A stretch of DNA of 49,732 bases from Caulobacter sp. D5 (GCF_003185805.1 NZ_QHJY01000089.1:1-49732), one strand, 5' to 3'; shown: positions 1 through 49,732, counted from the stretch's first letter. The notes: a model not told the origin generated them from the letters alone. Translations and numbers: made by a program.

Positions 1-93
1 ACCCGCGCCCGCGCCGAAGGGCGCCGGCTGGCCGACGCGATCCGGCTGTTCGCCGCGACCGGCGCCGACTGGCGGCTCAGCCAGCCGACTTGA
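1..93 (+). CDS. C-terminal fragment of an unidentified protein
   Basis: An open frame enters from the left edge and ends at a TGA at 91-93, giving about 30 residues rich in Ala and Arg and ending in WRLSQPT. The fragment is too short to assign to a family. It overlaps the 3' end of the minus-strand aminotransferase gene by 17 bases, tail to tail, which is common in this compact genome. It could be the end of a real gene or a chance open frame; codon use (GC-rich third positions) favours a real gene. The neighbouring glycan-type genes would suit a glycosyltransferase, but nothing in the visible residues shows that. Confidence 0.4.
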   Translation, partial: TRARAEGRRLADAIRLFAATGADWRLSQPT

Positions 94-1195
94 GGATGTC
101 GGCGATCCGCGCGGCGTCCGCCGCGTCGAGGTCCATGTAGAACGGCAGGCCCAGGGTCGAGCGCGCCAGGCGCTCGGTGTTGGGCAGGTCGGTGCGCGGG
201 CACTCGGCGAAGGCGGGCGAGGCGTGGCAGCCCTCGCCCCACCACTGGCGGGTGTCGATGTCGGCGGCCTTCAAGGCGGCGATCAGGCGCGGCGCCGCGC
301 CTTCCGGGGTGGCGACTACGCAGACGCTGGTCGTCCAGTCGCGGCCCCAGCCCGGCTGGAAGCCGATGTCGGATCCGTACAGCGCCTGGCGCAGGGTCTG
401 GGCGGCGGTGAACCAGCGCAGCCGGTCGCCCGGCCAGGCGTCGAGCGCGGCCAGGCCCACGGCCGCGGCGTACTCGCTGATCTTGGCGTTGGTGGCGGCG
501 TGCTGCGACAGGCGCGAGCCTTCGAAGCCAAAACCGGTCAAGCGGCGCAGGCGGCTGGCCAGGGCCGGGTCGTCGGTGACAACATAACCGCCTTCGCCCA
601 TGCCCAGGACCTTGGTGGCGTGCAGGCTGACGACCGTCGGCAGGCGCGGGTCGCCGGCGGCGTCGAAGGCGGCGGCCGCGTCGAGGATCACCTTCACGCC
701 GGTTCGGTCCTGGAAATCGAGCCAGGCGGCGACGTCGGGCATGTGGCCGAACGGGGCGACGATGATCACGGCGCTGACCGGCCCGGGCGCGCGGGGCAGG
801 GCCGCTTCCAGCGTCTGCGGCGTCAGCATCCAGCTGTCGCGGTCGGCGTCGAGAAACCAGGGCATCAGCCCGGCCTGCACGGCCGCGTGCGCCGTGGCCA
901 CGAAAGTCCAGGACGGCATGGCGCACAGCGTTCCGGGCGTCGCGCCGAGGGCCTTGAGGGTCAGGGTCAGGCCCTGGGTGGCGTTGCTGCAGGTGACGGC
1001 CAGAGCGTTCGCGCCGAATCGATGGGCCAGGCGCTCTTCCAGCTCCTGCACCAGCGGGCCGAAGTTCGAATACCAGCGGGCGGTGTCGATCCGGCGAAGA
1101 TAGGGAAGAATGGCGTCGGCCAGGGGCAGGCGAGGTTTCGCGACGGCGATCGGCGAAACACTATCGGCGCGAAGGTTGCGGGCCTGCTTGGCCAT
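77..1195 (-). CDS. DegT/DnrJ/EryC1/StrS-family PLP sugar aminotransferase
   Basis: 372 aa. This fold-type I PLP enzyme family transfers an amino group from glutamate to a nucleotide-linked keto-sugar, as VioA, PseC and WecE do. The PLP-binding lysine is K195 in SLHATKVLGMGEGGY, and D172 in the preceding LDAAAAFD segment is the usual residue contacting the pyridine nitrogen. Near residues 69-74 SNATQG matches the phosphate-binding turn. A longer frame opens at 1234, but the ATG at 1195 has a GGGGAA-type ribosome site just upstream and a better-conserved N-terminus. It is divergent from the PhyH-like gene. With the ACP/KASIII/acyltransferase operon nearby it probably makes the amino sugar that is then N-acylated. 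The family is clear; the sugar substrate is inferred. Confidence 0.85.
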   Translation of the reverse strand: MAKQARNLRADSVSPIAVAKPRLPLADAILPYLRRIDTARWYSNFGPLVQELEERLAHRFGANALAVTCSNATQGLTLTLKALGATPGTLCAMPSWTFVATAHAAVQAGLMPWFLDADRDSWMLTPQTLEAALPRAPGPVSAVIIVAPFGHMPDVAAWLDFQDRTGVKVILDAAAAFDAAGDPRLPTVVSLHATKVLGMGEGGYVVTDDPALASRLRRLTGFGFEGSRLSQHAATNAKISEYAAAVGLAALDAWPGDRLRWFTAAQTLRQALYGSDIGFQPGWGRDWTTSVCVVATPEGAAPRLIAALKAADIDTRQWWGEGCHASPAFAECPRTDLPNTERLARSTLGLPFYMDLDAADAARIADILKSAG

Positions 1196-1363
1196 GGAGA
1201 TTCCCCGATTGGTTTCGTAACCTGCGGGCAACATAGTTAACGGGTGCTAACCGGCGCCGTGTACGGGTTGCGACGGATTGCCTCGTCGCCCAGAAGCGGT
1301 ATTGGGTGGCGGTATTCATCTCATCCGTCGCCGTCGTGTTCGGCGGTCATGGAGAAGCTTTCG

Positions 1364-2278
1364 ATGTCGGCAGCGACGCCCGGCCCCGTGCAGGATCTGA
1401 TCGAGCGCGGCTATCACGTGCTTCCGGGCGGACTGGACGCCGACGCGGCGGGCCGGCTGCTCGCGCGCATCCGTGATCTGCGCAGCTTCGGCGAGGAGCT
1501 GTTCCTCAGCGAGGAAGAGTTCGACGCCAATCCGCAGTATGTCGGCGTCAACCCCGCCCCCGGCCGCAACCTGCTGGAGCGCTTCGACGAGGAGCTGGCC
1601 TTCGTCGAGAAGGACGCCGGCCTGACCGGCGCGGTGGCCGGCCTGCTGGGCGACGACTACGAGATCCTGCTCAAGAAGCTGATCTGCGGCGTGCCGGCCT
1701 CGGCCGTGCCCCAGTGGCTGAAGACCCGCATCCATGGCAACCCGGTCAACAACCTAGGCCCCTATGTGAAGCCGCAGTACCGGGACGTGACCTATTTCTA
1801 CGGCATCGACTTCCACCAGGACCTGATCGACTACAAGGACCGGGAAGCCGACTTCATCACCCTCTATGTCTATCTGCACGACGTGGGCGAGCGCGACGCG
1901 CCGCTGTTCCTGCTGGAGAACAGCCAGACCCTGGGCGGCACGCTGTTTCCGCACGACCTGACCAAGGACGAGAGCGGCTGGACCTACGGCGATCGCAAGG
2001 GCGGGCAGGTGCACTGCCCGCAGCACCTGCTGATCGGCCCGGCCGGTTACGCGGCCATGTGGCACGCCTGCACCCTGCATGGCACCCAGCCCGATGCGGC
2101 CGACCACGAACGCCTGTCGCTGCGCTACCTGATCGCCCGCAAGCCCTCGCGCAAGGACACCGGCATCGACGCGGTCAACGCCACGCTGAAGGGCCCGCTG
2201 AGCCTGACAGCGACGCGCAACGATCTGGACGAGGCCGGGGCGGCCAAGGTGAAGGCCAACAGCGTCAACGAGGCTTAG
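1364..2278 (+). CDS. phytanoyl-CoA dioxygenase (PhyH)-like Fe(II)/2-oxoglutarate oxygenase
   Basis: 304 aa. The protein has the HxD of the facial iron triad at H151/D153 (in GIDFHQDLIDY), a distal His at H239 (in CTLHGTQP) and a downstream Arg in RLSLRYL (R250/R254) suited to binding 2-oxoglutarate. That is the layout of PhyH-type hydroxylases, which hydroxylate or desaturate small molecules. I chose the ATG at 1364 because GGAGAA lies 7 bases upstream; an ATG at 1349 and a frame open from 1244 are in phase but lack a comparable site. It is transcribed away from the aminotransferase across a 168-base gap and ends 15 bases before a palindromic repeat element. In this island it could hydroxylate the sugar or its acyl group. 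The substrate is unknown. Confidence 0.75.
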   Translation: MSAATPGPVQDLIERGYHVLPGGLDADAAGRLLARIRDLRSFGEELFLSEEEFDANPQYVGVNPAPGRNLLERFDEELAFVEKDAGLTGAVAGLLGDDYEILLKKLICGVPASAVPQWLKTRIHGNPVNNLGPYVKPQYRDVTYFYGIDFHQDLIDYKDREADFITLYVYLHDVGERDAPLFLLENSQTLGGTLFPHDLTKDESGWTYGDRKGGQVHCPQHLLIGPAGYAAMWHACTLHGTQPDAADHERLSLRYLIARKPSRKDTGIDAVNATLKGPLSLTATRNDLDEAGAAKVKANSVNEA

Positions 2279-2293
2279 GGCTTCCCTTGGTCC

Positions 2294-2444
2294 GTCATCC
2301 CGGGCGGAGGGCCGCGAAGCGGACCGCAGACCCGGGACCTAGGGGCGGCCGCATTGCGCTGGCTACCGCCCTGGGCGGACGAAGCTGACTGCTGCGCCAG
2401 TCTCCTTAAGTCCCGGCTCTCCGCTGCGCTGCGGCCGGGATGAC
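2294..2444. repeat. palindromic intergenic repeat, family A, copy 1 (151 bp)
   Basis: The element starts GTCATCCCGG and ends CCGGGATGAC, so its termini are inverted repeats. Inside is a second stem around GGGCCGCGAAGCGGACC. It lies between convergent genes (PhyH-like and GT41). A close relative in the opposite orientation is at 41522-41636; the first about 60 bases match with only a few differences, and both share a GGGGCGGCCGC core. It could act as a bidirectional terminator or be a non-autonomous mobile repeat. Confidence 0.8.
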
Positions 2445-2460
2445 GTGGAAATGGTGGGCG

Positions 2461-4125
2461 TCAAACCTTGCTCGCCATCGCCGCGAACGCCGCCTCCATC
2501 CGTCGCGTGAACCCCGCCTCGTCGCGATAGGGCGAGGCGTCCAGGGCGGGACGGATCCTGGCGCGCAGCGCGGCCAGGGCCTCGTGGTTCTGATCCAGTC
2601 GCGCGGCGAAGGCGGCCATGGCGCTCCAGTCGTCGAACAGCAACTCTTCCAGCCCCATGGCGCTCAGGGCCTCGACGGCGACGCGGCTGTAGTAGTCGCG
2701 GCCCCGGATCGCCAGCACTGGCACGCCGCGCGAGACGGCCTCCATGGTCGTGGTGCCGCCGCCGACCGGGCTGGGGTCGAGCGCGAAGTCGATGCCGGCG
2801 AAGGCCTGCTCGTATTCCTCGCCCGTCGTCTTGCCCTCGAACTGGATGCGCTGGGGCGCGATCCCGTGAGCCAGGAACCGGCACTGGGTCGTGGTCTGCA
2901 GCACCGGATCGACGAAGTAGCTGTACTTGAAGAGCAGCTCGGCGCCCGGGCAGGCGTGCAGGAGCCCGGCCCAGCCGGCGACGGTCTCGTCGCTGATCTT
3001 GGCCGGATGGTTGAAGCTGCCGAAGGTCAGATGGCCGGTCTCGATCGCCGGGGAAGGCGAGGGGGCCGCCGTCGGCGTCGGCCGGAACGCCGCCAGGATC
3101 GGGCCGATGTCGTGCAGCGTCTCGACGAACAGCGGCGGGGCGTCGGCGGTCAGCATGTGCGAGCCGAGCATGGAGTAGTCCATGGCCTCCAGGCCCGTGG
3201 TCTGGATCCAGTTCAGCCAGGCGAGTTGCACCGGCGCGGGGCGGCGGGCGAACACCGCCAGGCGGTTGCCCGAGGCGTGGCCCCAGACATCGACCAGCAC
3301 GTCGATCGCGTCGGCGCGGATCAGGTCGGCGTGGGCGTCGTAGGTCAAGGCCTTGCAGGACCGCACCGTGACGTGGGCGGGCAGGCGTTCCTTCTCTGCG
3401 TGATCCACATAGGCGAAGACCTCGAAGCGCTCGGTGTCGTGGTTCTCGAACACCAGGTCGACGAAGTGGCGCAGCTGGTTGGCGAAGCTGGGCGCCACAT
3501 AGCCGACGCGCAGCTTGCGCCGGCCGTCCCAGGCGGGCGGGAACTTTGGCGAGGCCGGCAGGACCTTGCGCATCACCTCGCCCCAGCGGCGGGCGGTGTC
3601 GGCCTGGCGCTGGAGGCCGTCCTTGGCGAACATCAGCGAATAGAGCACGAAGCCCGAGAGGTACGACGCCCCGGTCAGGCCCACCGCCTTGTCGAAGGCC
3701 GCCAGCGCCGCCTCGATGCGGCCGGCGTGGTGCAGCGACTGGCCGTAGACGAACAGGCCCTCGTTGGCCGCCACCGCAGGGTCGTTCAGCGCGCAGCCGC
3801 AGGCCGCGGCGGCGACGCCGACATAGTCCTCTGCGTAGAACATTCGGCCGACGTCGAGGGCGAAGGCGGCGTCGCGGGCGATCCGGTCCAGCGCGATGTC
3901 GTTCTCGCCCATCACCGTGAAGGCGTGGTTCATCCAGGCCGTCTCGAAGGCCGCTCGGGCGCGGGCCTCCTCGCCCATCGCGCTCAGGGCCGCGGCGTGG
4001 AAATAGTGGACCTGGACGTCGTCGCCATTCTGCGCGGCCAGCGGACCCAGCAGCGCCTCGGCGCCGACGGCGTCGCCGGCCAGGAGCAGCTCCATCGCCC
4101 GGGGGAACACGTCTTGCGCCGACAT
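2461..4125 (-). CDS. TPR-GT41 glycosyltransferase (OGT/SPINDLY type), first paralogue
   Basis: 554 aa. The N-terminal about 190 residues are alpha-helical TPR-like repeats (for example residues 120-150). The C-terminal half is GT41: KLRVGYVAPSFA near 204-215, FGSFNHPAKISDE carrying the lysine expected to contact the nucleotide diphosphate, and VGGGTTTMEAV at 454-464 with PVLAIRG after it. GT41 enzymes move GlcNAc or related sugars onto Ser/Thr of proteins; in Caulobacter relatives an enzyme of this build (FlmG) glycosylates flagellin. The ATG at 4125 follows GGGAAACC; an in-frame TTG at 4146 is less likely. It is divergent from the KASIII operon, and its paralogue lies at the other end of that operon. 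The acceptor protein is inferred, not shown. Confidence 0.85.
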   Translation of the reverse strand: MSAQDVFPRAMELLLAGDAVGAEALLGPLAAQNGDDVQVHYFHAAALSAMGEEARARAAFETAWMNHAFTVMGENDIALDRIARDAAFALDVGRMFYAEDYVGVAAAACGCALNDPAVAANEGLFVYGQSLHHAGRIEAALAAFDKAVGLTGASYLSGFVLYSLMFAKDGLQRQADTARRWGEVMRKVLPASPKFPPAWDGRRKLRVGYVAPSFANQLRHFVDLVFENHDTERFEVFAYVDHAEKERLPAHVTVRSCKALTYDAHADLIRADAIDVLVDVWGHASGNRLAVFARRPAPVQLAWLNWIQTTGLEAMDYSMLGSHMLTADAPPLFVETLHDIGPILAAFRPTPTAAPSPSPAIETGHLTFGSFNHPAKISDETVAGWAGLLHACPGAELLFKYSYFVDPVLQTTTQCRFLAHGIAPQRIQFEGKTTGEEYEQAFAGIDFALDPSPVGGGTTTMEAVSRGVPVLAIRGRDYYSRVAVEALSAMGLEELLFDDWSAMAAFAARLDQNHEALAALRARIRPALDASPYRDEAGFTRRMEAAFAAMASKV

Positions 4126-4230
4126 TGAAGGTTTCCCGCAAATCAAACGGCTGGCCCTTGGGCCAACGACGCGCTTAGATTGCGCTCGACATTGTTCTGC
4201 AATGATTCATTCCGCGGCCGCGAGGCGTAT

Positions 4231-5211
4231 ATGTTGACCGCCAGGATCAAGGCGATCGCAGGTCACCTGCCCGAAGGCCGCCTGACCAACGACGCCTTGG
4301 CCGCACGCTTCCCCGACTGGAGCGCCGACAAGATCCTTGAAAAGACAGGCATAGCCGAGCGTCGCATCGCGGCGGACGGCGAGACCGCGCTCGACCTCGC
4401 CGAAGGCGCGGCCCGCGCTCTGTTGGCGAAGGAAGGCCTCGATCCAGCCGAGATCGATTTCCTGCTGCTGTGCACCCAGACGCCCGACTATGTGTTGCCG
4501 ACAGGCGCCTGCCTGTTGCAGGCCCGCCTTGGACTGCCGACCAGCGCCGGGGCCCTGGACTTCAATCTGGGCTGCTCGGGCTTCGTCTATGGGCTGAGCC
4601 TGGCCAAGGCGCTGATCGAGAGCGGCCAGGCCAAGCGGGTGCTGCTGGTCACGGCCGACACCTATTCCAAGCTGCTGGATCCCGACGACCAGAGCGTGCG
4701 CACCCTGTTCGGCGACGGCGCGGCCGCCACCCTGGTCGAGGCTGTCGAGGCCGACGCGCCGCTGATCGATCCCGTGGTGTTTGGCACCGACGGCAAGGGC
4801 GGCGAGCACCTGATGGTGCGACGCGGCGGCTTCCGCGAGCCCTCGGCCGGCGGCGACATGGTGTTGCGGATGGACGGTCCGGCGGTGATGGCCTTCACCC
4901 TCGGCCACGTGCCCAAGGCCGTCGACGGGCTGCTGCAACGCACCGGGCGGACGATGGAGGAGCACGACCTCTTCGTCTTCCACCAGGCCAACGGCTTCAT
5001 CCTGGAGCGCCTGCGCCGCAAGCTGGCCATCGCACCCGAGCGCTTTGTCATCGACATGCGCGAGGTGGGCAACACGGTGTCGTCGACCATTCCGCTGGCG
5101 CTCGCCCCATTGTTGCAAGCCGCGGGCGCCCCTAGAGGAGCCCCCAGACGCGCGATGCTGGTGGGCTTCGGCGTGGGCCTGTCGTGGGCCGCCGCCAGCG
5201 TCGTCATTTGA
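4231..5211 (+). CDS. 3-oxoacyl-ACP synthase III (KASIII/FabH)-like, first copy
   Basis: 326 aa, the normal length for a FabH-fold condensing enzyme. The complete triad is visible: C115 in FNLGCSGFVYG, H251 in FVFHQANGF and N281 in EVGNTVSST, with the closing GFGVGLSW. Such enzymes condense acetyl- or another short acyl-CoA with malonyl-ACP to give 3-oxoacyl-ACP. The ATG at 4231 is preceded by GAGG five bases away; an upstream in-frame extension to 4180 has no good site. It is the first gene of an operon that continues ten bases later with a small ACP and then a second KASIII. Housekeeping FabH is unlikely because the ACP, ketoreductase and acyltransferase here form a dedicated set among glycan genes. 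Confidence 0.88.
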   Translation: MLTARIKAIAGHLPEGRLTNDALAARFPDWSADKILEKTGIAERRIAADGETALDLAEGAARALLAKEGLDPAEIDFLLLCTQTPDYVLPTGACLLQARLGLPTSAGALDFNLGCSGFVYGLSLAKALIESGQAKRVLLVTADTYSKLLDPDDQSVRTLFGDGAAATLVEAVEADAPLIDPVVFGTDGKGGEHLMVRRGGFREPSAGGDMVLRMDGPAVMAFTLGHVPKAVDGLLQRTGRTMEEHDLFVFHQANGFILERLRRKLAIAPERFVIDMREVGNTVSSTIPLALAPLLQAAGAPRGAPRRAMLVGFGVGLSWAAASVVI

Positions 5212-5221
5212 GGAGACCAAG

Positions 5222-5443
5222 ATGAGCGCCCTTTACGCCGGACTGGCCGAGATCTTCGAGGTCGACGAGTCCGAGATCTCGCCGGCCGCCGAGCTGGCCG
5301 CCTTCAACTGGGACTCGCTGGCGATCATCTCGACCCTGGCCCTGGTGGACGAGGTCCATGGCGTGCTGCTCGACGGCCAGGCCCTGGCCAAGTGCGAGAC
5401 CGTGGCCGACATCGAGGCGCTGGTCGCCAAGGAAACCGCCTGA
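5222..5443 (+). CDS. dedicated acyl carrier protein
   Basis: 73 aa, acidic and helical, with the phosphopantetheine attachment motif WDSLA; S32 is the expected modified serine. The length and the downstream helix (about 37-48) fit the ACP fold. The residue before Ser is Asp as usual. It sits ten bases after the first KASIII, and its stop overlaps the start of the second KASIII (TGATG), so the three are probably translationally coupled. It likely carries the short 3-oxo- and 3-hydroxyacyl chain made by the surrounding enzymes rather than serving bulk fatty-acid synthesis. Confidence 0.87.
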   Translation: MSALYAGLAEIFEVDESEISPAAELAAFNWDSLAIISTLALVDEVHGVLLDGQALAKCETVADIEALVAKETA

Positions 5444-6477
5444 TGCAGCCCGCGCCCGGCGGCTATCGGGTCGAAGGCGTCCGCCTGGCGGGCGTGGTCT
5501 CGACCGTGCCTGCCCGCCGGCTGGAGAACCAGGCGTTCGAGGACCGTCTCGGCGAGGCGGCCGTCGCCGACGTCGCCAAGATGACCGGCGTCCAAACCCG
5601 CTACTGGGTCGAGCCGGGCCAGACCACGGCCGACCTCTGCCAGGCCGCCGCCGAGCGGCTGATCGAGCGCCTGGCCTGGGACCGCGCCTCGATCGACGGG
5701 GTGATCTTCGTCTCCCAGACCCCCGACCACGCCCTGCCGGCCAGCGCCTGCCTGCTGCACGGCAAGCTTGGTCTTTCGCCGCACGCCCAGGCCTTCGACG
5801 TCGGCATGGGCTGCTCGGGATACGTCTACGGCCTGTGGCTGGCCTCGTGCCTGCTGCAAGCCGGCCTGAAGCGCGTGCTGCTGCTGGCCGGCGACACCAT
5901 TAGTCCCTTGCTGGATCCCGATGATCGCGCCACCGCGGTGCTGTTCGGCGACGCCGGCTCGGCCACCGCGCTGGAGCGCGACGCCGCCGCCGCGCCGCTG
6001 CATTTCCGCCTGGGAACCGACGGGACCGGCGCGACCGAGCTGATCGTGCAGGACGGCGGCTTCCGCTCGCCGTGCGGTCCCGCCGGCGGCATCGCTCCGA
6101 CCCTGAAGATGGACGGCAACGCCGTCTTCGCCTTCACCCTGCGCGCGGTGCCGGCCCTGATCGAGGCCGTGCGCGTCGACGCCGGCCTGACGGCTGAGGA
6201 TGTCGACTTCCACCTGCTGCACCAGGCCAACCAGTTCATGCTGCGCCACATCGGCAAGAAGGCGAAGGCCCCGCCCGAGCGCCTGCCGATCAACATCGGC
6301 AAGTTCGGCAACACCAGCTCGGCCACCCTGCCGCTGCTGCTGACCGACGCCGTGGCCGAGCGCTTGAGCGGTGAAGCCGCGACCCTGGTCCTGGCCGGGT
6401 TCGGCGTGGGCTATTCCTGGGGCGCGGTCGCCGGCCGCTTCGGCCCTCTCGACTGCGCGGAGACGCTGTACCTGTGA
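5443..6477 (+). CDS. 3-oxoacyl-ACP synthase III (KASIII/FabH)-like, second copy
   Basis: 344 aa. The triad is C124 ([10 protein letters not shown]), H260 (HLLHQANQF) and N290 (KFGNTSSAT), so it should be catalytically competent like the first copy. The two share the same plan but are clearly diverged, for example NLGCSGF versus GMGCSGY around the cysteine. The start ATG overlaps the ACP stop by one base and follows AAGGAAA. Two active KASIII genes around one ACP suggest either two rounds or types of condensation, a heterodimer, or one enzyme that loads and another that extends. The downstream SDR begins with GTG four bases before its end. Confidence 0.87.
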
Positions 6478-7235
6478 GCCTGCATCCCCAAGCCCTGGCG
6501 GATAAGACCATTCTCGTCACCGGCGCCTCCTCGGGCCTTGGGCGCGCGACGGCGCAGGCCGTGGCCGCTGTCGGCGCGCGGGTGATCGCCGCCGGCCGCG
6601 ACGCCGGGCGCCTGGACCAGACCCTGGCCAGCCTGGCCGGCGAGGGCCACGTCTCCCTGATCCAGGACCTTTCCGAAGGCGACGCCGCCACCGAAGCCGT
6701 GGCCAAGGCCGCCATCGAGGCCGGCGGGCTGGACGGGATCTTCCACGCCGCCGGGATCGAGATGGTCCTGCCGATCCGCATGACCAAGGACGCCAAGCTC
6801 GACGAGGTGATGGGCGCCTCCTTCGGCAGCGCCTTCGCTGTCGCTCGCGCCGCCGCCAAGGCCAAGGTGATGAAGGACGAGGGCTCGATCGTGGTGGTCA
6901 GCTCGGTCGCCGCCGAGCGCGGTCGTGCGGGCATGACCGCCTACGCCGCCTCGAAGGCCGCCGTGGAGGGCCTCGTGCGGTCGCTGGCCTGCGAGCTGGC
7001 GCCGCGTCGCATCCGTGTCAACGGCCTGGCGGCCGGCGCGGTCGAGACCGAGATGCACGAGCGGATCACCCGCGGCCTGACCGGCGACGGGATCGAGGCC
7101 TATCGCGCGCGCCACCTGCTGGGCTTTGGCCGGCCGCAGGACGTGGCGGCCGTGGCGGCCTTTCTGCTGACCCCGGCCGCGGCCTGGGTCACCGGCGCGA
7201 TCTGGGACGTGGACGGCGGCTACAAGGCCGCCTGA
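6474..7235 (+). CDS. SDR-family 3-oxoacyl-ACP reductase (FabG-like)
   Basis: 253 aa classical short-chain dehydrogenase. The nucleotide motif TGASSGLG is at 16-23, followed by the catalytic Ser near 144 (VVSSVAAE), Y157 and K161 in AYAASK, and the C-terminal [10 protein letters not shown] seen in FabG relatives. It most likely reduces the 3-oxoacyl-ACP made by the KASIII enzymes to 3-hydroxyacyl-ACP with NAD(P)H. The start is a GTG at 6474 overlapping the preceding stop (GTGA), so it is coupled to the second KASIII. The cofactor preference cannot be fixed, though the Arg in AGRDAGR after the second strand would suit NADPH. Confidence 0.85.
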
Positions 7236-7260
7236 CAAGACTACACGGAGGAAACGCGAG

Positions 7261-7884
7261 ATGGACTACGTGATGGTCGGGGGCGGCGCGCTCGCCCGGG
7301 AAATTCTCGACTGGTTCGGCCCGCAGTTCGCCAAAAGCGGCGACCGCTTCGTCGGCTATCTCGATGACGGCGACGCGCCGATGGCCGCCTTCGGTCGTGA
7401 CCTGCCGTATCTGGGCAAGATCGCCGGCCACGTTCCGGCCGCCGGCGTCCTGCTGGTGATGGGCATCGGCACGCCGGCGGGCAAGACAGCGGTCGGCAAG
7501 GCCCTGCGCGCGGCCGGCGGCAGGTTCGCCACCCTGGTCCACGACCTGGCCTTCGTCACCGCCTCGGCCAGGCTGGGCGAGGGCGTGCTGGTGGGGCCGT
7601 TCGCCAATGTCTCGTCCGACAGCAAGGTGGAAGACCTCGTCACCATCAACGGCCATTCCGGCGTCGGCCACGACGTGGTGCTGGGCGCCGGCTCGACCCT
7701 CAGCTGCCATGTCGACCTGACCGGCCGCGTGAAGGTGGGCGAGGGGGTGTTCTTCGGCTCCGGGGCGAGGGTGCTGCCGGGCGTCACCGTCGGCGCGGGC
7801 TGCACGATCGGGGCCGGGGCGGTGATCGTCCGCGACACTACGCCGGGCGCGACCTATTTCGCCGCGCCGGCCCGGAAGCTCTAG
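7261..7884 (+). CDS. NeuD/PglD-type sugar O- or N-acyltransferase (left-handed beta-helix)
   Basis: 207 aa. The N-terminal about 85 residues form a Rossmann-like half with a glycine-rich turn (VGGGALAREI), as in PglD and NeuD. From about residue 95 hexapeptide repeats follow (for example LGEGVLVGPFANVSS, VKVGEGVFFGSGARV, VTVGAGCTIGAGAVI), and it ends APARKL. GHSGVGHD near 132-139 holds the His pair expected near the active site. Enzymes of this family transfer an acetyl or longer acyl group to the amino group of a nucleotide-linked sugar. It has a strong GGAGG site and lies 25 bases after the ketoreductase, which suggests that the donor is the 3-hydroxyacyl-ACP made by this operon. Acetyl-CoA as donor is the alternative. 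Confidence 0.85.
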   Translation: MDYVMVGGGALAREILDWFGPQFAKSGDRFVGYLDDGDAPMAAFGRDLPYLGKIAGHVPAAGVLLVMGIGTPAGKTAVGKALRAAGGRFATLVHDLAFVTASARLGEGVLVGPFANVSSDSKVEDLVTINGHSGVGHDVVLGAGSTLSCHVDLTGRVKVGEGVFFGSGARVLPGVTVGAGCTIGAGAVIVRDTTPGATYFAAPARKL

Positions 7885-7898
7885 GCCAGAAAGCTCTG

Positions 7899-8918
7899 AT
7901 GACGCCTCAGGTCGACGCGCTCTACCGCTGCTACTGGCACCTGGTCGCCCACCGCTCGGAAGTGGCCGAGCCGGGCGCCTGGCTGCGCCTGGACTGGGCG
8001 TTCGGCGACCTGCTGGTGTTCAACGACGACGGCGAGATCGGGGCTTTCGACAATGTCTGCCCGCATCGCGGCGCGCGCTTCTTCGTCGGCGACCATGGCG
8101 TCGGGCCGATGCTGTGCCCCTATCACGGCTGGCGCTATGGCGGCGGCGCGCTGAAGCCGGCCCTGGCCAAGAGCTTCGATCCGGAAGTCCTGGCCGCCCA
8201 GACCATCGGCCGCTACCGCACCGCCTGGTGCGGCGACTTCCTGTTCGTCGGCGTCGAGCCCGAGCAGGACCTGGCCGATCAGCTGGGCGGTGCGGCGGTG
8301 CAGCTGGAAACCGTCTCGCGCCTGATCACTAGGCGCCGCGACTTCCACGCCCTGCCGTTCGAATGCGACTGGCGGGTGGCGGTCGAGAACGCGCTGGAGA
8401 CCTACCACGTCAACCTGATCCACGGCGAAACCCTGGCGAGCCTGGCCATGGTCGAGAAGAGCCTTGTGGTGGACGGCCCCAACCTGACCTGGGAGGGCGA
8501 GGTCACCGACAAGCGCACCCTGCGCGGTCTTTCGGCCTTGGGGCGCTATTTCGACGCCGCCGAGGCCTATCAGGGCTACTGGACGATCCACGTCTTTCCG
8601 TTCGCGATGATCTCGTCGACCTTCGGCTATTCCTATGCCGTGCAGACCTATTTCCCGGCCAGGGACGCCCGTCGGACCCACTTCTGCACCCGCCTGCTCG
8701 ACGGCCGCGTGCGCCCCGGCGCCGAACGGGCGGTCGAGGCCTTCCTGGACTCCAGCGCCGAGATGAACCGCCGGATCTTCGAAGAGGACCGCCAGATCTG
8801 CGAACGCGTCAGCCCCGCCTACGACCTGGAAAAGCCCCAGCGGGCCTTCGCACGGTCGGAGGAGCGCCTGCGGCTGCTGCACGAGCGGCTGTCTGCGATG
8901 AAAAACCCTCTCTCTTAG
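7899..8918 (+). CDS. Rieske ring-hydroxylating-type oxygenase, alpha subunit
   Basis: 339 aa. The Rieske [2Fe-2S] ligands are C54-P-H56-R-G and C73-x-x-H76 (LCPYHGW). The mononuclear iron site shows H170 and H175 in ETYHVNLIH, with E167 in the bridging acidic position, and the later EEDRQIC probably carries the third ligand. No ferredoxin or reductase gene is nearby, so electrons must come from elsewhere. Such enzymes hydroxylate, demethylate or desaturate many non-aromatic substrates too. It begins 14 bases after the acyltransferase and is the last gene of the operon. Its final codons (KNPLS, then TAG) lie inside a palindromic repeat, so the C-terminus may have been altered by repeat insertion. 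Confidence 0.85.
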   Translation: MTPQVDALYRCYWHLVAHRSEVAEPGAWLRLDWAFGDLLVFNDDGEIGAFDNVCPHRGARFFVGDHGVGPMLCPYHGWRYGGGALKPALAKSFDPEVLAAQTIGRYRTAWCGDFLFVGVEPEQDLADQLGGAAVQLETVSRLITRRRDFHALPFECDWRVAVENALETYHVNLIHGETLASLAMVEKSLVVDGPNLTWEGEVTDKRTLRGLSALGRYFDAAEAYQGYWTIHVFPFAMISSTFGYSYAVQTYFPARDARRTHFCTRLLDGRVRPGAERAVEAFLDSSAEMNRRIFEEDRQICERVSPAYDLEKPQRAFARSEERLRLLHERLSAMKNPLS

Positions 8919-8961
8919 AGAGAGGGAGGGGGCCGCCGCGAAGCGGTGGGAGGGTGAGAGG
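8906..8961 (+). repeat. palindromic repeat, family B, copy 1 (56 bp)
   Basis: The element begins with a CCCTCTCTC/GAGAGAGGG stem, has a small inner hairpin (CCGC...GCGG) and ends GGGAGGGTGAGAGG. It overlaps the last codons of the Rieske gene and contains its TAG stop. The same 56-base element occurs inverted at 9083-9138, so the pair frames the gap between two convergent genes. Confidence 0.8.
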
Positions 8962-9082
8962 TTTCACCGTCGGCAGGCAAATCCTGACGCATGATCATAT
9001 GTCAGTAAGTAGCTGATAAATAATCGAATAATATCCAAACCTCGCGCAACGGAGCGCCGCGCCTCTTCCGGAGAGTTTGTTA

Positions 9083-9138
9083 CCTCTCACCCTCCCACGC
9101 CTTCGGCGCGGGTTCCTCCCTCTCTCAAAGAGAGAGGG
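9083..9138 (-). repeat. palindromic repeat, family B, copy 2 (56 bp, inverted)
   Basis: On the minus strand it aligns base for base in length with copy 1. The CCCTCTCTC/GAGAGAGGG stem and GTGGGAGGGTGAGAGG end are conserved, and the inner hairpin is changed on both arms (CGCC-GAA-GGCG instead of CCGC-CGCGAA-GCGG). It ends 14 bases before the stop of the second GT41 gene. The about 120 bases between the copies are AT-rich and hold no gene I can support. Confidence 0.8.
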
Positions 9139-9152
9139 ATTTATCGGGCGGC

Positions 9153-10829
9153 TCAGGCCTGATCCGGCCACTTCGCCGCGAACATCCCGAGATAGGCCTC
9201 CTCCAGCGTCCGCGTCACCAGCGCCTCGTCGCGGAACGAGGCCTTGGCGAAGCCTTCCCACGTGCGGTCGCGCAGGGCCTGCAGGCTCGCCGGATCGGCC
9301 GCCGCAGCCGCGGCCTTGGCGACGTAGTCGTCCCAGTTGTCGGCCACCAGGTCGGGCAGGCCCGCGCCCTCGACCAGTTGAACCCCGATGCGGCTGTAGA
9401 AGGTCGGCCCGCGCAGGGTGATCACCGGCACGCCGCGGGCGAGGGCTTCCAGGGTGGTGGTGCCGCCGGGGCAGGGGGAGGGGTCGAGCGACAGGTCGAT
9501 CCTGGCGAAGGCCTGCTCGTAGTCGTCGCCCTGAGAATGGCCCTCGTAGACCAGCCGGTCGGGGTCCACGCCATGGGCGGCGAAGCGCGCCGTCGTGGCT
9601 CGGGCCAGCACCGGATCCTCGAAATAGCGGTACTTGAGCAGCAGCCGCGAGCCGGCGACGGCGAGCAGCAGCCGCGACCAGCCGGCGACCGCCTCGTCGC
9701 TGAGCTTCGACGGATTGATGAAGCTGCCGAAGGTGACGCTTCCGCTGGCCAGGCTGGGGGCGGGGGAGGGCGTCGCCGGATCGGCGCGGAACGGGGCCGA
9801 GATCGGCTCCACCGGCCAGACGGTCTCGGTGAACAGCGCCTCCATGCCGGGCGTCAGGATCGACTGCGAGTGGATGGCGAAGTCCATCGCGCGCAGGCCG
9901 GTGGTCTGCTGATAGTTCAGCCAAGTGGCCTGCACGGGCGCGGCCCGGCGGGCGAAGATCCCCAGCCGCGAGCCGGAGGTGTGGCCCCAGGCGTCTATCA
10001 GCACGTCGATCTGGTCCTGCCGGATCAGGGCCACGGCTTCGTCGTCCTTCAGCGCGCCGATCGGGCGCACGGTCGGCGCCGCGCCCCAGTCGGTCGTGTC
10101 GGCCTCGTTCGGATAGAGGAAGATCTCGAACCGCTCGGTGTCGTGGTGGTCGAGCAGCGGGGCCATGAACTGGCGGATCTGGCCGCTGGAGAACACCGGC
10201 GCCACATAGCCCACGCGCAGGCGGCGGCCGGCCAGCGGGGCCGGGGGCAGGGCGGGCGTCAGCACCGGCGTCTCGAAGCGTTCGGCCCAGGCCCTGGCCG
10301 CCTGGGCGTGCCGCGCCACCCCGTCCTGGACCATGAACAGGCTGTAGAGCTCGAACTGCTGGGCCGGGGCGCTGTCCGGCATGGCTTCCGAAAGCGCGCG
10401 GAAGATGTTGTTGGCCTCCTCGGCGCGACCCTGGTGCAGGAAGGCCAGCCCCAGCGACACCAGCGACTGCGGCTCGTCCCGGCCGGCGATGACCGCCAGA
10501 CCGAAGGCGACGGAGGCGCAGGCCGGATAGTTGGCGTTGTAGAGGCGGTGGCCGATCTGCAGGGCGTATTCGCCTTCGGTCGTCAGCCGCTTGGCGTCGC
10601 CGCCGATGGCGCGGATGACCGCCAGGCCGTGGGTCAGGCGGGCGTCGTTCAGGGTCTGGGCGGCGGCCGGATCGCGGTTGGCCGCCTGGGCCGAGGCCAG
10701 CCAGTAGAGCGGTTCCGCCGTGCCCGGCGCCTTGGCGACGGCGGCCTTGGCCGTGTGCAGGGCCACGGCCGGCTTGCCCGTCAGCAGGGCGTTGCGGGTG
10801 CGAAGAAGATCCTGCTCGGGCGCGGCCAT
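9153..10829 (-). CDS. TPR-GT41 glycosyltransferase (OGT/SPINDLY type), second paralogue
   Basis: 558 aa, same build as the 2461-4125 protein: helical TPR-like N-terminus (about 1-185), then RRLRVGYVAPVF near 202-213, FGSFINPSKLSDE with the expected lysine, and PGGTTTLEALARGVPVITLRG near the C-terminus. It should use the same kind of nucleotide sugar. One difference is that where the first paralogue has LRHFV, this one has IRQFM, so a His in the region of the OGT catalytic histidines is missing. The two enzymes face outward from the acyl-sugar operon and may glycosylate different targets or act in sequence. The start ATG at 10829 is the only good one. Function as a protein glycosyltransferase is inferred from the family. 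Confidence 0.85.
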   Translation of the reverse strand: MAAPEQDLLRTRNALLTGKPAVALHTAKAAVAKAPGTAEPLYWLASAQAANRDPAAAQTLNDARLTHGLAVIRAIGGDAKRLTTEGEYALQIGHRLYNANYPACASVAFGLAVIAGRDEPQSLVSLGLAFLHQGRAEEANNIFRALSEAMPDSAPAQQFELYSLFMVQDGVARHAQAARAWAERFETPVLTPALPPAPLAGRRLRVGYVAPVFSSGQIRQFMAPLLDHHDTERFEIFLYPNEADTTDWGAAPTVRPIGALKDDEAVALIRQDQIDVLIDAWGHTSGSRLGIFARRAAPVQATWLNYQQTTGLRAMDFAIHSQSILTPGMEALFTETVWPVEPISAPFRADPATPSPAPSLASGSVTFGSFINPSKLSDEAVAGWSRLLLAVAGSRLLLKYRYFEDPVLARATTARFAAHGVDPDRLVYEGHSQGDDYEQAFARIDLSLDPSPCPGGTTTLEALARGVPVITLRGPTFYSRIGVQLVEGAGLPDLVADNWDDYVAKAAAAAADPASLQALRDRTWEGFAKASFRDEALVTRTLEEAYLGMFAAKWPDQA

Positions 10830-10957
10830 GGATTGCGATCATCTCGGGCGAGACGCCGCCCCCCATGGACGAAAACGAGTCACCTAACCACCGATTGTAG
10901 CCGATCGGCCGGATCGCCAGAAAGGCGGTTCGGGCGGTTCGGGCGGCTCGCGGCGTC

Positions 10958-12841
10958 TCAGTGCGTCATCCGGGCGCCGCCCCAGACGACCACCGGCGGC
11001 GCGGCCGCGTCACTGGAGACGGCCACCAGCTCGAGCACCTTCACGCCCTTGATCGGCGCGTTCAGCGCCACCGGCGCGTCGCCGGCCCGTAGCGGCTTGC
11101 TGCGCGCCAGGAGGCGGCCGTCGCCATAGACGGCCAGGCGCACGCTCGCCCCGGACGCCTTCGAGGCGTCGTCGACGCCGACATTGGCGGAAAAGCGCTG
11201 GAACTCGCCCGCGGCCAGGACCTCCAGGCGCGAATTGGCCAGCACGCCGATCCCGTGGGCGAAGCGGCGCCCGCCCGCCGCCAGCGGCGTGCGATAGGGC
11301 GAGAAGTCGGCCTGAGCGCCGCCGGTGTGGCCGGCCGGACCGACCGGTCCGTCGAAGCCGTCGGCCGGCGGCGGCCACGAGGGCTCCTGGGCTACATGGA
11401 TGCGGGCCGGGATCTCCGACAGCAGCACGCCGTCGGCGATCAGCGGCGCGCCCCTGACCTCGAACACCTTGGTCTCGCGCGGCGCCAGGTCGAAGGCGGC
11501 CCGGCCGGTGAAGCCCGGCGCGTCCTTGCCGGTCCAGAGATCGCGCAGGACCACGGGCGCATCGGCGGCCAGCTTCAGCTGCTCGTTCGTCAGCGTGATC
11601 TTCGCCGGCTGGCCGCCGCGATTGAACAGGGCCAAGGCCTTGCGCCCGCCGCTCAGCGTCTTGAGCAGGACCTGCACCTCGCCTTCGTGGTGGACCAGAA
11701 CGGCCTGGTCGCCCAGCGGGTCCTGGTTCACGGCCACGAGATCGGCGGCGGCCCAGATGTCGAGCAGCGCTTTCGGCGCCTGACGCAGGTCGTAGCCGAT
11801 CAGCAGCGGGGCGGCGGTCATGGCCCACAGCGCAAAGTGGCTGCGGGCTTCGGTCAGGTGGTTCTCGTCGAAGTCGCCGGCGCCGATGTAGAGCATGTCC
11901 GGGTCGTTCCAGGCCCCGGGGCGGGCGTAGAGCGAGCGCGTCGCCACGCTGTCGAACGAGCGCAGCATCGAACTCCAGCGCGGGCTGATGTCGGGGCTGG
12001 TGCGCCACAGGGCGCCGACCTCGCCGCCCCAGGCGCGCACGTCGCCGCGGCCCCAGGTGCAGATCGACAGCACGCGCTCGCCGTCGGCGCCGTGGCGGGC
12101 CATGGCGGCGGCGACCTGGCGGTACATCGCCTCGATCCGGGCCGAAGCGTCCTTGGCCGGTTCACGGCGAACGATCAGCGGCTCGCGCGGCCGATAGCCA
12201 TTGCGGCCCACCACCGGCGCGCCGGGCGCGTAGTCGGCCAGGCCGCAGGCGTCGACCTTCACATAGTCGAAGCCCCAGGTTCCGAAGAAAAGATCGATGT
12301 CCTGGTCGACATGGTCCTCCAGCCCGACCTCGCGCTCGGCCGTCGAACCGACCGGCAGGTTCGGCGACTTCAGGTCCCAGGCCTGCGAGCAGGCGTTACG
12401 GCCGATGTCGGTATAGATGCCGGCCTTCAGGCCCATGCCGTGCAGGCGATCGACGAACGGCTTGAAGCTGGAGTCGCCGCCGGGAACCTCGGCGCTGGGA
12501 AAGATCGCCGTGCGGATCTCCAGCTGGCCGTCGCTCTGGCGACGCCTCAGCCACCAGCCGTCGTCGAGATTGACCTGCACATAGCCCAGCCTGGCCAGGC
12601 CGGTATCGACCAGGGCCTGGGCCGAGCCCATGACCTTGGCCTCGTCGACCTCGGTGCGAAAGGCGTTCCAGGCGTTCCAACCCATCGGCGGCGTGGCTGC
12701 TGCGCCCGGCTTCCGGGCCGTCCAGCGGCCTGTCGGCTCGAGGCTGTCCTGGGCGAAGGCGAGGAGCGGCGCGGCCAGCAGGGCCAGCGCCGCCGTCGCC
12801 GTCAGGAGCTTGCGGAGGCGGCGACGGGGCAGGGGGCGCAT
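10958..12841 (-). CDS. secreted GH27 alpha-galactosidase with C-terminal NPCBM domain
   Basis: 627 aa. Residues 1-30 are a basic, then hydrophobic signal peptide ending AFA-QD. The GH27 barrel starts PPMGWNAWNAF (51-61), continues YVQVNLDDGWW, and has the nucleophile D197 in FDYVKVDACG and the probable acid/base D284 in WRTSPDIS, then GAWNDPDMLYIG. The last about 130 residues resemble an NPCBM carbohydrate-binding domain (FAHGIGVLANS...VGVDD). It should release terminal alpha-galactose (or beta-L-arabinopyranose, a known GH27 variation) in the periplasm or outside. The gene starts 7 bases after the frameshifted rhaT-like gene, so they form one minus-strand unit. Confidence 0.88.
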   Translation of the reverse strand: MRPLPRRRLRKLLTATAALALLAAPLLAFAQDSLEPTGRWTARKPGAAATPPMGWNAWNAFRTEVDEAKVMGSAQALVDTGLARLGYVQVNLDDGWWLRRRQSDGQLEIRTAIFPSAEVPGGDSSFKPFVDRLHGMGLKAGIYTDIGRNACSQAWDLKSPNLPVGSTAEREVGLEDHVDQDIDLFFGTWGFDYVKVDACGLADYAPGAPVVGRNGYRPREPLIVRREPAKDASARIEAMYRQVAAAMARHGADGERVLSICTWGRGDVRAWGGEVGALWRTSPDISPRWSSMLRSFDSVATRSLYARPGAWNDPDMLYIGAGDFDENHLTEARSHFALWAMTAAPLLIGYDLRQAPKALLDIWAAADLVAVNQDPLGDQAVLVHHEGEVQVLLKTLSGGRKALALFNRGGQPAKITLTNEQLKLAADAPVVLRDLWTGKDAPGFTGRAAFDLAPRETKVFEVRGAPLIADGVLLSEIPARIHVAQEPSWPPPADGFDGPVGPAGHTGGAQADFSPYRTPLAAGGRRFAHGIGVLANSRLEVLAAGEFQRFSANVGVDDASKASGASVRLAVYGDGRLLARSKPLRAGDAPVALNAPIKGVKVLELVAVSSDAAAPPVVVWGGARMTH

Positions 12842-12848
12842 GGCGGTT

Positions 12849-13923
12849 TCAGGCCCCCAGCATGTTGCCGTAGCCGATCACCACCGTGGCGCCGACCAGG
12901 AGGGCGACGCCGGCCCAGACCATGTTGCGCACGGCCGGACGGGCGTCCTTCCATTCCTTGAAGGCGAAGCCCCACAGCGTGCCGAAGATGATGATGCTGG
13001 CCATGTGCAGGGTCCAGCTGGAGAAGCCGAACTTGCCCATCTGGCTTTCGCCCATGGTGTAGAAGAAGAACTGGAAGTACCAGGCCGTGCCGGCCAGGGC
13101 GCTGAGCAGATAGTTGGCCAGCAGCGGCGGCCGGTCGGCCGATTCCTTGGCGTCGGGCGCGCGGCCGATCCACTGGCCGGCGCTGCGGTTCCTGACGATC
13201 AGGAAGGCGCACCAGACGCCGTTGGTGATCAGGCCCCCGAACATCACCAGGCACAGCACCGGCAGGCCGGTCCACAGCGGGCCGGTGCCGGCCGCCGCCG
13301 AGATCGCCTTGATTCGGCTCGCCGGCCGCCAGGCCGAAGGCGAAGCAGGCGCTCATCACGCCCGAGAACACCGCCACGGCGATGCCCTTGCGGAAGTCGA
13401 ACTCAGCCACGGCCGCGCGCTTTTCCTCCGGCGACAGGTCGCCGTCCTTCTTGGCGCCGGCCCAGGCGACCACGACGATGCCGGCCAGGGTCATCATCAG
13501 GCCCAGCAGGATGATCCGGCCAGAGGGGGTGGCCAGCAGGGCGTCGGCGAAGGTCCCGCGCACCAGCGGCGGGATCAGGGTGCCGAATACGGTGCACAGG
13601 CCCAGCACCACGGCCATGCCCAGCGACAGGCCCAGATACCGCATGGTCAGGCCGTAGGTCAGGCCGCCAAAGCCCCACAGCACGCCGAACAGCACGCACA
13701 GGCCGACCACGTTCGGCGGAACCTGGGCCATGACGCCGAACAGATCGTGCGTTTGCAAGGAAGCGAAGAACCAGGGCGCCAGCAGCCAGGAGAACACGCC
13801 GCCGGTCAGCCAGTAGATCTCCCAGGACCAGCGCCGAACGCCACGATAGGGCACGTAGAAGCTGGCCGAGGCCAGACCGCCCAGCCAATGGAAAAGGACG
13901 CCCAAAAGCGGATTCAACGTCAA
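12849..13923 (-). pseudogene. rhaT: RhaT-type L-rhamnose/H+ symporter, frameshifted
   Basis: Reading from 13923, the protein matches the intact RhaT at 16806-17861 (GLVFHWLGGL..., SFYVPY, SWEI, TMRYLGLSLGMAV, SACFAFGLAAGEP) up to residue P203. There the frame is lost: an extra A (a T on the plus strand at 13313 or 13314) turns the expected GEP-IKAIS into GEP-NQGDL. In the next frame the rest of the protein continues to a TGA at 12849 (LPVLCLVMFGGL, FFFYTMGESQMG, MHMASIII). Without that base it would be 357 aa with ten membrane segments. It may be a true pseudogene or a sequencing error in an AATC context. The shifted frame would end at 12802 as 373 aa and lose the last membrane segments. Confidence 0.82.
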
Positions 13924-13933
13924 CTCCCGTAAT

Positions 13934-13950
13934 TTGGAACATTGTTCTAA
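13934..13950. promoter_or_regulatory. inverted repeat, candidate operator upstream of rhaT-like gene
   Basis: TTGGAAC-ATT-GTTCTAA is a 17-base near-palindrome (6 of 7 arm positions pair) 11 bases before the start of the frameshifted symporter gene, in a locally AT-rich stretch. The size and GGAAC half-sites would suit an IclR-type regulator, and one is encoded 2 kb away. That link is inference. Confidence 0.4.
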
Positions 13951-14080
13951 TTAATGAGATGGTCGGCGCGCCAGTCGGATCTGTCAATGCGCCGCTGTGC
14001 GTGTCGGATGAAATCCGCGCCATGGACTTGTGGTGGAGAGTTTTGCAACTGTAGCGACGCTCGAAACTGGAGGGGGATCG

Positions 14081-14434
14081 ATGCCGCTTGTGATCATGAA
14101 CACCCCGCAAGGACCGGTGGCGGTCAATTCCGCCGACGTGTTCTGCATCGTGCCGGAGCCGCAGACGCCGGCGGCTGACTGCGAGATCCGCTACGACGCG
14201 CCCAGGAGCGTGCTGGCGCTGCATACCGCCGACGAGGCCGCGGCGCGGCTCGACGCGGATCTGCGCCGGCTGGCGGCGGCGTCGCTGGACTTCGACCATG
14301 TCTGGATCAATCCGGCGCGGGTCACGAGCGTCGTGCCGCATCCGCAGGTCGCCAACGTCTGTTTCGTCGTCAGCGCCGCACGCAAGATCGCGGTGAAGGG
14401 CGAACTGGAGGCCGTGGTGGCGGCGCTGGGCTGA
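14081..14434 (+). CDS. conserved-looking small protein of unknown function
   Basis: 117 aa, start at an ATG five bases after a strong GGAGGGGG site; an in-frame GTG at 14030 is less likely. I do not recognise a family. The N-terminal half (VIMNTPQGPVAVNSADVFCIVP) and the middle (VWINPARVTSVVPHP) read like two beta-rich segments of the kind in which a residue pair reports a loop (VNSADV, INPARV), with a helical ADEAAARLDADLRRLAA between them. The C-terminal KIAVKGELEAVVAALG is amphipathic. This resembles LytTR-like or flagellar-FlbD-like short beta proteins only loosely. It lies alone, divergent from the rhaT-like gene. Confidence 0.6.
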   Translation: MPLVIMNTPQGPVAVNSADVFCIVPEPQTPAADCEIRYDAPRSVLALHTADEAAARLDADLRRLAAASLDFDHVWINPARVTSVVPHPQVANVCFVVSAARKIAVKGELEAVVAALG

Positions 14435-14475
14435 AGACGACGCTGGCGCTAGAGAGCGTGCGGCTCGATTTGGGG

Positions 14476-14492
14476 TATTATTGCTGATAATA
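14476..14492. promoter_or_regulatory. AT-rich inverted repeat in front of the DUF1697 gene
   Basis: TATTAT-TGCTG-ATAATA is a perfect 6-base inverted repeat in an AT-rich patch, about 90 bases before the DUF1697 start. It may be an operator or part of a promoter; it lacks a T-tract, so it is unlikely to be a terminator for the upstream gene. Confidence 0.35.
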
Positions 14493-14580
14493 TTCCTTAG
14501 GCGATGTATCTGGCCTCAAATCCCCCACGACGGCGGCCCGCCCAGGGCTTAAACAGCCGCCTCGTTCGAAAGGCCCGACC

Positions 14581-15126
14581 ATGTCTCTCCACATCGCCCT
14601 GCTGCGCGGCGTCAACGCCGCCGGTGGTCGTCTGATCACCGCCGACGAGCTGACCGGCCTGCTGACCGATCTCGGCCACACCGAAGTCCGCATGGGCCCC
14701 AAGGTCGGCGACCTGGTGTTCGAGAGCGGCGAGCGCACCGGCGCGGAACTTCAGACCCAGATCGAAACCGAGCTGATGGCGCGCCTGGGCCTGCGCACCG
14801 ATGTCTATGTCCGCACCGCCGAGGCCTGGCGGGCTCTGGTCGCGGCCAACCCGTTCCCGGATTTCGCGGCGGCCGATCCGGGCTGGCTGATGACTTTGTT
14901 CTGCAAGGACACTCCCGACAAGAAGGCCATGGGCGCCCTGCGCGCGGCGATCCGCGGGACCGAGCAGGCGCGGGCCGAAAGCCGCCAGATCTATGCGATC
15001 TATCCCGACGGCGTCGGCGGCTCGAAACTGACCACCAGCCTGGTCGAGAAAACCCTCGGCACGCGGATCACGGGGCGAACGTGGACGGCGGTGCTGGCGC
15101 TCGCCGACATGCTTGAGCCGACCTAG
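14581..15126 (+). CDS. DUF1697 family protein
   Basis: 181 aa, about the usual family length. It opens with the family's hallmark (IALLRGVNAAGGRLI), has a middle DVYVRTAEAWRALVAANPF, and ends ITGRTWTAVLALADML, matching the DUF1697 pattern of ALLRGINVGG near the start and a T(S/T)RN(W/T)-type end. The function of the family is not established. It has an AAAGG site 9 bases before the ATG. It is convergent with the lipoprotein gene, with only 18 bases between stops, and is unrelated in role to the neighbouring glycosidases as far as can be seen. Confidence 0.78.
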   Translation: MSLHIALLRGVNAAGGRLITADELTGLLTDLGHTEVRMGPKVGDLVFESGERTGAELQTQIETELMARLGLRTDVYVRTAEAWRALVAANPFPDFAAADPGWLMTLFCKDTPDKKAMGALRAAIRGTEQARAESRQIYAIYPDGVGGSKLTTSLVEKTLGTRITGRTWTAVLALADMLEPT

Positions 15127-15144
15127 TCCCTCACCGTAAGGCCC

Positions 15145-15603
15145 CTACCCTTTCGCAAGGCAGAAATAGGGATTGGGCCGGAAGTCCAGCGACCGATTTT
15201 TCAGTCCTTCGACGACAGATTTTTCCCCGAACGCCCCGTAGTCGATGTAGCCGTTTATGCTCGCGCCAGGGGCTATCCGGATTTCGCAATCAGGGCCGAT
15301 ACAGTAGGGAAATTCGGTCTCGATCGATGCGATCGTGCCATTGTCTCCCTTGATCGCAGCGAGATCCCCACCTCCGGAAACCTTGCCCACGTCGTTGGGC
15401 CAGGAAGGCAGTGACATGCAAAGGCGCCGCTTGCTGGTCGAGGTGAGGATCACGTCGAAGCGTTCTCGCGAGACGTCTTCCCGCCAAGAAACGCTAAAGT
15501 CCTTGCCCTCGACCGCATAGTCGATCTTCGGAGGCGAAGTGGCGCAGCTCGACGCCGAGGCGCCGAGGGCTATAGCCAGTAAGCTGACAACTGAATTTTT
15601 CAT
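15145..15603 (-). CDS. putative lipoprotein of unknown function
   Basis: 152 aa from the ATG at 15603 (MKNSVVSLLAIALGASAS, then SC). The short basic-hydrophobic leader and ASSC form a plausible lipobox with lipidation at the Cys near residue 20. The mature part is beta-rich with Cys pairs (RRLCMSL, FPYCIGPDCEI) and ends FRPNPYFCLAKG. An in-frame extension upstream to 15717 has no leader logic. Codon use is less GC-biased than its neighbours (several A/T third positions), and the upstream 490 bases are AT-rich, which suggests recent acquisition. I do not recognise the family. Confidence 0.6.
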   Translation of the reverse strand: MKNSVVSLLAIALGASASSCATSPPKIDYAVEGKDFSVSWREDVSRERFDVILTSTSKRRLCMSLPSWPNDVGKVSGGGDLAAIKGDNGTIASIETEFPYCIGPDCEIRIAPGASINGYIDYGAFGEKSVVEGLKNRSLDFRPNPYFCLAKG

Positions 15604-16091
15604 CACCGCACCGCCGCAGGTATACGGCCATAGGCCTGCAACATGATGTAATCCGGATTGGTCATCGCCGCGGACGACGATATTGACCGATACCGTCCAT
15701 AAGCCCCACCCACGCACAAGCTTAAGCTCCGATAGACGATTGGGTGAATTCGCGTCAAGGTTGCCTTGGTAATAAAGGCCCTGCCCTGCTAAGTAAAAAT
15801 CCAGATTGAGCGAAAACTAATCCGCCGACAGACTGATTTGCCCCTCATTCCTAATGGCAAAGCATTGATGTCGAACATAAAAAATCGACCGCTGCCAAGC
15901 ATCGACGCGGACATGTCGCCCCAACCGACAAATCTCGGCCGTTAGATATCCGGTTGCGGCATATGCCAATTGCGACGCGACCTTTCATAAACGGCCGATA
16001 GCGCAGCGCGCGCCGTCGAAAGGAATATATTCCTATTATTGCGGAGTGGCTGGTCTCACAGATCAGCGACAGCGCATCTAGGACTAAATTC
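15604..16091. other. 488-base AT-rich intergenic region without a gene
   Basis: This stretch lies upstream of the lipoprotein and downstream of the IclR gene. It holds no supported open frame on either strand and is visibly poorer in GC than the rest of the window. It contains a perfect 14-base palindrome AGGAATATATTCCT (16021-16034) and a 10-base one, GGCATATGCC (about 15958-15967). The lipoprotein promoter must be here. Confidence 0.5.
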
Positions 16092-16796
16092 CTATTCCCC
16101 GCCGATCCTGCGGCTCAGAGCCTGGCCTGCTTCACGCACCTGGCCTCTCAGGCGCTCCAGGCGCTCGTCGTCGAGATACTGCGGGATGGTCGACAGGCTG
16201 ATGGCGGCGACGATCGCGCCGGCGGCGTCGCGCACGGGCGCGGCGATGCAGACGATGGCGTCGCCGAATTCGTCGCGGTGGAAGCCCAGGCCGCGCGTCC
16301 GCGCCTGGCGCATGACCGCAGTCCATTCGGGCGTTTCGCCGGCTTCGTCGTCGCTGTCGAGCATCAGCGCCTGGCCCATGGCCGTCTGGCGCAGCCGGTT
16401 GCGCGCGCCGACGCCGTGGCGGACGACCAGCCGGCGCGTGCCCGGCGACTGGGCGACGTAGATCACCTCGTCGCCGTCGCGCACGCCCAGATTGGCCGCG
16501 TCGCCGGTGTCGCGGGTCAGCCCCTCCAGGATCGGTTGGGCGAGCCTGGGCAGATCGACGGCGCGCGCGGCGCTGGCGCCCAGGGCGAACATCCGCGGTC
16601 CCAGCTTGTAGCCGTGGCCGCCAGCGTTCAGGTGACCGCGTTCTGCGAGCAGCGCGGCCAGCCGGTAGGTCGTGCTGCGGCTCAGCGACAGGCGCTCGGC
16701 GATCTGCGCGGGACTGGCGCAGCCGGCGGCCACGGCCTCGAGGATGTCGAGGCCGCGGTGCAGGGTCTGGGAGAGCTTCTGGGCGCTGTCGGTCAT
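16092..16796 (-). CDS. IclR-family transcriptional regulator
   Basis: 234 aa. The N-terminal winged helix covers about 8-60 (GLDILEAVAAGCASPAQIAERLSLSRSTTYRLAALL, with LSRSTTYRL as recognition helix), followed by YKLGPRMFALG. The effector domain shows the IclR signature DEVIYVAQSPGTRRLVVRHGVGARNRL...TAMGQAL and ends with AAISLSTIP. IclR proteins usually control nearby sugar or aromatic catabolism. The gene starts 9 bases after the stop of the intact rhaT, so it is last in the receptor-glycosidase-rhaT transcription unit and probably senses rhamnose or a breakdown product. That effector is inferred. Confidence 0.9.
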   Translation of the reverse strand: MTDSAQKLSQTLHRGLDILEAVAAGCASPAQIAERLSLSRSTTYRLAALLAERGHLNAGGHGYKLGPRMFALGASAARAVDLPRLAQPILEGLTRDTGDAANLGVRDGDEVIYVAQSPGTRRLVVRHGVGARNRLRQTAMGQALMLDSDDEAGETPEWTAVMRQARTRGLGFHRDEFGDAIVCIAAPVRDAAGAIVAAISLSTIPQYLDDERLERLRGQVREAGQALSRRIGGE

Positions 16797-16805
16797 CGAG
16801 CCATC

Positions 16806-17861
16806 CTACGCCGCCAGCGCGTTGCCAAGACCGATGACCACGGTCGAGGCCACCAGCACGGCGATGCCGGCGATCACCAGGCCGCGCGTCTTTTTGCTGG
16901 CCGCCGCCCACTCCTTCAGGGCGAAGCCCCACAGGGTCGAGAAGATGATGATGCTGGCCATGTGCATGGTCCAGCTGGAGAAGCCGAACCGGCCCATCTG
17001 GCTCTCGCCCATGGTGTAGAAGAAGAACTGCAGATACCAGGCCAGGCCGCCCAGGGCGCAGAGGCCGAAGTTGAGGGCCAGCGGGGCGCCCTGCCCCCCT
17101 CCCCGGCCCAGCCATTCGCCGGCGCTGCGGTTCTTGAGGATCAGCCCGCCGCACCAGACGAGGTTGGTCGACAGACCGCCCAGCAGCACCACGCACAGCA
17201 CCGGCAGGCCTTGCCACAGCACGCCCGTGCCGTGGGCCAGCGACAGCCTGCGGATCGGCTCGCCGGCGGCCAGGCCGAAGGCGAAACAGGCGCTCATGAT
17301 CCCGGAGAAGACGGCGACCGCCAGGCCCTTCCTGAGGTCGAACTCGCCGACGGCGGCGGTCTTGGCCTCGTGCGACAGCTCCGCCTCCTTGGCCTTGCCG
17401 GCCAAAGCCACCAGCACGATGCCCAGCAGGGTGACGACGACGCCGGCCAGGATCACCCGGCCGCTGGTGTTGCTGAGCAGCTTTTCGGCGAAGGTGCCGT
17501 CGAACAGCGGCGGAACCAGCGTGCCGAAAGCCGTCGTCAGGCCCAGGGCCACGGCCATGCCGAGCGACAGGCCCAGATACCGCATGGTCAGGCCGAAGGT
17601 CAGGCCGCCCAGGCCCCACAGGGCGCCGAACAGCCAGCACCAGAACAGGGTGTCGCGTGGCGTCGCGGCCAGCACGGCCAGCAGGTCCTTGGTCTGCAAG
17701 GACGCGAACAGCCACGGCGCGATCAGCCAGCTGACGATGCCGCCGGTCAGCCAGAAGATCTCCCACGACCACTTCCGCACGCCCTTGTAGGGCACATAGA
17801 AGCTGGCCGACGAAAGCCCGCCCAGCCAGTGGAAGACGAGCCCGAGAAGCGGGTTGCCCAT
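16806..17861 (-). CDS. rhaT: L-rhamnose/H+ symporter RhaT family
   Basis: 351 aa integral membrane protein with about ten hydrophobic segments. Family signatures run from GLVFHWLGGLSSASFYVPYKGVR through WEIFWLTGGIVSW, TMRYLGLSLGMAVALG, SACFAFGLAAGEPIR and YLQFFFYTMGESQMG. It should import L-rhamnose (possibly other 6-deoxyhexoses) with protons. It lies 6 bases downstream of the GH106 rhamnosidase, which makes the substrate assignment reasonable: rhamnose is freed outside the inner membrane and carried in. A paralogue with a frameshift is at 12849-13923. No rhamnose catabolic genes are in the window. Confidence 0.87.
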   Translation of the reverse strand: MGNPLLGLVFHWLGGLSSASFYVPYKGVRKWSWEIFWLTGGIVSWLIAPWLFASLQTKDLLAVLAATPRDTLFWCWLFGALWGLGGLTFGLTMRYLGLSLGMAVALGLTTAFGTLVPPLFDGTFAEKLLSNTSGRVILAGVVVTLLGIVLVALAGKAKEAELSHEAKTAAVGEFDLRKGLAVAVFSGIMSACFAFGLAAGEPIRRLSLAHGTGVLWQGLPVLCVVLLGGLSTNLVWCGGLILKNRSAGEWLGRGGGQGAPLALNFGLCALGGLAWYLQFFFYTMGESQMGRFGFSSWTMHMASIIIFSTLWGFALKEWAAASKKTRGLVIAGIAVLVASTVVIGLGNALAA

Positions 17862-17867
17862 ACGCGA

Positions 17868-20800
17868 TTACTCCTGGCGCTCGACGATCAGCCTGGCCGG
17901 CTCGATCAGGCCCGAGGGCGACAGCGGCGCCTGCGGCGGATAGGGATCGAAGGTGGCGAAGGTCTTGGGACCGGCGTAGCCGGGCTGCTTGTCGCCGATC
18001 AGGCGGTTGGGCCACAGGTTGACGACCTTGACCTCGAGCTTGTTGTCGCCGGCCTTCAGGGCGTCGGTGACGTCGACCTCGAACGGCGCCTTCCACAGCA
18101 CGCCCAGGTCCTTGCCGTTGACGCTGACGCTGGCCAGGTTCTTGACCGCGCCCAGGTCGAGCACGACGCGAGCCCCCTTCCCCGCCTTCGGGGCCTTGAA
18201 GGTGGTCGTGTAGGCGGCGGTTCCGGAGAAGTAGCGGACGGCGGGGTCGGCGCTGTCGGTCCAGGAGCCGGGCTTGACGTCCTTCAAGGTCGGGCCTTGC
18301 GGGAAGCTGAGCGTCCAGCCGCCGTCGATCACGGCGGCGACGGTGCGGACCTTGGCCGGAACGGCGCGTTCCGCCGGACCGGACTTGCGGAACACCACGA
18401 ACACCGCGTCGTGGGCGTTCAGCGCCAGCGGCACGTTGGTGCGGCCGTCGGCGGTCTTGTAGCTGGCCGGCGCGATCGAACCGGTGTCGGCCCGCCAGAT
18501 CTCGGCCTCGCGGCCGGAAGTGCGGAAGCTGACCGAAGCGGTCTTGGCCTCGCCCGGGTTGCTGACGAAGTAGAGGTCGCCGTCCGGCAACTGGCGGTGC
18601 ACGAAGCGCAGACCCGCGCCGCCGTCGTCGGCGTCCGGGCCGATCCCCGCCAGGGCCGCGCCCAGGTCGGCGCTGACCCCCGCGAACACCTGGTCGGCCA
18701 GGCGCTGGAACTCGGCCGGATCGTCCGACAGGCTGGGCGTGGCGTCGGGGCGGACGCCCACGATCGGCACGCCGGCCGCCTTCAGCGTCAGAAGCTTGCG
18801 CAGAACGGGAACGGTCATGCGGCGCACCGACGGATCGATGGCCAGCACGCGGTAGCGCATGCCGCTGGGCGTTGCGACCTGACCGTCCTTGGCGTCCAGC
18901 AGGTTCACCAGGGCGTCGCCGTTGACGAAGTCGTAGGCGTGGCCGACCGGGATCTTCGGCATGGCCTTGCCGTAGAGCTCGGTGATGTTGCCGTCCTCGC
19001 CGTAGAACCAGGCCACGTCGGCGACGAACCGGCCCTGCTGCAACAGCAGCGAGCTGCGCGACAGATAGTCGATCCATGGCCCTGCTTGCTCGGCCCAGGT
19101 CTCCTTGCGGGTGAACCACTGGCCGAAGATGGCCAGGGTCATGCCCGGCCCGGCCGTGTCGAGCGGCTGATGCACCGAGGTGTGAATGATGAAGCGGTTG
19201 AGGCCATTGGCCATCATCGCGTCGGCGGTCGGCTTCAGCTTGGCCGGGTCGTAGCCGAAGGGGCTGCTGGCGCTGGTGAACGACTCCGCCGCCACCAGGT
19301 TCTGGCCGTAGAGGTGGGCCACCGACGCCGATTCACGAATGTCGGCGTCGTAGCTGAAGGGGTCGTTGGTGACCGGCACCTCGGTCCAGGTCGCGCCCAT
19401 CGGCACGTCGGCGCTCTTCTTGACCTGCATGCCGTCGCCGACGAAGGCGCGGCCGGTCTCGTGGGACTCGCCGTAGCGCTTCATGCCGCGTGCATGCAGG
19501 GCGTCCGACAGCGCGCCGTAGTGCTCGTCGGCGATCAGGTCGCCGATGGTCTTGCGGAAGTCCCAGAGGAAGGCGTCGCTGGCCGCGGCGCTCTCGACCA
19601 CCCGGCCGCTCAGCACCGGCAGCCAGGGCCTGGCGTCATAGCCGCGCCGGGCCTGGAACTGGGCCAGCATCTTTTCGGTCCAGTTGGCCGAGCCGGCCTC
19701 CCAGCTGTCGGTGATCATCGCCTGGACGCCGCGCTTGCCCATCAGCTCGGGGCCGACGGTCTGCTGGTAGAGGTCCAGATAGGTGTCGGCATAGGCGGTC
19801 ACGTGCTCGCGGCTGAGCTTGTCGACCTCCAGGCCGGTGCCCTCGGCCGAGGCCGGGCTGTTCTGGCGCCCGGTCAGCGAATAGCCGTAGCGCAGCACCT
19901 CCCAGCGGCCGGCCGGCGGCGTCCAGTCCAGGGTCCCGTCGGGCTTGAGACGGTCGGTCAGGTCGACGACGTCGGCGCGGTGAACGATGGTGTCGGCCGA
20001 GGCCTGCGGCGTGGGATCCTCGTCCAGGCCGCCGGCCGACGACCAACCGGCCTTGTCCTCGAAGCGGTGCACCCGCGCCCCGGCCTCGAAGGCCAGCTCG
20101 GCGATCTGGTGGCTGGTCGGATCCTTCAGCCCAGCCATCGCCAGGGCCGGATTGGACGGCCGCGGCAAGAAGACGACCCGGAAGTAGCGCGCCGTCGTCG
20201 CCGGGAAGGCCACGGTCTGCTGCAACGCGCCGTGGACCGGCAGCTTGACGACTGGACGGAAGGTCTTGCCGTCGTCGCTGGCCTCGATGCGGCCCTCGGG
20301 CGCTGTGGCCCCGAACTCGCCGAAGCCGCCGGCGTGGGCGGCCACCAGTCGCAGGGCGCGCAGGGTCTGGGGCTTGGCGTATTCGACCTGGATCCAGGTT
20401 TCCTTGTCGGGCGCGAAGGGCAGCTCGACCTGGCGCACCAGGTCGCCGTCGGTCAGCAGGGCGACGTCGACCGGGTTGCTGGCGGTGATCTTGGCCGACG
20501 CGAGCGGGGCCTGCTCGGCGGCCGGCAGGCGGTAGGCGACCACGGCCGCGTCGCGATAATAGGTCGGCAGCTGGCCTTTGATCGCCGACATGGCCGAGCC
20601 GCCGCCCGGCACGCCCAGGAACGGTCCGGTGACCGACGGCGGCGCGGCCAGGGGCTTGTCGAGCTTGCGGCCGCCTTCGACGATCGTCTCGCTCCAGACC
20701 AGCTTCTTCATCGCCTGTTCGGGTTTGACCCAGGGACCGCCGGTCTCGCTCCAGCCGGGCGAGCCGGCGATGGCGAACTCGAAGCCGTCGGCGTCGGCCG

Positions 20801-21143
20801 TCTCGACCGCGTGCTTGAACGCCGCCCGCCACTCCGGCGTCATGAACACCAGGCGCTTGTCGACGACGTGCGGGGTGTCGAAGAAGCCGCCGTCGTTGAA
20901 GCCGGCGTCGAAGTTCTGCACCCCGGCCAGGCCGATGCGCTTCATCCAGGCCAGGTCCTTGTCGATGCCATCCTGGGTGACGTTGCCGCTCATCCAGTGC
21001 CACCAGACCCGCGGCCGGGCCGTGTTCGGCGGATCGACGAAGCTCGCGCCGAGGGCGTCGGCCTGCTGCCGGGCCAGGGCCGGCGATCCGGCGAGCATGG
21101 CGGCCAGGGCCGCTCCGGCGATCAGGCGTCGGGCGAGGGTCAT
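17868..21143 (-). CDS. GH106 alpha-L-rhamnosidase, secreted
   Basis: 1091 aa. A signal peptide (MTLARRLIAGAALAAMLAGS...ALA-RQ) is followed by the GH106 opening PRVWWHWMSGNVTQDGI and GLAGVQNFDAGF. A catalytic-barrel region includes MITDSWEAGSANWTEKM and KRYGESHETG, and a beta-sandwich near the C-terminus has KNLASVSVNGKDLGVLWKAPF and VVNLWPNRLIGD. This is the full length expected for the family. It should cleave terminal alpha-L-rhamnose from plant glycosides or rhamnogalacturonan in the periplasm or at the surface. Upstream are a 69-aa membrane peptide and GH1; RhaT is 6 bases downstream. GH1 plus GH106 is the pair needed to strip rutinose or neohesperidose from flavonoids. Confidence 0.88.
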   Translation of the reverse strand: MTLARRLIAGAALAAMLAGSPALARQQADALGASFVDPPNTARPRVWWHWMSGNVTQDGIDKDLAWMKRIGLAGVQNFDAGFNDGGFFDTPHVVDKRLVFMTPEWRAAFKHAVETADADGFEFAIAGSPGWSETGGPWVKPEQAMKKLVWSETIVEGGRKLDKPLAAPPSVTGPFLGVPGGGSAMSAIKGQLPTYYRDAAVVAYRLPAAEQAPLASAKITASNPVDVALLTDGDLVRQVELPFAPDKETWIQVEYAKPQTLRALRLVAAHAGGFGEFGATAPEGRIEASDDGKTFRPVVKLPVHGALQQTVAFPATTARYFRVVFLPRPSNPALAMAGLKDPTSHQIAELAFEAGARVHRFEDKAGWSSAGGLDEDPTPQASADTIVHRADVVDLTDRLKPDGTLDWTPPAGRWEVLRYGYSLTGRQNSPASAEGTGLEVDKLSREHVTAYADTYLDLYQQTVGPELMGKRGVQAMITDSWEAGSANWTEKMLAQFQARRGYDARPWLPVLSGRVVESAAASDAFLWDFRKTIGDLIADEHYGALSDALHARGMKRYGESHETGRAFVGDGMQVKKSADVPMGATWTEVPVTNDPFSYDADIRESASVAHLYGQNLVAAESFTSASSPFGYDPAKLKPTADAMMANGLNRFIIHTSVHQPLDTAGPGMTLAIFGQWFTRKETWAEQAGPWIDYLSRSSLLLQQGRFVADVAWFYGEDGNITELYGKAMPKIPVGHAYDFVNGDALVNLLDAKDGQVATPSGMRYRVLAIDPSVRRMTVPVLRKLLTLKAAGVPIVGVRPDATPSLSDDPAEFQRLADQVFAGVSADLGAALAGIGPDADDGGAGLRFVHRQLPDGDLYFVSNPGEAKTASVSFRTSGREAEIWRADTGSIAPASYKTADGRTNVPLALNAHDAVFVVFRKSGPAERAVPAKVRTVAAVIDGGWTLSFPQGPTLKDVKPGSWTDSADPAVRYFSGTAAYTTTFKAPKAGKGARVVLDLGAVKNLASVSVNGKDLGVLWKAPFEVDVTDALKAGDNKLEVKVVNLWPNRLIGDKQPGYAGPKTFATFDPYPPQAPLSPSGLIEPARLIVERQE

Positions 21144-21195
21144 GGGCAGATACTCCAGAGGCGGCCGCGCGCCGGCCGCCCCAACAAACAGGATG

Positions 21196-21405
21196 TCAGG
21201 CGGCGGAAGCGGCGCGACGGGCCTTCAGGCCCTCGACCAGCAGGGCCATGAAGCCGCCGAAGAAGCCGCTGAACAAGCCGCTGATCCCATTGCCGAGCGC
21301 GTTGGCGGCGGCGTGGGGCGGCAGCGGGACGACATAACCGACGGCGGCGCTGATCACGGCGCCGATGAGCCCGCCGATCAGGCCGGCGATGAGGGCGTTC
21401 TTCAT
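21196..21405 (-). CDS. 69-aa glycine-zipper membrane peptide
   Basis: Two hydrophobic stretches are visible: ALIAGLIGGLIGAVISAAVGYVV with a GxxxG-rich zipper, and GISGLFSGFFGGFMALLVEGL. A basic tail (KARRAASAA) follows. The gene starts 4 bases after the GH1 stop and ends 52 bases before the GH106 start, inside the operon, so it is probably translated. I know no named family; it could be a small helper for a receptor or transporter, or a member of the glycine-zipper proteins. Function unknown. Confidence 0.65.
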   Translation of the reverse strand: MKNALIAGLIGGLIGAVISAAVGYVVPLPPHAAANALGNGISGLFSGFFGGFMALLVEGLKARRAASAA

Positions 21406-21409
21406 GGCG

Positions 21410-22726
21410 TCAGATCCGGTTGGCGCGGGCGATCTGGCCCAGCAGCACGGCGCTGGGCTTGGGCGTGCGGGCCTGGGTGGCGCGGTCGACGGCGACGAGG
21501 CCGAACTTGGGTCCGTAGCCGAACACCCACTCGAAATTGTCCAGCAGCGACCAGTGGACGTAGCCCTTCACCGGGATGCCATCGTCCATCGCCGCCTTCA
21601 GGCCTTCCAGCGCGATCTTGATGTAGGCCACGCGACGCGTGTCGTCCTCGATCGCGACGCCGTTCTCGGTGACGTAGATCGGCTTGCCCGAGAGGGCGTG
21701 GGCGTAGCGCACGGTCTGACCCAGGGCCTGGGGCGAGAACTCCTCGCCGGTCTGGGTCAGCTCGACGCCCTGCGGCGGCTGCATCTGGCCCTTGGCGTCG
21801 ATCTGGGCGCGGCTGTAGGTCTGGACGCCGACGAAGTCGCCGGTCTGCTTGATGGCCTCCAGCCAGGGATCGTAGCACTGGGCCCGCTTCTCGTCGCGCC
21901 GGCTGTTCTCGCCCACGGCCTGATCGTCCAACATCGCCAGGGTGGCGCCGACCGGGAAGTCGCCGGGACCGGCCTTGATGGCGGCGTAGCCCTGCTTGTG
22001 GGCCTCGATCAGGTTGGGCAGCATCACGTCCTGGCGACCGAACTGGGCGCTGGAGAAAAGCGGCGTGCCGCAAGCCTTGGCCGCGTCGACCATCGCCTGC
22101 TTCATCTGGTCGAGGATGAACGGCGGCAGAATCCACTGCAGCAGCAGGCCGATATTGGGCTCGTTGAAGGTGGCGGCCCCACCGGCCAGGTCGCCCACGC
22201 CCTTGACCGCATAGGCGCAATAGCGCGCGAACAGGGCCGGACTTTCCGGGTTCTCCCAGCCGCCCTGGGCCGCGAACCAGCGCGGCACGACGAAGTGGTT
22301 GAAGGTGATCAGCGGCGTGACGCCGTGCTTGCGGCAGGTCAGGGCGACCCGGCGATAGTGCTCCAGCTCGGCGGCCGAGAACTGGCCCTTGGCTGGCTCG
22401 ATCCGCGCCCACTCCAGCGAGAAACGGTAGGTGTTCAAACCCAGCTTCGCCAGCAGGGCGATGTCGGCCTCGTAGCGGTGATAGTGGTCGCAGGCGTCGC
22501 CCGACGGCTCCATGAACGGGCTGGGCTTCAGCTGCTCCAACAGCCAGGTGTCGCTGTTGACGTTGTTGCCTTCCACCTGGTGGCCGGCGGTGGCCGCGCC
22601 CCAGAGGAAGCCCTTGGGGAAGTCGCCGCCGGCGGCCTTGGCCTGGGAGACGGCGGGACTGGCGGCGGCCGCGGCGCCGGCCGCCATCAGCAGCCGGCGG
22701 GTGAGCGGGAGGTCACGGAAGGTCAT
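21410..22726 (-). CDS. GH1 beta-glucosidase with Tat-type signal
   Basis: 438 aa. The N-terminus LTRRLLMAAGAAAAA is a twin-arginine-like signal, ending near SQAKAA. The barrel begins FPKGFLWGAATAGHQVEG; acid/base E189 is in TFNEPN, nucleophile E354 in YVTENG, with H144 in TFNHFVVPRW and the C-terminal WSLLDNFEWVFGY. The enzyme should hydrolyse beta-glucosides (or related aryl glycosides) outside the cytoplasm. NHFVVPRW in place of the common HWDLP shows an unusual subfamily. It follows the esterase by 43 bases and precedes the small membrane peptide and GH106. The context favours plant aryl glucosides such as flavonoid 7-O-glucosides, which is inference. Confidence 0.88.
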   Translation of the reverse strand: MTFRDLPLTRRLLMAAGAAAAASPAVSQAKAAGGDFPKGFLWGAATAGHQVEGNNVNSDTWLLEQLKPSPFMEPSGDACDHYHRYEADIALLAKLGLNTYRFSLEWARIEPAKGQFSAAELEHYRRVALTCRKHGVTPLITFNHFVVPRWFAAQGGWENPESPALFARYCAYAVKGVGDLAGGAATFNEPNIGLLLQWILPPFILDQMKQAMVDAAKACGTPLFSSAQFGRQDVMLPNLIEAHKQGYAAIKAGPGDFPVGATLAMLDDQAVGENSRRDEKRAQCYDPWLEAIKQTGDFVGVQTYSRAQIDAKGQMQPPQGVELTQTGEEFSPQALGQTVRYAHALSGKPIYVTENGVAIEDDTRRVAYIKIALEGLKAAMDDGIPVKGYVHWSLLDNFEWVFGYGPKFGLVAVDRATQARTPKPSAVLLGQIARANRI

Positions 22727-22769
22727 CGGGATCTCCGGAAAAGGAACGCAATAGGGGTCACTGGACGGG

Positions 22770-23708
22770 TCACTGGGCGGGCTTCAGCAGGCCGCGTGCG
22801 GCCATCCAGGCGTAGAACTGGTCGATCCAGAGATCGCTGGTCGTGCCCCGCTTGTGCAGGCCGAACCCGTGGTCGCCCTTCTCGTAGACGTGCATCTCGA
22901 CCTTGCCGCCGGCCTGCTTCCAGGCCTGGACGAGGCCGTAGTCGGTATTGCCGAACAGCGGATCGTCATTGGCGATGGCGGTGAACATCGGCGGCGGGTC
23001 GGCCGGCGGGCTCACCGTGTTCATCGGGCCGTAGATCGGGGCGATGAAGTCGGGCCGGGCGTCCGGCGCATTGCGCAGCGTCGCGCCCAGGGTGGTCATG
23101 GCCCCGGCGGAGAAGCCCATCAGCCCCACCCGCCTGGGATCCACGCCCCACTCGCCGGCCCGCGAGCGCACCAGGCGCAGGGCCTGCTGGGCGTCGTCCA
23201 GCGCCAGGGGCTGGCTGATCGGCGGGGCCTTGTCGGCCCCGGCCTTGGCCGCCGCGCCGAAGCGCGCGCCCAGCACCTGAAGCGTCTCCTGGTCGTTGTC
23301 CGGCGTCGGGTCCAGGCGGTACTTCAGGACGAAGGCGGCGATCCCGTGATCGGCCAGCCACTGGGCGACCTTCTCGCCTTCCCACTCCATCGACAGCAGC
23401 ATGTAGGCGCCGCCGGGGGCGACGATCACCGCCGCGCCCGTCGCCTTGCCCTTGGCCGGCAGATACGGCGTCAGGGTCGGCCTGGTGACGTTGCGCACGG
23501 CCACGCCGTCGATCAGGTAGTTCCAGTGCTCCACCTGGGTCGCGCCCTCCGAACCCGGCGCGACGCCGGGCCAGAGCGGGATCGCCCCGGCTTGGGCCGG
23601 CGCAGGGATCGTGCGGATCTCGACGCGCTGAGGAATGCCCTGGGCCAAGGCGCTCCCGGCGAACGCGGCGAGAGCCGCGCCCACCAGAAGGAAGAACCTC
23701 GCCCGCAT
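22770..23708 (-). CDS. secreted alpha/beta-hydrolase (esterase, BD-FAE-like)
   Basis: 312 aa. The signal peptide is MRARFFLLVGAALAAFAGSALA. IPLWPGVAPGS is typical of the lipase/acetylxylan-esterase group; the oxyanion turn is APGGAY (98-102), the nucleophile S200 in GFSAG, the acid in ANDDPLF and the His in KGDHGFG. It probably removes acetyl, malonyl, feruloyl or similar acyl groups from plant glycosides before the glycosidases act. Its start codon overlaps the TonB receptor stop by one base (TGATG), so it is the second gene of that operon. The ester substrate is not shown by the sequence. Confidence 0.83.
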   Translation of the reverse strand: MRARFFLLVGAALAAFAGSALAQGIPQRVEIRTIPAPAQAGAIPLWPGVAPGSEGATQVEHWNYLIDGVAVRNVTRPTLTPYLPAKGKATGAAVIVAPGGAYMLLSMEWEGEKVAQWLADHGIAAFVLKYRLDPTPDNDQETLQVLGARFGAAAKAGADKAPPISQPLALDDAQQALRLVRSRAGEWGVDPRRVGLMGFSAGAMTTLGATLRNAPDARPDFIAPIYGPMNTVSPPADPPPMFTAIANDDPLFGNTDYGLVQAWKQAGGKVEMHVYEKGDHGFGLHKRGTTSDLWIDQFYAWMAARGLLKPAQ

Positions 23709-26023
23709 CAGAAGTGGCCTTCGAGGGTCACGCCGACGGTGCGCTCGGCCTCGCGGGTGCGCCAGTTGATGTAGCCGTCATAGCCGCTCTGGAACGGCAG
23801 GGTGATGATCGCCGCGTTGAAGTCCTGCTTGAGCAGGTTGCGGGCGAACACCCCGACGCGCCACTGGCGGTCTTCCGGACCGATCCCGGCCGAGACGTTG
23901 AGCACGCCGTAGCCCTTCTGGATGGTGTTGGGATCGCCGACGCTGTTCTGGGTCTTGGTGCGGTAGGAGTAGTTGGCCGCGGCGTCGAACGTCAGGGCGT
24001 CGGTGATCGCGTGCTCATAGTTGGCGCCGAGCACGACGGTGACCTTCGGCGCGCCGGCCAGGGTCTGGCCCTTGGCCTGATAGACGTAGGTGCCGTTGTT
24101 CAGGGTGCAGCCGACGTAGCCGGCCAGGATCAGGTTGTTCGGGCAGCTGGTGACGTAGTCGGTGTACTTGGCGTCGGAATAGGTGGTCGAGGCGTTCAGC
24201 TTCAGCGAGCTGTTGACCCGCAGGTTGGCCTCGATCTCGAAGCCCTTGGCCTCCAGCCCGCCGGCGTTCTCGGTGACGAACTCGTTGTTGCGCAGCACCG
24301 CGGTCTGCAGGTCGGTGTACTTGTCGTAGAAGATGTTGCCATTCAGCGTCAGGCGACGATCCAGCAGGGTCGTCTTGGCGCCGATGGTGACGTCGTCGAC
24401 GGTCTGCGGCGCGACATTGGTCTTGGTGCCGCTGAGCGCCGAGAAGGTCACCGTCGGGCCGAGATAGCCGCGGGCCACGGTGCCGAAGATCAGCACGTTG
24501 TCGGACGGCTTCCAGTCCAGGCCGATGCGGCCCGAGGGGCTCGACTTCGAGGTCTCGCCGGTCTGCAGGGCGCGCGGCGTATAGGGCACGGTGGTCCCGC
24601 CGGCCGTCAGGAAGGCCGGCAGCGACGGATCAAGCTCGGACCAGTTGGAGGCCTCGACTTTGTCCTTGGTCATCCGCGCCCCGCCCAGCAGGCTGAGGGT
24701 GTCGCTCAGCTTGTAGCGGCCGTCGATGAACACCGCGGCGCTGTCGGTCGTGGTCTTGCCGTGGTTCAGGCCGGCCGTGATCGAGACCACCGGGGCGGTG
24801 CTGTAGGGCGTGGCCGGGCGCAGTTGGGCGCTCTCGCCTGTGTTTTCGGTCTCCAGGCGCGAGACGAACAGGCCGGCGACATAGCTGAGGCGGCCGCTGC
24901 TGGGCGAGGTCAGGCGGAATTCCTGCGAGGCCTGGGTCTTGACCTGCCCGCGGGCCTGGGCGGTGAACTTGGACTGCGGCGAGGCGTCGATCGAGTAGTT
25001 GTACGGATCGTCCTTGTAGCCGCGATAGGCGCTCAGCGAGGTCAGGGTGTACTCGCCCAGCTCCCAGTTCAGCTCCAGCGAGGCGCCGTAGTTGGTCGTG
25101 CCCAGGCTGCCGCCGCCGTCCTCGATGGACTTGTCGTTCGAGGCGCTGGCCGTGACGCCCAGGGCCGAGAGGCTGGTGAAGGGCGCCAGGAAGTTGGCGT
25201 CGGTGGTCGGGGCCTTGTTCAGGGTCCAGAGCTGGCCGGGACCCTTCTGGCGCTGGCGCGAATAGTCGCCGATCAGGTAGGCGCTAAAGGTGTCGGTCGG
25301 CTTCCAGTAGAGCTTGCCGCGCGCGCCGTTGTTGTGGATGCCGCCCCAGTCCTCGTTGCGCACGACGTTGTGGACGTAGCCGTCATAGGCCTTGTCGTAG
25401 AGGAAGATGCCGACGGCCAGGGTGTCCGACAGCGGGGCGGTGACGCCGCCGTGCACGTCGCGCTCGTTCAGCGAGCCGTAGGAGGCGAAGAAGTCGCCCG
25501 TCGCCGTGGTCAGGCTAGGCTTGCGGGTGGTGATCGAGATGACGCCGCTGGAGGCGTTCTTGCCGAACTGGGTGCCTTGCGGGCCTTTCAGCACTTCGAC
25601 GCGCTCCAGGTCGCCCAGGCTGTCGACCGGCGAGCCGAACGGAACCACGACGCCGTCGACCACCAGGCCGACCGGCGATTCCGAGCTCGAGGTGAAGCCG
25701 CCGGCCGAGCCGACGCCGCGCAGGCGGAAGCCGGAGTCGTTGGGCGTGGTGCCGAACTGCACGCCGGCGACCGAATACTGCAGGTCGGTCACGGCCTTGG
25801 CGCCGGTGGCGGCCAGCTGGTCGCCGCTGACGGCCGAGACGGCCAGCGGCACGTCCTGCAGGCGCTCGGAGCGGCGGGTGGCGGTGACGACCACTTCTTC
25901 GATGGCGATCGGCGACTCGGTGGTCGCGCCGTTGGCGGGCGAGGCGTCCTGCGCGTGGGCCGCGCCGCCGATGGCGACGGTGAGGCTGGTGGCGGCCAGC
26001 AGGCTGAGCTTGAATGCGTTCAT
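23708..26023 (-). CDS. TonB-dependent outer-membrane receptor (glycoside locus)
   Basis: 771 aa. Signal peptide to about residue 24 (AHAQDAS), a TonB-box-like IEEVVVTATRR near 42-52, a plug (VPLAVSAVSGDQL, RLRGVGSAGGF, VLKGPQGTQFGKNASSGVISI) and a beta-barrel ending in EAERTVGVTLEGHF with the terminal Phe needed for outer-membrane assembly. It is the first gene of the minus-strand operon with esterase, GH1, peptide, GH106, RhaT and IclR, so its likely cargo is a plant glycoside such as a flavonoid rutinoside. Two T-N11-A boxes lie in the gap between it and the divergent LysR gene, which suggests LysR control. Confidence 0.9.
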   Translation of the reverse strand: MNAFKLSLLAATSLTVAIGGAAHAQDASPANGATTESPIAIEEVVVTATRRSERLQDVPLAVSAVSGDQLAATGAKAVTDLQYSVAGVQFGTTPNDSGFRLRGVGSAGGFTSSSESPVGLVVDGVVVPFGSPVDSLGDLERVEVLKGPQGTQFGKNASSGVISITTRKPSLTTATGDFFASYGSLNERDVHGGVTAPLSDTLAVGIFLYDKAYDGYVHNVVRNEDWGGIHNNGARGKLYWKPTDTFSAYLIGDYSRQRQKGPGQLWTLNKAPTTDANFLAPFTSLSALGVTASASNDKSIEDGGGSLGTTNYGASLELNWELGEYTLTSLSAYRGYKDDPYNYSIDASPQSKFTAQARGQVKTQASQEFRLTSPSSGRLSYVAGLFVSRLETENTGESAQLRPATPYSTAPVVSITAGLNHGKTTTDSAAVFIDGRYKLSDTLSLLGGARMTKDKVEASNWSELDPSLPAFLTAGGTTVPYTPRALQTGETSKSSPSGRIGLDWKPSDNVLIFGTVARGYLGPTVTFSALSGTKTNVAPQTVDDVTIGAKTTLLDRRLTLNGNIFYDKYTDLQTAVLRNNEFVTENAGGLEAKGFEIEANLRVNSSLKLNASTTYSDAKYTDYVTSCPNNLILAGYVGCTLNNGTYVYQAKGQTLAGAPKVTVVLGANYEHAITDALTFDAAANYSYRTKTQNSVGDPNTIQKGYGVLNVSAGIGPEDRQWRVGVFARNLLKQDFNAAIITLPFQSGYDGYINWRTREAERTVGVTLEGHF

Positions 26024-26151
26024 GGGGGTTCCCCTTCCCTGCGAGCCGGCGATCTTCGTCGTCCGGCTTCGTTTCCGTTTCCCTGGACCCCGGCTTGGCG
26101 CCGGCGTTGGTGTTGAGCTGGACGGTAGCGAGGGGGTCCCGCACCGACCAA

Positions 26152-26164
26152 TTCAATCGTTGAA
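26152..26164. promoter_or_regulatory. LysR-type T-N11-A box, TonB receptor side (site 1)
   Basis: TTCAATCGTTGAA has 4-base inverted arms (TTCA/TGAA) and the T-N11-A spacing bound by LysR-type regulators. The 17-base context CCAATTCAATCG is repeated with one change (TTCAATCGCTGAA) at 27447-27459 in front of the aromatic operon. It lies in the gap between the receptor gene and the divergent lysR gene. Confidence 0.65.
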
Positions 26165-26197
26165 CAGCAACTATCACTCAAGATTATGCGGGACTGC

Positions 26198-26214
26198 GTT
26201 TCATATAATGAAAC
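26198..26214. promoter_or_regulatory. perfect 17-base inverted repeat, second LysR-type box
   Basis: GTTTCAT-ATA-ATGAAAC is a perfect inverted repeat whose core TTCATATAATGAA again has T-N11-A spacing. It is centred 48 bases from site 1 and about 100 bases before the lysR start. A pair of such boxes in a divergent gap fits LysR autoregulation. Confidence 0.55.
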
Positions 26215-26307
26215 TGATAAGGTGCTTGCCCCAATGGCGCCGCTCGGTCTAAGCCGCTTGAAATGTCAGGGTCCACAGAAGGCCCGATGTCTCTGGAGGA
26301 TCCTGCC

Positions 26308-27213
26308 GTGCGCTTTCACAACCTCGACCTGAACTTGCTGGTCGTGCTGGATTCCCTGCTTCAGGAGCGCAGCGTCAGCCAGACGGCCCAAGCCCTGCGC
26401 CTCACCCAGCCGGCGATCAGCAACGCCCTCTCGCGCCTGCGCCAGCACTTCGAGGACGACCTTCTGGTCCAGGTCGGCCGCAAGATGGTCCCGACCCCGT
26501 TCGCCGAAAGCCTGGCCGCACCGGTGCGCGAGGCCCTGGACGGCCTGCGCCGCATCGTCGTCAACCGCTCGGAATTCGATCCCGCCGCCGCCGACCGCAC
26601 CTTCACCTTCGTCTGCTCGGACTACGTCTTCAACGTTCTGATGACCGGAGCCATCCGCAAGCTGGTGACCGTCGCGCCGCGGCTGAAGATCGTGGTGCTG
26701 CTGACCTCCGACCAAAGCGCGGCCCTGCTGGGCGAGGGCAAGATCGACTTCATGATCTCGCCCGAGCGCAAGTGCGATCCGGGCCATCCGAAGAGCCCGC
26801 TGTTCAGCGACCGCTTCGCCTGCATCGCCTGGCGCGACAACCCGCTGGTCGGCGCCAGCCTCACCCTCGAGAAGTACCTCGAACTGGAGCACGTCTCGGT
26901 GACGCTGGGCCCGCACAACCCGCCGCACATCGAGCAGGAATCGCTGGACGCCCAAGGCGTGGAGCGCAACATCGTCGTCCACGCGCCCACCTTCAACTGC
27001 GTGGCCGAGATCGTGGTGGGCACCAACATGATCGCCACCGTCCATGCCCGCAACGCGGCTATCCTGGCCAAGCGCCTGCCGCTGAAGGTGCTGGCGCCGC
27101 CGGTGGAGATCGCGACGTTCACCGAGTTCCTGCAGTGGCACAAGAACAAGGAAACCGACGCGGGCACGCTGTGGCTGCGCGACTTCCTGATCGAGCACGC
27201 CCAGAGCCTTTAG
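26308..27213 (+). CDS. NodD-like LysR-family regulator
   Basis: 301 aa from a GTG at 26308, which has GGAGGA 7 bases upstream; this gives MRFHNLDLNLLVVLDSLL, the start seen in NodD relatives (MRF..LDLNLLVALDAL). In-frame ATGs at 26263 and 26287 are weaker. The winged helix spans about 20-45 (VSQTAQALRLTQPAISNALSRLR), then RKMVPTPFAESLAAPVREAL, closely NodD-like, and the effector domain ends with TFTEFLQWHKNKETDAGTLWLRDFL. NodD and the H. seropedicae flavonoid regulator FdeR belong to this clade, so a flavonoid or other phenolic effector is reasonable. It is divergent from the TonB receptor operon. Confidence 0.88.
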   Translation: MRFHNLDLNLLVVLDSLLQERSVSQTAQALRLTQPAISNALSRLRQHFEDDLLVQVGRKMVPTPFAESLAAPVREALDGLRRIVVNRSEFDPAAADRTFTFVCSDYVFNVLMTGAIRKLVTVAPRLKIVVLLTSDQSAALLGEGKIDFMISPERKCDPGHPKSPLFSDRFACIAWRDNPLVGASLTLEKYLELEHVSVTLGPHNPPHIEQESLDAQGVERNIVVHAPTFNCVAEIVVGTNMIATVHARNAAILAKRLPLKVLAPPVEIATFTEFLQWHKNKETDAGTLWLRDFLIEHAQSL

Positions 27214-27235
27214 AGGCGAGGGTCGGTGACCGGCC

Positions 27236-27373
27236 CTAGGTCGCCAGGCCGATCAGGATCTTGAGCACGACCGCGGCGGCCGTCAGGCCGGCGATGATCG
27301 TGGTGAAGCAGAAGAGGCTGCTGGTCAGCCCGTGCGCGCGGCGCTGGCGACGCGAGACCATGTCGATGGTCAT
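27236..27373 (-). CDS. 45-aa single-span membrane peptide
   Basis: The sequence has a basic N-terminus (MTIDMVSRRQRRAHG) and one hydrophobic helix (LFCFTTIIAGLTAAAVVLKILIGLAT), so it should sit in the inner membrane with N-terminus inside. The ATG at 27373 is preceded by GGGAGGAAA, a strong site. It runs opposite to LysR and to the aromatic operon, with the third T-N11-A box about 75 bases upstream, so it may be under the same regulator. Family and role are unknown. Confidence 0.6.
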   Translation of the reverse strand: MTIDMVSRRQRRAHGLTSSLFCFTTIIAGLTAAAVVLKILIGLAT

Positions 27374-27446
27374 GTCCTGTTTCCTCCCAAGACCGCTCTG
27401 ACGGCGGCATGGGAGGAGCTTCCTCGCGATACTGACTATCCGCCAA

Positions 27447-27459
27447 TTCAATCGCTGAA
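27447..27459. promoter_or_regulatory. LysR-type T-N11-A box, aromatic operon side (site 3)
   Basis: TTCAATCGCTGAA differs from site 1 (26152-26164) by one base, and the preceding CCAA is also shared. It lies between the 45-aa peptide gene and the amidohydrolase, about 170 bases before the latter. A half-site in reverse (CGATTGAA) follows at 27522-27529. Confidence 0.65.
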
Positions 27460-27626
27460 TGGCGACCATAAGCCGCATGAAGGTGTCGGCCCCATCATCG
27501 CCGGTGATGCGAGACATTCCCCGATTGAATTTTTTCCGGCCGGTCCCCTCCCCGTAAATGGTCGCAAGGGGCGCGGCGCATCATCGACCGCCGCCCGCGA
27601 ACAAAAATCGGCAGGGTGGAATCCAC

Positions 27627-28871
27627 GTGGCGCGTACGCTCATCACCAATATCCAGGTCTTCGACGGCACGGGCCGCGCGCCCTTCGCCGGCGAGGTCCT
27701 GATCGAGGACAACCGCATCGCCCGCGTGGCGGCGACGGCTTCCGAAGGCCGGATCGAAGCGGCCGACGCAACGGTCATCGACGGCGCCGGCGCGACCCTG
27801 ATGCCGGGTCTGATCGAAGCCCACGCCCACCTGTCCTGGCCCTCGTCGATCGAGCGCTTCATTCCCGAATTCATCCTGCCGCCGGAAGAACAACTGCTGG
27901 CCACGGTGCGCAACGCCCGCGTCCTGCTGGAAAGCGGCTTCACCAGCGCCTATTCGGCCGGCGCCCTGGGCGAGCGCATCGAGGTGGTGGTCCGCAACGA
28001 GATCGACGGCGGCTGGACCCCGGGTCCGCGCCTGCGCGCCTCGACCATTGAGCGCAGCCCCGAGGGCGAGAACACCGGCGAGATCGACCACGGGCGCGGT
28101 CCCGAGGCGATGAAGGCCTTCGTCAAGCACTGCAAGACCATCGGCATCGACCAGGTCAAGCTGGTGATCAGCGGCGAAGACGCCCTGCTGCCCGGCTCCT
28201 CGCAGCACATCCTCTACACCGAGGAAGAGGTCCAGGCGGCCGGCGAGCAGGCCCGCGAAAGCGACATCTGGCTGTCGGCCCACACCCAGGCCGGCGAGGC
28301 GATCAAGATGGCCCTGCGGGCCGGCGTACGGGTGCTCTACCACTGCACCTACGCCGACGAGGAAGCGCTCGACCTGCTGGAAGCGCACAAGGACGAGATC
28401 TTCGTCGCCCCGGCCATCGGCGTCATCGTCGCCACCTTGGAGGCCAAGCCGCCGCCGCACATCGACATGACCTCGATGAAGGAAGCCGCCGTTCCGGTCG
28501 TCGAAAAGTGCAAGGTGCTGATCCCCGAGCTGAAGCGCCGGGGCGTGCGCGTGCTGCCCGGCGGCGACTACGGCTTTCCGTTCAATCCCAACGGCGCCAA
28601 CGCCCGCGACCTGCAGCACTTCGTCGACCTGTTCGGCTACACGCCCACCGAGGCCCTGGTGGCCGCCACCAAGCTGGGCGGCGAGCTGATGGGCCGCGCC
28701 GACGAACTGGGCCTGGTCGAGCCGGGCTACCTGGCCGACCTGCTGCTGGTCGACGGCGACCCGACCCAGGACGTCTCGATCCTGCAGCGTCGCGACCGCC
28801 TGCTGATGATCATGAAGGACGGCAAGATGCACAAGGCGCCGGCCCAGCCGGTTGCGCGGGCCGCCGCCTGA
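27627..28871 (+). CDS. metal-dependent amidohydrolase
   Basis: 414 aa from a GTG at 27627 after GGTGGA; the in-frame extension to 27558 is unlikely. The binuclear metal-site residues are all present: H66-x-H68 (IEAHAHL), K178 for the carboxylated Lys (QVKLVISGED), H219 (SAHTQAG), H239 (LYHCTYAD) and D314 (PGGDYGF). This is the imidazolonepropionase/prolidase-like branch of the superfamily. It is first gene of the aromatic operon, overlapping the next gene by TGATG. It may open a lactone or other ring or amide in the catabolic route. The exact bond cleaved is unknown. Confidence 0.82.
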   Translation: MARTLITNIQVFDGTGRAPFAGEVLIEDNRIARVAATASEGRIEAADATVIDGAGATLMPGLIEAHAHLSWPSSIERFIPEFILPPEEQLLATVRNARVLLESGFTSAYSAGALGERIEVVVRNEIDGGWTPGPRLRASTIERSPEGENTGEIDHGRGPEAMKAFVKHCKTIGIDQVKLVISGEDALLPGSSQHILYTEEEVQAAGEQARESDIWLSAHTQAGEAIKMALRAGVRVLYHCTYADEEALDLLEAHKDEIFVAPAIGVIVATLEAKPPPHIDMTSMKEAAVPVVEKCKVLIPELKRRGVRVLPGGDYGFPFNPNGANARDLQHFVDLFGYTPTEALVAATKLGGELMGRADELGLVEPGYLADLLLVDGDPTQDVSILQRRDRLLMIMKDGKMHKAPAQPVARAAA

Positions 28872-29683
28872 TGAGCGTCCGTTCCGATATCGTCTTCGGC
28901 GTCGCCGGCTCGGCCGAGCTGAAGGGCGACCTCTATCTGCCCGACGCGCCGGGCCCGCATCCGGTGCTGGTCGCGGCCCCCGGCGGCGCCTGGCTGCGCA
29001 ACGACAAGGCCCAACTGGCCCGCTGGGGCAAGTATCTCGCCGGCCAGGGCTACGCCGTCTTCGCCATCGACTATCGCCGCTCGACCAACGGCAAGTCGTT
29101 CCCCGGCAACGTCCAGGACGTGGTCGAGGCCGCGCGCTTTCTGAAACGCGAGGCCGCCGGCCTCGGTGTTGACCCCGACCGCATCGGCCTGCTCGGCGCC
29201 TCGGCCGGCGCCCACCTGACGGCGCTGGCGGCCCTGGCCCAGGGCCAGCCCTGGCTCTATGGCGAAACCGTCCAGTTCAAGACCCTGGTCGCCGTCTACG
29301 GCGTCTACGACCTCTTCGCGCACTGGCAGGCGGATCTGGCCAAGAACGCCGCCCCGGGAACCGATCCGACCTTCCGGATGCTGGGCGCGGATCCGTACGA
29401 GGATCCGCAGCTCTATGTCGCCGCCTCGCCGCTGCGCCACGTGCGCTACGATCGCAACGCCCTGAAGGCGCTGGTGATCTGGGGCGAGCGCGACCACGAC
29501 ATCGATCCCGGCCAGTCGGAAGCCTTCGCCCGCGCCCTGCGCCAGGCCCGCTTCTTCGTGCGCACCCTGCCCGTGCCCGACGCCGGCCATTTCTGGTTCA
29601 GCGAGGAAGAGGTCGACACGCCCCACACCGCCGCCGGCCGGGTCGCTCCCGCCATCGTCCGTTTCCTCGACAAGCACCTGTGA
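28871..29683 (+). CDS. alpha/beta-hydrolase, cytoplasmic esterase or C-C hydrolase type
   Basis: 270 aa without a signal peptide. The oxyanion motif AAPGGAW is at 35-41, nucleophile S111 in GASAGAH, acid in WGERDHDI and His in DAGHFWF. The BD-FAE/Aes-like layout suggests a carboxylesterase of a small phenolic ester, in the cytosol, unlike the secreted esterase at 22770. Its ATG overlaps the amidohydrolase stop by one base and its own stop overlaps the monooxygenase start the same way, so translation is coupled. It may act on the ring-cleavage product or on a lactone. The substrate is not shown. Confidence 0.8.
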   Translation: MSVRSDIVFGVAGSAELKGDLYLPDAPGPHPVLVAAPGGAWLRNDKAQLARWGKYLAGQGYAVFAIDYRRSTNGKSFPGNVQDVVEAARFLKREAAGLGVDPDRIGLLGASAGAHLTALAALAQGQPWLYGETVQFKTLVAVYGVYDLFAHWQADLAKNAAPGTDPTFRMLGADPYEDPQLYVAASPLRHVRYDRNALKALVIWGERDHDIDPGQSEAFARALRQARFFVRTLPVPDAGHFWFSEEEVDTPHTAAGRVAPAIVRFLDKHL

Positions 29684-31227
29684 TGATTTACGACGTCGCC
29701 ATCGTCGGCTGCGGCCCCGTCGGGGCCCTGGCCGCCAACCTCCTGGGCCAGGCGGGCCTCAGCGTTCTGGTGCTCGAGCAGGAGCGCGATCCTCATCCCC
29801 TGCCCCGCGCCGTCCACCTCGACCACGAGATGATGCGCATCTTCCAGGGCGCGGGTCTCGTCGAGCGCCTGCATCCCTTGATGCGCGAGACGCAGGGCCA
29901 CCTGCACATCGGCGCCGACGGCGGGGTGATCCGCTACATGGGCACCGCCGGCCAGGCCAAGCGCTTTGGCTGGGCCAACGACTACTTCTTTTACCAACCC
30001 GAGCTTGAGGCGCAGCTTCGCGACGCCCTGGCCCGTTTCCCGGCCGTCACCCTGCGCCTGGGCGCCAGGCTGGAAAGCCTGACCCAGGACGCCGACGGCG
30101 CCGACCTCGCGCTGGCCGGCGGCGAGACCCTGCGCGCCCACTGGGTGATCGCCTGCGACGGCGCCCGCAGCGCCGTGCGCAAGAGCCTGGGCGTCAGGCT
30201 CGACGACCTCGATTTCGAGGAGCCCTGGCTCGTCGTCGACGCAGAGGTCGACGGCCCGATCGTCTTCCCCGACATTCCCGGCCTGCCGGCGGGCGCTGAT
30301 CTGCAGCAGCTGTCGGTGATGCTGTGCGACCCGCGCCGTCCGGCCACCATCGTGCCGGGCCGCGGCAATCACCGCCGCTGGGAGTTCATGCTGCTGCCCG
30401 GCGAGGACGACCAGGCGATGATGGCGACGCAGCAGGTCGAGGCCCTGATCGCGCCCTGGGTCGAAGGCTCGACCTATCGCCTGGTGCGCGCCGCCACCTA
30501 TCGCTTCCATGGCCTGGTCGCCGAGCGCTGGCGTGTGGGCCGGGTGTTCCTGGCCGGCGACGCCGCCCATCAGACCCCGCCGTTCTTCGGCCAGGGCATG
30601 TGTCATGGCCTGCGCGACGTCTCGAACCTGGCCTGGAAGCTGCCGCTGGTGATTTCCGGCCTGGCCGAGGACGCTCTGCTCGACACCTACCAGCCCGAGC
30701 GCGACCCGCACGTACGCGGCGTCATCGGCGCGGCCGTGAACGCGGGCCGCTACATCTGCCAGCTCGACCCCGCCAAGGCCGCCGAGCGCGACGCCCACAT
30801 GCGCGAGGTCATGGCCGCCGCCAAGCCCGGAACCACGGCCGCCGACCTGATCCCCGCCTACCAGGCCGGGGTCGCCCGCCCCGGATCCGGCGAGCGCTTC
30901 ATCCACCCCCGCGTCGGCGGCGTCCTGCTCGACGATGTGCTGGGCGAGGGCTTCGCGGTCATCGCCCGCGAACCGGTGGCCGCATCGCCCGCCTTCGCCC
31001 GCATCGGCGGTTCGCTCCACGTGATCGGCGAGGGCCTCGACGACGCCGACGGCGCCTTGACCGCCTGGCTCGACGCCAAGGGCGCGGCCGCCGTGCTGCT
31101 GCGCCCCGACCGCTACGTCTACGGCGTCGCCGAGATCGCCGACGCCCTGCCCGCCCTGATCGACCAGCTTTGCGCCGACCTCTCTCTCAAGGTCGAAGCG
31201 CCCAAGGAGACCGCATGTCCCGCCTGA
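29683..31227 (+). CDS. FAD-dependent aromatic hydroxylase (MhpA-like)
   Basis: 514 aa. The FAD dinucleotide motif GCGPVGA is at 9-15, the mid-domain ACDGARSAVRK follows near 160, and the ribityl-binding GDAAHQTPPFFGQGM near 285-299. The C-terminal thioredoxin-like tail completes the class A flavoprotein layout. The group is closest to 3-(3-hydroxyphenyl)propionate hydroxylase and includes FdeE, the naringenin 8-hydroxylase of H. seropedicae. It should ortho-hydroxylate a phenolic ring with NAD(P)H and O2 to create the catechol for the VOC dioxygenase encoded two genes downstream. The ATG at 29683 couples with the previous stop; a GTG at 29680 is in frame. Confidence 0.87.
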   Translation: MIYDVAIVGCGPVGALAANLLGQAGLSVLVLEQERDPHPLPRAVHLDHEMMRIFQGAGLVERLHPLMRETQGHLHIGADGGVIRYMGTAGQAKRFGWANDYFFYQPELEAQLRDALARFPAVTLRLGARLESLTQDADGADLALAGGETLRAHWVIACDGARSAVRKSLGVRLDDLDFEEPWLVVDAEVDGPIVFPDIPGLPAGADLQQLSVMLCDPRRPATIVPGRGNHRRWEFMLLPGEDDQAMMATQQVEALIAPWVEGSTYRLVRAATYRFHGLVAERWRVGRVFLAGDAAHQTPPFFGQGMCHGLRDVSNLAWKLPLVISGLAEDALLDTYQPERDPHVRGVIGAAVNAGRYICQLDPAKAAERDAHMREVMAAAKPGTTAADLIPAYQAGVARPGSGERFIHPRVGGVLLDDVLGEGFAVIAREPVAASPAFARIGGSLHVIGEGLDDADGALTAWLDAKGAAAVLLRPDRYVYGVAEIADALPALIDQLCADLSLKVEAPKETACPA

Positions 31228-31667
31228 CCCTGGAGGCCGCCTCCATCATCGTCGACGCGGCCCTCGCCCAAGCCCGTCGCGACGGCTACCAGCCGCTGGC
31301 CGTGGCCGTGCTCGACGCCGGCGCGCACCTGGTGGCCCTCAAGCGCGAGGACGACGCCAGCCTGATGCGGCCGCAGATCGCCGTCGCCAAGGCCACCGGC
31401 GCTCTGGGCATGGGCTACGGCAGCCGTGAGCTGGCCAAGCGCGCCAACGCCGCCCCGGTGTTCTACTCGGCCCTCTTCGCCATCAGCGGCGGGGCCATGG
31501 CCCCCTCGCCCGGCGGCGTGCTGATCCGTGACGAAGGCGGCCGGATCATCGGCGCGGTGGGCGTCAGCGGCGACACCGGCGACGCCGACGAGGCCTGCGC
31601 CATCGCCGGCGTGATCGCCGCCAGCCTCACCCCCGATCCCGGCGGCGCGCCCGCGCCGCAAGCCTAG
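31215..31667 (+). CDS. GlcG/HbpS-family (DUF336) heme-binding-type protein
   Basis: 150 aa. The pattern SRLTLEAASIIVDAALAQARRDGYQPLAVAVLDAGAHLVALKR, the middle ALGMGYGSRELAKRA and the C-terminal GGVLIRDEGGRIIGAVGVSGDTGDADEACA match GlcG/HbpS. These are small alpha/beta proteins; some bind heme or cobalamin, others have no known role but often sit in aromatic or glycolate operons. The start is an ATG after AAGGAGA, overlapping the hydroxylase gene by 13 bases. A GlcG-like gene also recurs in flavonoid-type loci as I recall them. Function in this pathway unknown. Confidence 0.83.
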   Translation: MSRLTLEAASIIVDAALAQARRDGYQPLAVAVLDAGAHLVALKREDDASLMRPQIAVAKATGALGMGYGSRELAKRANAAPVFYSALFAISGGAMAPSPGGVLIRDEGGRIIGAVGVSGDTGDADEACAIAGVIAASLTPDPGGAPAPQA

Positions 31668-31677
31668 AGTGTCCCCC

Positions 31678-32553
31678 ATGCGCCTTCGCAGCATCGAACT
31701 GAACCTGCCCGACACCGCCGCGGCCGTCGATTTCCTGACCGGGACCTGGGGCCTGGCCGACGCCGGGACCGCAGGCGAGACCCGCTATCTGCGCGGTTCG
31801 GGGCCGTTCCCCTATCTCGTGGCCATGACCGAGACGGCCGGCCCGTCGGTGCGCTGCACCACCTTTGTCGGCGAGGAGGCGGAGGTCGAGGCGATCGCCG
31901 CCAAGGCCCGCGCCGCCGGCGCCCCGGTGGTCGAGACCATGTCCGAGGATCTCGGCGGCGGCCGGGGCGTCCTGGTCCAGCTGCCCGAGGGCGAGGTGTT
32001 CCGCTTCCTGCACGGCGCGGCCCTGGCAGAGCCGATCGAGGGCCGCGACCTGCCGGTCAAGCTGACCCACGTGGTCATGAACGCCGCCAACGCCGAGGCC
32101 ACGGCCGACTTCGCCGAGGCCGCCCTGGGCTTCAAGGTCTCCGACCGCACCAAGGGCATGGTGTTCGTGCGCTGCAACGCCTCGCACCACTCCACCGCCT
32201 TCGCCCGCGCCGGCTTCACCTCGCTCAACCACATCGCCTTCGAGATGGCCGACCTGGATGCGGTGATGCGCGGCGTCGGCCGCCTGCGCGACACCGGCGC
32301 GGTCCCGGCCTGGGGGCCCGGCCGCCACGGCCCGGGCGACAACGTCTTCGCCTATTTCATCGCCCCGTTCGGCGCGGTCGTGGAGTTCTCGACCGCCGTC
32401 GAGATCATCCCCGACGACTACAAGGTCGGCGCGCCCGAGGACTGGACCTGGCCCGAGGGCCGCATCGACCAGTGGGGCCTGTCGGGCAAGGACTTCGCCG
32501 GCCTCAACACCGCCGAGCGCACCTTCGGCCACGCGCCGCTGCCGGTCGCCTAG
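31678..32553 (+). CDS. VOC-superfamily extradiol ring-cleavage dioxygenase
   Basis: 291 aa from the ATG at 31678 (an in-frame GTG at 31669 is less likely). Two VOC modules are visible. The C-terminal one keeps the iron triad H131 (KLTHVVMN), H185 (LNHIAFEM) and E236 (AVVEFST), with the supporting NASHHSTAF near 168-176 and a Tyr-containing loop DDYKV. This is the class of catechol 2,3-dioxygenases (type I), which cleave an ortho-diphenol next to the hydroxyls. It follows the MhpA-like hydroxylase and GlcG and precedes an FAH-type hydrolase, an order that reads as hydroxylation, cleavage, hydrolysis. The substrate is inferred to be a hydroxylated flavonoid A-ring. Confidence 0.84.
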   Translation: MRLRSIELNLPDTAAAVDFLTGTWGLADAGTAGETRYLRGSGPFPYLVAMTETAGPSVRCTTFVGEEAEVEAIAAKARAAGAPVVETMSEDLGGGRGVLVQLPEGEVFRFLHGAALAEPIEGRDLPVKLTHVVMNAANAEATADFAEAALGFKVSDRTKGMVFVRCNASHHSTAFARAGFTSLNHIAFEMADLDAVMRGVGRLRDTGAVPAWGPGRHGPGDNVFAYFIAPFGAVVEFSTAVEIIPDDYKVGAPEDWTWPEGRIDQWGLSGKDFAGLNTAERTFGHAPLPVA

Positions 32554-32586
32554 ACGCAACGCACCTCAAGAATCGAGACCAAGCTT

Positions 32587-33429
32587 ATGAAACTGATCAG
32601 CTTCCTGCGTGACGGCGTCGCCTCCTACGGCGCGATCCAGGGCGACCGCGTCGCCGACTTCGGCGCCATCGCCGGACCGGACGAGCACGACCTCGTCGCC
32701 GCCCTGCGCCTGGACGCCATCCCGGCCCTGGCCGCCGAGGCGGCCTTCGACGTGCCGGTCTCCGAGATCCAGCTGCTGCCGGTCGTCACCACCCCGGGCA
32801 AGATCTTCTGTGTCGGCCACAACTACGAGACCCATCGCCAGGAGACCGGCCGGGCCAAGGTCGGCCACCCGTCGATCTTCACCCGCTTCGCCGACACCCT
32901 GACCCCGCACGGCGGTCCGATCGTGCGGCCCAAGAGCTCGACCAGCCTCGACTACGAGGGCGAACTGGCCATCGTCATCGGCAAGGGCGGTCGCCACATC
33001 AGCGAGGCCGACGCCATGAGCCACGTGGCCGGTTTCGCCTGCGCCAACGACGCCTCGGTGCGCGACTGGCAATGGCACACCCAGCAGTTCACGCCCGGGA
33101 AGAACTTCCCCGGCACCGGGGGCCTTGGCCCCTGGCTGGTCACGCCCGACGAGATCGACGACCTGAACGCCGTCACCGTCACCACCCGCCTGAACGGCCA
33201 GCAGGTGCAGCACGCCAGCCTCGCCGACCTGATCTTCCCGCTGCCGACCATCATCGCCTATCTGTCGGGCTTCACCCCGCTGTCGCCGGGCGACCTGATC
33301 CTGACCGGCACGCCGGGCGGCGTCGGCGCCAAGCGCGAACCGCCGCTCTGGATGAAGGCCGGCGACGTCGTCGAGGTCGAGATCACGGGCGTCGGCCTGC
33401 TGTCGAACACGGTCGTGGACGAAGCCTGA
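32587..33429 (+). CDS. fumarylacetoacetate hydrolase (FAH)-family enzyme
   Basis: 280 aa. The metal site is E124, E126 and D155 (DYEGELAIVIG...CANDASVRDWQ) with TPGKIFCVGHNY upstream and a C-terminal ILTGTPGGVGA loop. The family includes 2-hydroxymuconate decarboxylases, 2-oxo-hydratases and C-C hydrolases that cut the dienoic product of ring cleavage. It is last in the aromatic operon, with a 33-base gap carrying a GAGACC-type site. The order after the extradiol dioxygenase makes hydrolysis of the ring-opened product likely. Hydratase or decarboxylase activity is an alternative the sequence alone cannot exclude. Confidence 0.87.
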   Translation: MKLISFLRDGVASYGAIQGDRVADFGAIAGPDEHDLVAALRLDAIPALAAEAAFDVPVSEIQLLPVVTTPGKIFCVGHNYETHRQETGRAKVGHPSIFTRFADTLTPHGGPIVRPKSSTSLDYEGELAIVIGKGGRHISEADAMSHVAGFACANDASVRDWQWHTQQFTPGKNFPGTGGLGPWLVTPDEIDDLNAVTVTTRLNGQQVQHASLADLIFPLPTIIAYLSGFTPLSPGDLILTGTPGGVGAKREPPLWMKAGDVVEVEITGVGLLSNTVVDEA

Positions 33430-33452
33430 TCGGGAAGCTTGAGCATGAGGCT

Positions 33453-33467
33453 GCGGCCTTAAGCCGC
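33453..33467 (+). terminator. weak hairpin after the FAH gene
   Basis: GCGGC-CTTAA-GCCGC is a perfect 5-base stem 24 bases after the operon's last stop, followed by only a short pyrimidine-poor tail. A second hairpin, GCCGGGGA-TCCG-TCCCCGGC, is at 33513-33532. Either may end the transcript, but neither has a clear T-tract. Confidence 0.3.
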
Positions 33468-33552
33468 TGTTCAGGTGCGATTAATCACGCGCCGTTCATC
33501 GTGGATGCAAACGCCGGGGATCCGTCCCCGGCCCCTTCCATGAGTGCCCGCC

Positions 33553-33798
33553 ATGCTTGCCCGCAAGAAACCCCAGAAGACCCCCTTCCCCGTGGCGGAC
33601 GGCGACACCGTCGAGGTCGTGCTCCGCTGCGGCTACCGGACCCGCGCCTCGGTGCTGTGCTCGCGCGGCGGCATGGTCGAGCTGGCCTATCGCAAGGCTG
33701 ACGACCGCTTCGGCCACGCCTTCGTCGATGCGGGCACCCTGCAGCCCGGCCTGTCGGTCAGCTGGGCTTTCCTCGCCGGCGTGCGCGCCCAGCCCTAG
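33553..33798 (+). CDS. 81-aa protein of unknown function
   Basis: It has a basic N-terminus (MLARKKPQK), then a compact predicted beta protein (TVEVVLRCGYRTRASVLCSRGGMVELAYR) and an end VSWAFLAGVRAQP. I do not recognise a family. The ATG at 33553 has only a weak upstream site; an in-frame GTG is at 33544. Its TAG shares the CTAG palindrome with the TAG of the convergent DUF2147 gene, so the two stops overlap. Codon use fits the neighbourhood, which supports a real gene. Confidence 0.5.
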   Translation: MLARKKPQKTPFPVADGDTVEVVLRCGYRTRASVLCSRGGMVELAYRKADDRFGHAFVDAGTLQPGLSVSWAFLAGVRAQP

Positions 33799-34220
33799 GC
33801 CACCCGCGTCCAGACCTGCGTCTTGCACAGGAAGTTGCCGAGCACGCAGCCGCGCGCCTTCAGCTTGCCGGCGTCGAGCACCAGCACCCGGCCCGAGAAG
33901 GTCATGTTGACGTCGGGCGCGAACACCTTGCCGCGCCACTCGCCCTTGTCGCCGCGGGAGAAGTCGCTGAGCAGCTGCCGGCCCACCAGTTCGCCGCCCG
34001 ACCCCTTGCGCGCGTCCGTCCGCGCCTCGTCATTGGCCCAGATCACATAGCCGCAGACCTCGCCGCCGCACGGCTTGATCTCGACATGGACGCTGTCCTT
34101 GGGATTGCGCCAGACGCCGAAGATGTCGGGACCCGGCGCCTGAACCTGGGCCTGGGCCAAGCTCGCCGACGACAGCATCAGCATCGCCAGGGCGGCGAGG
34201 CCCGACTTGAAGAACGACAC
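33795..34220 (-). CDS. DUF2147 family secreted protein
   Basis: 141 aa. Signal peptide MSFFKSGLAALAMLMLSSASLAQA. The mature part has the family's pattern: GVWRNPKDSVHVEIKPCGGEVCGYVIWA (substrate-like beta opening with a Cys pair), LLSDFSRGDKGEWRGKVFAPD and a C-terminal RGCVLGNFLCKTQVWTRV. DUF2147 proteins are small periplasmic or secreted beta-barrel (lipocalin-like) proteins of unestablished role. The C-terminal CxLGxxLCRTQxW matches a second DUF2147 gene running off the right edge (49479-). It converges with the 81-aa gene through a shared CTAG stop. Confidence 0.83.
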   Translation of the reverse strand: MSFFKSGLAALAMLMLSSASLAQAQVQAPGPDIFGVWRNPKDSVHVEIKPCGGEVCGYVIWANDEARTDARKGSGGELVGRQLLSDFSRGDKGEWRGKVFAPDVNMTFSGRVLVLDAGKLKARGCVLGNFLCKTQVWTRVA

Positions 34221-34331
34221 CGGCGACCTCCCCGATCACGGCGGCCGCCCCGGCCGCATCTCAGTCGGCGGACGGTCGGCCGGATGGCGGGCGGCGTCAA
34301 GCGCCCGCCTGTCGTCGGCTGATCGGGCCGT

Positions 34332-34811
34332 CTATTGGATGGCGACGTTCGGCGTGCTGCTCAGCGCGCCGCTGACCTGGCATGCCGGCGCGCCCGGAAT
34401 GACCGTGGCGTTGAAGATGATCGTGCCGGGGTTGGCCCAACTGGCCGTGACTACGCCCGAGCATTCGCTCAGACCGCCCGTCAGCGCCATCGGCGAGAGG
34501 CTGACCTGGGCCGTGGTCAGCGGCGTCAGCGTCCAGGGAAAGCTCGCGGGGATGGCCAGCCATCCGCATTGCCAACTGCCTGGCGCCATGGAGCCGCCCG
34601 TGATGGTCACGCTGCCGCCGCCCGGGTTCACCACGCCGGTCAGGATGGTCGAGCAGCTCATGGGCGTGGGGCCGAGGGTCAGCGTACCAGCGAAGGTGAC
34701 CGGAACGGTCGTGGAGGAACTGTTGGGCGTGAAGGTCGCGGCCGAGGCGGCGGATGCGAGGCCGGCGACCGCGAGGCTGGCGGCGACCGCCAGGGAAACG
34801 CTCTTCGACAT
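34332..34811 (-). CDS. secreted PraB-like protein, copy 1
   Basis: 159 aa. A signal peptide (MSKSVSLAVAASLAVAGLASAASA) is followed by a Ser/Thr/Gly-rich beta protein with short repeats (VTITGGSMAPGSWQCGWLAIPASFPWTLTP, then CSGVV) and ends ACQVSGALSSTPNVAIQ. The ATG at 34811 has GGAGAAG upstream; the extension to 34868 is not credible. A paralogue is next to it (34944-35444) with the same APGSWQCGWL...FPWT motif. The pattern resembles PraB ('activator of alkane oxidation', found secreted by pseudomonads), but that assignment rests on memory and is moderate. Two Cys suggest a disulfide. Confidence 0.62.
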   Translation of the reverse strand: MSKSVSLAVAASLAVAGLASAASAATFTPNSSSTTVPVTFAGTLTLGPTPMSCSTILTGVVNPGGGSVTITGGSMAPGSWQCGWLAIPASFPWTLTPLTTAQVSLSPMALTGGLSECSGVVTASWANPGTIIFNATVIPGAPACQVSGALSSTPNVAIQ

Positions 34812-34872
34812 GACGTCTTCTCCCCAATGACCTGTCGCGGGAGCGGAGCCGCCGCTCCCTGAAAGCAAGAAA

Positions 34873-34898
34873 CGCCGGGAACCCGAAGGCTCCCGGCG
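34873..34898 (-). terminator. intrinsic terminator after PraB-like copy 2
   Basis: On the minus strand, CGCCGGGAGCC-TTCG-GGTTCCCGGCG forms a stem of about 11 pairs with a TTCG-type loop, followed by TTTCTTGCTTTC. It sits 46 bases after the copy 2 stop, so it should end that transcript before copy 1. Confidence 0.7.
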
Positions 34899-34943
34899 AG
34901 TCGAGGGGTGGATCGAAATCCAACCGATCTCCGGAGCCTGGGC

Positions 34944-35444
34944 TTAGGAGATCGACAGCGGGGTCGAGCTGCTGGCCGTCAGCGTGCCGACCAGCGTGCA
35001 GACGCTGGGGCTGCCGCCGATCTGGTTGTTGGGGGCGGCCTTGAAGGTCGCGCTGCCCGGCGTGGCGTTGTTCCAGTCCAGGCTGACGGTGCCCGAGCAG
35101 CTGCCCGCGATCGAGCTGGCCGCGATACCCGACACGGTGATCTGGGTGGTCGAGTTCGGGGTCACGGTCCAGGGGAAGCCCGACGGAACCACCAGCCAGC
35201 CGCACTGCCAGCTGCCCGGGGCGAACGAACCGCCGGTGATGGTGGCGGCGGTGCCGGCCGCGTTCACCGTGCCCGTCAGGGTGACGGCGCAGTTGACGGT
35301 GGTCGTCTGGCTCAGGGTCAGGGTGCCGGTGAGCGTGAAGCTGCCGCCGGCCGGGGCGATGGTCGCGGCCGAGGCGGAGCTGGCGCCGGCCAGGCCGGCG
35401 AAGCCGAGGGCGGCGGCGGCAAGAACAGAAGCGGTCTTCAACAT
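34944..35444 (-). CDS. secreted PraB-like protein, copy 2
   Basis: 166 aa. Signal peptide MLKTASVLAAAALGFAGLAGAS. The body repeats the plan of the neighbour: a beta-rich TLTGTLTLSQTTTVNCAV...ITGGSFAPGSWQCGWLVVPSGFPWTVTP, then GSCSGTVSLDWNN and SVCTLVGTLTA. The two genes share their order, orientation and central motif, so they are a tandem duplication that has diverged. A strong GGAGGAAG precedes the ATG at 35444, and an AT-rich promoter region follows. The paralogue ends its transcript with a clear terminator, so each copy probably has its own promoter. Function is unknown; surface or extracellular location is inferred from the signal peptide. Confidence 0.65.
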   Translation of the reverse strand: MLKTASVLAAAALGFAGLAGASSASAATIAPAGGSFTLTGTLTLSQTTTVNCAVTLTGTVNAAGTAATITGGSFAPGSWQCGWLVVPSGFPWTVTPNSTTQITVSGIAASSIAGSCSGTVSLDWNNATPGSATFKAAPNNQIGGSPSVCTLVGTLTASSSTPLSIS

Positions 35445-35604
35445 GACGTCTTCCTCCGATGTTTTTTATTGCAACCGCGCATTGGGGCGGCGGGGTGATG
35501 CAACTGCGAAATGCAGAGGGAGTCAAACAAAATAATACAGTATTTTCAACGACTTATAGACGAGTCGCGCCAGCGCCCGGCGTTCCTTCGTGGAACGTCG
35601 GGGG

Positions 35605-35636
35605 CGAAAAAATCGCCGCCCCGGGAAGGGGCGGCG
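35605..35636 (-). terminator. intrinsic terminator of the second TonB receptor gene
   Basis: On the minus strand, CGCCGCCCC-TTCCC-GGGGCGGCG is a perfect 9-pair stem followed by ATTTTTTC. It lies 16 bases after the receptor stop at 35652. This is the best intrinsic terminator in the window. Confidence 0.85.
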
Positions 35637-35651
35637 AGTCACCGAGAGGGC

Positions 35652-38606
35652 CTAGAAGCGCTTGGACACGCTGACCGCGATGAGACGGGGATCGAGGGTG
35701 AAGACATTGGCCGTCAGGCCGGTGTCGTCGCTGTTGGTGAAGCTGTCGGTGATGGGGGTCTTGTCGAACAGGTTCTTGACGTAGGCCTGGAAGACGAGCC
35801 CGTCGGAGGGCTTCTCCAGCGTCACCGAGACGTTGACGTTGTCCCACGACTTCAGCCGGTCGTATTCGGTGTTGTAGACGCGGGCGTAGCTGCTGCCCTG
35901 GTAGTAGTAGTCGCCGCGAAGCGTCAGGGCCCAGTCGTCCTTGTGGAAGGTGTACTGGGCGCCGATGTTGGCGGTCCAGTTCGGGGCGTTGGGCAGTTCG
36001 TTGCCGCTGAGGTCGGCCTCGAAGCCGCGACCGCCGTTGGGGGCCTCGGTCAGCGGATCGTAGGTGAAGCCGTAGAGCCGCCAGAACGGCAGGGTCGAGG
36101 TGAAGTTCGGGTTGAACGTCCCCGTCCGCAGCGAGCCGCCGCACAGGGCCTGCAGGGCCAGGGTCGTCAGCTCCACCGGGAACGGCCGGGACAGGACGGT
36201 CTCGACGTACTTGGTCGGCGCCACGCAGTTGGACGGCACCTGCAGCCACGGCCGCAGCACCATCCAGTCGGCGTTGCCCTGGGTGCGGTTCATGACGTCG
36301 ATGGAGCCCTCGCCGTCGGCGATCCGCGTGTTCAGGTAGCCGAGGTTGGCGTCCAGCCGGAAGTCGCGGGTGGGCCGGAACACCGTCTCCAGCTCCACGC
36401 CCCAGGTGCGGGCGTCGAAATTCTCGTTCAGCGAGATGCGGTCGACGATCTGCGAGACCTGGTAGTCCTTGTAGTCGTAGTAGAAGGCCGTCGCGTTGAA
36501 GCGGACCATGCCGTGGGCCAGGGTGTTCTTGGTCCCGATCTCGAAGGCGTTGACGTATTCGGGATCGAAGGTCTCGGCCAGCGGCTGGTACTGGATCACC
36601 GTCGGGTTGATGTCGACCCGCGGCGGGTTGGCGCCGCCGCCCTTGTAGCCGCGCGAATAGGACGCGTAGATCAGGGTGTCGTCGGTGAAGCTGAAGTCCG
36701 GCTTCCAGTCGACCACCAGCCGGCCGGTGAGAGCGTCCCACTGCTGGTCGATGTCCGGCAGCGCCGGATAGCCGCGGCTGACATAGCCGCCCGACGACGT
36801 GCCCGGCGTGCCCCGGTCGGCGCCCAGCAGCAGCTGGCTGGGATAGGGCGTGCTGACCTTGCGGTCGTCGGTGTAGCGCAGGCCCGCGGTCAGCCGCCAA
36901 GTGGGCGAGAGGTCGTAATAGGCCTCGCCGAAGATGCCCCAAGAACGGGTGTGGATGGCGTTCTTGCTGCGGAAGTAGTTGTGACCGTCGCCCGCCAGGT
37001 TATCCAGCGACGAATAGTCGACATAGACGCATTCCTTGGCCGTGGTCGGCGTGCAGGGCGCGGTCTGGCGGCCCTGGTTGCTCGGCAGGGTGACGTCGAC
37101 GTTGTAGTAGTACTCGGCCAGGAACGTGAAGACGTTGTTGAACACGAAGTAGTCGTCGGCCGACTTGAAGTCGATGTAGTTGGCCCCGAGGCTGAAGTTG
37201 AACGGCCCGTCGAAGGACGACTGCAGGCGCAGTTCCTGGGTCCACTGGCGGTTGTCGGAGCGGCTGAGGTCGGCCGAGACCATCCGGTTCGACGTGCCCA
37301 GCTGCGGGTCGGTGTAGTAGCCGCCCGACAGGAACGACTTGCCCACGATCGGCTGGCCCAGCACGTCCCGCAGCCCGTCGGTGCTGCTGAAGATCGGGTT
37401 GGAGACGAAGCGGTTGTAGTCCTGGGTCGAGTAGTAGTCGTCCTTGGCGTAGGCCGTCTGCGAGATCAGCTTCAGCTTGTCGGTCAGGTCGAACTCGATG
37501 TTGAACTGGAAGACGTCGTTCTTCACGCGGAAGACCGGGTCGTAGCTGGTTGCGATCTCGCGCAGGTCCTTCGACTGGGTCAGGCCGGCATAGGGATCGG
37601 TGCCCAGCGGCACGGCGAACACCGTCTGGTTGGCCGCGTTCTGGCCCAGCGACACCGAGGCCAGGAAGATGTGCGCGAAGGCGCCGCCGTTGGGCACGCC
37701 ATAGGCCGCGTCATTGTACAGCGAGCCCGGCAGGCAGCCCTGGCTCAGGCGGTTGCGGATCAGCGCCGAGGTGATCGTCACGGCGCCCACCGTGGTCGGG
37801 CCCGGATCGGTGGTGCAGAGCTGCTTGCCCGTCCGCGAGCGGTTGTCGTCTTCCTCGAAGTGCTCCCAGATCGCGTTGGTGCGCAGGCGGCTGGTCGGCT
37901 CCCAGGCCGCCGACAGGCGGGTGGACCACAGGTCGCGGTCGTTCACCTTGGTGTCGTTGAAGCTGTTGTAGTCGAAGCCGTCGCGCTTGGTGGCCGAGCC
38001 GGCCAGGCGCAGGGCGAAGGTCTCGCCGATCGGCACGTTGATCAGGGCCTGCATCCGCCGGCTGTCGTAGTTGCCGACCTCGCCCTTGATGAAGCCTTCG
38101 AATTCCCGGCCCGGCAGGTTCGGGATCATGTTGACGACGCCGCCCGTGGCGTTGCGGCCGTAGAGCGTGCCCTGCGGTCCGCGCAGCACCTCGACCCGCG
38201 CCACGTCCAGGTATTCCTGCTCGAACAGCCGGTTGCGGATCAGCGGCGTGGAGTTGAAGCTGACGGCCACGGCGGGATCGCTGCTGGCCGAGATCGCCTT
38301 GGTCCCGACCCCGCGGATCGAGAAGTTGTACATGCTGAAGTTCGCCTTCGAGAACGAGACGTTCGGCACGGCGCGCATCAGTTCGGAGCCGCCCTCGATC
38401 TTGCGTTCGTTGAGCGCTTCCGAAGACAGGGCCGTTACGGCGATCGGCACCTGCTGGATGGACTCCTCGCGCTTCTGCGCGGTGACGACGATGTCCTCTA
38501 CTTGGGTCGTGGCGTCCTGCGCCAAAGCCGGCCCCGCCGCCACGGCGAGCGCCATGGCGGATGCGGTGACGGCCAGACGCGCGCGCACGCAGGCTTTTGC
38601 AGCCAT
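35652..38606 (-). CDS. large TonB-dependent outer-membrane receptor
   Basis: 984 aa. The signal peptide ends near GPALA-QDA. A TonB-box-like VEDIVVTAQKREES follows near 36-49, then a plug with VPIAVTALSSEAL, FSIRGVGTKAI and VEVLRGPQGTLYGRNATGGVVNMI, and a long barrel closing in LDPRLIAVSVSKRF. The NATGGVVN sequence is typical of Caulobacter/sphingomonad receptors. The strong GGGGAGGAT site supports the ATG at 38606. It is single in its transcription unit, ended by an intrinsic terminator, and divergent from the FAD dehydrogenase/BASS pair; the shared gap has matching palindromes. Its ligand is unknown; a lipid or sterol-like molecule would fit the neighbours. Confidence 0.9.
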   Translation of the reverse strand: MAAKACVRARLAVTASAMALAVAAGPALAQDATTQVEDIVVTAQKREESIQQVPIAVTALSSEALNERKIEGGSELMRAVPNVSFSKANFSMYNFSIRGVGTKAISASSDPAVAVSFNSTPLIRNRLFEQEYLDVARVEVLRGPQGTLYGRNATGGVVNMIPNLPGREFEGFIKGEVGNYDSRRMQALINVPIGETFALRLAGSATKRDGFDYNSFNDTKVNDRDLWSTRLSAAWEPTSRLRTNAIWEHFEEDDNRSRTGKQLCTTDPGPTTVGAVTITSALIRNRLSQGCLPGSLYNDAAYGVPNGGAFAHIFLASVSLGQNAANQTVFAVPLGTDPYAGLTQSKDLREIATSYDPVFRVKNDVFQFNIEFDLTDKLKLISQTAYAKDDYYSTQDYNRFVSNPIFSSTDGLRDVLGQPIVGKSFLSGGYYTDPQLGTSNRMVSADLSRSDNRQWTQELRLQSSFDGPFNFSLGANYIDFKSADDYFVFNNVFTFLAEYYYNVDVTLPSNQGRQTAPCTPTTAKECVYVDYSSLDNLAGDGHNYFRSKNAIHTRSWGIFGEAYYDLSPTWRLTAGLRYTDDRKVSTPYPSQLLLGADRGTPGTSSGGYVSRGYPALPDIDQQWDALTGRLVVDWKPDFSFTDDTLIYASYSRGYKGGGANPPRVDINPTVIQYQPLAETFDPEYVNAFEIGTKNTLAHGMVRFNATAFYYDYKDYQVSQIVDRISLNENFDARTWGVELETVFRPTRDFRLDANLGYLNTRIADGEGSIDVMNRTQGNADWMVLRPWLQVPSNCVAPTKYVETVLSRPFPVELTTLALQALCGGSLRTGTFNPNFTSTLPFWRLYGFTYDPLTEAPNGGRGFEADLSGNELPNAPNWTANIGAQYTFHKDDWALTLRGDYYYQGSSYARVYNTEYDRLKSWDNVNVSVTLEKPSDGLVFQAYVKNLFDKTPITDSFTNSDDTGLTANVFTLDPRLIAVSVSKRF

Positions 38607-38939
38607 GCCCTATCCTCCCCTGCCCCGGCCAGCTCTGCGTCTGGCCCGGTGAACGTTTCCCCCGCCCCTCATCAATCTCCGCGCGGCATGGCGGCTCCGC
38701 CCCACGGTTGGGTTGTACGATCTACCTATTCACTAGCATGTCAATACATTACTTACATCGATGTTCAGTTACGCTACGGCAGTCTGCCGGCGCGCCTTCT
38801 GGGGCAAGGCGGCGCGTGTCGAAGATCGCTTTTCAAGGCCCTCCGGAGCCGGACGATCGGGCCTGTTCCTGACCTCGAATTAATATTTACATCGCTGTAA
38901 AAACAGCCAAGGTTCAGCGCCGATCGGGAGGGCGAAAAC
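38607..38939. promoter_or_regulatory. 333-base divergent promoter region of receptor 2 and FAD dehydrogenase
   Basis: No gene is supported here. The central 180 bases are AT-rich. Two related palindromic sites stand out: TTACATCGATGT (38753-38764, core ACATCGATGT is a perfect palindrome) and TTTACATCGCTGTAAA (38886-38901). Their placement, one toward each gene, suggests that one repressor controls both directions. Confidence 0.55.
38886..38901. promoter_or_regulatory. inverted repeat TTTACA-N4-TGTAAA, candidate operator
   Basis: TTTACATCGCTGTAAA has perfect 6-base arms with a 4-base spacer and lies 38 bases before the FAD dehydrogenase start, where it would overlap the promoter. TTACATCG is repeated at 38753-38760. 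No regulator gene lies next to it; a TetR- or GntR-type regulator is the usual binder of such 16-base sites. Confidence 0.5.
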
Positions 38940-40616
38940 ATGGATGCCGACGTCATCGTCGTGGGGGGCGGACTGGCCGGGCTGGTGGCCGCCGACGAAC
39001 TCGTCCGGGCCGGCAAGCGGGTCGCCCTGCTCGACCAGGAGAACCCCGCCAACCTGGGCGGCCAGGCCTTCTGGTCGTTCGGCGGGCTGTTCCTGGTGAA
39101 CTCGCCCGAGCAGCGCCGCATGGGCATCCGCGACAGCCTGGAGCTGGCCTGGCGCGACTGGACCGGCAGCGCCGGCTGGGACCGCCTGGACGGTCCCCTG
39201 CCGCAGGACGAATGGGCGATCCGCTGGGGTCGGGCCTATGTCGAGTTCGCCGCCGGCGAGAAGCGCCACTGGCTGCGCCGCCACGGCATCAGCCTGACGC
39301 CGATGGTCGGCTGGGCCGAGCGCGGAGCCGGCCAGGCCAGGGGTCACGGCAACTCCGTGCCCCGCTTCCATGTCGCCTGGGGCACCGGCACCGGCGTCTC
39401 CGAACCCTTCGCCGACAGCGCCCGGCAGGCGGCGTCCGACGGCAAGCTGACATTCCATCACCGCCACCGGGTCGATCACCTGGTCGTCGAGGGCGGCCGG
39501 GTCACGGGCGTCTCCGGCGCGGTGCTGGCGCCCGACGACGCCCCGCGCGGCGCGCCGTCCAACCGCGAAGTCGTGGGCGACTTCACGCTGAAGGCCCAGG
39601 CCGTGGTGCTGGCCACTGGCGGCATCGGCGGCAATCACGACCTTGTCCGCCGCTACTGGCCCGAGCGCCTGGGAACGGCGCCGGCCAGCATGATCACCGG
39701 CGTGCCGGCCTATGTGGACGGCCGCATGCTCGACATCGCCGGCGACGCAGGGGCCCGCCTCGTGAACCGCGACCGCATGTGGCACTACGTGGAAGGCGTG
39801 CGGAACTGGGCGCCGATCTGGCCCAGCCACGCCATCCGCATCCTGCCCGGCCCCTCGTCGATGTGGTTCGACGCCCTGGGCCGGCGCCTGCCCTTCCCCG
39901 CCCTGCCCGGCTACGACACCGTCGCCACCCTGCGCCACCTGCGCACGACGCCCGACCTGGCGCAGCACGACCACAGCTGGTTCATCGTCACCCAGAAGAT
40001 CCTCGAGAAGGAGTTCGCCCTCTCCGGCTCCGAGCAGAACGGCGACATCACCAACCGCCGGCGTCTGAGCTTGCTCAAGTCGCGCCTGGGCAAGGGCGCG
40101 CCGCCCGAGGTCGACGCCTTCAAGCGCAACGGCGCCGACTTCGTGGTCGCCGAGCGGCTGGAGGATCTGGTCGCCAAGATGAATGGCCTGACCCAGACGC
40201 CGCTGCTCGACGCCGCCCTGGTCCGCCGCCAGATCGAGGACCGCGACGCCCAGATCGCCAATCCCTTCGCCAAGGACCTGCAGGTGATGGGCATCCACAA
40301 CAGCCGCAGGTCGCTGGGCGATCGCCTGGCCCGCACGGCCGCGCCGCACCGGATCCTCGATCCCGCCGCCGGGCCGCTGATCGGGGTCAAGCTGCACGTC
40401 CTGACCCGCAAGTCGCTGGGCGGCCTGCAGACCGACCTTTCCAGCCGCGTGCTCACCCCCGACGGCCAGGTGCTGGAGGGGCTCTACGCGGCCGGCGAGG
40501 CGGCGGGCTTCGGCGGCGGGGGGCTGCACGGCTACAACGCCCTGGAGGGCACCTTCCTCGGCGGCTGCATCTTCTCGGGACGGGCCGCGGGCCTGGCCCT
40601 GGCCGGCGCGGTCTGA
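38940..40616 (+). CDS. FAD-binding dehydrogenase, COG3573 type
   Basis: 558 aa. The FAD motif DADVIVVGGGLAGLVAADEL opens the protein, with LLDQENPANLGGQAFWSFGG and WAERGAGQARGHGNSVPRFHVAWG following. ATGGIGGNHDLVRRYWP is near 222-238, and the C-terminal AAGEAAGFGGGGLHGYNALEGTF closes the FAD site. This is the flavocytochrome c/fumarate-reductase-like fold shared with 3-ketosteroid dehydrogenases, but the characteristic layout is that of the uncharacterised COG3573 group. GGGAGG is 8 bases upstream of the ATG. It is followed 3 bases later by a BASS transporter. An oxidation of a hydrophobic or steroid-like compound is possible but not shown. Confidence 0.83.
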   Translation: MDADVIVVGGGLAGLVAADELVRAGKRVALLDQENPANLGGQAFWSFGGLFLVNSPEQRRMGIRDSLELAWRDWTGSAGWDRLDGPLPQDEWAIRWGRAYVEFAAGEKRHWLRRHGISLTPMVGWAERGAGQARGHGNSVPRFHVAWGTGTGVSEPFADSARQAASDGKLTFHHRHRVDHLVVEGGRVTGVSGAVLAPDDAPRGAPSNREVVGDFTLKAQAVVLATGGIGGNHDLVRRYWPERLGTAPASMITGVPAYVDGRMLDIAGDAGARLVNRDRMWHYVEGVRNWAPIWPSHAIRILPGPSSMWFDALGRRLPFPALPGYDTVATLRHLRTTPDLAQHDHSWFIVTQKILEKEFALSGSEQNGDITNRRRLSLLKSRLGKGAPPEVDAFKRNGADFVVAERLEDLVAKMNGLTQTPLLDAALVRRQIEDRDAQIANPFAKDLQVMGIHNSRRSLGDRLARTAAPHRILDPAAGPLIGVKLHVLTRKSLGGLQTDLSSRVLTPDGQVLEGLYAAGEAAGFGGGGLHGYNALEGTFLGGCIFSGRAAGLALAGAV

Positions 40617-40619
40617 GCC

Positions 40620-41537
40620 GTGGAGGGCCTGGCCTCGCCGCTGATCACCACCGGCCTGCCGGCAGCGCTGGGGATCATCATGTTCGGCCTGGGCCTTGAC
40701 CTGACCCCGGCCGACTTCACCCGGGTGGCCCGCCAGCCGCGCGCGGCCCTGGTCGCCCTGGCCTGCCAGGTGCTGATCCTGCCGCTCGTCGCCTTCGCCC
40801 TGGCGCTGCTGTTCGACCTGCCGCCGGCCATGGCGGTCGGGCTGATGCTGCTGGCGGCTTCACCGGGCGGGACGGCGGCCAATCTCTACAGTCACCTCTT
40901 TCGCGGCGACGTGGCGCTGAACGTCAGCCTGACGGCGATCAATTCGGTGCTGGCCGTCATCACCCTGCCGCTGGTCGTCAACCTGGCCATCGCGGTGTTC
41001 GAGCCCGGCGACGCCCGCGTCGGCCTGCGCCTGGACAAGACGGTCGAGGTGTTCCTGGTGGTGCTGGTCCCCGTGGCGCTGGGCATGCTGACCCGCCGCC
41101 TGAAACCGCGCTTCGCCCGCGCCATGGACAAGCCGGTGCGCATCGCCTCCAGCCTGTTCCTGGCCGTCTTGGTCATCGGCGCCGTGGCCTCGAACCTGGC
41201 CGAGCTGCGCGACGAGATCCTGGCCCTGGCGGGCGTCACCGTCGTCTTCTGCCTGGCCAGCCTGACCCTCGGCTTCGTCGTGCCGCGGCTGCTGCGCGTG
41301 CCCCGCGACCAGGCGATCGCCAGCGCCTTCGAGGTCGGCCTGCACAACGCCGCCCTGGCCATCGTCATCGCCCAGTCGGTGCTGCAACGCCCCGAGGTCA
41401 GCCTGCCCGCCGCGGTCTACGGCGTCGCCGCCTTCCCGCTGGCGGCGCTGTTCGGGCTGGTGGTGACGCGGGGCGCGGTGCGCGAGGCCCAGCCTTCGAC
41501 GAGCTCAGCCCCAAACTCGTCGTCATCCCGGCCGTAG
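40620..41537 (+). CDS. bile acid:sodium symporter (BASS) family transporter
   Basis: 305 aa. It has about ten hydrophobic segments, with typical features such as LMLLAASPGGTAANLYSHLFRGDVALNVSLTAINSVLAV and the crossover-helix region AFEVGLHNAALAIVIAQ. Members carry bile acids, pantoate, pyruvate or other organic anions with sodium. The start is a GTG 3 bases after the dehydrogenase stop, so they are coupled. The last residues (QPSTSSAPNSSSSRP) are low-complexity, and the TAG lies inside repeat family A, which suggests that the original C-terminus was lost or lengthened when the repeat was inserted. Confidence 0.8.
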   Translation: MEGLASPLITTGLPAALGIIMFGLGLDLTPADFTRVARQPRAALVALACQVLILPLVAFALALLFDLPPAMAVGLMLLAASPGGTAANLYSHLFRGDVALNVSLTAINSVLAVITLPLVVNLAIAVFEPGDARVGLRLDKTVEVFLVVLVPVALGMLTRRLKPRFARAMDKPVRIASSLFLAVLVIGAVASNLAELRDEILALAGVTVVFCLASLTLGFVVPRLLRVPRDQAIASAFEVGLHNAALAIVIAQSVLQRPEVSLPAAVYGVAAFPLAALFGLVVTRGAVREAQPSTSSAPNSSSSRP

Positions 41538-41636
41538 CGAAGCGGAGAGCCGGGACCCAGGGGGACTGGGCGCGAGCGCGGCCGCCCCGAGGTCCCGGGT
41601 CTGCGGACCGCTTCGCGGTCCTCCGCCCAGGATGAC
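41522..41636. repeat. palindromic intergenic repeat, family A, copy 2 (115 bp)
   Basis: It is the inverse of copy 1 (2294-2444). Its minus strand begins GTCATCCTGGGCGGAGG, with only a few base changes over about 60 bases, and the far end again gives CCGGGATGAC-type termini. Copy 1 carries about 36 more bases in the middle. It contains the stop codon of the BASS gene and lies between convergent genes. Confidence 0.8.
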
Positions 41637-41652
41637 GATCTGAGGGGAAGCC

Positions 41653-43389
41653 CTACCGCAACTCCCGCCGCAGCACCTTGCCCACCGCCGTCTTCGGCAG
41701 CGGCTCGACGCGGAACTCCACGATGCGCGGCACCTTGTAGCCCGTCAGCCGCTCGCGGCACCAGGCGATCACCGCCTCGGCCGTCAGCTCGGCCGAGCGC
41801 GCCACGACCACCACCTTGATCCGCTCGCCCTGCACCGGGTCGGGCACGCCGACGGCGGCGACCTCGTCGACCAGGGGGTGGGCGGCGACCACGTCCTCGA
41901 TCTCGCTGGGATAGACGTTGAAGCCCGAGACCAGGATCATCTCCTTCAGCCGGTCCAGCAGCCGCACGCGGCCGTCGGCCTGCATGACGGCGACGTCGCC
42001 GGTCGAGAGCCAGCCGTCGGCCGACAGCACCCGCGCCGTCTCGCCTGGATGGTTCCAGTAGCCCTTCATCACCTGCGGCCCGCGCACGCACAGCTCGCCC
42101 GGCTCGTCGACGCCGCCCCAGGAGCCGTCCTCGCGCCGCATGCGCACCTCGGTCGAGGGAACCGGCAGGCCCACCGTGCCGTCGAAGGCCATGGTCTCGG
42201 GGCGTTCCAGATCGACATACCCCACGCAGACGATCGGCGAGCATTCGGTCAGGCCGTAGCCCTCGATCACCGGGCAGCCGGTGACCAGCTCCCACTCCTC
42301 GGCCACGGCCCGCTGGGTGGCCATGCCGCCGGCGATGGTCAGGCTGAGCTCCGAGAAATCGCGCCCCCGGAAGGCGTCGTTCTTCAGCAGGCTGGCGAAC
42401 AGGGTGTTCAGCCCCGCCAGCCCCGCGAACCGCTCCTTGCGCAGCACCCACTCCACCCGTTTGGCGTCGCGCGGATTGGCGATCAGGATATTGCGACCGC
42501 CCACCCCGACGAACATCAGCAGGTTCGCCGTCAGCGAGAACACATGGTAGAGCGGCAGCATGGTGACGTTGCCCACCGCCTGGTCGGGCGGGATCTGGGT
42601 CATGATCCAGGCGCGGCCCTGCAGCACATTGGCCAGGATGTTGCGGTGGGTCAGCATGGCCCCCTTGGCCAACCCCGTCGTGCCGCCGGTATATTGCAGG
42701 AAGGCCAGATCCTCGGGGCGCACCTCGACAGGCGACAGCTTCAGCCGCCGCGCCCGCCGCATCATCGCCGGCCAGCGCAGGGCGCCGGGCAGCCGCCACT
42801 TCGGGACCAGCTTCTCGACATGACCCATCAGGACGTTGATCGCCGTCCCCTTGGCCAGCCCCATCATGTCGCCCATCGACGTGACGACCACCTGGCGTAG
42901 CGCCGTGCCCTCGATCGCCTGCTCCAGGGTGTGGGCGAACATGTCCATGACCACGATGGCGACCGCGCCGCTGTCCTCCAGCTGGTGGCGCAGCTCGCGC
43001 GGCGTGTAGAGCGGGTTGACGTTCACCACCACGGCGCCGGCGATCAGCGTGCCGAACAGGGCGATCGGATATTGCAGGCAGTTGGGCATCATCAGCGCCA
43101 CCCGCTCGCCCTGGCGCACGCCCGCCGCCTGCAGCCAGGCGGCGAAGGCCCGCGCGTCCTTGAGAGCCCGGCCGTAGTCGACTCCCGAGCCCATGCTGAC
43201 GAAGCCGGTGCGTTGCGCGAAACGCGCCGCGTCGTGCTCGAACAGCTGGCCGACCGACCGCCACAGCGCCAGCTCGTCGTCGATCGTCGCCGGCACGTCG
43301 GGACGATAGGCGCGGGTCCAGAAGCGCTCGGCCCACAGCTGTTCGGCGTCGGCCCCGTCGACGCCCTGGATGATCGGCGCGCGGGTCAT
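41653..43389 (-). CDS. fadD: long-chain fatty-acid-CoA ligase (FadD type)
   Basis: 578 aa. AMP-binding P-loop YTGGTTGLAKG is at 233-243, then YGLTECSPIVCVGY, the DGWLSTGDVA segment, LDRLKEMILVSGFNVYPSEIE (linker and adenylation turn) and K571 in PKTAVGKVLRREL. It should convert a free fatty or similar carboxylic acid to its CoA thioester with ATP. The upstream frame extends to 43641, but MTRAPIIQGV at 43389 begins the family-like part and its ATG overlaps the thiolase stop (ATGA). It is last in a five-gene beta-oxidation operon. Chain-length specificity is unknown. Confidence 0.88.
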   Translation of the reverse strand: MTRAPIIQGVDGADAEQLWAERFWTRAYRPDVPATIDDELALWRSVGQLFEHDAARFAQRTGFVSMGSGVDYGRALKDARAFAAWLQAAGVRQGERVALMMPNCLQYPIALFGTLIAGAVVVNVNPLYTPRELRHQLEDSGAVAIVVMDMFAHTLEQAIEGTALRQVVVTSMGDMMGLAKGTAINVLMGHVEKLVPKWRLPGALRWPAMMRRARRLKLSPVEVRPEDLAFLQYTGGTTGLAKGAMLTHRNILANVLQGRAWIMTQIPPDQAVGNVTMLPLYHVFSLTANLLMFVGVGGRNILIANPRDAKRVEWVLRKERFAGLAGLNTLFASLLKNDAFRGRDFSELSLTIAGGMATQRAVAEEWELVTGCPVIEGYGLTECSPIVCVGYVDLERPETMAFDGTVGLPVPSTEVRMRREDGSWGGVDEPGELCVRGPQVMKGYWNHPGETARVLSADGWLSTGDVAVMQADGRVRLLDRLKEMILVSGFNVYPSEIEDVVAAHPLVDEVAAVGVPDPVQGERIKVVVVARSAELTAEAVIAWCRERLTGYKVPRIVEFRVEPLPKTAVGKVLRRELR

Positions 43390-44672
43390 TTCTCCAGCAC
43401 CGCCACGACGCCCTGGCCGCCGGCTGCGCAGATCGAGATCAGACCCCGGCCGCTTCCCTTGCGGTCCAGCATGGTCGCCAGATGCGCCAGGATCCGACCG
43501 CCGGTGGCGGCGAACGGGTGGCCGGCGGCCAGCGAGCTTCCGTGCACGTTCAGCTTGTCGCGGTCGATGGCCCCCGGCGCGCGCTCCAGCCCCAACCGCG
43601 TGCGGGCATAATCGTCGTCCTCCCAGGCTTTCAGCGTGCACAGCACCTGGGCGGCGAAGGCCTCGTGGATCTCGTAATAGTCGAAGTCCTGCAAGGAGAG
43701 GCCCAGCTTCCCAAGCATGCGCGGCACGGCGTAGGCCGGGGCCATCAGCAGGCCCTCGTCGCCGCCCACGAAGTCCACCGCCGCCGTCTCGCCGGCTAGC
43801 AGGAAGGCCAGGATCGGCAAGCCCCGCGCCCTGGCCCAGTCTTCGCTGGCCAGCAGCACCACCGAGGCGCCGTCGGTCAGGGGTGTGGAATTGGCCGCCG
43901 TCAGCGTGCCGTGCTCGCGGTCGAACACCGGCTTCATCGTCGCCAGCTTGGCCGGGTCGATGTCGGGCCGCAGGTTATTGTCGCGCTTCAGCCCCCGGAA
44001 CGGCGTGACGAGGTCGTCGAACAGGCCGTCGTCATACGCTTTCGCCATTCGCCGGTGGCTGCGGATCGCCAGGGCGTCCTGCTCCTCGCGGGCGACGCCC
44101 CACCGCTTGGCCATCAATTCGCAGCTCTCGCCCATGGAGAGGCCCGTGCGCGGCTCGGCGTTGCGCGGCGGCTCGGGGCGGAACGGCGCGGTCAGACCTG
44201 CGCCCGCCAGGGCCTTGACCTTGGCCCCCGTCGTCTTCTGGCGATTGGCCGCCAGCAGCGCCTTGCGGAAGTCCTCGTTGAGGGCGATCGGCGCGTCCGA
44301 GGTCGTATCGACGCCTCCCGCTATGCCGACGTCGATCTGGCCCAGGGCGATCTTGTTGGCCACCAGGATCGCCGCCTCCAGACCCGTGCCGCAGGCCTGC
44401 TGCACGTCGTAGGCGGGGGTGTCGTGACCGATGGTGGTCGAGAGCAAGCTCTCCCGGGTCAGGGCGATGTCGCGCGAATGCTTGAGCACGGCGCCGGCCG
44501 CCACCTCGCCCAGGCGCAGGCCGTGCAGGTCGAAGCGGTCGGCCAGACCCTGGAGGGCGGCGGTCAGCATGTCCTGGTTGGAGGCCTCGGCATAGGCGGT
44601 GTTGGAACGTGCGAAGGGAATGCGGCGGCCGCCGATCACGGCGACGCGGCGCGGCGCGGGCAAGGTCAGCAT
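43386..44672 (-). CDS. acetyl-CoA C-acyltransferase (FadI/FadA-type thiolase)
   Basis: 428 aa. The active cysteine is C94 in DVQQACGTGLEA; the other residues are the EIHEAFAAQ segment (HEAF, as in FadI rather than NEAF), HGSSLAAGHPFAATGGR and CAAGGQG near the C-terminus. It should thiolytically cleave 3-oxoacyl-CoA. The start ATG at 44672 overlaps the MaoC gene's end by 7 bases, and its stop overlaps the FadD start. The HEAF variant groups with trifunctional-protein beta-subunit-like thiolases, which usually pair with a FadJ-type protein. None is visible here; the SDR and MaoC proteins could supply those activities. Confidence 0.88.
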   Translation of the reverse strand: MLTLPAPRRVAVIGGRRIPFARSNTAYAEASNQDMLTAALQGLADRFDLHGLRLGEVAAGAVLKHSRDIALTRESLLSTTIGHDTPAYDVQQACGTGLEAAILVANKIALGQIDVGIAGGVDTTSDAPIALNEDFRKALLAANRQKTTGAKVKALAGAGLTAPFRPEPPRNAEPRTGLSMGESCELMAKRWGVAREEQDALAIRSHRRMAKAYDDGLFDDLVTPFRGLKRDNNLRPDIDPAKLATMKPVFDREHGTLTAANSTPLTDGASVVLLASEDWARARGLPILAFLLAGETAAVDFVGGDEGLLMAPAYAVPRMLGKLGLSLQDFDYYEIHEAFAAQVLCTLKAWEDDDYARTRLGLERAPGAIDRDKLNVHGSSLAAGHPFAATGGRILAHLATMLDRKGSGRGLISICAAGGQGVVAVLEK

Positions 44673-45529
44673 GGGGATGGATCCTGTGATTGGGGCGCGC
44701 TTCTCAGGCGCCCGCGCAGATGGGTGCGGCCGCCCGAGGCGTCCGTCAGTTCGAAGGCGTCGCCGGGGCCGCTCGACAGGCGGGCCTCGCTTGGCAGCAG
44801 CAGCGGCGCGCGGAAGGCCGTATCGACCTCGATCGCCTCGATCGCCTGACCTCGGGTCAGGGCCGCCACGGCCCGGGCCTTGGCCCACATGCCGTGGGCG
44901 ATCGGCCGTGGAAAGCCGAACAGCCGCGCGCCCAGCGGCGAGGTGTGGATCGGGTTGGCGTCGCCCGACACCTGGGCGTAGCGCCGGCCGATGTCGGCGG
45001 GGACCTGCCAGGCCTCGACCGGCGCCCGGGCCTCGCCGGCGTCGAGCAACGGCGCGGGCTCGCCTCGGCCGGGCTTGCCTAGGCGCAGATAGACGCTCGT
45101 TCCCTCCCACACCGTGGCCCCGTCGCGCAGCGCCCAGGTCTCCAGCGAGAAGGCCTGGCCCCTGTCGTGGGCCAGCAGCCGGCCGGTGCGGGCGCCGATC
45201 GTCAGGGCCTCGCCGATCCGCAAAGGCGCGCGCTGGCGGATGCGGTTGTGGATGTGCACCAGGCCCATGACCGGGAACGGAAACCCCGCCGCCAGCATGA
45301 TCCGCATCTGCAACGGGAAGGCCAGGATATGGGCGAAGGTCGGCGGCACGCCCGCTTCGAGCCCAAAGCCGCACAGCCCGGCATAGGCCCTGACGGCCTC
45401 GGCGCGCACCCAGACCTGATCGGCGTGCAGGCTGACGGACGGCAGGTCGCCGACCGTTGCGCCGCGCAGCAGCCCTCGCGCCGCACCCCAGGCCAGGCCC
45501 AGGGGCGACACCGGCTCGGCGTTGGACAT
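44666..45529 (-). CDS. MaoC-like hot-dog dehydratase/hydratase
   Basis: 287 aa. It shows two hot-dog halves. The second carries the hydratase motif with D190 and H195 (QVSGDANPIHTSPLGARLFGF, then PIAHGMW), and the first is degenerate. Such proteins hydrate 2-enoyl-CoA to (R)-3-hydroxyacyl-CoA, or the reverse on ACP. The start is 4 bases after the SDR stop, and its end overlaps the thiolase. Together with the SDR it could provide an R-specific hydration and oxidation step that replaces the classical FadB. The exact chain length is unknown. Confidence 0.83.
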   Translation of the reverse strand: MSNAEPVSPLGLAWGAARGLLRGATVGDLPSVSLHADQVWVRAEAVRAYAGLCGFGLEAGVPPTFAHILAFPLQMRIMLAAGFPFPVMGLVHIHNRIRQRAPLRIGEALTIGARTGRLLAHDRGQAFSLETWALRDGATVWEGTSVYLRLGKPGRGEPAPLLDAGEARAPVEAWQVPADIGRRYAQVSGDANPIHTSPLGARLFGFPRPIAHGMWAKARAVAALTRGQAIEAIEVDTAFRAPLLLPSEARLSSGPGDAFELTDASGGRTHLRGRLRSAPQSQDPSPC

Positions 45530-45533
45530 GGTT

Positions 45534-46865
45534 CTAGGCCCCCAGCAGGCTCTGGCCGCAGACGCGGACCACCTGGCCGTTGACGCCGCCGCTGGCCGGG
45601 TGGGCCAGCCAGGCGATGGTCTCGGCCACGTCGACCGGGCTGCCGCCCTGCCCCATGCTGTTCATCCGCCGCCCGGCCTCTCTGATCGCGAACGGGATGG
45701 CGGCGGTCATGCGGGTCTCGATGAAGCCCGGCGCCACCGCGTTGACGGTGATGCCGTGGTCCAGCCCGTCGCGCGCCATGCGGCCGACTGCGCCGATCCA
45801 GCCAGCCTTTGAGAGCGCATAGTTGGTCTGGCCCATGTTGCCGGCCACGCCGCTCAGCGATGAGACCGCCACGATCCGGCCATTGCGGCGCACCGCGCCG
45901 GCCTCCAGCAGCACGCGGGTCAGGGCCAGGGGCGCGCCGAGATTGACGGCCATGACGCTGTTCCACTCGCGCTCGTCCATGCGGCCCAGGGTGCGGTCGC
46001 GGGTGATGCCGGCGTTGTGCACCACCACGTCGAACCCGCCCCTCGCCCGGGCCGTCTTCAGCAGCACGCCGGCCGCCTCCGGCGCGGTGATGTCCAGCGC
46101 CAGCGGATCGACGCCCAGTTCCTGGGCCAGGGCCCGCAGGTCGTCCTGGGCGCTGGGCACGTCCAGAGCCGTGACCTTGGCGCCCTCGGCGACGAACAGC
46201 CGGACGATGGCCTCGCCGATGCCGCGCGCGGCGCCGGTGACCAGCACCTGGCGGCCGGCGTGGCCGACGGCGGGGTCGGCAGCCACGGCGGCGGCGCCTA
46301 CCCGGATCACCTGGCCCGACACATAGGCCGAGCGCGGCGACAGCAGGAACGCCAGGGTGCTCTGCGCCTGATCCTCGCGGCCGGGCGTCACGTAGAGCAG
46401 TTGCACGGCGATGCTGCGCCGCGCCTCCTTGGCCAGCGACCGCACGAAGCCCTCCAGCCCGCGCTGGATCGCCTCGCCCTCGGCGGTCTTGGCCGTCTCG
46501 GGCGGAATCCCGACCACGACGATGCGGCCGTGCTCGGCCACCGAGCGGATCGCCTGGTGGAAGAACCGGTACAGCCCCTGCGTCGCGGCGACGTCCAGGC
46601 AGGCCGAGGCGTCGAACACCAGGCCGCCATAGCGCACGTCCGGCGTCCAGGCGTGGTGGATCTCGACGCCCGAGCCGGCGGCCAGCCGCATCAGCACCGG
46701 ACCCATGCGGCCATCCGCCGTCGGCGGACCCAGCAGCAGCGGCAGGCTCGGCGGCGCCTCCCCCTCGCCTCGCCGCAGCAGCGGCGCGGGCTTGGGCAGG
46801 CCCAGGGCCTCGACCACCCAGCCGCCCAGGCCGCTGCTGGCGAATTCCAGATAGCGGTCGGGCAT
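45534..46865 (-). CDS. long-form SDR 3-hydroxyacyl dehydrogenase / 3-oxoacyl reductase
   Basis: 443 aa, much longer than a simple FabG. The first about 200 residues are a degenerate SDR-like half (GPVLMRLAAG, RIVVVGIPP). The second half is intact: TGAARGIG at 210-217, NAGITRD, S336, Y349 and K353 in NYALSKAG. This matches the FabG4-like proteins of mycobacteria and proteobacteria that act on acyl-CoA. The MaoC partner next to it suggests that it handles (R)-3-hydroxyacyl-CoA. Its ATG overlaps the FadE stop by one base (TGATG). Confidence 0.84.
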   Translation of the reverse strand: MPDRYLEFASSGLGGWVVEALGLPKPAPLLRRGEGEAPPSLPLLLGPPTADGRMGPVLMRLAAGSGVEIHHAWTPDVRYGGLVFDASACLDVAATQGLYRFFHQAIRSVAEHGRIVVVGIPPETAKTAEGEAIQRGLEGFVRSLAKEARRSIAVQLLYVTPGREDQAQSTLAFLLSPRSAYVSGQVIRVGAAAVAADPAVGHAGRQVLVTGAARGIGEAIVRLFVAEGAKVTALDVPSAQDDLRALAQELGVDPLALDITAPEAAGVLLKTARARGGFDVVVHNAGITRDRTLGRMDEREWNSVMAVNLGAPLALTRVLLEAGAVRRNGRIVAVSSLSGVAGNMGQTNYALSKAGWIGAVGRMARDGLDHGITVNAVAPGFIETRMTAAIPFAIREAGRRMNSMGQGGSPVDVAETIAWLAHPASGGVNGQVVRVCGQSLLGA

Positions 46866-49360
46866 CAGGCGACCCCTTCCTTCTTGGCGCGCGCCGCGCC
46901 CTTGATCCCGTTGCGGCGGGCCAGACCCTCGCCCAGGCCGAAGTCCTGCGGGAAGTCGTCGACCTGGATCGCCTGGTCGGCGAGGTGCGCGAAGCGGCCG
47001 ACCAGGTCGCGTTCGGCGGCGTCGATCAGGCCCTTGGCCTCCGCCTCGGCCGCCCAGGCGTCCATCAGCGTCAGGTTCTGCGGCGCGCGGGCGATCGTCC
47101 CGGCGGCGATGGCGGGCTTGAGGCGACGCTCGATGGCTTCGACCTGCGGATGGAGATCGAAGGCCACCGCCGTGGCGGCGATCGGATCGACCTCGATGCG
47201 CGGCGTCCACGACCCGGCCAGCAGGCGATCGCGGGCCGGACCATGGCGCTGGATCAGGCCGGCGACGGCGGAGGCGACATCGTCATTGGGTCCGCGCGTC
47301 AGGCCCGAGAGGCCCGCCCCGACAAGGCCCAGCAGCCCGGCGACCACGCGACTGGGATGGTTGGCCAGCAGCGCCGTCCAGGCGACGGCGGCCCGCGACA
47401 GGGCGTCCTGCGCTGCCCAGTGGACGAACGGCAGGTCCTCGGCCGGCCGCCCCTCGTCCTCGAAGCGCTTGAGCACGCTCGACAGGATAAACAGCTGCGA
47501 CAGCAGGTCTCCCAGACGCCCGGTCAGCGCGCCCTTGCGCTTCAGCGCGCCGCCCACCGTCGCCATCGACATGTCCGAGGCCAGGGCCAGCAGGGTCGAG
47601 AACCGGGTCGCGGCGCGGTAGTAGCGGGCCAGCTGCGGCGCGGCGCCGGCCGGGGCGGCGATCAGCGCGCCGCCGGTCAGGGCGAAGGCGGCCGATCGAG
47701 CCAGATTGCGGAACAGGAAGCCGACGTAGCCGAACAGCGCCGCGTCGAAGCTCTTCAGGTCACGCTCTTGCGTCGTCCGCATCAGGGTCAGGACGTACGG
47801 ATGGCAGCGGATCGCGCCCTGGCCGTAGATGATCAGGGTGCGGGTCATGATATTGGCCCCCTCGACCGTGATGGCGATGGGGATCTGCTGGTAGGCGCGG
47901 GCCAGGAAGTTGCCGGGGCCCATGCACACGCCCTTGCCGCCGACAACGTCCATCGCCTCGTTGACGACGATGCGGGCGCGCTCGGTGACGTGGTATTTGG
48001 CGATCGCCGAGACCACCGACGGCTTCTCGCCCTGGTCCAGGGCCGCGGCCGCAAGCTGTCGCACGCTGTCGGCGGCGTAGAGATGGCCGGCCATGCGGGC
48101 CAGCGGCTCCTGCACGCCCTCGAAGGCGCCGATCGGCATGTTGAACTGCCGGCGGATCGCCACATAGGCCCCGACCATGCCGACCGCGAGCTTGGACATG
48201 CCCACGTTGGACGACGGCAGCGAGATCGCCCGCCCGGCCGCCAGGCACTCCATCAGCATTCGCCAGCCATGGCCGACCTGGGCCTGGCCGCCGATCACCA
48301 TCTCCATCGGCACGAACACGTCGTCGCCGGTGATCGGACCGTTCTGGAACACTGCGTTCAGCGGCCAGTGGCGGCGGCCGATATTGACCCCCGGATGCTC
48401 GCGCGGGATCAGCACGCAGGTGATGCCGGGCTCGGCGCCCAGCCCCAGCAGGCCGTCCGGATCGACGGCCCGGAAGGCCAGGCCGATCACCGTCGCGATG
48501 GGGGCCAGGGTGATGTAGCGCTTGCGCCAGCTGATGCGGAAACCCAGGGTCTCGCGGCCCTGCCAGGTCCCGCGGCAGACCACGCCGGTGTCGGTGATCG
48601 AGGCGGCGTCCGAGCCGGCATAGGGGTTGGTCAAGGCAAAGCACGGGATCTCGTCGCCGCTCGCCAGCCTGGGCAGGTAGTGGTCCTTCTGCGCCTGCGT
48701 GCCGTAGTGCAGCAGCAGTTCGGCCGGACCCAGCGAATTGGGCACCATCACCGACACGGCCGCCGCCGAGCAGCGGGTCGACAGCTTCTGCACCACCTGG
48801 CTGTGGGCGTAGGCCGAGAAGCCGAGGCCCCCGTACTGCTTGGGGATGATCATCCCCAGGAACCCCTTGTCGCGGGCGTAGGCCCAGGCGGCCGGCGGCA
48901 GGTCCTGCCAGACGGCGGTGCTTTCCCAGTCGTTCGACAGGTCGCACAGGTGCTCGGTCTCGACGTCGACGAAGCGCTGCTCCTCGGGGCTCAGCTTCGG
49001 CGCCGGGGTGGCCAGCAGCGTCTTCCAGTCGGGCCGGCCGGCAAAGAGCTCGGCGTCCCACCAGACGTTGCCGGCCTCGACGGCGGCCTGCTCGGTGGGG
49101 CTCATCTTCGGCATGATCGCGCCGAAGGCCTTCATGGCCGGCGCCGACAGCACGGCGGCGCGCAGCGGCCTCAGGGCGAACAATGCGGTGAAGACCGCGA
49201 CAACGGCCGCCGCCGCCAGGGCCTGCGTCGCGCCCACCAGGCCCAGGGCCCATCCCGCCGCGATCCAGGCCGCCAGGGCCGCGCCCCAGGCCAGCGCCCT
49301 GGCCTGCACGAAGGCCAGCAGGAACACCACAGGCGCAAGCGCGCCGATCCAGATCAGCAT
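46865..49360 (-). CDS. fadE: FadE-type acyl-CoA dehydrogenase
   Basis: 831 aa, close to E. coli FadE (about 814). The N-terminus has two to three membrane-spanning stretches (LIWIGALAPVVFLLAFVQ and following), then KMSPTEQAAVEAGNVWWDAELFAG and an acyl-CoA dehydrogenase core. Core motifs are GFLGMIIPKQYGGLGFSAYAHS, ALTNPYAGSDAASI, FRISWRKRYITLAP, and AKYHVTERARIVVNEAMDVVGGKG. A C-terminal DUF1974-type extension follows. It should make trans-2-enoyl-CoA from saturated acyl-CoA at the inner membrane. It is first in the five-gene operon (FadE, SDR, MaoC, thiolase, FadD), with GGGGGA before the ATG at 49360. Confidence 0.9.
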   Translation of the reverse strand: MLIWIGALAPVVFLLAFVQARALAWGAALAAWIAAGWALGLVGATQALAAAAVVAVFTALFALRPLRAAVLSAPAMKAFGAIMPKMSPTEQAAVEAGNVWWDAELFAGRPDWKTLLATPAPKLSPEEQRFVDVETEHLCDLSNDWESTAVWQDLPPAAWAYARDKGFLGMIIPKQYGGLGFSAYAHSQVVQKLSTRCSAAAVSVMVPNSLGPAELLLHYGTQAQKDHYLPRLASGDEIPCFALTNPYAGSDAASITDTGVVCRGTWQGRETLGFRISWRKRYITLAPIATVIGLAFRAVDPDGLLGLGAEPGITCVLIPREHPGVNIGRRHWPLNAVFQNGPITGDDVFVPMEMVIGGQAQVGHGWRMLMECLAAGRAISLPSSNVGMSKLAVGMVGAYVAIRRQFNMPIGAFEGVQEPLARMAGHLYAADSVRQLAAAALDQGEKPSVVSAIAKYHVTERARIVVNEAMDVVGGKGVCMGPGNFLARAYQQIPIAITVEGANIMTRTLIIYGQGAIRCHPYVLTLMRTTQERDLKSFDAALFGYVGFLFRNLARSAAFALTGGALIAAPAGAAPQLARYYRAATRFSTLLALASDMSMATVGGALKRKGALTGRLGDLLSQLFILSSVLKRFEDEGRPAEDLPFVHWAAQDALSRAAVAWTALLANHPSRVVAGLLGLVGAGLSGLTRGPNDDVASAVAGLIQRHGPARDRLLAGSWTPRIEVDPIAATAVAFDLHPQVEAIERRLKPAIAAGTIARAPQNLTLMDAWAAEAEAKGLIDAAERDLVGRFAHLADQAIQVDDFPQDFGLGEGLARRNGIKGAARAKKEGVA

Positions 49361-49478
49361 GGTCGCAATCCCCCGTCCGGCGTCCCTTTCGACGCCGGCT
49401 TCCTCGAAGCCATCGGATGAAAAGCGGCGGCCTGGGCCGCCCGTTACTGGGCACTCATTGGGCCCGCGCGCCCGATAC

Positions 49479-49732
49479 TCAGCGCGCGCGTTTCCAGGTC
49501 TGGGTCCGGCAAAGCAGCGGCGCGATGCAGCCCTTCACCGCCAGGGTGTCGTCGTCGATCAGGGTCAGGGTGCCGGTCGAAGCCCGGTCCCCGGTGTCGG
49601 GGTCGTAGAGCGGCCCGCCCTTCCAGGCCTTGGGACCGCCGGTGAAGTTCTCCAGCACCAGCAGGTTCATCACCCGCCGGGTGCGCAGGGCCGGCTTCTT
49701 GTTGTGGATGTCGCGCTGGTCGGGATTGGTCC
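49479..49732 (-). CDS. DUF2147 family protein, start outside the window
   Basis: The open frame runs from the right edge to a TGA at 49479, giving about 84 C-terminal residues (NPDQRDIHNKKPALRTRRVMNLL..., then CIAPLLCRTQTWKR). The final CIAPLLCRTQTW matches the C-terminus of the other DUF2147 protein (33795-34220: CVLGNFLCKTQVW), and GTLTLIDDDTLAVKGC fits the family's closing beta strands. The likely family start with signal peptide is beyond the window. It shares its strand with the beta-oxidation operon but lies 118 bases upstream, so it is probably a separate unit or its first gene. Confidence 0.78.
   Translation of the reverse strand, partial: TNPDQRDIHNKKPALRTRRVMNLLVLENFTGGPKAWKGGPLYDPDTGDRASTGTLTLIDDDTLAVKGCIAPLLCRTQTWKRAR

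Follow-up and report, generated by a model that had tools for sequence, protein, structure and literature searches.

A putative polyphenol-glycoside utilization locus with an apparently non-fde ring-cleavage module in Caulobacter sp. D5

Plant flavonoids are mostly present as glycosides. The orcinol and resorcinol pathways proceed through an FAD monooxygenase (FMO), an extradiol dioxygenase and an acylpyruvate hydrolase, the same step sequence as is proposed for the locus analyzed here. The closest described systems for flavonoids are the fde operon of Herbaspirillum seropedicae SmR1 and the ifc cluster of Variovorax, and in the available portions of the reports both sets of studies begin from aglycones (PMC8552027, PMC11069340). 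In the same portion of the fde report, the hydroxylase FdeE is stated to work with the Rieske carrier FdeD (PMC8552027). We analyzed a 49,732-nt stretch of DNA (the window) from Caulobacter sp. D5 (NZ_QHJY01000089.1:1-49732, GCF_003185805.1), whose draft genome is 5.29 Mb, and compared it with these systems.

An initial annotation had described, in a single minus-strand row, genes for a TonB receptor, an esterase, a GH1 beta-glucosidase, a GH106 alpha-L-rhamnosidase and the symporter RhaT, and on the plus strand a LysR gene together with a hydroxylase, a GlcG-like protein, a VOC dioxygenase and an FAH-type hydrolase. All of these genes are in place and pass their Pfam cut-offs; they are real, correctly read and belong together. 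Intergenic gaps in both rows range from -4 to +43 nt, the exception being 266 nt between GH106 and GH1, and the two neighboring gene sets are probably switched on jointly. Three genes had been left out of that description, encoding an IclR-type regulator, an amidohydrolase (AmH) and a BD-FAE-type hydrolase (ABH2). The IclR gene (16092..16796, minus strand; Pfam IclR_C and HTH_IclR) closes the minus-strand row, and its membership is uncertain; no match is listed in the loci of operon-bearing relatives, the only one (42%) lying in a Caulobacter rhizosphaerae locus.

The receptor TonB1 (23708..26023, minus; Pfam) has relatives of 49.3-57.1% in five plasmid records, all of which also carry the FMO, and the next match is at 31.6% (best 25 of 335 matching records); the SA1, V4 and RAC03 loci hold only distant TonB genes (26-27%). 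Est1, an alpha/beta-hydrolase esterase (22770..23708, minus; Pfam Abhydrolase_3 and BD-FAE), has relatives of 48-57% near GH1/GH106 in Novosphingobium sp. PP1Y, TomTYG64, TomTYG65, V4, Croceibacterium and RAC03, and none was found in the SA1 locus or in those of genomes G816 and G811. The GH1 beta-glucosidase (21410..22726, minus; PF00232) contains the NEP acid/base and TENG nucleophile motifs, scores under the equivalog BGL cut-off (250.4 vs 478.5 bits), and has a Tat-like RR N-terminus, a motif shared by five of the six homologues compared (the sixth being in the wrong reading frame). The GH106 alpha-L-rhamnosidase (17868..21143, minus; PF17132, 1008 bits) has, like Est1, a signal-peptide-like N-terminus, export of all three hydrolases being judged by eye from the N-termini. 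It matches PDB 6q2f at 7e-262, and the residues at 6q2f positions 503, 506 and 644 are conserved in 15 of 15 aligned sequences. We take 6q2f to be RHA-P, with D503, E506 and E644 as its catalytic residues; the GH106 of the orthologous PP1Y locus is identical to 6q2f over the part shown. A 15-row GH106 tree placed the window enzyme outside the RHA-P/PP1Y clade and paired it with a Caulobacter rhizosphaerae GH106, around which the ring block is absent from a 33-kb neighborhood; on this tree, operon membership showed no more clustering than after label shuffling, with a value as low reached in 196 of 500 shuffles. RhaT (16806..17861, minus; Pfam), an L-rhamnose/proton symporter, scores 528.8 bits, above the NCBIfam NF010024 equivalog cut-off of 468, and both SA1 and PP1Y have relatives of 65-67% at a distance of 7-12 kb from their ring-cleavage blocks. 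Six plasmid records carry a RhaT above 60%, all with GH106 and three with the operon (SA1, RAC03, PP1Y); in the plasmid records RhaT follows GH106, not the ring block.

The plus-strand operon opens with AmH (27558..28871, plus; Pfam Amidohydro_1), whose relatives (54-67%) precede the FMO in the loci compared, and ABH2 (28868..29683, plus; Pfam BD-FAE), with relatives of 54-56% in G816, G811 and G813. The FMO (29680..31227, plus; 515 residues; Pfam FAD_binding_3) belongs to an MhpA-like subfamily (NCBIfam NF004829, 505.3 bits, cut-off 390), with GxGxxG at residue 10 and GDAxHxxxPxxxxG at 293. As MhpA itself it was rejected, falling under the four PRK06183 equivalog cut-offs shown, at 32% to the E. 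coli enzyme. The HbpS/GlcG-like protein (31224..31667, plus; PF03928) sits between FMO and VOC in nine sphingomonad loci and is not so placed in the Massilia, Croceibacterium, Alloyangia, Falsirhodobacter and Bosea loci. For the VOC (type I) extradiol dioxygenase (31669..32553, plus; Pfam Glyoxalase), the annotated triad H131/H185/E236 holds when counted from ATG 31678, the probable start (+3 each from the listed GTG), and H-H-E is invariant in all nine aligned VOCs. The FAH-family hydrolase (32587..33429, plus; Pfam FAA_hydrolase) is proposed to be an acylpyruvate-type C-C hydrolase. Assignment to LRA6 of the rhamnose pathway was rejected at 167.7 bits (NF053535 cut-off 500), and an LRA6 is encoded elsewhere in the host, on contig C93 (520.3 bits). 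Together, the FMO, the extradiol VOC and FAH are consistent with a ring of the resorcinol type.

The LysR-type regulator (26263..27213, plus; Pfam) is most similar to proteins of B. cenocepacia (41%) and Cupriavidus (40%) that are unannotated there, and its best annotated matches are NodD2 and NodD1 (38% over 96-98%; best 40 of 1172 plasmid records), so that its description as NodD-like holds among the matches listed. Relatives of 50-52% lie within the G816 and G811 loci, and identity to the LysR of the Azospirillum B510 cluster is 42%. A palindromic box, CAATTCAATCGTTGAAC (26149..26165, plus), lies in the TonB1/LysR intergenic region, a second, CAATTCAATCGCTGAAT (27444..27460, plus), upstream of the amidohydrolase operon, and a third, weaker one, AAATTCAATCGGGGAAT, at 27516..27532 (minus); 27-nt repeats at 26148 and 27443 are 81% identical. 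With at most one mismatch, the 15-nt core of this LysR-type palindrome occurs at three places in the draft genome, all in the two promoter regions of the locus, against 0.23 expected for a pattern derived from two of the three sites counted. The palindrome is not conserved in G816, G811 or G009, and in the window it is a putative binding site of the LysR protein.

The same combination recurs in other genomes. Nine plasmid records contain a VOC of at least 59.9%, and in six of these (PP1Y, TomTYG64, TomTYG65, SA1, V4 and, across the record's origin, RAC03) GH106 and GH1 lie beside a hydroxylase-HbpS-VOC-FAH block. Only 46 of 72,556 plasmid records have a GH106 match, and the naive chance of six in nine is therefore 5e-18, which overstates the case for linkage, as the loci are related and the plasmids large. 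Croceibacterium has the same parts rearranged, and G816 and contig C58 of G811 hold AmH, ABH2, FMO, HbpS, VOC, FAH, GH1, GH106, LysR and TonB1 together. The VOC gene on this G811 contig carries one in-frame TGA. A genome scan that retained 80 loci, 52 of them with nearly full flanks, placed an FMO near 73 and an FAH near 62 of the VOC modules, and within 10 kb GH106 in 8, GH1 in 11 and an amidohydrolase in 18. Related VOC modules occur in many Burkholderiales, including Limnohabitans, mostly without these glycosidases. The closest ring-block relative, the congeneric genome G009 (83% for the FMO, 94-95% for the remaining genes), has no match to the window GH106 or GH1 in 53 kb around the block; nor were these matched in 29-38 kb each of G679, contig C20 of G811 and G814, or in N. 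aromaticivorans, ES2-1 and THN1, each covered over 34-37 kb. The claim of a physical link between uptake, deglycosylation and ring cleavage is borne out in several lineages, with a shared regulator box in the window.

Taken together, the gene families, the conserved catalytic residues, the recurrent linkage, the shared box and a separate fde-like pair in the host lead us to favor, with somewhat better than even confidence, a polyphenol-glycoside utilization locus under the NodD-like LysR. The substrate of TonB1 would be a plant phenolic glycoside that bears rhamnose and perhaps acyl groups, with a flavonoid rutinoside or neohesperidoside as the most likely candidate. After import, Est1 would deacylate it in the periplasm, where GH106 would release rhamnose and GH1 glucose, and RhaT would take up the rhamnose. 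In the cytoplasm, the FMO may act on a ring of the resorcinol type (1,3-dihydroxy), hydroxylating it next to a phenol; the VOC would open the hydroxylated ring in extradiol fashion, and FAH would cleave the resulting diketo acid; AmH and ABH2 may open a lactone or ester in the product, with HbpS as a putative accessory protein. LysR would activate both operons via the common palindrome. Which ring is opened, and that the aglycone is a flavonoid, are inferences.

We regard as rather unlikely that the locus serves other rhamnosyl-glucosyl phenolics (acteoside-type phenylethanoid, stilbene or coumarin glycosides), in which case the FMO and VOC would degrade a phenol or phenylpropanoid of simpler structure. 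The presence of two esterase-like genes, of which one has BD-FAE (feruloyl/acetyl esterase-like) as its best family, would suit such substrates, as would the FMO score above the MhpA-type subfamily cut-off, its place outside the fde-like group and the many Burkholderiales modules that lack these glycosidases; however, the regulator is NodD-like, the operon has no gene annotated MhpB or MhpC, and the FMO, with its low identity to E. coli MhpA, lies off that enzyme's branch. The GH106 of the orthologous PP1Y locus is, moreover, reported in the accessible part of one study to act on flavonoid glycosides (PMC10653915).

The initial annotation had read the hydroxylase and dioxygenase as an FdeE-kind flavonoid 8-hydroxylase with its FdeC, a pairing that now appears improbable. 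The NodD-like regulator, the joint presence of FAD hydroxylase, VOC and FAH, and the two FMO motifs quoted for FdeE, though class-wide, are all in keeping with it. Against it, no Rieske domain was found by Pfam among the genes at 16092-33429, the partner reported for FdeE in the portion of the fde study noted above (PMC8552027). With the Azospirillum B510 fde-like cluster (gene order VOC, Rieske, 376-aa FMO; FAH also seen) as proxy for the Herbaspirillum sequences, and FdeE/FdeC labels given by gene order, the window FMO is 26% identical to the B510 FMO. The hydroxylase tree, which the initial annotation had named as a refuting test, places the window enzyme neither on the E. coli MhpA branch nor with the fde-like FMOs, a separate 100/100 group (with a long-branch warning), but in a third clade of its own. 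Host contig C165 carries FdeE/FdeC-like genes side by side, and the B510 FdeC-like VOC matches C165 at 9e-45 vs 2e-11 over 126 residues for the window VOC. Given the different FMO clade and the separate pair on C165, the window encodes a second ring-cleavage module, apparently non-fde; convergent 8-hydroxylation by its FMO is possible, and the C165 module may serve another flavonoid type or another stage.

Catabolism of steroidal saponins or glycoalkaloids, in which GH106 and GH1 would deglycosylate and the ring genes attack the steroid, is very improbable. A tomato-root Sphingobium GH106 hydrolyzes steroidal saponins, according to the available part of the report, in which the saponin genes are common to all tomatine-degrading isolates of the study (PMC10653915), and GH106 is therefore no proof of a flavonoid substrate; in TomTYG64, a 3-oxosteroid 1-dehydrogenase adjoins the operon. 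However, TomTYG64 and TomTYG65 are the only tomato isolates among the plasmid records with a VOC of 60-80% (two of seven), whereas at least nine other tomato isolates have GH106 among the plasmid matches listed, and the window's own FAD dehydrogenase (38940-40616) fits PRK12834, not KstD, and is unmatched (1e-20, 30% identity) in the relatives' loci compared. That a carbohydrate operon and an aromatic operon unrelated to it are neighbors by chance is scarcely credible: the blocks are divergent and separately movable, the ring block occurring apart from these glycosidases in G009 and other genomes, but the 15-nt box is confined to both promoter regions in the draft genome and the linkage is repeated in several genera.

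Returning to polyphenol-glycoside utilization, we tentatively suggest, at slightly less than even confidence, that this is a recurrent and unnamed kind of locus, whose single regulon combines a receptor with hydrolases for acyl, rhamnosyl and glucosyl groups and with a ring cassette other than fde (MhpA-like FMO, HbpS, VOC and FAH). On this reading, such loci arose repeatedly, exchanging GH106 and ring cassettes, in sphingomonads, the host's genus, a second alphaproteobacterial family (Azospirillaceae is our guess) and Massilia and its kin, and the FMO/VOC pair would represent another way, independent of FdeE/FdeC, in which bacteria open a flavonoid ring. If true, bacteria using rhamnosylated plant phenolics could be predicted from genomes, a structurally solved rhamnosidase would gain a biological setting, an uncharacterized hydroxylase/dioxygenase pair would become a candidate for study, and, with a separate fde-like pair in the same host, the division of labor between modules would be open to direct test.

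Compared with known systems, the window shares with MhpA-type 3-(3-hydroxyphenyl)propionate hydroxylases the subfamily model NF004829, and with the fde operon a NodD-like LysR, an FAD hydroxylase and an extradiol dioxygenase. It differs from fde, in which FdeE is reported to work with the Rieske protein FdeD, in FMO clade (judged on fde-like proxies) and in its glycosidases, none being mentioned in the available part of the account of that operon. The ifc cluster likewise directs an FAD monooxygenase and a glyoxalase-fold dioxygenase at the flavonoid A-ring; as far as its partly available description goes, it is set apart by two cupins (IfcD1/IfcD2) and by the isoflavone aglycone substrates of IfcA (PMC11069340). 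No cupin domain was detected at E 0.001 in the 13 genes scanned at 16092-33429 (Pfam). For the locus on the megaplasmid of Novosphingobium sp. PP1Y, the literature searched, as far as it was available, yielded no account of the whole, and the enzyme itself is mentioned there second-hand. Its matched genes lie on one strand except RhaT, whereas those of the window are divergent, and its GH106 sits on a different tree branch; nevertheless, it brings together AmH-FMO-HbpS-VOC-FAH-TonB1 with esterase, GH1, GH106 and RhaT in ~24 kb.

The genes concerned lie on contig C10 of a draft genome of 587 contigs, in a window with 62-74% G+C, and form two rows that meet at a NodD-like LysR gene. Read in the order of transcription, the minus-strand row comprises a TonB receptor (TonB1, 23708-26023), an esterase (22770-23708), GH1, GH106, RhaT and an IclR gene. 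The plus-strand row starts with LysR and, after a spacing of 344 nt, continues on the plus strand with an amidohydrolase (27558-28871), a BD-FAE-type hydrolase (28868-29683), a FAD monooxygenase (FMO, 29680-31227), an HbpS-like protein (31224-31667), a VOC extradiol dioxygenase (31669-32553) and a FAH hydrolase (32587-33429), which from the amidohydrolase on are joined by 4-nt overlaps or separated by gaps of at most 33 nt. The last four genes are referred to as the ring block, and loci that combine them with GH106 and GH1 as glycoside-type loci. All genes named in the initial annotation were present in the two rows, confirming its account of gene content; the amidohydrolase, the BD-FAE-type hydrolase and the IclR gene are row members missing from its list. 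RhaT scored above its equivalog cut-off. Assignment of FAH to the rhamnose pathway was rejected on profile score, the true hydrolase of that pathway being located on host contig C93.

Linkage of these parts was surveyed by tblastn against 72,556 plasmid records, of which 237 matched the window VOC, seven at 60-80% identity and another two at 59.9%. These nine records with a VOC of at least 59.9% are without exception from Sphingobium or Novosphingobium. Five of them (PP1Y, TomTYG64, TomTYG65, SA1 and V4) hold the ring block, GH1 and GH106 inside one 37-kb stretch, and in RAC03 GH106, two hydrolases and GH1 are placed across the record's origin from the ring block. N. aromaticivorans, ES2-1 and THN1 gave no match to the window GH106 or GH1 in the stretch examined, and in the last of these the matches to amidohydrolase, FMO and FAH are each split in two pieces. 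Since GH106 matches are confined to 46 plasmid records, its presence in six of the nine is far from chance (naively 5e-18, a number that shows direction only, given the kinship of the loci and the large plasmids). TonB1 matched 335 records, and among the best 25 of these, five stood at 49.3-57.1% and the next at 31.6%; all five also carry FMO, which is an independent sign of linkage. RhaT, in contrast to TonB1, tracks GH106: every one of the six records above 60% identity carries GH106, and three carry the ring block. The same parts recur in rearranged order in Croceibacterium, with a less similar VOC, and there a protein assigned by annotation to the quercetin 2,3-dioxygenase family (L038, 10906-11919) adjoins the VOC of the glycoside locus. 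In ES2-1 a TonB1 relative shares the plasmid with the ring block, at a distance of about 70 kb. The window also carries, at 10958-13923 on the minus strand, a GH27-type alpha-galactosidase with an NPCBM domain, whose gene overlaps that of another RhaT-family protein; because the ES2-1 TonB1 relative (50%, L174) adjoins a GH27 46% identical to that of the window, this pair may serve the same glycoside use.

Beyond the sphingomonads, a sample of the class, 240 genomes in all, yielded one further close VOC, in genome G679, in whose family a VOC at 1e-80 or better occurs in 5 of 82 genomes (6 places in total). G816 and contig C58 of G811 hold amidohydrolase, BD-FAE-type hydrolase, FMO, HbpS, VOC, FAH, GH1, GH106, LysR and TonB1 together, the VOC of the latter with one in-frame TGA. 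G679, G814 and contig C20 of G811 have the ring block plus a distant TonB gene (31%), and the sixth place, in G813, lies on a contig too short to be sorted into either group. A scan of genome contigs with VOC, from which the best 80 of 533 relatives were retained (mostly Burkholderiales), showed VOC modules less close to that of the window. Within 10 kb of these, GH106 occurs in 8 of the 80 loci, GH1 in 11 and an amidohydrolase of the window type in 18; the loci with GH106 or GH1 come from Massilia, Telluria, Duganella or Pseudoduganella. The finding holds up and reaches further than first annotated; no description of the joined locus was found in the literature searched, mostly at title and abstract level.

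Within the host genus, a close VOC was found in G009 alone of 36 other genomes (93%; others at most 44%). There, the ring block is 83-95% identical and adjoins a distant TonB gene (31%), and no match to the window GH106 or GH1 was found in 53 kb. Nucleotide similarity begins at FMO (29689) and ends after FAH (33422). A breakpoint inside this common block was sought, and similarity proved continuous apart from one dip (30851-31150), so the claim is limited to exchange of the whole block. The window LysR, amidohydrolase, BD-FAE-type hydrolase, TonB1 and GH1 match glycoside-type loci. In a tree of 15 chosen GH106 rows, operon membership clustered no more than with shuffled labels, and the window enzyme fell outside the clade of the PP1Y enzyme, next to GH106s of Caulobacter rhizosphaerae, G816 and G811, which argues that GH106 was exchanged. 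On these sequence comparisons the locus looks modular, with both ring cassette and GH106 having moved. On contig C25 of G009 (L130/L131) the ring block, without window glycosidases, lies about 30 kb or less from a VirD4-like conjugation gene fragment recognized by eye, hinting at mobility.

The PP1Y-locus GH106 aligned with PDB 6q2f, the enzyme RHA-P, over 1131 residues (2590 bits), with zero differences in the shown part of the alignment, and the single GH106 place found on the PP1Y plasmid is that of the locus. Together with the activity on flavonoid glycosides reported for the PP1Y enzyme (PMC10653915), this match places a flavonoid rhamnosidase inside the orthologous PP1Y locus. One Sphingobium GH106 acts on saponins (PMC10653915), a caution against reading GH106 as a flavonoid sign; the position of the window GH106 outside the PP1Y clade is another.

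The intergenic regions upstream of TonB1 and of the amidohydrolase have a 27-nt stretch in common (81% identical), and inside it lies the palindrome ATTCA-N5-TGAAT. A pattern derived from these two sites, with up to one mismatch, occurred at three places in the whole 5.29-Mb genome: the two sites themselves, which had defined it, and one additional copy ahead of the amidohydrolase. The expected number, from a simple model of base composition, was 0.23. The reversed control pattern gave 0 places in the same 5.29 Mb. The palindrome is the best evidence that both operons would form one regulon. Its conservation was sought in G816, G811 and G009, where the best matches carry 4 to 6 mismatches. Among 189 loci, the only exact match of a looser pattern is in Robbsia andropogonis (L063, 15549-15563, plus strand). 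The nod-box-like consensus ATC-N9-GAT was dropped (3 in the window versus 6.9 expected). The palindrome agrees with the T-N11-A rule that PMC10799723 reports for boxes of FdeR.

Elsewhere in the window, 77-10829 has the look of a small gene cluster for biosynthesis, with two FabH-like synthases, an SDR, a hexapeptide transferase, a Rieske oxygenase, an aminotransferase and two GT41-like genes. A pair of small, secreted-looking proteins that resemble each other by eye and lack a Pfam match (34332-34868 and 34944-35444, minus strand) adjoins a large TonB receptor (35652-38606). At 38940-49360 lies a set of fatty-acid beta-oxidation type: FAD dehydrogenase (PRK12834), SBF transporter, FadD, thiolase, MaoC, FabG-like and FadE. 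A B-ring or steroid pathway at 38.9-49.4 kb was set aside, and no close counterparts of these genes were found in the related loci compared.

The initial annotation had read the hydroxylase and dioxygenase as analogous to the flavonoid degradation (fde) pair of Herbaspirillum. A search with LysR led to an Azospirillum B510 cluster, in which a NodD-like LysR is divergent from VOC, a Rieske protein, a 376-aa FAD enzyme, SMP-30, a cyclase corresponding to FdeG, and FAH. Its order C, D, E plus cyclase makes it the best available fde stand-in; B510 thus serves as proxy for Herbaspirillum FdeE/FdeC, and the label fde-like rests on its gene order and on published statements. FdeE is reported to work in complex with the Rieske carrier FdeD (PMC8552027). 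The B510 FMO is 26% identical to the window FMO and 48% to one on host contig C165, where an FdeC-like VOC (32-35%) stands beside the FdeE-like FMO in a row of FAH, FMO, VOC, MFS, SDR, TonB receptor and FrsA-like hydrolase (L189, 942-10711). In a tree of 35 chosen rows, four fde-like FMOs formed one group (100/100, with a long-branch warning), and E. coli MhpA stood apart from it. The window FMO joined neither, falling in a 17-row clade (98/99) that mixes glycoside-type and glycosidase-free loci, within which the glycoside label changes 4 times versus a shuffled mean of 7.5 (as low in 4 of 500). As far as the B510 proxy shows, the analogy fails, and ring cleavage here apparently relies on a module other than fde. 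In Massilia putida and N. aromaticivorans a window-type and an fde-like module lie within about 15 kb; because fde-like FMOs are widespread (664 plasmid records), this co-occurrence only weakly suggests one wider pathway. No Herbaspirillum was named among the best 80 of 533 relatives from the VOC genome scan. No fde or isoflavone catabolism (ifc) cluster was recognized in the family to which G061 belongs (343 genomes; limits 1e-40 and 1e-120, with 4-6 candidates per genome scored) or in Variovorax, the genus of G062 (101 genomes; 1e-35 and 1e-100), across 34 neighbourhoods, part of them annotated gene by gene.

The occurrence of FAH also in loci without window-type glycosidases speaks for its role in ring cleavage. 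Rings of the 1,3-dihydroxy type include the flavonoid A-ring as well as stilbene and phloroglucinol rings, so the flavonoid reading is somewhat favored, and one on other phenolic glycosides is less likely. MhpC-like hydrolases are more usual in meta cleavage of the catechol type. In orcinol and resorcinol pathways, FMO, extradiol dioxygenase and FAH-type C-C hydrolase act in sequence on a 1,3-dihydroxy ring, with a diketo acid as cleavage product, and the window module would by analogy follow this same sequence of steps.
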